This document shows positions 1 to 30,554 of a stretch of DNA of 30,554 nucleotides, in pieces; position 1 is the stretch's first letter, and each line of letters opens with the position of its first letter. A program made the position numbers and the translations under genes. Below the pieces are notes generated by a model. That model saw only the letters and a list, made by a program, of their open reading frames with translations. It did not search any database and had not been told where the DNA came from. This DNA is from a virus, in IMG/VR virus record IMGVR_UViG_3300048128_000091, positions 1-30,554 of that record; one strand, written 5' to 3'.

Positions 1-143
1 AAACCATCTACAGAAGAAGCACAATATTGGGAAGGTTGGGGAACTGCCTTAAAACCTGCTCAAGAGCCTGCTATCCTTTGTAGAAAGCCTATAGAGAAGG
101 GTTTGAATGTATCAGAGAATGTTTTGAAGTGGGGAACAGGTGC
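1..143. repeat. Terminal redundancy, left copy
   Basis: This segment aligns without gaps to 30412-30554, with mismatches at positions 6, 7, 36, 81 and 135 (138 of 143 identical). In the shared reading frame, four of the five changes are silent and one changes Ser to Ala. The reading frame is preserved across the join. Confidence 0.95.
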
Positions 144-717
144 GATAAATATAGATGCTTGTAGATTTGGATATGGTGATCCTTGTTGGGTAGGACCTCA
201 AGATCCTGTAGGACCTAGATCAGTTGGAGGTTGGCAAGATGCTTATGTTGGAGGAAAATTAGTCAATCCAATTTCAACAGAAGATCCTGAAGCGAGATGG
301 CCTGCAAATATATATCAATGTGCAAAACCTTCAAGATCAGAACGTGAAACAGGACTAGATGATCTACCTAAAAAACCTTCAAGATCAAATATGAATAGTC
401 ACAATGGAACAGGAGAAAGAGTCGATGGAAATCCTACACCTATGAGAGGTAATTTCCATCCAACAGTAAAACCTACAAAACTCATGGCATGGTTATGTCG
501 TCTTCTAACTCCAAAAGGAGGAATTGTATTAGATACATTTCTAGGATCAGGAACAACAGGAGTATCTGCTTCTATGGAAGGCTTCAAATTCATAGGTACA
601 GAAATGAATCCTGAATACTGTGATATTGCGCTTCAGAGAATCAAACATGCAACAGGTCATGATATAATCAAAGTAGAAGCTGTTATCTTTGAGGTGAATA
701 ATGTCGAAAGTAGGTAG
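1..717 (+). CDS. ParB-like/DNA N6-adenine methyltransferase, C-terminal part (5' end lies at the other end of the window)
   Basis: The frame is open from base 1 and continues the gene that starts at 29437, so this is the C-terminal 238 residues of a protein of about 563. The SAM-binding motif (F-L-G-S-G-T-T-G) lies at bases 538-561, about residue 505 of the joined protein. It follows the catalytic DPPY encoded near 30049, and this order (IV before I) is that of beta-class amino-methyltransferases. The segment before it, rich in W, G and N, is the probable target-recognition region. The HPTVKP motif just before motif I is typical of this family. The ATG at 103 is only an internal Met; the reading frame upstream matches the other copy with mostly synonymous differences. 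The stop overlaps the terminase small subunit start by 17 bases. Expected role: methylation of phage DNA, perhaps against host restriction. Target site unknown. Confidence 0.9.
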   Translation, partial: KPSTEEAQYWEGWGTALKPAQEPAILCRKPIEKGLNVSENVLKWGTGAINIDACRFGYGDPCWVGPQDPVGPRSVGGWQDAYVGGKLVNPISTEDPEARWPANIYQCAKPSRSERETGLDDLPKKPSRSNMNSHNGTGERVDGNPTPMRGNFHPTVKPTKLMAWLCRLLTPKGGIVLDTFLGSGTTGVSASMEGFKFIGTEMNPEYCDIALQRIKHATGHDIIKVEAVIFEVNNVESR

Positions 718-1165
718 ACCATTGAAGTTGAATGAAATCGTGATTCAAATGTTAGAGAAGGCTTATAGTTTGGGTATGTCTCCAAAACTAGCATGTGATC
801 ATGCTTCTGTATCTCAATCCTCATATAATACTTGGATGCAAAGAGGAGAGAAGGATCGCTATGACAATGAAGAAACCATCTTTGCAGATCTGAATCGAAG
901 AGTAAAAAAAGCAAGGTCTAATCATGCACTTGCTAATCTTGCACTTATACAGAAGGCAGCAAAAGAAGACGGAACTTGGACAGCAGCAGCATGGCTCCTC
1001 GAGAGAGTACACAAGGAATATCAGAAACAACCGGAGCAGATCGTTGAGGTAAATGTAGATAATAGACAATTATCAGTGGTTCAGTTAATGAAGGAATTAG
1101 AGAATACAGATCAGGAGATCAAAGAGTTGATTGCTAGACCTGTGATAGATCTAGATGAGGAGTAG
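701..1165 (+). CDS. terS: Terminase small subunit
   Basis: A 154-residue protein directly before the large terminase. It opens with G-R-P-L-K-L and a predicted helix-turn-helix (about residues 8-45, with LACDHASVSQSSYNTWMQRG as the HTH-like core), followed by a helical middle (K-A-R-S-N-H-A-L-A-N-L) and an acidic end. This is the usual layout of phBC6A51-type or related small terminases, which recognise the packaging site and recruit the large subunit. The ATG lies 5 bases after a GAGGTG Shine-Dalgarno site and overlaps the end of the methyltransferase gene. The assignment rests on domain pattern and position. No pac or cos site was identified. Confidence 0.85.
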   Translation: MSKVGRPLKLNEIVIQMLEKAYSLGMSPKLACDHASVSQSSYNTWMQRGEKDRYDNEETIFADLNRRVKKARSNHALANLALIQKAAKEDGTWTAAAWLLERVHKEYQKQPEQIVEVNVDNRQLSVVQLMKELENTDQEIKELIARPVIDLDEE

Positions 1166-1168
1166 AGA

Positions 1169-1483
1169 ATGAATGCAAGCATAAAGAATGTTCATTTCGG
1201 TAAATGGTTGAATAGAAAGATAGGATCAAAAACGCACTTCTGTCAAAGGTTTGAATGGAAATCTAGAGAGTTACTTAGATGGTGTCAAGGTAAGAACTTT
1301 CCTAAATCACCAGTATTATCTCAACTTCTCTATGATTTACATCTTCATATAGGACAGGAATATACATCACTACTAGCAGAATGTCACGAACAACTTATGA
1401 AGGATCACAAAGTTTATAAATATGAGCAGGAAAAAATTAGAAGACAATCTGAGAAAGAAGCAGCAACTGATAGAGAATGCTAA
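1169..1483 (+). CDS. Small XRE/Cro-type helix-turn-helix protein between the terminase genes
   Basis: 104 residues, basic, with a Cro/CI-like HTH pattern at about residues 21-60: a KTHFCQRF helix, a recognition-like helix, then G-K-N-F-P-K-S and L-S-Q-L-L-Y-D-L. This matches the XRE consensus G-K-x-x-P-S-x-x-x-L-x-x-L. It starts 3 bases after the small terminase stop behind GAGGAG, and its last 62 bases overlap the large terminase start in another frame. It could be a regulator, or an accessory DNA-binding packaging factor given its position. One of three small HTH proteins in this genome (others at 13163 and 29113). Confidence 0.7.
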   Translation: MNASIKNVHFGKWLNRKIGSKTHFCQRFEWKSRELLRWCQGKNFPKSPVLSQLLYDLHLHIGQEYTSLLAECHEQLMKDHKVYKYEQEKIRRQSEKEAATDREC

Positions 1484-2897
1484 GAAATATCCTCTTTCTG
1501 TTTCTCTTCTATGGGTTCCTTATTGCCATAACTGGAAAGGCATAACAGGAGAACGTGATCGGGGTTGCGGCCGTCCTATGAAAAGAATCAAAGGGGATCT
1601 GTATAGGTGTGATCATTGTGATATTACAGAGAAGAGAACATCACAACAACATTCTCTTCTCTCTTTAGGTTCTGAGAGTACTTTGATATCAGGAGGTAAC
1701 AGAGCAGGGAAAACAGAAGTAGGTGCATGTTTATCTGTAGCCTTTGCAAGTGGATCAAAGGAGCAATATGTCAGAGATTGGTTACAACTTAATAACCTAC
1801 CTCTTGATCTCGTTCCTGAAAATCCTAGTACTGTTTGGTGTGCCTCTTTGAGTTATAAAGACGGTCTAGAATATCTCAGGCCAAAGTTAGATAAATATCT
1901 ACCTATAGGCACAAAGAAAACACGTTGGACTTCTCAAGATCGGGCGGTTGCTATTCTACCCAATGGTGGAAGGATCGTTTCTATGAGTTGTGATTCAGGT
2001 CGTGAGGGTTTTCAAGGTGGATCTGTCTCTATGGTGTGGATTGATGAAGAGCCAAACGATGAAGGAATATTTCACGAGTGTCTTCTTAGAACAGTAGATC
2101 AGAAGGGTAAAGTAATAATTACAGCTACACCTTTGAAGGGTCTATCTTGGATGTTTGAAAGATTTGTTGAAAATCCGGCAAAGGGCTTTGAAGTTGTCAA
2201 AATATCAGGTCTAGATAATCCATATGTATCTAGTTTCAAGATGAGGAGAACAGTATCCCATCTTACAGAAGCATCTCAAAGATCTAGATTGTTTGGTGAG
2301 TTCTCTTCTCAATCCGGTCTGGTTTATCCTGAGTTCTCCAAAGATACTCATCTTATAGATATAGAAGAAATTCCAAACCACTGGAGAAGATATATATCTA
2401 TTGACTTTGGATCTAGTCATCCCTTCTGTGCTTTATGGGTTGCAGAGGCCCCCGCTGGTTATTACTCTTCTGATACTACTCTGATTGTATACAGAGAACT
2501 CTATTGGGTGAATCATACAACGATAGAATCAGGAAGAGAGATCAATAGAATCAACAAGTTGCACAATGAAGAAATACATTGGTATGTAGCAGATCCAGAA
2601 TCTAAGGACGGTCGTCTAACATTAGGAAGAGAATGCAATATAAGAACCTTACCTGCTCCAAAACATCTAGGAGTAAATGAGGGGATCAATATGGTTAGAG
2701 AATATTTGCAGATTGATAAAGAAGGCAAATCTAGATTGTTATTTACTAAGGACGTGAAAAACACTTTAAGAGAGTTCAGGCTCTACAAGTGGGATAATAA
2801 ATCTAAGAAGGATGTCGTGAAAAAGGACAATGATCACGCTATGGACAGTTTAAGGTACTTTGTTATGCAATTTATGAGATATAATGCACATCAATAG
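1422..2897 (+). CDS. terL: Terminase large subunit (packaging ATPase and nuclease)
   Basis: 491 residues. The Walker A motif G-G-N-R-A-G-K-T is at residues 91-98 and the Walker B-like M-V-W-I-D-E-E at 204-210. The RNase H-like nuclease domain follows, with acidic residues D328 (S-I-D-F-G), D391 (V-A-D-P-E-S) and D471/D475 (N-D-H-A-M-D-S-L-R-Y). A C-G-R-P to C-D-H-C stretch at about residues 49-68 looks like a small zinc finger before the ATPase. The protein pumps DNA into the prohead and cuts the concatemer. The first ATG in the frame lies inside the preceding gene, with only a distant AAGGA, so translation may depend on coupling. No later in-frame start lies before conserved residues. Confidence 0.95.
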   Translation: MSRKKLEDNLRKKQQLIENAKKYPLSVSLLWVPYCHNWKGITGERDRGCGRPMKRIKGDLYRCDHCDITEKRTSQQHSLLSLGSESTLISGGNRAGKTEVGACLSVAFASGSKEQYVRDWLQLNNLPLDLVPENPSTVWCASLSYKDGLEYLRPKLDKYLPIGTKKTRWTSQDRAVAILPNGGRIVSMSCDSGREGFQGGSVSMVWIDEEPNDEGIFHECLLRTVDQKGKVIITATPLKGLSWMFERFVENPAKGFEVVKISGLDNPYVSSFKMRRTVSHLTEASQRSRLFGEFSSQSGLVYPEFSKDTHLIDIEEIPNHWRRYISIDFGSSHPFCALWVAEAPAGYYSSDTTLIVYRELYWVNHTTIESGREINRINKLHNEEIHWYVADPESKDGRLTLGRECNIRTLPAPKHLGVNEGINMVREYLQIDKEGKSRLLFTKDVKNTLREFRLYKWDNKSKKDVVKKDNDHAMDSLRYFVMQFMRYNAHQ

Positions 2898-2906
2898 GAG
2901 TATACA

Positions 2907-5900
2907 ATGAGTGATAATTATTTTGTTAGATTATATAATGCTATATTAGGAAAGAGTTACGCAAAGCAAATAGATAAGCCAAAAGAAGAGAATCGTGGTG
3001 CTAGTTGGAACTCTGCAGGAGGTGTTAGAAATACATTCTCGGCTGATCTCTCTATGAATGCCTTTGCTCTTCATGGTTATACTCACGCAGGTGTCAAAAG
3101 ACTATCTCAAGATCTTGCAGCTCTTCCTTTGCGATTGATTAAAGGTTATGGAGATCAGGCGGTTGAAGTTATGGATCATCCTGTACTAGACCTTATAAGA
3201 ATGCCTTCAACAGATACAGATGAGTTTCTTTTCAGAGAACAGATAACAATAGATCTAGTGTTATCAGGTAACTGTTACATTCTTCTTCTCGGTTCTTCTG
3301 ATCGTCCTGTCTCTATGGTTCGCTTGCATCCTGAAGAGGTTAGAATAGTTACAGATCCCCAAAAGGGTCTTATAGGGTATGAGCATAATTCTTCTGGTTC
3401 TGTTGTTATGTATCCTCCTGAAAGAATCATACATGGAAAGAATGCAGGATATGCAAAAGGCGCTCAGGCTCTCTATGGTACAGGTGCAATTCAACCCCTT
3501 GCAAAAGAACTAGATGCTGATTTGAACTCTCAAAAACTCGTATCAGAAGCAACTGCAAAGGGTAGGCCTGATGTTCTTCTATCACCAAAAGAAGACGGTG
3601 ATATTTGGAATAAAGAAGTAAGAAGACAGATCCTTGATCAGTATTCAGGAATGCAAAAAGCAGGTGGTGCTATGGTTCTATCTGGTCAAGTACAAGTTGA
3701 TCTCCTTCAGTTATCTCCTCGTGAAATGGAATTCCAAGCATCTAGAACTATGGCCAGAGAATCTATCTCTGCTGTTTTGGGTGTACCTCCTTCTGTTCTA
3801 GGTCTTCCTACTGCAAACTATGCAACTGCTAGACAGGCAGCTATCGAATACTGGAGTAATCAGATAAAGAGAGGAAAAAGAATAGGATTGTTATTTACTC
3901 GTATTGCTAGACTATGGGAGGATGATCTGCACTTTGAGCATGATTATTCTGAAGTTGAGGCTCTTCAATCTGTAAGAGATGCAAAGTTGTTGCGAGTAGA
4001 AAAACATATCTTTAATGGTATCGCTCCTGAAGTTGCTTATGCTGCTGAAGGTCTAGAGTTTCCCAGAGCACAAGAGCCAAAGGATATAGGAGAAGAAGAA
4101 GAAGAGAATGTTAGATATTTGCTAGATGTATTTAAGGCGGTTGATTATGGTGATAAGTCAAATGCTCGAGCAGCCATGCAAGCACTTCCTGAAGGAACAC
4201 AAACTGCATTGAAAAAAAAAGCAGAGGATCACAATGAAGAACATGGATCTGATCCTAAGAAGAAGGTGACAAATGTTAATTATTTGGCAGTGTCTTATCA
4301 TAGAGGACTGGGGGCCTATGAAAATAATCCTGCTTCTGTACGTCCTTCTGTTAATTCTGCTCAACAGTGGGCAATGGCTAGAGTGAATTCTTTTCTCTAT
4401 GCTCTAAGAAATCAAAGATATAGATCAGGAAAACACGATACAGATCTTCTTCCATCAGAACATCCTATGAGTGGAGAAGAAAAACTATTTGACCTGTTAG
4501 AAACAAAGGAACTTCCTTACAATGTAAAAGGCTTTGATTCTGAATATCTAGAATCTATGGAGGTTGTAAATATTCCAAACAATCCACAAGTACAGGAAGA
4601 GGATGAGATATTGAAAAACATTCTGGGAACTCCTGCAAACTGGAGAGATTATAAACAAGCTCATTTATTCTTCAACGAGAATCAGGATCAAATGAAAGAA
4701 GGATATTACATCAGAATAGGAAGAAGGTTAGACACTGATGATATCCTTAATGCAGCACCGGAAAAAGGAAAGATAGTTGTATTTAAAGACCTTCTAGATC
4801 TTGCCGTTGATCATTTGAACGGTCGATTTGGAAGACCTCCAATAACAGAAGACGAAAGACGATCTGCTTATCAAGTGATTACAAAGTACTTTGAAACCTT
4901 AAATCTAGAACCTCCTGCTCTTCTAGATTCATATCTAGGTTTTGACAGTAAAAAAAAAGATGAAGAAGAACTCACCAACTTTCCAAAGAGAGGGGACAAT
5001 AAAAAGATCAGCCTTAGAAACTCCCAATACCGGACTTTTGACACTGATTATGCTGAGAAACTTAAACTGAATTATCCTTCTATTTGGAGAGCAGGCGGTA
5101 ATATTCGAGGGAATGAGCAATACAGGAAACTCTATCCAATAGCAAAGAGAGGAGGAACACCAAAGAATCTAACAGAAGAACGAGCAATAAAACTTAGAGA
5201 AGCATGGATCGCTCGACATCTCAAAGATGGTTCTCAGTTCTCAGATTCATCTCATCCTGTCAACCTCTCAACGATTGCCGGAATCGTAGCACAAATAAAA
5301 TGGCTTGCTATTGGTTCTATAGGTCAAAGCAAAATGAAAAAGGTTATCAATCAAATGAAGAAAAAGATTGATGCCTCAAAGAAGGAAGAAAGAGCAAAGA
5401 AAAGATACTGGAATAGATGGGTGAAAAACTCACAAGGAAAAGCAGAGAAGGAACTGCTGAGAAGATTTAAGAGTTATCTAACAGATGCAAAGAAAAGATA
5501 TGCAAAGAGAATAGAGAAAATTGATAGTCAGGAGAAGTCTTTGATTGTCGATAGAGAAACCTTTTTGGCAATACAGGAAGAGAGACAGGAACTAGATAGA
5601 GCAGTAGGAGACACATGGCTTAAATGGTGGATGTTGACGGGTAATCAGCAACTTGACGATCTCTATAGCAGAGCAGGAAAAGAAAGACCTTTGGATCTTG
5701 TTTTTGGTAATCGTGATTATGCTAGACAGTTATGGAATTCATCAGTAGAAGACATAACAACTAGCACAGGAACATCTATCATGTCTGTAGTTGAAAGAGG
5801 TCTGGAGAATGGATTATCTACAAGAGCAATAGCACAGAATCTAATAGATACAGATCAAAGTGGGATATTCAACTTAGGAAGAGCAAACAGAATTGCTAGA

Positions 5901-6176
5901 ACAGAATCAACAAGGGTAGTAAATCAAGCAACTACAGAGTCATACAGAACACTATCTGCAAACGGGATTCAAGTGAAAAAACAATGGCTATCTTCTAGAG
6001 ATGCACTTGTTAGAGATTCACATGTTGCTCTAGATGGTCAAACAGTAGGAGCAAATGAAAACTTTCAACTTCCTTCACAATATGGAGGATATGAAGCTTC
6101 TTCTCCTGCCTCTTTTCCTGTTGCAGGTGAGAACATAAACTGTAGATGTACAGTGATCCCTGTACTCGATGAATAA
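2907..6176 (+). CDS. Giant portal protein fused to a MuF-type head morphogenesis domain
   Basis: 1089 residues, more than twice a normal portal. Residues about 30-395 form an HK97-type portal (D-H-P-V-L-D-L-I, L-S-G-N-C-Y-I, and the V-P-P-S-V-L-G-L with A-T-A-R-Q-A-A region at about 292-320). Residues about 424-518 hold a small module with R-G-L-G-A-Y, N-P-A-S-V-R-P-S-V and Q-W-A-M-A-R-V-N-S-F-L. At about 600-665 lies a segment resembling one I associate with prohead protease extensions (A-Y-Q-V-I-T-K-Y, E-P-P-A-L-L). At about 705-820 is a W-R-A-G-G-N-I-R-G-N to V-A-Q-I-K-W module, then a basic coiled coil. Residues about 940-1089 are a Phage_Mu_F (SPP1 gp7-like) domain with R-I-A-R-T-E-S-T-R, D-A-L-V-R-D-S-H and N-C-R-C-T-V. 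The portal forms the DNA gate; MuF domains act inside the head. The frame is continuous, so the fusion looks real. Middle-module names are tentative. Confidence 0.9.
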   Translation: MSDNYFVRLYNAILGKSYAKQIDKPKEENRGASWNSAGGVRNTFSADLSMNAFALHGYTHAGVKRLSQDLAALPLRLIKGYGDQAVEVMDHPVLDLIRMPSTDTDEFLFREQITIDLVLSGNCYILLLGSSDRPVSMVRLHPEEVRIVTDPQKGLIGYEHNSSGSVVMYPPERIIHGKNAGYAKGAQALYGTGAIQPLAKELDADLNSQKLVSEATAKGRPDVLLSPKEDGDIWNKEVRRQILDQYSGMQKAGGAMVLSGQVQVDLLQLSPREMEFQASRTMARESISAVLGVPPSVLGLPTANYATARQAAIEYWSNQIKRGKRIGLLFTRIARLWEDDLHFEHDYSEVEALQSVRDAKLLRVEKHIFNGIAPEVAYAAEGLEFPRAQEPKDIGEEEEENVRYLLDVFKAVDYGDKSNARAAMQALPEGTQTALKKKAEDHNEEHGSDPKKKVTNVNYLAVSYHRGLGAYENNPASVRPSVNSAQQWAMARVNSFLYALRNQRYRSGKHDTDLLPSEHPMSGEEKLFDLLETKELPYNVKGFDSEYLESMEVVNIPNNPQVQEEDEILKNILGTPANWRDYKQAHLFFNENQDQMKEGYYIRIGRRLDTDDILNAAPEKGKIVVFKDLLDLAVDHLNGRFGRPPITEDERRSAYQVITKYFETLNLEPPALLDSYLGFDSKKKDEEELTNFPKRGDNKKISLRNSQYRTFDTDYAEKLKLNYPSIWRAGGNIRGNEQYRKLYPIAKRGGTPKNLTEERAIKLREAWIARHLKDGSQFSDSSHPVNLSTIAGIVAQIKWLAIGSIGQSKMKKVINQMKKKIDASKKEERAKKRYWNRWVKNSQGKAEKELLRRFKSYLTDAKKRYAKRIEKIDSQEKSLIVDRETFLAIQEERQELDRAVGDTWLKWWMLTGNQQLDDLYSRAGKERPLDLVFGNRDYARQLWNSSVEDITTSTGTSIMSVVERGLENGLSTRAIAQNLIDTDQSGIFNLGRANRIARTESTRVVNQATTESYRTLSANGIQVKKQWLSSRDALVRDSHVALDGQTVGANENFQLPSQYGGYEASSPASFPVAGENINCRCTVIPVLDE

Positions 6177-6205
6177 AAAAAATCGAATCCTTTTACAGAT
6201 CCGAT
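6175..6205 (-). terminator. Rho-independent terminator of the leftward cassette
   Basis: On the reverse strand, GATC-rich arms ATCGGATC and GATTCGAT (6198-6205 and 6182-6189) form an 8-bp stem with one G-U pair and an 8-nt loop. A run of eight U follows (6175-6182). It lies right after the stop of the last leftward gene and overlaps the portal gene's stop codon, separating the convergent transcripts. Confidence 0.8.
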
Positions 6206-6206
6206 C

Positions 6207-6527
6207 TTATATGTAAAGATAAAAGCCTTTTCTTTTCCTGAACTTCTTCTGAAGGCCTTCAAAGTATTTTCTAGATATTATCCTTCTCTCTTCTTTGTTG
6301 TATAATACGTACAAAGAACAACCGATCCAAACATCAGAGATCTCAAAAGAATGTTCTATCTTGTGAAATATATCTAACAGATCTTTTTTCTGATCTTGAT
6401 ATTTCTTCAAATCCTTCTCCGCTTTCTGTTTGCTAGTTTGATCTATTGTTTCTGTAGTCTCTAAATATACAGATACTCCCTTGTAAGAGAGTATCAATTG
6501 TTTGCTGTGTCGATTGATAAAAATCAT
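6207..6527 (-). CDS. Small basic coiled-coil protein of unknown function (leftward cassette, third gene)
   Basis: 106 residues. The N-terminal part is short beta-like (LILSYKGVSVYLETTE). A charged helix rich in K, D and Q (about residues 30-55) follows, and the C-terminus is very basic (K-K-F-R-K-R-K). I recognise no family. The start overlaps the stop of the upstream leftward gene as ATGA, and an AGGTGAAAG Shine-Dalgarno site precedes it, so it is probably translated as part of that operon. The stop is followed at once by a terminator. Not a shadow of another gene: no forward gene lies here. Confidence 0.75.
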   Translation of the reverse strand: MIFINRHSKQLILSYKGVSVYLETTETIDQTSKQKAEKDLKKYQDQKKDLLDIFHKIEHSFEISDVWIGCSLYVLYNKEERRIISRKYFEGLQKKFRKRKGFYLYI

Positions 6528-6898
6528 CTTTCACCTAGTTCTTCAAGTGCTGTATATCCACAACCTGTATATAATCTCAATGCTATTGCTCTTGTTTCTG
6601 ACATTCTTATCAAATGAGGAGCGATCATCTTACCAACATTTCTAGGAGACGCGTCTCCAAAAGCATTATAGGTTCCTCTCTCTCCTGATACTGTTGCTTT
6701 GAAAATACATAGACCTGTTGCAACAGTTATAACAGTTCTATTCAACTTCTCCTCTTCTACTGTATCTTTATCTAGTGAAATCATTTCTGTAGCTATAGAT
6801 TGAAGACCTTGATCATGTGCTATTGCAAGTAATCCTTTGAAGGTTATAAACTCCTTGCCTTGTAGTTTTATTATGTGCTTTTGATATGGGTTATTCAT
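6524..6898 (-). CDS. Conserved phage protein, possibly a DNA recombination/annealing factor (leftward cassette, second gene)
   Basis: 124 residues, with a conserved-looking core F-K-G-L-L-A-I-A-H-D-Q-G-L, then G-E-R-G-T-Y-N-A-F-G-D-A-S-P-R-N-V and M-I-A-P-H-L-I-R-M-S-E-T-R-A-I-A. The G-D-A-x-P-x-N to H-L-I-R-M-x-E-T-R-A pattern recurs in small phage and bacterial proteins that I associate loosely with Rad52/Erf-like single-strand annealing. That link comes from memory and is weak. The start is clear: AAAGGAG sits 6 bases before ATG. A conserved hairpin (6919-6936) lies in its leader, downstream of the first cassette gene. Confidence 0.7.
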   Translation of the reverse strand: MNNPYQKHIIKLQGKEFITFKGLLAIAHDQGLQSIATEMISLDKDTVEEEKLNRTVITVATGLCIFKATVSGERGTYNAFGDASPRNVGKMIAPHLIRMSETRAIALRLYTGCGYTALEELGER

Positions 6899-6918
6899 TG
6901 TTTACTCCTTTGGTAAAT

Positions 6919-6936
6919 GGGAGGTGTTACCCTCCC
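6919..6936 (-). other. 18-nt hairpin identical to the one at 24450 (attenuator or processing element)
   Basis: On the reverse strand this reads GGGAGGGTAACACCTCCC: a 6-bp GC-rich stem with a 6-nt loop, between the first and second leftward genes. The same 18 bases occur on the forward strand at 24450-24467, after the first gene of that operon. Here the reverse-strand hairpin is followed by ATTTACC, not a U run, so it is unlikely to be a full terminator. It may attenuate, be processed, or bind a protein. Confidence 0.75.
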
Positions 6937-6950
6937 TTGTTAGTTTTTGG

Positions 6951-7154
6951 TTATTTGATTGTTATGATGATCCAAAATTCGCCACCGATATTGTACTCTT
7001 GATAGTCAAATTCACATCCCATATCTGAAAGAATACAATCTACTTGATCAAATTGATCCCAATTGAAGCATTCGATTTTTCCGTCAGAATAACAACCTGC
7101 AATCTCTTCATTTTGAATCCAGTTAGCAATTTCGATTTTTTGTTGATTAGTCAT
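6951..7154 (-). CDS. Small acidic protein of unknown function (leftward cassette, first gene)
   Basis: 67 residues, with many aromatic and acidic residues (F-N-W-D-Q-F-D-Q-V-D-C, C-E-F-D-Y-Q-E-Y) and a beta-like end (F-W-I-I-I-T-I). I recognise no family. Such small acidic early phage proteins are often host-takeover or anti-defence factors, but nothing in this sequence proves that. It starts behind the leader TAACCAAAGGAAAAATAAAATG, nearly the same as the leader of the gene at 24152, and lies downstream of an operator-like palindrome at 7211-7229. It is the first gene of the leftward unit. Confidence 0.75.
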   Translation of the reverse strand: MTNQQKIEIANWIQNEEIAGCYSDGKIECFNWDQFDQVDCILSDMGCEFDYQEYNIGGEFWIIITIK

Positions 7155-7176
7155 TTTATTTTTCCTTTGGTTATTT

Positions 7177-7191
7177 GTAAGTTCGTCTTAC
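7177..7191 (-). repeat. Short inverted repeat in the leftward leader
   Basis: GTAAG-N5-CTTAC, a 5-bp stem with a 5-nt loop, between the leftward promoter and the ribosome binding site of the gene ending at 6951. It could fold in the mRNA leader. The stem is short, so the significance is uncertain. Confidence 0.35.
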
Positions 7192-7198
7192 ATAATTA

Positions 7199-7229
7199 AG
7201 ATTATCATATTGTTTCATAACGTGCAACA
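7199..7229 (-). promoter_or_regulatory. Leftward promoter with operator palindrome (copy 1 of 3)
   Basis: On the reverse strand TGTTGCACGTTATGAAACA (7229 to 7211) is an imperfect palindrome, TGTTGCA-N5-TGAAACA. It overlaps a possible -35 box TTGCAC (7227-7222); 17 bases later is a weak -10 TAATCT (7204-7199). The same arrangement occurs at 24089 and 27092. The -10 match is poor here, but the repeat of palindrome plus conserved leader makes a regulated promoter likely. Confidence 0.65.
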
Positions 7230-7265
7230 CAAATAACAAAGAATTGTATTATTTTTTTCAAATAG

Positions 7266-7294
7266 TTGTACATGGTGATCGCCTTTGGTATATT
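7266..7294 (+). promoter_or_regulatory. Candidate promoter for the capsid operon
   Basis: TTGTAC (7266-7271), a 17-base spacer and TATATT (7289-7294) form a good sigma70-type match just before the protease gene. The predicted start would lie near 7301, giving a leader of only about ten bases, which is a reason for caution. It would restart rightward transcription after the leftward cassette. Confidence 0.45.
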
Positions 7295-7311
7295 TGCAAG
7301 TGAGGATCTAT

Positions 7312-8142
7312 ATGGAAAAATACACTTATATTATGAAGAGAACAGAACCTGCTCCCAGTACAAAGGAGAAGGTTTCGTTTGTTGCGTCTTCTGCTACTCC
7401 TGATCGCTATGGTGACATCATCGATCAAAAGGGATGGATCTTAGAGAACTATAAGAAGAATCCTGTTGTATTGCTTAATCACGATTCAAACCAATTACCT
7501 ATAGGAAAAGGCAATGTTTACCTCCGAGATGACAAACTTGTTATTGATGTTGAGTTCGATTCAGAAGACGAAAGAGCAAAAGAAGTTGAAAGAAAAGCAA
7601 AAAAAGGATTCATGAATGCTGTTTCTGTTGGTTTTCGTCCACTTGAAAGCAAGTCAAGATCAGAACTCCCTGAAGATAATAAATATTATGGACAAAGAGG
7701 CATGTATTATAGTAAAGCAGAACTATTAGAGGTTTCAATCGTCACTATTCCAGCAAATGGAGAGGCTACAATGTTAGAACAGAAATTTTACAACGCAATG
7801 AAAGAAGAAATTCTTCGAGAAGTCAAAGAAGTTATGAAAGATACTTTGATTGTAAATAAGCACATCTTGAATGTAAGAGAAGAAGACGATCGCTATATCG
7901 TTGAGTTTGCAAAGCCTGAAATGGAAATGGAAGAAGAGGCCATGAAAGAGGAAGAAGAAAAGGCTATGGAAGAAGAGGAAGAAGAAAAAGAGATGGATTC
8001 TGAAGAAGAAGAAAAAGATATGGAAGATGAGGAAACAGAATCTTATCACGATGAAGAGGAAGAGAAGGAAGAAGAGGAAGTAGAAGAGAAAAGTTTTAAT
8101 GATTTAATAGAGGCTTTTGCCTATATCTTAACGTCAAAATAG
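7312..8142 (+). CDS. Prohead maturation protease (HK97 U35/S78 type) with acidic, scaffold-like tail
   Basis: 276 residues. The protease domain (about 1-165) carries S-A-T-P-D-R-Y-G-D-I-I-D near the N-terminus, the catalytic His candidate in N-H-D (H57) and the Ser candidate in A-V-S-V-G-F (S105), then L-L-E-V-S-I-V-T-I-P-A-N. These are hallmarks of HK97-type prohead proteases. From about residue 203 the chain is almost all Glu with Met, Lys and Asp, then ends in a short hydrophobic helix (FNDLIEAFAYIL). No separate scaffold gene is visible, so this tail, together with the N-terminus of the capsid protein, may serve that role. The ATG at 7312 follows GTGAGGA at good spacing and is preferred over the upstream TTG at 7285. 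Confidence 0.9.
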   Translation: MEKYTYIMKRTEPAPSTKEKVSFVASSATPDRYGDIIDQKGWILENYKKNPVVLLNHDSNQLPIGKGNVYLRDDKLVIDVEFDSEDERAKEVERKAKKGFMNAVSVGFRPLESKSRSELPEDNKYYGQRGMYYSKAELLEVSIVTIPANGEATMLEQKFYNAMKEEILREVKEVMKDTLIVNKHILNVREEDDRYIVEFAKPEMEMEEEAMKEEEEKAMEEEEEEKEMDSEEEEKDMEDEETESYHDEEEEKEEEEVEEKSFNDLIEAFAYILTSK

Positions 8143-8151
8143 GAGTAACCT

Positions 8152-9603
8152 ATGAACACCAAAATAGAAGAAGCAAAACGCCTTATAGCAGGCATTGTTT
8201 CACACCAAAAAAACACAGACGATCGTTTGAGAAACTTCGAGGATCAAGTAAAAGATCTTAAGAAGGCTCAAAAGTTACTTGCTGAAGGTCAAACTGCTGT
8301 AGTTAAGCCTGAAGTTGGAAACAATGATCATGCACTCAAGCAATACACAAAAGAAGATGGTTCTGTACAATGGAATACAGCAACAGTTTCTAAGAATATT
8401 ACTGGCCAAGGTCGAGTAAATATTCAAGAAAAAGGTCTTCTAGATGCTGATGTTTATGCTAACCAATGGCATGCTGATCTATGTGATATGGTACAACAAA
8501 GATCACTTGCTCGTATGATGATGAGAGATCCACATACACCAAAGGCTGATATGAAGTTGTATAACCATCTTCAAAAGGCTCCTTCTTTCATGAAAGATTC
8601 TGTCAACAAGGCTTTCACTGATAACGCAGGGGTTGGAGCAGAGTGGATTCCTGATCAATTCTCTACAGACTTGTATCAAACTTTTCAAGTTCCTCGTGGA
8701 TTGCGTGCTCTTCTTCCTTCTGTACAAATGGAAAGAGAAACTCTTCTTATTCCAAAGTTGAATAGAGGCGGTCGTCCTTACATCAAAGGTCAAATTACTG
8801 ATGATCTTGCTAAGTATCAAGCAAGCACAATCGAAACAGCACAGAAGACAGTTAGAGCGAAAGGTCTTGCTACTCTTATGAATATTGATGATGCGGCTGG
8901 AGAAGATTCTGCATTTGCTATCATTCCTGCTATGTCTCGACAAATCGCTCAAGATCTCGAAGATGCTTTTGAAGATGCTATGATCAATGGTGATTCTGCT
9001 GCTACTCATCAAGATGATATCTCAAACTGGAATATCAGAGAAAGATGGGGTGCTAGTGGGCTTGGATCTTCTGCTGATCATCGTCGTTTATTCCTTGGAA
9101 TGCGTGCAGCGGCTGCTGATAAGGGCTCTTCTGTTGATATCGGTGGCACTGCTATGACCTTCGCTGAATTCATGTCTGTTGTTTCAGAACTTGGAGAATT
9201 GGCTGTAGGAAATAAAGTTTGTGTTGTATCTCCTGAAGCACTTGTTGCGAACTTCTTACAACTTGATCAGGTTGTAACACTTGAGAAGTTTGGAACACAA
9301 GCAACAGTTCTAACAGGTCAACTTGCTAGTCTTGCTGGTATTCCTATTGTTATGTCTCGCTTTATGGGTGCAGATATGAATGCTTCAGGTCTTTATGACA
9401 ATGCTACCAAAGATAAAACAGGATTTTTAGTATTTAATACTGATTCGTGGTATCAATACTTGAGACGTCAAATCACTGTTGAAAGCGATAAGGACATCAC
9501 TTCAGGCGCTATTCAGATTGTATCTACAATGCGTGCAGTTATGGATTCTCCTGATGCTTCTTCAATCAAGAATGTAGCTTATGGTTACAACTTACCTATA
9601 TAA
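8152..9603 (+). CDS. Major capsid protein, HK97 fold
   Basis: 483 residues, directly after the protease and behind TAGGAGTAACCT. The N-terminal 70 residues are a charged coiled coil (I-E-E-A-K-R-L-I, R-L-R-N-F-E-D-Q-V-K-D-L), like the HK97 delta domain that is cut off during maturation. The rest fits the Phage_capsid family: W-I-P-D-Q-F-S-T-D-L-Y, R-E-T-L-L-I-P-K-L-N, the helix with Q-D-L-E-D-A-F-E-D-A-M-I-N-G-D, and near the end F-N-T-D-S-W-Y-Q-Y-L-R-R-Q-I-T-V-E-S-D-K-D. It forms the icosahedral shell. Placement between protease and connector genes is the standard order. Confidence 0.93.
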   Translation: MNTKIEEAKRLIAGIVSHQKNTDDRLRNFEDQVKDLKKAQKLLAEGQTAVVKPEVGNNDHALKQYTKEDGSVQWNTATVSKNITGQGRVNIQEKGLLDADVYANQWHADLCDMVQQRSLARMMMRDPHTPKADMKLYNHLQKAPSFMKDSVNKAFTDNAGVGAEWIPDQFSTDLYQTFQVPRGLRALLPSVQMERETLLIPKLNRGGRPYIKGQITDDLAKYQASTIETAQKTVRAKGLATLMNIDDAAGEDSAFAIIPAMSRQIAQDLEDAFEDAMINGDSAATHQDDISNWNIRERWGASGLGSSADHRRLFLGMRAAAADKGSSVDIGGTAMTFAEFMSVVSELGELAVGNKVCVVSPEALVANFLQLDQVVTLEKFGTQATVLTGQLASLAGIPIVMSRFMGADMNASGLYDNATKDKTGFLVFNTDSWYQYLRRQITVESDKDITSGAIQIVSTMRAVMDSPDASSIKNVAYGYNLPI

Positions 9604-9620
9604 TCTTTAAGGAGTTTTAA

Positions 9621-9989
9621 ATGTTTACTTTATCTTACAAAATCGAAGCGATCACAAATACAGATAAAACTAGAGCTATTGTTGCTCCTGTTGATTGTCG
9701 AGTTGAAGCCGCTTATATTATCCCTTCTGCTGATGTTGCAGATGGTGCTAGTAATAAGTTGGTCTGTGAAGTATATGCTGATAATGATACTGATGTATTG
9801 TTCAGTGTTGATTCAGATGCTGAAGCAGGTTTTTCTTTGAATGAGCCTGAAGAACTTGATCTTCAAGATGGTGTTTCAAAGAGATTTGAAGCAGGTCAGG
9901 CAATACAAGTTAAATGTGATGTAACAGGAACAATAGCATCTAATGATATTCTATTTGTTCTCAAGTGCGTTCCTGCTCGTGATATCTAA
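9621..9989 (+). CDS. Probable head decoration or stabilisation protein
   Basis: 122 residues, all predicted beta strands and no helix-rich part, with a sandwich-like pattern (A-I-V-A-P-V-D-C-R-V-E-A-A-Y-I, L-V-C-E-V-Y-A-D, I-Q-V-K-C-D-V-T-G-T). It sits directly after the capsid gene behind AAGGAGTTTTAA, where small decoration proteins usually lie. Capsid-surface binding is inferred from position and fold type. I do not recognise a specific family. Confidence 0.6.
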   Translation: MFTLSYKIEAITNTDKTRAIVAPVDCRVEAAYIIPSADVADGASNKLVCEVYADNDTDVLFSVDSDAEAGFSLNEPEELDLQDGVSKRFEAGQAIQVKCDVTGTIASNDILFVLKCVPARDI

Positions 9990-10001
9990 GGATTTAAATG
10001 A

Positions 10002-10613
10002 ATGAGTTTAGTATCTGTATCAGTATTGAAAGAGTATCTCCCTGAGATACAAGGATCTTCTATTGATGCAGATCTAACCTCACTTATTACCCGAATAGAG
10101 GGTTTTATTGCTCGCTACTTGGGTTTTCCTTTGTCTGATAGTGGAACCTCTTATACATTAGATCAATCAACATACACATTATTTGCTGACGGATCTATGT
10201 ACGGTCTTGAATATGTATTACAATCACCGATTAAACCGATCATCTCGATTACATCAATTCATTCTGATAGTGATCGGGTTTATGGTTCTGATACTTTGAT
10301 CGATTCATCTCAATATGAGATAGATAAGGAGTTAGGAAGAATTATCCTAGATGATACTTCTCCTGATACTTTTGATCGTGGTTTTCGTGCTATTAAGATT
10401 GTAGGCTCTTTTGGCTTTAGTACATCAAACCCACCTTCTGACCTTGTACATGCTATTTGTGTGTATTGTGCCCATTTACAACGTGCAAAGAGCAATCAGG
10501 GGAACGTATCTATTACGCAAAGAAATAGTACAGTTACATTATCACCTAGAACAATGCCTGAAGAGGTCAAAGAAATATTGAGAGGTTATAGAAATGTCTC
10601 AACTATCTTTTGA
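10002..10613 (+). CDS. Head-tail connector (adaptor) protein, HK97 gp6-like
   Basis: 203 residues. The N-terminal helices (V-S-V-L-K-E-Y-L-P, L-T-S-L-I-T-R-I-E-G-F-I-A-R-Y-L-G) are typical of the gp6/gp15-type adaptor that docks below the portal. A beta-containing middle (S-P-I-K-P-I-I-S-I-T-S-I, Y-E-I-D-K-E-L-G-R-I-I-L) and a final helical part (D-L-V-H-A-I-C-V-Y-C-A-H-L) follow the same plan. The ATG at 9998 stops early, so 10002 is the start; CTAAGGA lies upstream. It overlaps the next gene by 20 bases, which suggests coupling. Confidence 0.75.
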   Translation: MSLVSVSVLKEYLPEIQGSSIDADLTSLITRIEGFIARYLGFPLSDSGTSYTLDQSTYTLFADGSMYGLEYVLQSPIKPIISITSIHSDSDRVYGSDTLIDSSQYEIDKELGRIILDDTSPDTFDRGFRAIKIVGSFGFSTSNPPSDLVHAICVYCAHLQRAKSNQGNVSITQRNSTVTLSPRTMPEEVKEILRGYRNVSTIF

Positions 10614-10983
10614 TGATTTCCTTCAGCGAGTAAGAGAAGCAGATAACAGACTTCTCCTAGAGTTAGAGCGGGTACTTATTCGATCCGCTCTAAGAATGGA
10701 AAGAGATGGAAAGTTGAATGCTACATCCTATCCAAAAGTAAGAACAGGAAGACTTAGATCTTCTATCACAGGTCTAGTAGATGCTCCTCTAGGTTCTCCT
10801 AGGGTAGTTCTAAGAGCAGGCGGATCTACCTCAGGAACAGATGTAGATTATGCTGAATATGTTGAATTTGGTACTCGTTTTATCAAGCCTCGCCTGTTTT
10901 TGGGTCGGGCTGTCAACGCAGAATCTCAACGTCTTCCTGATAGGTTATCTTCTCTTCTTAATGTTGCTCTGGGAGCTGATTGA
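10594..10983 (+). CDS. HK97 gp10-like neck/tail completion protein
   Basis: 129 residues. An N-terminal helix with many Arg and Glu leads into K-V-R-T-G-R-L-R-S-S-I, then Y-A-E-Y-V-E-F-G-T-R and a short P-R-L-F-L-G-R-A-V. The V-R-T-G-R-L-R and Y-A-x-Y-V-E-F-G-T pair is the signature of the HK97-gp10 family, which closes the head-tail joint. Position between adaptor and terminator agrees. Its start lies inside the preceding gene and its stop overlaps the next start as ATGA/TGATG. Confidence 0.85.
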   Translation: MSQLSFDDFLQRVREADNRLLLELERVLIRSALRMERDGKLNATSYPKVRTGRLRSSITGLVDAPLGSPRVVLRAGGSTSGTDVDYAEYVEFGTRFIKPRLFLGRAVNAESQRLPDRLSSLLNVALGAD

Positions 10984-11435
10984 TGTCTGATATCATACAT
11001 GTACAAGTATTGTCTAGATTGAAGACCTTAGTAGCTGCTGATTTTTCCAGTGGTTTTTCAGGCCTTGATCTTTCTGATCGTGTTGTTATTGGTGCTGTTT
11101 TGAATGCTCCTCAGGTTCCTTCTGCTAGTATCGTCTTTATTGATACCATAGAACAACAGGGTAGGACGTTAGGCAGATATATAGGTGAATCTGTATATCA
11201 GATTGTATGTTATGCAGGTGGAGATGTTCTAGAATCTAGAATAAAGAATGCTATGAATCTAGCCGGTGATATTCAAAAAGCGATCACTTCAGATCGTACA
11301 CTAGGATTATCCGGCCTTACTCAAGATGTAATTGTTAATTTTACTGCTCTAGATGGTGAGGAATATGGTATATCTAACACAGGGATCTCATTATTAGAGG
11401 TGAGAGTATCCCATCAATCTCAATTCGGTGTCTAG
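10983..11435 (+). CDS. Probable tail terminator protein
   Basis: 150 residues from the ATG that overlaps the previous stop (TGATG); GGGAG lies upstream. A TTG one codon earlier is less likely. An N-terminal helix (I-I-H-V-Q-V-L-S-R-L-K-T-L-V) is followed by alternating strands and helices (V-Y-Q-I-V-C-Y-A-G, A-M-N-L-A-G-D-I-Q-K-A-I), like the gpU/DUF3168-type terminators that cap the tail tube under the neck. Position after gp10-like and before the tube gene supports this. No single diagnostic motif was seen. Confidence 0.65.
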   Translation: MSDIIHVQVLSRLKTLVAADFSSGFSGLDLSDRVVIGAVLNAPQVPSASIVFIDTIEQQGRTLGRYIGESVYQIVCYAGGDVLESRIKNAMNLAGDIQKAITSDRTLGLSGLTQDVIVNFTALDGEEYGISNTGISLLEVRVSHQSQFGV

Positions 11436-12191
11436 ATGAGTTGGTATAATTCAGATTTCAAAAGAAGACTTCCTTTGGTTATAGATACATCTACAACTTC
11501 AAAGGGTACAATAGAATTCTCTTTTGTTGTTCCTGAGGATTATGATGACTTTTGGAACAATGTTAGAACAGATGGATTTGATGTTGTGCTTGCTGATAAG
11601 AATGGAGAGGCATTCACATTTCAAAGATTCACATGGAATGCAACAACAAGATCAAGTCTTTTTAGAGTTGCAGGGTTCTCAATGACAGAGGGTAACGTTA
11701 TGCACGTTATCTATATCTATTGGGATAATCCTGATCAAAGTACAGATTTATCTAGTAGTGTTACAACAACCTCACCAAAAACAACATTTGCTTATCTAGG
11801 CGCTCCCTTTGGGAATGTTGTCAACTTTCAAACAAGATCTGGATTGTCTACTGTTCCTACTACAATATTCCAGAAAGATCCTGATGAAAAAATAGATATA
11901 TGGTTCCCTATCTCTCAGTTACTTGCTCCTCGTGCTTTGCCATATAATGAAAGGCTAGATTTCAAAGGTCTAGATTATATAGATGTAAATGTACTAGATT
12001 CTTTAGATGCAAATCAAACAGCAATGTATGCTCTAGGAGAAACGAGAATAATTTCAGGTTGGGTTCGTGCTAGAATACAAGCAGGATCAGATGATACTGA
12101 TTATGTTGTTAGAATTAAAGTTTTTACTTCAGATAATGAAGTTTTCATATTATCGTGTTTATTACAAGTTAGAAAATTATTACCTACATAG
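11436..12191 (+). CDS. Virion protein with DUF2341-like beta domain
   Basis: 251 residues, starting directly after the previous stop with only a weak Shine-Dalgarno site. The first half has W-Y-N-S-D-F-K-R-R-L-P-L-V-I-D, then D-D-F-W-N-N-V-R-T-D-G-F-D-V-V-L-A-D-K-N-G and I-Y-I-Y-W-D-N-P. This resembles DUF2341 (W-x-Y-R-R-x-I-x-I-x-x and D-G-x-D-I-x-x-x-D), a beta-sandwich often found with lectin domains. The second half is also beta-rich and I do not recognise it. Position before the tube gene suggests a tail or neck surface protein. Carbohydrate binding is possible but unproven. Confidence 0.55.
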   Translation: MSWYNSDFKRRLPLVIDTSTTSKGTIEFSFVVPEDYDDFWNNVRTDGFDVVLADKNGEAFTFQRFTWNATTRSSLFRVAGFSMTEGNVMHVIYIYWDNPDQSTDLSSSVTTTSPKTTFAYLGAPFGNVVNFQTRSGLSTVPTTIFQKDPDEKIDIWFPISQLLAPRALPYNERLDFKGLDYIDVNVLDSLDANQTAMYALGETRIISGWVRARIQAGSDDTDYVVRIKVFTSDNEVFILSCLLQVRKLLPT

Positions 12192-12200
12192 GAGGATATT

Positions 12201-13163
12201 ATGCCTTTAGAATTTGGACGTGGTGCGTTTATCAAGTTAGGAGAAGAAGCAACTTATGGAACAATAGCTGCTTCTATGCCAGTTGATAACAGAATCATAT
12301 CAGCATCTTTTCAGAAAACACAAGAGAAGGAAAGAAAAACACATCTATCTCAATCAGGTGCAGGAGGATTTCAGAATGGTCATTTTGATGCCTTCTTAAA
12401 TGTTGGAGGTTCTATTGATCTTCCTTTGCTCTATGAAGGGACAGGAATGCTTTTGAAGGCTGCAATTGGTGCGGTAACAACTACAGATCTAGGAGCATCT
12501 GAAGATCCTAGATATCAGCATGATTATGAACCTTCTTCTGATGGTGAACTTCCATCTTTATCTATAGGCCTTCAAAGAGGTACAGGATCAAAAGAGATCT
12601 TCTTAGGTTGTAAGGTTGCAACTATGGGAATCTCAGGAACGGCAGGAGAAGAGGTAACTGCATCTTTTGAAGTTATTGCTCAAAATGCTGATGCTCGTGC
12701 TGCTGCTTATACTTCTTCCTTTGGTTCAGGTCGTCAAATCTTTCATTTTGAAAGTGGGGATCTAAGTTATAACTCTGCTACATACAAGATGAAATCTTTT
12801 GAGTTGTCACTTGATAACAAACTTGAAAGAAGGAATGTATTAGGAGATAAGAAAACCTTAGAGCCTATCACTAACGACGTAAAGGATATTACTTTATCAG
12901 TTACTCTAGAGATGCAAGATAATGTTTTATATACAGCTTATCTAGACGGTACTCAATCAGATGTAGAGTTCACATTTACAAACTCAGATGGTGACTTGTG
13001 CAATGTATTGATCCGTAATTGCTACATTACAGATTATGATGATGCCGTTAATACCTTTGGAGCCTTAGAGAGAACTATGACCTTTGTAGGAGAAGGTGAT
13101 GCATCTAATGAGCCTATCAGAATCAGAATAACAAATAATCAATCTTCTGGTGTTGCTAATTAA
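12201..13163 (+). CDS. Major tail tube protein
   Basis: 320 residues behind a strong TAGGAGG. The opening F-G-R-G-A-F-I-K-L-G-E-E-A-T-Y-G-T is characteristic of siphovirus tube proteins. Further matching parts are G-G-S-I-D-L-P-L-L-Y-E-G-T-G, P-S-L-S-I-G-L-Q-R-G-T and K-M-K-S-F-E-L-S-L-D-N-K-L-E, which follow the beta-barrel plan of stacking tube rings. It should form the tail tube around the tape measure. It lies just before the chaperone and tape measure genes. Stop and next start overlap (TAATG). Confidence 0.88.
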   Translation: MPLEFGRGAFIKLGEEATYGTIAASMPVDNRIISASFQKTQEKERKTHLSQSGAGGFQNGHFDAFLNVGGSIDLPLLYEGTGMLLKAAIGAVTTTDLGASEDPRYQHDYEPSSDGELPSLSIGLQRGTGSKEIFLGCKVATMGISGTAGEEVTASFEVIAQNADARAAAYTSSFGSGRQIFHFESGDLSYNSATYKMKSFELSLDNKLERRNVLGDKKTLEPITNDVKDITLSVTLEMQDNVLYTAYLDGTQSDVEFTFTNSDGDLCNVLIRNCYITDYDDAVNTFGALERTMTFVGEGDASNEPIRIRITNNQSSGVAN

Positions 13164-13417
13164 TGATCTCAAAGTTGATTAGAACAATATTGAAGAAACT
13201 AGAATGCAATCTCACAGATCTAGAAAGATATAGTGGGATTGAATATTCTATTTTGTGGAGAATGCTTAATAACAATCAAGATCCAACAGATTGGGAGGTT
13301 CAACAATTAGAGAAGGTATTATCTGAAAAAACAGATTATAAACAATCATACATAGATAAAAGATTAAAAAAATACAAGGCAGGTGTATATTATGGAAATA
13401 TTAAAGGAGATCGCTGA
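13163..13417 (+). CDS. Small XRE-type helix-turn-helix protein inside the tail operon
   Basis: 84 residues. The pattern L-T-D-L-E-R-Y-S-G-I-E-Y-S-I-L-W-R-M-L then D-W-E-V-Q-Q-L-E-K-V-L fits a Cro/XRE HTH fold at about residues 12-52, followed by a basic tail. The start codon overlaps the tube gene stop (TAATG), and the 3' end overlaps the chaperone start by 26 bases, so it is translated as part of the late operon. A DNA-binding regulator is unusual here. It could instead be a structural helper with a coincidental HTH-like layout. Confidence 0.65.
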   Translation: MISKLIRTILKKLECNLTDLERYSGIEYSILWRMLNNNQDPTDWEVQQLEKVLSEKTDYKQSYIDKRLKKYKAGVYYGNIKGDR

Positions 13418-13916
13418 AGCATCAACATTTCAAGTAGAATGTTTTGACGGTAAATTACTAATAGAAGGAAGAATCTTAACCGCTCCAGAAATAGAGCAGA
13501 TCGGTCTAGGTTCTTCTCTTTTGGCTCAGGAGGTCTTAATCTCCAATAAGCAACAAGGTCTGAATACAATCGATCAGATAAGAGAAAAAGCAGATAAAGA
13601 AGGCATGGAAGGTCTAGATGAAACAGAACTTCTTAGACTTCTCGACTTTGCAAAGTCGATCAGGCCTGAAACAATGGCAAGGATATCAGAGGATCAAGAT
13701 AAGATACTTTGTAAGGTTATCAAAAGAGCCTCTCAAGATGGTGTCTCGTGGGAGAACATTACTCTTTGTCATGCTATGGAACAAATGAATCCAGATCAAA
13801 ATGTTCTTTGGGTGGGAGTATTCACATCAGAAGACCGTAACAACATCATAAATAAGGCTATGCAAGGACAACAGGAGGCAATAGAACGGCTTCAACGATT
13901 TCAAAGCAGATCCTAA
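13392..13916 (+). CDS. Tail assembly chaperone, short form (gpG-like)
   Basis: 174 residues from the ATG at 13392, which follows AGGTG by 8 bases; the GTG at 13383 lies within that Shine-Dalgarno site and is less likely. Early strands (F-Q-V-E-C-F-D-G-K-L-L-I-E-G-R) are followed by a mostly helical acidic protein. Position directly between tail tube and tape measure is that of gpG/gpGT chaperones, which coat the tape measure before tube assembly. The stop at 13914-13916 is immediately followed by a 70-codon open frame without a start codon. See 13885-14127. Confidence 0.75.
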   Translation: MEILKEIAEASTFQVECFDGKLLIEGRILTAPEIEQIGLGSSLLAQEVLISNKQQGLNTIDQIREKADKEGMEGLDETELLRLLDFAKSIRPETMARISEDQDKILCKVIKRASQDGVSWENITLCHAMEQMNPDQNVLWVGVFTSEDRNNIINKAMQGQQEAIERLQRFQSRS

Positions 13917-14127
13917 CTATGTATTTCTTATTGATCTTGTTGCTCGTACTTATGGACAACTTCCTTCAGAGGTTCTTAAGTTGGACTTTGATGATCTGTA
14001 TATATGTGTACATTGTATTATACAAAGGTCGAAAAGGTTTAATAAGATTCTAAGGAAACAGAGCAAAGGGAAAAATAACATGCTCTTTCCTGTAATAAAT
14101 CTCTCAGATCTTACTGATATGATATAA
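13885..14127 (+). CDS. Tail assembly chaperone, frameshift extension (gpT-like part of gpGT)
   Basis: Open in the +1 frame relative to 13392-13916 and ending at TAA 14125-14127. The product (Y-V-F-L-I-D-L-V-A-R-T-Y-G-Q-L-P-S-E-V-L-K-L-D-F) has the layout typical of the T part of tail chaperones, and ends with a basic segment and I-N-L-S-D-L. No ATG lies near its beginning. The shift must occur within 13885-13916. The best +1 candidate is TTT-C at 13899-13902, where tRNA-Phe could move from UUU to the better matched UUC. The fusion would be about 244 residues. A sequencing error is an alternative. Confidence 0.7.
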   Translation, partial: NGFNDFKADPNYVFLIDLVARTYGQLPSEVLKLDFDDLYICVHCIIQRSKRFNKILRKQSKGKNNMLFPVINLSDLTDMI

Positions 14128-14147
14128 TAGGTTGCAAAGAGGTAGTT

Positions 14148-16517
14148 ATGGCTCAAAATCTAGTAGAATACATTCTCGATATAAAGACAAAGGCAGCAGA
14201 GCAAGGTCTTGATAATGTTGTCGATGCACTTGAAGAAGTTGAGAAGGAACTGAAGAAGACACAAAGAGAAAGCACCAAAACAGAATCCTCCTTTGATAAG
14301 TTGAAAAAAGCAGGTGTTGCCGTTGGAAAGGTTACGGCCGTTATGGCTGCCGTGGGTGTTGCTGTTTTGGCAGCAGGAAAAGCCGCTTTTGAAGCCTCTA
14401 AGAAGGTTACTGATCTAGTCAACGAGTTGAATGATTTATCTGTTAGAAGTGGTGTTTCAGCAAAAACAATACAAGGATTAAGACAAGCTCTTTTATCTAG
14501 TGGACAATCTGCTGAAAGTCTTACAGAGATTCTAGGAGCCATATCAGGTCAATTTGCACAACTAGGAGCAGAAGGATCAGCAGTAGAAAAGAAATTCGAA
14601 TCTTTTGGAATCGCAATACGAGATACTAATGGTGATTTAAGATCCAACAATGATATTCTTCTGGATTCTATAAGATTATTACAAGGTATCTCTGACACTT
14701 CAGAACGATCTAGAGCATCTGTTGCTTTATTTGGTGAAGCAGGAGCAAAGTTAAATCAAGCACTTGCAGCGGGTGACTTTGAAAGGTTCCTATCATTTAC
14801 AGAGAAGTTTGGAATAGATACAGGGCCTGAAGCATCTAGAGCAGCAGCGCATTTTCAGGTAGTGTTATCAGGGCTTTCAACAGTTCTAGATGGAACACTA
14901 CAGAAGTTTGTAACTGCTACAGATGGACAGAATAGATTCATACAAGGCATGATCAAACTTGGAGGAGTTGTAGCATTCACAGGATCACTTATTGAATCTT
15001 TTGGTGATGAGGTCCAGTTACTCACAGACTATTTTTTAATATTTTTAAAAACTGCTGTTAGGCAAACTATCGCAGTAATGTTGGGTCCTTTTGCAAGTTC
15101 TATAGATGCAATTTTTCAAGCAATGAGTTTTCTAGGCATTGAAATAATCAATGTTGAGAATGCTTTGAAGGGCTTAACAGGTGCTACTATTACTCAGATA
15201 GATCCTACAAATAGATTATCAAATGCAATAGACAAAGCAAAGAAGGACATGGAAGAGTATGAAAGCACAATGCAAACTCTTAATACTTCCTTTGATGGAT
15301 TTGCTACTGGTGCATCACAAGCATCTGCTGAAATGGATAATCTAGGAAAAAGCACAGAGGAAACAACAGAAAAGATTAGAACTCTCACTGATATTGTCAA
15401 TGATTTATTGGGACGGTTTATTAAGTTTGATGTTGCTAGAATACTACAAGATATCCAAACAGTAGGAATAGAAGCAGAATTTGCATTTTTTAAGCTTCGT
15501 CAAACTATCGCACAACTAGAGGGCGCACTTGATCCGGTTCTTACTGAATTTGCAGATGGAACAGGAGAATTGTTAATTCCTGATGAGAAGTTCTTCAGAA
15601 AAATTACAAGGTTGATGAAAATAGCACTGGGAAAGGTTGTCTTAAAAGTAGATGATTTATTTGCTACAGGATTCTTCAGAGATTTGCGATCAAGATTTCA
15701 GAATGTTCTCAAAGGTGCTTCTGAAGGTGGTTTGTTAGGTGCATTCAAAGCATTAGGAACAGGAGGAAAAGTAGCTGCAATTATTGGAGGTCTATTTGCA
15801 GGAGCAATAAAGATCGCTGAAGGGCTAGGACAAAGAGCAAGATCAGCAGAAGAAATTAGAGAAATGCAAAGAAGGAGAAGAGAAGAAGGGAAAGCCGTTT
15901 CAATGAGCATTGCAGAGATACAACAAAGAGATATAGAAAAGAGCATTGAAGAAGATATCAGAGCAAGGGCAAAGGCCATAGAAATTGGTTTGCGTGCATT
16001 GCCTAAAATACTTTTTGAGGTTCTACCTCCTCTCTTCGTTGAGTTTGCTGATCGTGTTGTATTTGGATTCTTCAAAAGTATCGCTGAATTTGTTGGTATT
16101 CTCAAAGACTTTTTCAGATCCATCTTCACAAGAGAAGGAAGACAGGAAAGAAAAGAAGCGAGAGACAGAAGGCAAGAAGCAAGAGGTGAAGAGTTCAGAA
16201 GAAGACTAGAGCAATTAGTTGGTATTGCAGGATTTAGATCGGGCGGTCGTTATATTCCATCAGCGAGAGGCGGCATCAAGTTTACAGGTTCAGATGAAGG
16301 TCTTGCTATGTTGCACAGAGGGGAGTTTGTTGTGCCTGAAACGGGTCAAATGCCTCAAGCAGTTCAGAGAACTATGGGCATGGGGCAAGGTGGCATGACT
16401 ATCAATATAAATGCAGCTGTAGTAGAATCTAATGCCGTTGATGAATTAGTTAGACAAATAGAGAGAAGGTTTCAAACATTCGGATCTTCTACTTCTCCCT
16501 TATTTGGAGGTCGATGA
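14148..16517 (+). CDS. Tape measure protein
   Basis: 789 residues, second longest structural gene, with AAAGAGG upstream. It starts with a coiled coil (A-A-E-Q-G-L-D-N-V-V-D-A-L-E-E-V-E-K-E-L), followed by a hydrophobic stretch (about 58-80, V-M-A-A-V-G-V-A-V-L-A-A-G) and the common D-L-S-V-R-S-G-V-S-A-K-T-I-Q-G-L-R-Q-A region. Hydrophobic segments recur near 280-310 and 545-560. The end (F-R-S-G-G, L-H-R-G-E-F-V-V-P-E, M-T-I-N-I-N-A) is typical of tape measures. It sets tail length: at about 0.15 nm per residue, the tail would be near 120 nm. Confidence 0.92.
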   Translation: MAQNLVEYILDIKTKAAEQGLDNVVDALEEVEKELKKTQRESTKTESSFDKLKKAGVAVGKVTAVMAAVGVAVLAAGKAAFEASKKVTDLVNELNDLSVRSGVSAKTIQGLRQALLSSGQSAESLTEILGAISGQFAQLGAEGSAVEKKFESFGIAIRDTNGDLRSNNDILLDSIRLLQGISDTSERSRASVALFGEAGAKLNQALAAGDFERFLSFTEKFGIDTGPEASRAAAHFQVVLSGLSTVLDGTLQKFVTATDGQNRFIQGMIKLGGVVAFTGSLIESFGDEVQLLTDYFLIFLKTAVRQTIAVMLGPFASSIDAIFQAMSFLGIEIINVENALKGLTGATITQIDPTNRLSNAIDKAKKDMEEYESTMQTLNTSFDGFATGASQASAEMDNLGKSTEETTEKIRTLTDIVNDLLGRFIKFDVARILQDIQTVGIEAEFAFFKLRQTIAQLEGALDPVLTEFADGTGELLIPDEKFFRKITRLMKIALGKVVLKVDDLFATGFFRDLRSRFQNVLKGASEGGLLGAFKALGTGGKVAAIIGGLFAGAIKIAEGLGQRARSAEEIREMQRRRREEGKAVSMSIAEIQQRDIEKSIEEDIRARAKAIEIGLRALPKILFEVLPPLFVEFADRVVFGFFKSIAEFVGILKDFFRSIFTREGRQERKEARDRRQEARGEEFRRRLEQLVGIAGFRSGGRYIPSARGGIKFTGSDEGLAMLHRGEFVVPETGQMPQAVQRTMGMGQGGMTININAAVVESNAVDELVRQIERRFQTFGSSTSPLFGGR

Positions 16518-16518
16518 T

Positions 16519-17364
16519 ATGGGCAATGCAAAGTTTTATTATTTTCCTATTCCTGATGCCAGGCAACTTGTAACGATTGATCTAGGTGAGAAGTTAGGAG
16601 AGTTATTTTCAGAGTTTCAATATGATGTAACAGAGAGTATTTCTAGAGGTGGAAGAAGATATCTATCTCATGGATTGCAAAGGGAGTTTGTAACCATTCA
16701 AAGAGATAGAATGCTATTAGGTGAAGATCTTGCAATGAAGTTAGAATCTATGCAGAACCATCTAGATCGAGGAGGTTATGTTTCATTTTGTGCAGATAGT
16801 GACAAGGCTTATATACATCCTTTTCTGAATACTCCTCAACAAGGATCTCTATCTCAGTTGTTAGGATCTAACCCTTTCAAAGATGTAACAGGTGCAAATC
16901 TACCAACGGCAGGAGATTATATAACGATACAAACAAATTCTCCTACATCAATCATAGAGAAGAAGAAGATTAACTCAGTAGATGGTTCTTTTTCCTCTTC
17001 AACAGGTGGATCTATTAACGTAGAGCCTAGAATGACATATACATATCCAGAGAGAGCATTCGCAAGATATTATCGTTTTTGGCCTACATTACGAAGATCA
17101 GCCTCTGACATAGGACAGAACATCATAACAAATGAAGGCGGTCGTTTATTCTCTCTTAATGTACGATTATATCTAGATACTCATACATTATTTAACTTTC
17201 ATTCTGGTTTTGATGGTATTGATCGATCTCCTAACTTCAAACCTTCAGATGTTCCTGCTGCTTCAGGCGGTACAAATCCATTTTCAACTATTGGAGGGGT
17301 TGAGGAGTTTGGACCGGAATATATGCAACGTCAAAGAATACAACAATTTAAGGATATAGGTTAA
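16519..17364 (+). CDS. Distal tail / minor tail protein
   Basis: 281 residues. The ATG at 16519 lies 8 bases after GGAGG and just behind the tape measure stop; a TTG at 16504 falls in the Shine-Dalgarno region. The protein is beta-rich with aromatic motifs (K-F-Y-Y-F-P-I-P-D, A-R-Y-Y-R-F-W-P-T-L-R) and an early D-L-G-E-K-L-G-E-L. Genes directly after the tape measure usually encode the distal tail (Dit-like) hub ring or gpM/L-like proteins. The assignment is by position. I do not see a diagnostic domain. Confidence 0.6.
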   Translation: MGNAKFYYFPIPDARQLVTIDLGEKLGELFSEFQYDVTESISRGGRRYLSHGLQREFVTIQRDRMLLGEDLAMKLESMQNHLDRGGYVSFCADSDKAYIHPFLNTPQQGSLSQLLGSNPFKDVTGANLPTAGDYITIQTNSPTSIIEKKKINSVDGSFSSSTGGSINVEPRMTYTYPERAFARYYRFWPTLRRSASDIGQNIITNEGGRLFSLNVRLYLDTHTLFNFHSGFDGIDRSPNFKPSDVPAASGGTNPFSTIGGVEEFGPEYMQRQRIQQFKDIG

Positions 17365-19814
17365 TGAGTTGGGATCTTGAATTTGTCGGTTCTCTCAATC
17401 GATCTTCCTTATATGTAAGATATAGATTAGAGTTTGTTGGAGTTCTTAATGCTCTAGGAGAGCCCTTTTCTATAGAGGATGATCAAGGGGCTGTTCAGAT
17501 TGCAAGGGGTTCTGTAAGGATAACAGGATCGAGGGTAATTCCTCAAAGATGGAGTGTTTCATTTGGTGGTTTCTCTCTTCAGTTATCAGGAGATATTAGA
17601 TCAATACTTCCAAAGATGAGAAGAGGACAGATTGCGGTTCTTCAATGTTCAATCAATAGGCAAGGATTCAGAAACTTAGCAATAGGATCATTAGATACGA
17701 TTTCAGGCCAAAGAGGTCTATTCTCGTTGGGTTTTAAGGATCTTCTATCTGCTTTGCAAACCTCACTAGATACCAGAGCAGGAACTGTTTTCAGTGAATC
17801 AGATCCTCCTCATTTCTCTCTATTCTATGAAGTAGGACAAACAACTACAACTACAGCTACTTTTGGAACTGGTGATACTACATTGAATCTTACAGATGCA
17901 TCTTTTTTCAAGAGGCAAACAGGTGAGAAGGGAATAGCAAGAATTACAAATACATCCGTAGACTTCTATGTATTTTGGGAAGGTTCAACAAGTACAACAT
18001 TAACAACAGTATCAACAGCAACATATAACAATAAGACTAGAGTTTCAGCACCTTCAGGATCTACTGTTCGTTATTGTGCATGGCTACAGGGAGAGCCTTA
18101 TGAAATACTCGCAAGTATTTTAACGAGTACAGGAACAGGAAACAATGGAGAGTTTGATACGTATCCTGTTGAATGGTCTATAGGTGGAAAGATAGATAAA
18201 CAGATTTTTGATGTATCAGATGCAAGGAGAGCAAGCAAAGAGATAACAAGATCTACAGGTGCTGATTATGATATAGGCTTTGCAGTGGAATCTCCTCTAA
18301 CAAATGGATTCAGATCTATTGTAGATATCTTTTTGACAGTGGGTATTTTTCCAGTTTACAGACAGGATTCGATATCTATAAGAGCCTGTACAGATCCAGA
18401 AGGAATAGAGACACGAAAAACACCGGATCTAAGAGCAGAGATATCAGATTATGATATTATTGATGTATTACAACATGACTTCTTTTCACCTGATATAGCA
18501 AACATCTATAGAACAACATACATTAAATATAACTTTGTGAATGTGTACTATTCAGGAGGTGTTTATAATGGATCGAGGGTTGATTCCCTTCCTGCTCTTT
18601 CAGAGATAGAACGTGATTTTAGTTTGTACTATCTAGGAGATCCTGACAATAGACAATCACAAGCACTTCAAGATTTAAGGCGTTTACGAGTTTGGGATCT
18701 ATACATATCTGAAAGATTGTCTGTGAAACTTCCTTTGAGGTTTGCAACACTTGTAGCTGGTGATATTGTAACTTTCAGATCTAACTATGTTGAGCATTTA
18801 TATGATACAGTAGATCCTATTTACAAAGGTAGATATTGCATGGTGTTGGGTTGTGATTACTCAATAGATGCTCAAGAGTGTACGGTTACATTAGGAATTC
18901 CATCCCCCAAAATGCAAAGAACAGAAGACACAGAAGACTCTGATGGTGCTTATAGCGGTTGGTTACCTAGTGATGATCATAATAATACAGATTGTTTTAT
19001 TTGGTTATCTAGTGATGTTGACATGAATGAATCAGGAGGAGATGTAACAACATGGATAGATAGACAGAACTCCTTCTCATTCTCAAATCAAGCAGGGAAT
19101 AATAACAACTACAATACAGGAGCAGGATCTCCTTCTAAGTCTGTAACTGTATCAGGTTTCAACTTTGCTAGATTTGCAAATGGTGATCATGAATTCCTCG
19201 CTACAGATTATAATTCAAAGATGGATCTATCAGGCACAAATGGAGTTTGTATTGCTATGTTAGTACGTGCATTTGCTGATCCTATTGGTGATGTTGATTT
19301 CAATGGTGCGAACTACTACAAGGCTCCTCTGGTGAACTGTGGGAGGTCTTACCAGTTACATTTCTTAGATTCTTTTTCAGGCTCAACCTATACAAATGCG
19401 ATCGGTTACGATAACAATAGCAATACATTCTCAGATGACAATCTTATAGCACCTCCTGATACAAATTGGAAGATCGTTATATATAATGCTTCTGATGTTG
19501 GAGGCTATACTGGTGAGGTAGGATTATATGTCAATGGTACATTAGAGAATACTTCAGATTATCCTCCTACAAATACAGACATATCTCTGTCTCCTGACTT
19601 CAGAATAGGTCGAGATCCAGATATCAACTATGCAAATCAAACTCAACAATTCGATTATGCTTTTGGCTCTTTTGATCTTGCTGAGTTAGTTGTATTTTCA
19701 ATACCTCTTCACGATGCAGAAAGAGAGAAGGTTGAGGGATATATTGCTCATAAGTTTAAACTCACTGCTCTTCTTCCTGCTTCTCATCCATATAAGAACA
19801 CTGTACCAACATAA
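17364..19814 (+). CDS. Tail hub protein with C-terminal LamG/concanavalin-like lectin domain
   Basis: 816 residues, start overlapping the previous stop (TAATG). Residues 1 to about 530 look like a tail-associated hub: beta-rich, with repeated F-V-G-x-L-N-x near the start and later a V-x-L-G-I-P-S-P strand that commonly ends such hubs. Residues about 540-816 form a LamG/concanavalin-type domain: W-L-S-S-D-V, W-I-D-R-Q-N-S-F, V-G-L-Y-V-N-G-T-L, F-D-L-A-E-L-V-V-F, ending in E-R-E-K-V-E-G-Y-I-A-H-K-F with A-S-H-P-Y-K. That last signature is frequent in lectin-type domains of aquatic bacteria and phages. The domain probably binds a host surface glycan. Confidence 0.75.
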   Translation: MSWDLEFVGSLNRSSLYVRYRLEFVGVLNALGEPFSIEDDQGAVQIARGSVRITGSRVIPQRWSVSFGGFSLQLSGDIRSILPKMRRGQIAVLQCSINRQGFRNLAIGSLDTISGQRGLFSLGFKDLLSALQTSLDTRAGTVFSESDPPHFSLFYEVGQTTTTTATFGTGDTTLNLTDASFFKRQTGEKGIARITNTSVDFYVFWEGSTSTTLTTVSTATYNNKTRVSAPSGSTVRYCAWLQGEPYEILASILTSTGTGNNGEFDTYPVEWSIGGKIDKQIFDVSDARRASKEITRSTGADYDIGFAVESPLTNGFRSIVDIFLTVGIFPVYRQDSISIRACTDPEGIETRKTPDLRAEISDYDIIDVLQHDFFSPDIANIYRTTYIKYNFVNVYYSGGVYNGSRVDSLPALSEIERDFSLYYLGDPDNRQSQALQDLRRLRVWDLYISERLSVKLPLRFATLVAGDIVTFRSNYVEHLYDTVDPIYKGRYCMVLGCDYSIDAQECTVTLGIPSPKMQRTEDTEDSDGAYSGWLPSDDHNNTDCFIWLSSDVDMNESGGDVTTWIDRQNSFSFSNQAGNNNNYNTGAGSPSKSVTVSGFNFARFANGDHEFLATDYNSKMDLSGTNGVCIAMLVRAFADPIGDVDFNGANYYKAPLVNCGRSYQLHFLDSFSGSTYTNAIGYDNNSNTFSDDNLIAPPDTNWKIVIYNASDVGGYTGEVGLYVNGTLENTSDYPPTNTDISLSPDFRIGRDPDINYANQTQQFDYAFGSFDLAELVVFSIPLHDAEREKVEGYIAHKFKLTALLPASHPYKNTVPT

Positions 19815-19825
19815 AGGAGAATATA

Positions 19826-19996
19826 ATGAAAGAATTTATTTGGTGTCGAAAACTATTAGAAAATAATGAATATTACTATGTATACGTTACAAAGGAGTTT
19901 GCTTATGCTCTTTGTATCAAACAAGGCTATGAGATCAATATAGATGCTTCAGAGGTTCCTGAAAACATAAGAAAAGAATATGGCAAACCATACTAA
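19826..19996 (+). CDS. Small protein of unknown function (56 residues)
   Basis: Starts behind a strong AAAGGAG eight bases upstream, 11 bases after the hub gene, and ends at TAA 19994. The sequence begins M-K-E-F-I-W-C-R-K-L and continues with many Tyr residues (E-Y-Y-Y-V-Y-V-T) and A-L-C-I-K-Q-G-Y-E-I-N-I-D. No membrane segment and no family recognised. The good ribosome binding site and close spacing in the operon argue that it is real. Confidence 0.7.
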   Translation: MKEFIWCRKLLENNEYYYVYVTKEFAYALCIKQGYEINIDASEVPENIRKEYGKPY

Positions 19997-20013
19997 CAGA
20001 AATAGGTTCTTAA

Positions 20014-20598
20014 ATGATTAGATACTCAATAGATAATCCTCCTGTAATTGATAGATGTATTGATCTAGGGTTTGCATGGTTCAAAGGCAAGTACGATCTT
20101 AATATTATCGCTTGTAGGAATATGTTAGAAAGACCTGATACTTTTCAAGATACTATTCATGTTGTATATTGGGATCAGAAGTGGATAGAATATGTCTTCC
20201 CTTGTACAACTCACGCAGGTCAACACTATCTTTTGAATCCATCGAGATCTTTAGGTGTTGCAATACTCAAACATGATCATCAATATAGATCTTCTTTTAA
20301 GATTGGGATGCGTTCTAGTGGGTATGAATGCCTTGTTCCCTGCAAAGATATTCCTGTTTGGAGAGATGGAGATCGTGATGAGGTTATAGATTATGGAGGA
20401 GCAGATCACGATTCAGCAGGAATACAAATTCATAGAGCAAACTCTTCTAACACTTCTCTAAGAATAGGAAGATATTCAGCGGGTTGTGTGGTACTACAGA
20501 CAGGATTTAATGATTTTATGGATCTATGTCACAAGCAAGTTCAAAGCAGAAAAGGATCAACATTTACACTAACAATATTAAAAGGAATGCACTTATGA
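20014..20598 (+). CDS. Putative lysis enzyme with YkuD (L,D-transpeptidase)-like catalytic signature
   Basis: 194 residues. Near the C-terminus, H140 is followed after 14 residues by S155-A-G-C158, matching the H-x14-17-S-x-G-C pattern of YkuD-type L,D-transpeptidases, where Cys is the nucleophile. Upstream are P-C-T-T-H-A-G-Q-H-Y-L-L-N-P and a D-x-D-R-D region. It resembles phage proteins I recall in lysis regions of unrelated phages. Position after the tail genes and before two holin-like membrane proteins fits an endolysin that cleaves cross-links in host peptidoglycan. There is no signal peptide. Substrate and reaction direction are inferred. The stop overlaps the next start (ATGA). Confidence 0.6.
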   Translation: MIRYSIDNPPVIDRCIDLGFAWFKGKYDLNIIACRNMLERPDTFQDTIHVVYWDQKWIEYVFPCTTHAGQHYLLNPSRSLGVAILKHDHQYRSSFKIGMRSSGYECLVPCKDIPVWRDGDRDEVIDYGGADHDSAGIQIHRANSSNTSLRIGRYSAGCVVLQTGFNDFMDLCHKQVQSRKGSTFTLTILKGMHL

Positions 20599-20987
20599 AA
20601 ATACCTTATGCAACACTTACAAAAGTCTTGATGGATCAAATCTATAATACATACATTCAAATTAGAGCTGCACAGGATTCTGATTCTGATGGAGGAAAAA
20701 AAGTAACCAGAAAAGAAATCTGGGATCTTGTATCAAACTTCATTCTTGTAACAGGGATGAAAATGGAAGAACTCATATCTTTAAACAATGGAATGAAGTA
20801 TAACGTGCGTTTTCGGTGGAAAGTCATACAAGTTATTGTAAAAAGTCTTAATAATTTACCAGAAGCATTTGAAGAAGCAAAAGCCGATGATCAGAGAATA
20901 GATAAGCAAGAAGCAATAGAGATAATAGGTCAAATATTGAAAAAATCAATTCCTGAGATTCTTAATCTAGCAGAGGATGAATTATAA
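20595..20987 (+). CDS. Small helical protein with EF-hand-like calcium loop
   Basis: 130 residues from the ATG at 20595, which overlaps the preceding stop and follows AAAAGGA; upstream ATGs in the frame lie inside the lysis gene. Residues 28-33 (D-S-D-S-D-G) followed by G-K-K-V-T-R-K-E look like an EF-hand loop with two extra residues. A second, degenerate loop-like stretch is at D-D-Q-R-I-D-K-Q-E-A-I-E-I. The rest is helical. A link to lysis control is suggested only by its neighbours; calcium binding is unproven. Confidence 0.6.
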   Translation: MKIPYATLTKVLMDQIYNTYIQIRAAQDSDSDGGKKVTRKEIWDLVSNFILVTGMKMEELISLNNGMKYNVRFRWKVIQVIVKSLNNLPEAFEEAKADDQRIDKQEAIEIIGQILKKSIPEILNLAEDEL

Positions 20988-20994
20988 TAGAGGC

Positions 20995-21222
20995 ATGGAT
21001 ATCTCAACTCTTATCAATGCCGTTACAGGTCAGTTTGGTGCTTTAGTGCTTGCTTGTGTTGTTTTGTATAACTTTATGCAACAACAGAAACAACACATGG
21101 AGAGGCTATATAAGGATAACAAAGAAGATAGAGAACTCTACAGAACTACTCTAACAAATCTCTCACAGAAGATCGATAGAATAGGAGAGGATGTAGCAGA
21201 GATCAAAAAGGAGTTGCGATGA
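20995..21222 (+). CDS. Holin-like small membrane protein (first)
   Basis: 75 residues if started at the ATG 20995, or 81 from the ATG at 20977; neither has an ideal Shine-Dalgarno spacing, so the start is open. One hydrophobic segment (about 12-28, F-G-A-L-V-L-A-C-V-V-L-Y-N-F) is followed by a long charged helix (residues 30-75, coiled-coil type). This layout is that of small holin-like or BhlA/XhlA-type proteins with the tail in the cytoplasm. The neighbouring putative endolysin supports a lysis role. The stop overlaps the next start (ATGA type). Confidence 0.6.
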   Translation: MDISTLINAVTGQFGALVLACVVLYNFMQQQKQHMERLYKDNKEDRELYRTTLTNLSQKIDRIGEDVAEIKKELR

Positions 21223-21479
21223 TGGAGATGATATATGATATTCTTCTTAATGCGGGCCCTATTGGATTGCTTGCTTTATATGCAATATATTCCAATTCTC
21301 AAAGTGAAAAAAGGATTGAAATCTTACTGGAGAAGAAGGAAGAAAAAGAGGAACAGATCAGAGAAAGATGGATCGGAGTTGTTGAAAAAGTACAGAAGGA
21401 AAGAGATGAACTAGAGAAGGATATATCTAGACGATTAGAACATATTGAAAAGATTCTGGAGAAGAAGCATGAAAAATGA
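21219..21479 (+). CDS. Holin-like small membrane protein (second)
   Basis: 86 residues, with AAGGAG before ATGATG and start overlapping the previous stop. A single hydrophobic segment (about residues 5-24, I-L-L-N-A-G-P-I-G-L-L-A-L-Y-A-I) is followed by a strongly charged coiled coil to the end. It has the same plan as the preceding gene without clear sequence identity, so the two may form a holin and antiholin or a holin pair. Spanin function is less likely, because there is no lipobox. Confidence 0.6.
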   Translation: MMEMIYDILLNAGPIGLLALYAIYSNSQSEKRIEILLEKKEEKEEQIRERWIGVVEKVQKERDELEKDISRRLEHIEKILEKKHEK

Positions 21480-21741
21480 AAAAGAAAACCGTGCATGTGC
21501 TTTAGAACTGAACAATGTAATCTATGAACTTCAGGCAAAGGGCCATTCTGATAATGCAATAGCAAACGGAGTTCTATTTGCTTTGAGCATTCATATTATC
21601 AATTCTAGATTCTCTGTAAATGAAATTATCGAACAACTAACCAAACTTTTCCACAACATAAAAGCAGAACTGGGAAAACTAGAAGACGATGATCAAATCA
21701 ATATACAACAAACAAAGCCTATAAATGAACAATGGGATTAG
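21469..21741 (+). CDS. Small helical protein of unknown function (end of lysis operon)
   Basis: 90 residues from ATG 21469, seven bases after GGAG and overlapping the preceding gene by 11 bases. It is helical (E-L-N-N-V-I-Y-E-L-Q-A-K-G-H-S-D-N-A-I-A-N-G-V-L-F-A-L) with an acidic end. There is no clear membrane segment and no family recognised. It is the last gene before the terminator at 21812. Confidence 0.65.
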   Translation: MKNEKENRACALELNNVIYELQAKGHSDNAIANGVLFALSIHIINSRFSVNEIIEQLTKLFHNIKAELGKLEDDDQINIQQTKPINEQWD

Positions 21742-21811
21742 AAGTAGATCGCTTCTTTAAATAAAGATCAACGATTGCTCCTAAAAAAAACTTCTCCTGC
21801 TTTTGGTTTTT

Positions 21812-21837
21812 CCTCCTTCTCCTTTGGGAGGTTTTTT
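21812..21837 (+). terminator. Rho-independent terminator after the lysis genes
   Basis: CCTCC (21812-21816) pairs with GGAGG (21827-21831) around a 10-nt loop, followed directly by six T. The stem is short but GC-rich and the T run is well placed. It separates the lysis cluster from the next transcription unit. Confidence 0.65.
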
Positions 21838-21854
21838 CTTTTTGTTGCTTGCTT

Positions 21855-21883
21855 TTGTAGTTTACAATATATTGTACTATAAT
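21855..21883 (+). promoter_or_regulatory. Sigma70-type promoter with a perfect palindrome in the spacer
   Basis: TTGTAG (21855-21860), a 17-base spacer and a perfect TATAAT (21878-21883). The spacer contains the 14-bp perfect palindrome TACAATATATTGTA (21863-21876), a possible binding site for a regulator. It lies just after a terminator and 22 bases before the tail tip gene at 21906, so it likely drives 21906-23973. Confidence 0.7.
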
Positions 21884-21905
21884 ATCAAAAAGCAGGAAAA
21901 GAGAT

Positions 21906-22316
21906 ATGGGAATGAGTGACGCGAGATCCACAGGATCGGTTTCTGGTATAGGCACAACATACGATCTAACAAAGAAGATAGAGATTGATCTAGGATATAC
22001 TCCTAGAACTGCTCGTTTTGTTGCTCACGTTTCACTTGTTAATATACAGTGTTCTTCTTTGGCTCCTGCTGATAAGCCTGAAGAGATAACTATCAGAATA
22101 TCAGAGGATGAAGAAGGCGATCAGATGGTTCTCACAGATACAGTTTCAACCCTTGACCATGGTCTTACAACTGAAACAAAGGCAACGGCAATCTATAGAA
22201 TAGATGGAATTATATCTTTAGATCGTGCTGATACGGTTTATTTGCACGTCAAAACAGACAAAGGGACACTAACAGTAGATCAGGCCGTAATCACTTACAA
22301 CGATGGTAAGAGATAG
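21906..22316 (+). CDS. Beta-rich virion protein, probably tail tip or fibre attachment
   Basis: 136 residues behind AGGA. It opens with a Gly/Ser-rich stretch (S-T-G-S-V-S-G-I-G-T) and continues as beta strands (I-E-I-D-L-G-Y-T-P-R-T-A-R-F-V-A-H-V, D-T-V-Y-L-H-V-K-T-D-K-G-T-L-T). I recognise no named family. It is first in a three-gene unit ending with a tail fibre, which suggests a host-binding or baseplate part. Confidence 0.55.
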   Translation: MGMSDARSTGSVSGIGTTYDLTKKIEIDLGYTPRTARFVAHVSLVNIQCSSLAPADKPEEITIRISEDEEGDQMVLTDTVSTLDHGLTTETKATAIYRIDGIISLDRADTVYLHVKTDKGTLTVDQAVITYNDGKR

Positions 22317-22318
22317 AT

Positions 22319-22576
22319 ATGAGTATAGCAAACGCATTCAATAGAAGAGGAGGAACAGGGCCCGATTCATCAGGCTCCTTTGATGGTACGATCAAAGAGG
22401 TATCATTCACAAATCAAACCTCTCTTAATATCTCTCACAATTTTGAAAATTATCCTACAGTTATCATTCTAGATACTTCCGGAAATCTCGTACATGCACA
22501 AGTTCAACATACATCTAGAAGCAATATATTGATAAATTTTTCCTCTTCTCTTTCAGGAACTGTAATTATTAGATAA
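22319..22576 (+). CDS. Small tail protein with the same C-terminal domain as the next tail fibre
   Basis: 85 residues; start two bases after the preceding stop with a weak Shine-Dalgarno site. A flexible Gly/Ser N-terminus (R-R-G-G-T-G-P-D-S-S-G-S) leads into a beta domain with L-N-I-S-H-N-F, D-T-S-G-N-L-V-H-A-Q-V and L-S-G-T-V-I-I at the end. The last 60 residues match the C-terminus of the fibre at 22618 (D-S-S-D-N-L-V-H-A-E-V, L-T-G-V-T-V-V). A small receptor-binding or trimer-forming tip domain is likely. Confidence 0.65.
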   Translation: MSIANAFNRRGGTGPDSSGSFDGTIKEVSFTNQTSLNISHNFENYPTVIILDTSGNLVHAQVQHTSRSNILINFSSSLSGTVIIR

Positions 22577-22617
22577 TATAGTAGTGACTTTTCAACCCTA
22601 ACAAAAGGATAAATACT

Positions 22618-23973
22618 ATGCCATTTAATAATTATGCACCTCAATACATCTTTAAAGGACAAGTTCAGAGCGATACCGCACCTAGTGCGAACAATGACCT
22701 TGTGCGTAAACAAGATGTATCAGGTCTTTCTTTCATTTCCTCGATTGCTTCAGGTTCTTCTTCTTACCTATCTGTAAATGCTTCAGGAGAATTGTCTGTA
22801 GAATCTCTATTGATCTCTGATGTAACTGTCAATGGAACAGAAACATCTTTGGCAAACTTCATCTCTAATGAATCCTCTGCTGCTGCTGCTCTTAAGAAAG
22901 GCGACTTCTTAGTATTGACCGCTGCAACAGGCGGGGCAGAAACTTACATTGTTTCAGGTGCTGATGGTTCTGTAGCAGGCAATTACACACAAGTAGAATC
23001 TGGATTGACTTCTGCTGAGATCGTTGCACATCTTTCAGGTGGAACAGGAATTAATATTGCTGCAAACGGTACAATCTCTTTTAATGGAGATACAGACGAT
23101 GTTTCAGAAGGATCTACAAATCTTTATTATACACAAGCAAGATTCAACTCTGCATTTGGTGCAAAGAGTACATCTGATCTTTCAGAAGGATCTAATCTAT
23201 ATTACACAGATGCAAGATCTAGAGCAGCTGTTTCTGCTGAATCAGGCGGATGTTTATTGTATGCTTCTGCTACAGGTCAATTCAGAATATCTATCAGTAA
23301 TTCAGGCGGTCTATCTACTTCTGGCGCTTTGGCCGTACAATATGATAATAGCACAATTGGATTAAATGGATCTAACCAGTTAGAGTTCAAAGGCGATTCT
23401 GATGATGTTTCAGAAGGTTCTTCTAACTTGTACTTTACTGATGCTCGTGCCCGTGGTGCATTCTCTGCAGGTGCAGGAATAACAATCAGCGGAGCAGGTG
23501 AGATCGCTTCTTCAATCACACAATACACTGATTCTAATGCTCGTGCAGCTGTTTCAGGTGGTGATGGACTTGATTATAACTCTTCAACAGGTGTCTTCTC
23601 TTTGGATCTCAAAGCGAACTCCGGCCTTGCTATTGATGCAGGAGAATTAAAGGTTGAGTTAGGTGAGGGTCTAGGATTTGCACCTGATGGAGTTATCGAA
23701 GTTGAAACTGGTGCAGGTCTTGAAATCGATTCTGGTGATCAATCTGTAAAAGTAGATGATGATTACTTCAGAAAAGAATTCACTGCTCAATCATTCACGG
23801 CAAACACTGCAAAAACAATTAATCATGCACTAGGTAAAAAATACGTTCATGTATCTGTTTATGATTCTTCTGATAACCTCGTACACGCAGAAGTATCTCT
23901 CACTGATGCAAACAATCTTACAGTTACTACAAGTGATGCCTTGACAGGTGTTACCGTAGTTGTTAGTATTTAA
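22618..23973 (+). CDS. Tail fibre with S-E-G-S-x-N-L-Y-Y-T repeats
   Basis: 451 residues, AAAGGAT upstream. The N-terminus (Y-A-P-Q-Y-I-F-K-G) probably attaches to the tail. The shaft holds the repeat D-V-S-E-G-S-x-N-L-Y-Y-T-x-A-R at about residues 159-180, 187-206 and 263-283, plus a shorter form (Y-T-D-S-N-A-R-A-A-V-S) near 302. This repeat is common in trimeric phage fibres. The remaining shaft is Gly, Ser and Ala rich. The last 60 residues form the beta domain shared with 22319-22576. Role: host recognition. A terminator follows. Confidence 0.88.
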   Translation: MPFNNYAPQYIFKGQVQSDTAPSANNDLVRKQDVSGLSFISSIASGSSSYLSVNASGELSVESLLISDVTVNGTETSLANFISNESSAAAALKKGDFLVLTAATGGAETYIVSGADGSVAGNYTQVESGLTSAEIVAHLSGGTGINIAANGTISFNGDTDDVSEGSTNLYYTQARFNSAFGAKSTSDLSEGSNLYYTDARSRAAVSAESGGCLLYASATGQFRISISNSGGLSTSGALAVQYDNSTIGLNGSNQLEFKGDSDDVSEGSSNLYFTDARARGAFSAGAGITISGAGEIASSITQYTDSNARAAVSGGDGLDYNSSTGVFSLDLKANSGLAIDAGELKVELGEGLGFAPDGVIEVETGAGLEIDSGDQSVKVDDDYFRKEFTAQSFTANTAKTINHALGKKYVHVSVYDSSDNLVHAEVSLTDANNLTVTTSDALTGVTVVVSI

Positions 23974-24035
23974 GAGTTAGTTATTGCAATCTCCTTTCCT
24001 TTGGGATGTGATTACTCCAATTAATTATGGTTAGG

Positions 24036-24063
24036 CTCCTCTGGATTATCTAGAGGAGTTTTT
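24036..24063 (+). terminator. Rho-independent terminator after the tail fibre
   Basis: CTCCTCT (24036-24042) and AGAGGAG (24052-24058) form a perfect 7-bp stem with a 9-nt loop, followed by five T. It ends the fibre transcription unit before the operator-promoter at 24089. Confidence 0.9.
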
Positions 24064-24088
24064 CTTTTTGTTGTTTTTATAAAATAAA

Positions 24089-24119
24089 TGTTGCATAACG
24101 TGAAACATATGGTATTTAT
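24089..24119 (+). promoter_or_regulatory. Rightward promoter with operator palindrome (copy 2 of 3)
   Basis: TGTTGCATAACGTGAAACA (24089-24107) is the palindrome TGTTGCA-N5-TGAAACA, with 6 of 7 arm positions matching. It contains a possible -35 TTGCAT (24091-24096). The -10 is poorly defined: ATTTAT at 17 bases or TATTTA at 16. The leader that follows ends in CTAACCAACTAACCAAAGGAAAAACAATG. The repeat of the palindrome at 7211 and 27092 supports a regulatory site. Confidence 0.7.
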
Positions 24120-24151
24120 TAATTACTAACCAACTAACCAAAGGAAAAACA

Positions 24152-24433
24152 ATGACAGTAGAAACAACAACTGCACAACCTACAAACGCAATAACAGGAA
24201 AAGCATACACTGAAGGCAATATCTTTAGACTTCTCGACACTCCATTTATGGATCAAAGATGGGCCACATTCAAACAATGGAAGGATGCAGGCTACAAAGT
24301 TATGAAGGGTTCAAAGGGTACTGAGTTGATCAAAATCGTATCAGTTACAGATAAGAATGATCCAGAGAAAAAGAAGAGTGTTCCTAGAAGATTCTTTGTT
24401 TTCAATATTGATCAAGTAGAAGAAAGAGCATAA
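24152..24433 (+). CDS. Standalone ArdC N-terminal domain protein (antirestriction / ssDNA-binding type)
   Basis: 93 residues. The chain follows the ArdC N-terminal domain: N-A-I-T-G-K-A-Y, G-N-I-F-R-L-L, Q-R-W-A-T-F-K-Q-W-K-D-A-G-Y-K-V, K-G-S-K-G-T-E and R-R-F-F-V-F-N-I-D-Q-V-E. In plasmid ArdC this domain binds single-stranded DNA and precedes a metallopeptidase-like domain, which is absent here. It is the first gene of a regulated operon, with a strong leader, and a hairpin terminator follows. Likely roles are ssDNA protection in replication or antirestriction; the sequence does not decide between them. Confidence 0.8.
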   Translation: MTVETTTAQPTNAITGKAYTEGNIFRLLDTPFMDQRWATFKQWKDAGYKVMKGSKGTELIKIVSVTDKNDPEKKKSVPRRFFVFNIDQVEERA

Positions 24434-24449
24434 TCTAACCAACCAACAT

Positions 24450-24475
24450 GGGAGGGTAACACCTCCCTTTTTTTT
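24450..24475 (+). terminator. GC-rich hairpin with T run, identical stem-loop to 6919-6936
   Basis: GGGAGGGTAACACCTCCC (24450-24467) forms a 6-bp GC-rich stem with a 6-nt loop, followed by eight T. It looks like a full terminator or a strong attenuator between the ArdC-like gene and the rest of the operon. No new promoter is evident before 24492, so partial read-through is likely. The same 18 bases occur on the reverse strand at 6919-6936. Confidence 0.85.
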
Positions 24476-24491
24476 ATTAAAGGAGTACAAT

Positions 24492-24809
24492 ATGATTACA
24501 TTCACATATCAGTTTGATCAAAATGGTGTATGGATTTACAAATCTAGTATAGGAGAAAAGGAATCTAGTACACACTATGATAATCCAAAGAACGCAGCAG
24601 AAGTTTGTTATCTTCTTCTTACAGGCGTTAATTTAATGCTTATGAATAATGAAGAATGCACAGAGAAGAATCCAGAAGGAGATCACAACGACCTTCTTAA
24701 GATTGCAATCAATTATAACTATGTAAAGGATCAGTATCCTCTTTTCGAGTCTGTATTCTATGAAGAGATCAATCTAGCTATACTTATTAAAGGAGGTATA
24801 AATGAATAA
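24492..24809 (+). CDS. Small protein of unknown function upstream of the replication initiator
   Basis: 105 residues behind AAAGGAG. N-terminal strands with aromatic residues (F-T-Y-Q-F-D-Q-N-G-V-W-I-Y-K-S) are followed by helices (A-A-E-V-C-Y-L-L-L-T-G-V-N-L-M-L-M). No family recognised. It overlaps the replication gene by 8 bases, which suggests coupled translation and a possible role in replication. Confidence 0.7.
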   Translation: MITFTYQFDQNGVWIYKSSIGEKESSTHYDNPKNAAEVCYLLLTGVNLMLMNNEECTEKNPEGDHNDLLKIAINYNYVKDQYPLFESVFYEEINLAILIKGGINE

Positions 24810-25794
24810 TCAATTTGCTATTATCTATAAAGAAGAGATTGCACTTCTAAGAGAGTGTAAGAGTGTGACAAAGTCTGTATATATGGCTTTGTCTTATCAC
24901 TTCAAGACAGAAGAGAAAGAAGGGGTTAGAACTCGGTTCTGTTGCCCTTCGTATGATGTAATATCAGATATTACTGGATACTCAAAAGGAAGCATAAAAA
25001 GAGCAATTAGAGAACTCAAAGATCAGGGAATACTAACTAGCAAAAAAAGAATGGGGGCCTCTTCTTTGATCTATGTTGAGTACAAAATAGATACTCAAGA
25101 GGGAACAACAGTAGATCCCACAGAAGGAACAACAGTAGAGCCTTCTATGGGATCACATGTTAAGCCCACAGAAGGATCACATGTTAAGCCCTCGAAGGGA
25201 ACAACAGTAGAGCCCACAATTAACAACAAAGTTAACAACAAAGAATTAACAACAAATATTAACAGATTGATATTAACCGATAAGCAAAAAGAAATAATAA
25301 ACAAATTCTCTTTCTTCTTTGGATGGAAAGGAAAGAACTATATTGAAGACCTTGAAAAGGTTCTTCCTGCAGATTGTTCTGATTATTTGACAGATGAGTT
25401 AATGCTGATCGGTGCATACAACCTTAGAAGAATGAAAGAAGGCAAAGGAGCTTGGACAGGAAATTATATAGTTACAGGGATCTCTCGATGGATTGAAGGC
25501 GGCAAAGGGAAATCATCAAAGCCAAACATACATACATCTATGCTTGTTGAAGAGGTACATGAGAAGATTCTGCAATCTAAGAAGCAGGAAGAGCCAAAAA
25601 CAGAAGAAACCTTCTCTAATTGTGCAAATACAGAAGAAGGTCAAGAGGACTTTGATTGGTTACTAGATCACAACATTAAGCAATACAAATCATATCCTTC
25701 AATATCTAATAAGACTTTGGTGGAAAATATGAAGACCTCACCACATTGCCATGATCTCAACCTTCAAAAGATTAAAACAGCTATAGGAGAATAA
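24802..25794 (+). CDS. Phage replication initiator / replisome organizer with winged-helix domain
   Basis: 330 residues behind AAAGGAGG. The N-terminal 95 residues look like a winged helix: V-Y-M-A-L-S-Y-H-F, then C-C-P-S-Y-D-V-I-S-D-I-T-G-Y-S-K-G-S-I-K-R-A-I-R-E-L. This is typical of phage replication organizers and RepA-like initiators. Residues 101-140 are five tandem 8-residue units (G-T-T-V-x-P-T-E or G-S-H-V-K-P-x-x), a linker type common in these proteins. The C-terminal part is helical, with W-K-G-K-N-Y-I-E-D-L and A-Y-N-L-R-R-M-K-E-G, reminiscent of helicase- or loader-binding domains. With no phage DNA polymerase or helicase gene seen, it would recruit the host replisome, probably to an origin inside this gene. 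Confidence 0.75.
   Translation: MNNQFAIIYKEEIALLRECKSVTKSVYMALSYHFKTEEKEGVRTRFCCPSYDVISDITGYSKGSIKRAIRELKDQGILTSKKRMGASSLIYVEYKIDTQEGTTVDPTEGTTVEPSMGSHVKPTEGSHVKPSKGTTVEPTINNKVNNKELTTNINRLILTDKQKEIINKFSFFFGWKGKNYIEDLEKVLPADCSDYLTDELMLIGAYNLRRMKEGKGAWTGNYIVTGISRWIEGGKGKSSKPNIHTSMLVEEVHEKILQSKKQEEPKTEETFSNCANTEEGQEDFDWLLDHNIKQYKSYPSISNKTLVENMKTSPHCHDLNLQKIKTAIGE
25102..25221 (+). repeat. Five tandem 24-nt repeats inside the replication gene
   Basis: Units start at 25102, 25126, 25150, 25174 and 25198. Units 1, 2 and 5 begin GGAACAACAGTAGA; units 3 and 4 begin GGATCACATGTTAAGCCC. They encode 8-residue units in the linker. Either simple protein linker repeats or iterons of the replication origin. 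Confidence 0.9.
25220..25265 (+). repeat. TTAACAACAAA direct repeats, candidate replication origin
   Basis: Three exact copies of TTAACAACAAA at 25220-25230, 25232-25242 and 25246-25256, and a partial copy TTAACAG at 25259-25265, spaced 12-14 bases. The stretch is very AT-rich and directly follows the 24-nt repeats. In lambda the origin iterons lie inside the initiator gene O; the same arrangement is proposed here. Confidence 0.65.
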
Positions 25795-25795
25795 T

Positions 25796-26116
25796 ATGAA
25801 GAGTTTATCTAATTACATCAAAGCAGAATACCCTGAGAAACTAGAAGAATATGAAAGACTTGAAGCAGAAGCAAAGAAGAAATTACAAAGTGATCTTGCT
25901 CTTTCTGTTGGTGATTTGGTGCGGTTCAGGAAAAAAGAATTGTCTATGGTTCAAATTGTTGGTAAGATATTATCAATCAAAGAAAACACTTATCATGTCA
26001 AGACGTTTTTTCCGTTCGGTGGTATTGATGAATTCTATCTTGATATCAGGGAGATTAAGAAGTATGATACAACATCGTATAGCAGCAGCAATAAAGAAGA
26101 TCGAGACAATCAATGA
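25796..26116 (+). CDS. Small protein of unknown function, possible SH3-like fold
   Basis: 106 residues behind ATAGGAG. An N-terminal charged helix (L-E-E-Y-E-R-L-E-A-E-A-K-K-K-L) is followed by a beta part with V-G-D-L-V-R-F-R-K, I-V-G-K-I-L-S-I-K-E-N-T-Y-H-V-K. This layout resembles small SH3/KOW-type barrels. I do not recognise the family. It overlaps the HNH gene by 53 bases. Confidence 0.6.
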   Translation: MKSLSNYIKAEYPEKLEEYERLEAEAKKKLQSDLALSVGDLVRFRKKELSMVQIVGKILSIKENTYHVKTFFPFGGIDEFYLDIREIKKYDTTSYSSSNKEDRDNQ

Positions 26117-26729
26117 CAGTATCAACTTCTATGAACTTGCAAAGAAGGAAGAAGAGGAGAATCTAGAGAACCTTATCTCTTCCTATTTGCAGGAATGCAC
26201 AGCAGAAGAAGATCGTGATGGTGTTTCTAGCCTTATCAGATATCTATACTGGTATACAGACATGAAACCCAATAGAATCAGCGAGATCACGCAAATAGAT
26301 AATCGAACACTTACAAAGAGGGCCGGGTCTCTTATTCTTTCAGCAAAATGTTCTAGATGTGGATCTACTTATGCAAAAGAGAAAACATCTAGAACAGATC
26401 AGGGTTCTTCTATTTGTCCTAACTGCATTCATGCTGATGCTCTAGATTCACATAAGGCATTTTTAGAGGATTGGATTGATAACACATGGGCCACTCATAA
26501 GAATCCAAAGATGGATCAAGGAACATATGCTGCTTATTTACATTCTGCACACTGGAAGAAGACACGACATGAAGCACTACAGAGAGCAGGATATAGATGT
26601 CAAGCCTGTAGCACCAAAGAAGAGATCTTAGATGTACACCATAACAGTTATGAAAGACTAGGAGCAGAAGAGCCTCAGGATCTGATCGTTCTTTGTCGTA
26701 CTTGCCATGGAAGGGTTCATAACAAATGA
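26064..26729 (+). CDS. HNH endonuclease with HTH-like and zinc-ribbon parts
   Basis: 221 residues from the ATG at 26064, preceded by GGGAGATTAAGAAG. The frame is open further upstream, but that part lies inside the previous gene. Middle: an HTH-like region (R-I-S-E-I-T-Q-I-D-N-R-T-L-T-K-R), then a zinc ribbon with C96-x2-C99 and C118-x2-C121. C-terminus: HNH nuclease with C-Q-A-C, D-V-H192-H193-N-S-Y-E-R-L-G, and L-C-R-T-C-H-G-R-V-H. It cuts DNA. Early-region position argues against a packaging role. It could act in replication, recombination or as a selfish homing enzyme. Confidence 0.8.
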   Translation: MIQHRIAAAIKKIETINDSINFYELAKKEEEENLENLISSYLQECTAEEDRDGVSSLIRYLYWYTDMKPNRISEITQIDNRTLTKRAGSLILSAKCSRCGSTYAKEKTSRTDQGSSICPNCIHADALDSHKAFLEDWIDNTWATHKNPKMDQGTYAAYLHSAHWKKTRHEALQRAGYRCQACSTKEEILDVHHNSYERLGAEEPQDLIVLCRTCHGRVHNK

Positions 26730-27073
26730 GTTGCTTAATCTCTACAAAGCGAAAAGAAGAAGACGGTACATATTCTGTTTTATGTACTTGTTTATCTTGT
26801 GGATATAGTGCTAGGGTTGATAACAATTTTGAAGTGCTTATTTGCTTATCTTGTGGCTCAAAGTTGTATAAAACAAAGTATCTATCACAGAAGGCACTGA
26901 AACAAAGAATCAAAGAACTAAGAACAGAACTTGAGCAGGAACTTGATGCAACTGCTAGAACTGTTGTTGCAGGTTTCTCTCCTGCAAAGCCCTTTCAATC
27001 GTACAGGAAGAACAAACAACGATTAAAAAGGATCGCAGCTCTTCCAGGAAAGATCAAAAAAGATAAGAAATAA
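26726..27073 (+). CDS. Zinc-ribbon protein with basic tail
   Basis: 115 residues, start overlapping the HNH stop (ATGA). A four-cysteine ribbon C22-x2-C25 and C40-x2-C43 is followed by a helix with alternating charge and a basic tail rich in Lys and Arg. It has the look of a nucleic-acid binding or transcription-associated factor. It is the last gene before the operator at 27092. No family name can be given. Confidence 0.7.
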   Translation: MSCLISTKRKEEDGTYSVLCTCLSCGYSARVDNNFEVLICLSCGSKLYKTKYLSQKALKQRIKELRTELEQELDATARTVVAGFSPAKPFQSYRKNKQRLKRIAALPGKIKKDKK

Positions 27074-27091
27074 TAGTTTTTTCTCTTTTAT

Positions 27092-27122
27092 TGTTGCATA
27101 GTATGAAACATTTAATTATACT
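27092..27122 (+). promoter_or_regulatory. Rightward promoter with operator palindrome (copy 3 of 3)
   Basis: TGTTGCATAGTATGAAACA (27092-27110) carries the same palindrome arms (TGTTGCA-N5-TGAAACA). Here the promoter match is strong: -35 TTGCAT (27094-27099), 17 bases, -10 TATACT (27117-27122). It lies 26 bases upstream of the gene at 27148 and its TAACCAAAGGAG leader. Confidence 0.8.
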
Positions 27123-27147
27123 ATGAATATAACCAAAGGAGAAAACA

Positions 27148-27429
27148 ATGAATCATTTTATAGCAATCGACGTTCAGGACAAACTTGGAAACATCTATCT
27201 GACCTGTTCATCTATGAGAGTTGCAATTGCTTATTGTAACTTGCACAACCTTCAAATCATCGATCAGGATCTTGTGCCTGAGTTGGATGATGATGGAGAG
27301 TTCACTAACGAAAACATCTTAATCATAACCGTACAAGATGATTCTCATACAACATATGAAGATGAATTGATGCCTGATAACTCTCATTATGAAGGCGATT
27401 GGGAATCATACAGAAGCAATAACCGATAA
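27148..27429 (+). CDS. Small acidic protein of unknown function (first gene of second early operon)
   Basis: 93 residues behind TAACCAAAGGAGAAAACAATG. A beta-like N-terminus (F-I-A-I-D-V-Q-D-K-L-G-N-I-Y-L-T) leads into a strongly acidic C-terminal half (E-L-D-D-D-G-E-F, D-D-S-H-T-T-Y-E-D-E-L). Acidic early proteins of this size include DNA mimics and host inhibitors, but I see no decisive similarity. Expression is probably controlled by the operator at 27092. Confidence 0.7.
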   Translation: MNHFIAIDVQDKLGNIYLTCSSMRVAIAYCNLHNLQIIDQDLVPELDDDGEFTNENILIITVQDDSHTTYEDELMPDNSHYEGDWESYRSNNR

Positions 27430-27444
27430 CCAAAGGAGCAAACA

Positions 27445-27690
27445 ATGGACTATATAAACAAACTAAGAGCAGATATTCAACAACTAGAAGAACAGATCGA
27501 GGTTCTCAGTGAAAAGATACCTGATGCAATATTCAAGGGTCCTGCCCAAGATCTTCAAAAGTTACTTTTTAGAATTGACAGCCTAAAAAGCAGATTGATC
27601 TCAGTACAGTCTTCTTTGATCAGATCATTATCAAGCAGGCTTGAATCAGAATCTGGAATGTTAGATCGAGTGTTGGGGGTGTCAAAATGA
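27445..27690 (+). CDS. Small coiled-coil protein
   Basis: 81 residues behind AACCAAAGGAGCAAACAATG. Nearly all of it is predicted coiled coil (I-Q-Q-L-E-E-Q-I-E-V-L-S-E-K-I; later L-L-F-R-I-D-S-L-K-S-R-L-I). No catalytic motif. Its stop overlaps the start of a 40-residue membrane protein (ATGA). Partner unknown. Confidence 0.65.
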   Translation: MDYINKLRADIQQLEEQIEVLSEKIPDAIFKGPAQDLQKLLFRIDSLKSRLISVQSSLIRSLSSRLESESGMLDRVLGVSK

Positions 27691-27809
27691 ACAATATTCT
27701 AATCGAATTCGCATATGAATGTATAAAATACAGAACAGAAATATATACATTCCTCTTCTCTCTTTTTCTTATCTCTTCTCTTTTCCTTCTAGGAGCAAAC
27801 AATGAATAG
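27687..27809 (+). CDS. 40-residue single-pass membrane protein
   Basis: Starts at an ATG overlapping the preceding stop, preceded by GGGGGTG, and ends at TAG 27807-27809 inside the next gene's start. After a short N-terminus with charged residues, it has one hydrophobic helix (Y-T-F-L-F-S-L-F-L-I-S-S-L-F-L-L-G-A). The ATGA junction supports translation by coupling. Evidence is otherwise slim, and the stretch could be just a pyrimidine-rich spacer before the next ribosome binding site. Confidence 0.45.
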   Translation: MNNILIEFAYECIKYRTEIYTFLFSLFLISSLFLLGANNE

Positions 27810-28017
27810 ACCCAATATAGAAGGATTCACAATAAAAGAGTGCGAAGAACATATTAAAGATCTCTATGTAGCTATCAACGTATATACATTGAAACTTCAT
27901 ACCATCAAGGACATCAAAGAAGGAATTGAAGCCGCTTGCACACAGATTCAAATGTATAGAGAACTAGATGAAACCTATCAACAACTCACAAAACTACTTA
28001 AACAACTAACCAACTAA
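27802..28017 (+). CDS. Small helical protein of unknown function
   Basis: 71 residues behind CTAGGAGCAAACAATG. It is helical throughout (T-I-K-E-C-E-E-H-I-K-D-L-Y-V-A-I-N-V-Y, then E-L-D-E-T-Y-Q-Q-L-T-K-L-L-K-Q-L). No family recognised. Its last codons, K-Q-L-T-N, are encoded by the beginning of the CTAACCAA repeat leader. Confidence 0.65.
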   Translation: MNRPNIEGFTIKECEEHIKDLYVAINVYTLKLHTIKDIKEGIEAACTQIQMYRELDETYQQLTKLLKQLTN

Positions 28018-28031
28018 CTAACCAACTAATC
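28004..28031 (+). repeat. CTAACCAA tandem leader repeat
   Basis: Imperfect tandem copies of AACTAACC/AACTAACT run from 28004 to 28031 and end at the AATCAAAGGAG ribosome binding site of the gene at 28044. The same short motif precedes the ribosome binding site at 24123-24142. An A/C-rich unstructured leader could help ribosome loading. Confidence 0.6.
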
Positions 28032-28043
28032 AAAGGAGTTATT

Positions 28044-28478
28044 ATGTCGCAAACTTATGATGTCTATTCAAATGGATATGAAACCGATCTGGATTTAAGA
28101 ATACAATCAAATTGCCTTACATTTCAAAAAACAGGCAAGTCACCACAAAAACTTGAATGTATTACTGTAGAATGGTATGAAACTTTTAAAATTAAGGATT
28201 CGGCAGGGAATACAGAATATGAACATGGAGGTTTTCAAAAACACTTTAAACATCCAGTACACGCGCGATCTTTTGCCATTGCTTTAGTATTAGGTCATAC
28301 AAATAGTTCGTTAGCCAAAGATGTGTACAATTGTGAAGGAGAGGATTTTGAGTCTGTATCAGAACTAGGAGATGTTCAAGATAGATTTTTTGGACATCGC
28401 ACTTACAAAGGATCCTTTCATAGATATGTAATTATGGAATGGAAATTTAATTTTAGCATAGGAGCAAACAATGACTAA
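28044..28478 (+). CDS. Protein of unknown function (144 residues)
   Basis: Starts behind AATCAAAGGAG. It is beta-rich with many aromatic residues (Y-D-V-Y-S-N-G-Y-E-T-D-L-D-L-R, E-W-Y-E-T-F-K-I-K-D, F-K-H-P-V-H-A-R-S-F-A-I-A-L-V-L-G-H). No motif or family recognised. Overlaps the next gene by 8 bases. Its place in the operator-controlled unit suggests an early or host-interaction role. Confidence 0.7.
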   Translation: MSQTYDVYSNGYETDLDLRIQSNCLTFQKTGKSPQKLECITVEWYETFKIKDSAGNTEYEHGGFQKHFKHPVHARSFAIALVLGHTNSSLAKDVYNCEGEDFESVSELGDVQDRFFGHRTYKGSFHRYVIMEWKFNFSIGANND

Positions 28479-28827
28479 GCAGGAAATTATTCAAAGCCTT
28501 AACCAGTATGTTGATCAGATTGTTGAACAACATAAAAGAGAACAGTTCTCGCGATATGTCAAAAGTAAAAAAGTGACATTTGAGGAATGCTATATGTTTC
28601 TAGAATCCAGAGATCCTTTTATCTTTGGACAGACCAAAAGCAGATGGACACAGAAAATCACTTTCAGAACCTACAAGCACAGAATGCAGACAGAAATCAA
28701 ATGTAGCTGTCCAGATTGGAATCATAACTTGCAAAGGAAACAGGTCCCTTGCAAGCATATATTCGCACTTATTGAAAGATACCAGAGTAAAAGAAACCAT
28801 ATAAACAATACAATCAAAGGAGAATAA
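28471..28827 (+). CDS. Small SWIM-type zinc finger protein
   Basis: 118 residues behind ATAGGAGCAAACA. The SWIM pattern C-x-C-xn-C-x-H is present as C78-S-C80, then 13 residues and C94-K-H96, with P-D-W after the first pair, as in many SWIM domains. SWIM domains bind DNA or proteins in nucleases, transposases and recombination cofactors. The N-terminus is helical. The last residues T-I-K-G-E are encoded by the next gene's ribosome binding site. Confidence 0.8.
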   Translation: MTKQEIIQSLNQYVDQIVEQHKREQFSRYVKSKKVTFEECYMFLESRDPFIFGQTKSRWTQKITFRTYKHRMQTEIKCSCPDWNHNLQRKQVPCKHIFALIERYQSKRNHINNTIKGE

Positions 28828-28828
28828 A

Positions 28829-29110
28829 ATGAAACTCATAAAACTAACACAACGCATAATTAATCTTGAAGGCGATCAAATAGTATCTGTCTATGTAAAT
28901 ATTGAATACATATCTATGATTGAAGAGTATTGCCAAAGAGATATTGATCAGCATAAGAATAGAACAGGAATAACTCTTAATAGTACTGTTACAATAGAAG
29001 TCTGTGAAGATATAGAAGAGGTGATTAGAAGAATACACCTTCAAACTATTAAATATGAAGATGGGCAGTTTTTTATCAATGGTGAACTTCAAACAATCAA
29101 AGGAGAATAA
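28829..29110 (+). CDS. Small protein of unknown function (93 residues)
   Basis: Starts behind AATCAAAGGAGAATAAA. Alternating beta and helix (Q-I-V-S-V-Y-V-N-I-E-Y-I-S-M-I, then V-T-I-E-V-C-E-D-I-E-E-V-I-R-R-I), ending F-I-N-G-E-L-Q-T-I-K-G-E. No family recognised. As in the preceding gene, the stop codon lies within the Shine-Dalgarno leader of the next gene. Confidence 0.7.
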   Translation: MKLIKLTQRIINLEGDQIVSVYVNIEYISMIEEYCQRDIDQHKNRTGITLNSTVTIEVCEDIEEVIRRIHLQTIKYEDGQFFINGELQTIKGE

Positions 29111-29112
29111 CA

Positions 29113-29370
29113 ATGAAACTCAATATATATATCAACCGACTTGTTAGAGATGTTGAGAAAAAGATCGGTAAGAAAGAAACTATGAAAGAGATTGGAGTAA
29201 ATAGAACAACTATCTTCAGATGGAAGAAAAACTATTATCCGTTATCTACGGACAACTTAGAGCATGTCTGTAGAAAGTACGTTGAAATATTTCCAAAAAC
29301 AGATCTCAAAGAGATATTAATGCAAGGTCTAATTTATTGGTTGGAGGATAGATTGAAAAAGAAAGTATAA
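29113..29370 (+). CDS. Small XRE-type helix-turn-helix protein (last gene of second early operon)
   Basis: 85 residues behind AAAGGAGAATAACA. K-E-T-M-K-E-I-G-V-N-R-T-T-I-F-R-W-K-K-N then L-S-T-D-N-L-E-H-V-C follows the HTH plan of XRE/Cro regulators (about residues 21-55), with a basic end. It ends just before the terminator at 29398. As the only HTH gene inside the operator-controlled units, it is the best candidate to bind the TGTTkCA palindrome and regulate its own operon. Confidence 0.75.
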   Translation: MKLNIYINRLVRDVEKKIGKKETMKEIGVNRTTIFRWKKNYYPLSTDNLEHVCRKYVEIFPKTDLKEILMQGLIYWLEDRLKKKV

Positions 29371-29397
29371 CAATTAATTGTCAATCTTAATATAAAA

Positions 29398-29423
29398 GGC
29401 TAGATTTATTCTAGTCTTTTTTT
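29398..29423 (+). terminator. Rho-independent terminator of the second early operon
   Basis: GGCTAGA (29398-29404) and TCTAGTC (29410-29416) form a 7-bp stem with one G-U pair and a 5-nt loop, followed by seven T. The preceding A run can extend the stem. The methyltransferase gene begins 14 bases later without a clear promoter, so some read-through may feed it. Confidence 0.9.
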
Positions 29424-29436
29424 ATGGGAGTTCTTT

Positions 29437-30554
29437 ATGGCAGGAAAGAAGAAGAAAGAGAGTATAGGAGAATATGTTGATATTGATTCACTTGTTGAAT
29501 GGGAACATAATCCAAGGATCAACACAGAAGCAGTTTCAAAGGTTGCAAGATCTATAGAAAGATTCGGTTTTGCTTCTCCTGTAATAGCACGAGAAGAAGA
29601 TTCAATGGTTATTGCAGGTCATACTAGAATTGCAGCTGCTAGATCTCTAGGGTTGCAAACTGTACCTGTTAGATATATGAAACTATCGAGAACAGAGGCT
29701 GAATTGCTTGCTATTGCTGATAATAAACTGGGAGAGATATCAGATTGGAATGAGGATATGCTGAAAGATATTCTCTCTGCTCTTCCTGAAAATGATCTAG
29801 ATGATATTGGTTTTTCTTTAGATGAACTTGATTCACTTCTCGAAAACATAAATACAGAGTTACCTCCTGAATCTGATAATGCTGTTTATGGTGATGATTA
29901 TGAAGATGCTGATAATCTAGACCTTGAACGGGTTAAAATAGCAGAAGAAGGAGGGATCTATGCAGTTGGGGATCAATATGTTCTATGTGGTGATTGTGTT
30001 GAAATATTGCGTAGTTTTCCGGATAACTCAATAGATAGTATTGTTTGCGATCCTCCTTATGGCATCGGGTTTATGGGTAAGGATTGGGATCATTCTGTAC
30101 CTACAGAAGAATGGGCTAGAGAATGCTTCAGAGTATTAAAACCGGGCGGTCATATTGTCGCTTTTGGTGCTACAAGAGCAATTCATAGAATGGTTTGTGC
30201 TTTGGAGGATGAAGGGTTTGAGATTAGAGATATGATCAATTGGTTGTACTTCTCAGGTTTTCCGAAATCACACGATATATCAAAGCAGATAGATAAGATG
30301 AAAGGAGTAGAGAGAGAAGTTGTAGGATATGGAGATGGTGGTTTACATAGAGGATCAGGAACTACTGTAGCATTTGGAGTTGGTAATTCAAAAGAACAAT
30401 CACCTATAACAAAACCTGCTACAGAAGAAGCACAATATTGGGAAGGATGGGGAACTGCCTTAAAACCTGCTCAAGAGCCTGCTATCCTTTGCAGAAAGCC
30501 TATAGAGAAGGGTTTGAATGTATCAGAGAATGTTTTGAAGTGGGGTACAGGTGC
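29437..30554 (+). CDS. ParB-like/DNA N6-adenine methyltransferase, N-terminal part (continues at base 1)
   Basis: 372 residues before the window ends; the gene resumes in frame at base 1 (whole about 563). ATG is 7 bases after GGGAG. Residues about 12-110 form a ParB/sulfiredoxin-type domain (W22-E-H-N-P-R, and G61-H-T-R with A-A-A-R-S-L-G-L), then an acidic linker. The methyltransferase part starts near residue 180 with Y-A-V-G-D-Q-Y-V-L-C-G-D-C and the catalytic D205-P-P-Y, followed by V-L-K-P-G-G-H-I-V-A-F. ParB plus methyltransferase fusions are known in phages. D-P-P-Y and motif order indicate a beta-class adenine N6 enzyme. Confidence 0.92.
   Translation, partial: MAGKKKKESIGEYVDIDSLVEWEHNPRINTEAVSKVARSIERFGFASPVIAREEDSMVIAGHTRIAAARSLGLQTVPVRYMKLSRTEAELLAIADNKLGEISDWNEDMLKDILSALPENDLDDIGFSLDELDSLLENINTELPPESDNAVYGDDYEDADNLDLERVKIAEEGGIYAVGDQYVLCGDCVEILRSFPDNSIDSIVCDPPYGIGFMGKDWDHSVPTEEWARECFRVLKPGGHIVAFGATRAIHRMVCALEDEGFEIRDMINWLYFSGFPKSHDISKQIDKMKGVEREVVGYGDGGLHRGSGTTVAFGVGNSKEQSPITKPATEEAQYWEGWGTALKPAQEPAILCRKPIEKGLNVSENVLKWGTG
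30412..30554. repeat. Terminal redundancy, right copy
   Basis: Matches 1-143 at 138 of 143 positions (offset 30,411). See the left copy. The reading frame of the methyltransferase passes through both copies. Confidence 0.95.

Follow-up and report, generated by a model that had tools for sequence, protein, structure and literature searches.

The three promoters of an uncultivated phage considered here each carry a copy of the same 19-bp palindrome, which raises the question of whether one regulator governs all three transcription units, which protein this would be, and how it would act. The DNA analysed, referred to throughout as the window, is IMG/VR virus record IMGVR_UViG_3300048128_000091 (positions 1 to 30,554; 30,554 b), and its virion and lysis genes encode a terminase, a portal/MuF fusion, a prohead protease, a capsid protein, a tail tube protein, a tape measure protein and an endolysin-like protein. 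The record ends (1-143 and 30412-30554) share a 143-b overlap in which five positions differ (~96% identity), and we therefore take the record to represent an essentially whole, circularly permuted phage genome, apparently closed from slightly different variants at the joint; operators beyond the record are not expected given this overlap. A ParB-like/DNA methyltransferase gene spans the joint and is interrupted only by the record ends. Residues about 431-802 of the 1089-aa portal-MuF fusion (2907-6176) match proteins of unrelated phages, such as Salinibacter phages (43% identity), and this middle region is apparently an inserted domain.

The sequence-only reading had placed palindromes of the form TGTTKCA-N5-TGMAACA at three positions, and all three proved exact: OL at 7211-7229 on the minus strand (TGTTTCATAACGTGCAACA, or TGTTGCACGTTATGAAACA when read leftward), OE1 at 24089-24107 on the plus strand (TGTTGCATAACGTGAAACA), and OE2 at 27092-27110 on the plus strand (TGTTGCATAGTATGAAACA). 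No further site with 0 or 1 mismatch was found in the window, and across 840 permutations of the half-site letters the number of exact copies in the window averaged 0.0036, with the real motif alone reaching three. When up to three mismatches were allowed, 33 weak matches were recovered compared to 7.9 expected in the window; because identical half-sites set at control spacings of 2, 8, and 11 gave about 20-22 matches each, we attribute this excess mainly to a codon-phase effect and do not read it as a sign of additional operators or of a stoperator network. The centre ATAACG that two of the sites were said to share is common to them on the plus strand, but along the direction of transcription their centres are opposite.

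The proposed overlap with promoter elements also held, as all three palindromes contain a TTGCA-type -35 box, and 16-17 bases separate this box from a -10-like hexamer further along. Read from the sequence, these promoters are PL (TTGCAC-17-TAATCT; 7199-7227, minus strand), which precedes a leftward accessory unit and whose -10 and leader are kept in relatives; PE1 (TTGCAT-16-TATTTA; 24091-24118, plus strand), which has a weak -10 and is followed by ACTAACCA repeats and AAAGGA; and PE2 (TTGCAT-17-TATACT; 27094-27122, plus strand). A leader of the form TAACCAAAGGA followed by ATG was likewise present at all three. Leaders in the window (24118-24145 and 27122-27140) and at loci L081-L101 often consist of ACTAACCA repeats before AAAGGA that are kept across operator classes, and these units are a possible translational or other signal. 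The palindromes were also considered as RNA hairpins, but this reading was rejected since each site lies at about -36 to -18, upstream of the start, and is hence untranscribed.

The leftward unit, on the minus strand, comprises a 67-aa gene in a variable accessory slot (6951-7154), a second gene that is 87-96% conserved in relatives (6524-6898), and a third (6207-6527). Early unit 1 (24152-27073, plus strand) has genes at 24152, 24492, 24802, 25796, 25851, and 26726, among them an ArdC N-terminal-like antirestriction protein (24152), an O/DnaD-like replication initiator (24802), an HNH protein (25851), and a zinc-ribbon-like protein (26726). Early unit 2 (27148-29370, plus strand) consists of small genes, including one for a SWIM zinc-finger protein (28471), and its last gene (29113-29370) encodes an 85-aa candidate repressor with an XRE/lambda-repressor-like helix-turn-helix (HTH), hereafter HTH 29113. 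This is the last plus-strand gene after PE2 and is followed by a likely intrinsic terminator (29394-29423, plus strand; AAAAGGCTAGA-TTTAT-TCTAGTCTTTTTTT), with an equivalent stem-loop in relatives; judging from gene order, the regulator gene would thus lie within the PE2-driven operon. The slot behind the leftward promoter (window 6207-7229; L081-L101) has its first gene swapped among relatives for at least nine different small genes. ArdC-like antirestriction genes fill this slot in L091, L097, and L099, whereas the window ArdC gene sits behind PE1, and the slot is likely a place to look for anti-defence genes. A PADLOC defence scan returned nothing convincing.

To examine these promoters in relatives, we gathered several dozen related IMG/VR contigs with terminase, HTH, zinc-ribbon, SWIM, and protease queries. 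Gene order is conserved among them, and their leftward promoter scaffold is nearly invariant (…CAATTTGAAAATATTATTACAATATATTGTTATTTA-19-mer-…TATAAT…ACTAACCAACCAAAGGA), with the 19-mer alone varying. Their three promoters carry 19-bp palindromes with a common TGT…ACA frame and different inner bases, which fall into at least six specificity classes (A to F). Class A (TGTTKCA) is found in the window, L082, and the leftward site of G008; its close variant A' (TGTTRCA/TGTTACT) in G003, G006, G008, G035, G036, L091, L097, L099, and L100; class B (TGTTGA: TGTTGATTTATTTTCAACA or TGTTGAAAAAGAATCAACA) in G004 and G005; class C (TGTTTA: TGTTTACTTTTTTTAAACA and variants) in G009, G010, G012, G013, G031, L095, and L098; class D (TGTTGTTTTTTTAATAACA) in L090, L110, L113, and L114; class E (TGTATCA/TGTAACA) in G001, G030, and probably L086; and class F (TGTAGCA) in G014. 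The unrelated contigs L107, L108, L115, L116, L118-L120, and L122-L125 matched the scaffold pattern by chance and were dropped on context.

Many relatives thus keep the genes and lack TGTTKCA, an outcome that the sequence-only reading had named as evidence against its proposal of a common regulator. At the position of OE1, however, palindromes of other classes are present (G001, G003-G006, G008, G009, and G012), the OL and OE2 positions are replaced in the same way, and the replacement comes with a different HTH allele, which strengthens the claim of one regulator. Each genome holds to one class: when sites at these promoters are counted, with A and A' pooled as one class, all nine contigs with at least two sites agree (9/9; 1.7 expected, 0/200,000 shuffles). 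The motif search therefore shows that all three promoters switch operator class in concert, which strongly supports a single regulator for the three units. There are three to five operators per genome in the window and relatives, all in promoters. G003 has five, two of them before additional genes, and it appears that extra genes enter the regulon together with a promoter-operator module. In the same genome (L045:9397-9415, G003:23397) the HTH gene is immediately followed by a further promoter with an operator, which drives a gene that is absent there in the window. At the second early promoter of G030 (L072:1563-1602), two 19-bp operators lie next to each other with their centres 21 bp apart, a pairing that suggests cooperative binding. 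A distant relative, G015 (54% terL), has neither a homologue of HTH 29113 nor a repeated 19-bp palindrome.

The three HTH proteins offered earlier as candidate regulators, at 1169, 13163, and 29113, behave differently in this comparison, as 29113 covaries with operator class and the other two do not. Among homologues of HTH 29113 the two ends are conserved and the middle varies. Operator distance correlated with HTH 29113 distance when each of four neighbouring proteins was partialled out (partial Mantel r 0.56-0.73, p<=0.0005), in a set that contains only about seven distinct HTH alleles and many related contigs, such that permutation p-values overstate independence; given HTH 29113, the corresponding tests of operators against the control proteins were null (p 0.38-0.94). 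The AF2 model of HTH 29113 has five helices in a helix-turn-helix bundle (pLDDT 85), with a predicted recognition helix at residues 31-38 (RTTIFRWK). At residue 36, R goes with C at half-site base 6 (36/36) and K, L, or M with A (24/24), while at residue 35, F or Y goes with T at half-site base 4 (50/50) and H or G with A (10/10). Without exception among 60 half-sites, these pairings are a strong hint of a code linking residue 35 to base 4 and residue 36 to base 6. The covariation is loose between A and A', as G008 has a window-type leftward operator (TGTTGCATAACGTGAAACA) alongside an A'-type HTH. Class D operators had no linked HTH in the contigs at hand, and the L032 HTH (Y35/V36) is no more than a candidate for this class. 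Best Foldseek matches of HTH 29113 were XRE-type but weak (best PDB E 0.17, TM about 0.5), and scores against Pfam HTH models were all below the gathering cut-off; we therefore call it XRE-like and do not place it in a named family. Against phage records, HTH 29113 had no real relative (best E 0.7) and the terminase distant relatives only.

Considering these results together, we regard it as probable (roughly 77%) that HTH 29113 is a Cro-like autorepressor of PL, PE1, and PE2 that shuts off early expression by delayed feedback. The protein, probably as a dimer, would bind the 19-bp palindromes at the three promoters and, lying over the -35 region, would block RNA polymerase. Being encoded last in the PE2 unit, its product would build up late, and once accumulated it would close not only the unit that encodes it but also the one for replication and antirestriction and the leftward accessory one, such that delayed negative autoregulation would end early expression. 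With the repressor gene placed last behind PE2 and a likely terminator after it, this is the simplest circuit. The sequence comparison establishes the sites, their promoter placement, the concerted class changes, and the covariation with this protein; binding, dimerisation, repression, and timing we infer.

Several other explanations have to be weighed against this one. It is unlikely, in our estimate, that HTH 29113 is instead a CI-like immunity repressor and the phage a temperate one that persists plasmid-like without integrating, in which holding the three lytic promoters off in dormancy and superinfection immunity would select new specificities. The divergence into six or more specificity classes while the promoter scaffold stays conserved does resemble immunity groups (compare PMC6550527), but neither the window nor eight relatives yielded an integrase, serine recombinase, resolvase, ParA, or S24 repressor, and the phage is not demonstrably temperate on this gene content. 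Searches of the genome contigs of 84,980 genomes, moreover, recovered no relative of HTH 29113 and a single relative of the terminase, 26% identical. The HTH gene is also terminal in the very unit that it would have to repress, and no divergent maintenance promoter was seen. A role for HTH 29113 as an activator, CII-like or acting as both activator and repressor in the manner of restriction-modification controllers, and recruiting polymerase through the palindrome, is still less probable. Weak matches to Phage_CII and a CII-like PHROG, the location of the palindrome around the -35, and the controller proteins such as C.Esp1396I among the best fold neighbours would all agree with activation, and activator help at PE1 may be conceivable because its -10 is poor. 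At the same promoter, however, the operator lies over the -35 in most genomes, the window and classes B and C among them, but over the -10 in G001, G003, G006, and G008, a placement that fits repression and not an activator needing a fixed position, and several relatives' promoters have near-consensus -35 and -10 elements. Lambda CII sites are direct repeats (TTGC-N6-TTGC), unlike the inverted repeats of the window, and no palindrome accompanies the methyltransferase gene that follows further down in the window.

That a host transcription factor binds the sites is very unlikely because operator classes switch: the palindrome itself is all that would point to such a factor, and at least six operator classes occur at the same promoters with a matching change in a phage protein. 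We give even less credence to the proteins at 13163 and 1169. The former has a weak Cro/C1-type match, but its identity reaches 86-90% in G004 (class B) and G009 (class C) and yet only 39% in G003 (class A'), whose class is nearly that of the window; the latter shows 96-97% identity in G005 (class B) and G009 (class C), and is probably the small terminase since its gene lies directly before and overlaps terL.

With an autorepressor at 29113, a group of uncultivated phages gains a control circuit that is concrete and can be tested, together with a natural series in which six or more operator classes are paired with their cognate recognition helices on a single scaffold. The phage repressor regulon is well supported, ordinary in kind, and unusual in the readability of this natural specificity series. 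The series raises the question of why repressor specificity diversifies, as it does in temperate phages, without visible lysogeny genes. One tentative reading, about which we are doubtful, is that strictly lytic phages evolved many mutually non-recognising repressor/operator specificities, that Cro-like shut-off would act as immunity between co-infecting lytic phages, and that accessory genes would become part of the regulon either by bringing a promoter module of the matching class along or by inserting behind one.

Among known systems, restriction-modification controller (C) proteins such as C.Esp1396I are the weak best fold neighbours of HTH 29113; they too are small autoregulating HTH proteins, and here too a methyltransferase follows. 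The window methyltransferase, however, lies beyond the likely terminator, no operator was found before it at 29371-29437, no endonuclease partner was seen in the window, and the regulon consists of phage early genes. The lambdoid cI/Cro systems (lambda, 434, and P22 c2) offer small lambda-repressor-like HTH proteins, palindromic operators overlapping early promoters, a recognition helix that sets specificity, and heteroimmune variants. The window differs from them in having a single regulator gene, which closes an early unit, with no divergent cI/cro pair and no integrase, and in having single operators at three scattered promoters in place of tripartite or multipartite ones; none of the three sites has a divergent second regulator beside it, and no S24 repressor was found. 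The Cluster A mycobacteriophages are temperate phages with 20-30 asymmetric stoperators of 13-14 bp per genome, mostly outside promoters (PMC6550527), in contrast to the symmetric 19-bp sites of the window group, which number three to five per genome and all lie in promoters. In both, each genome has a single repressor and a handful or more of dispersed sites, and repressor and motif diverge together (PMC6550527).
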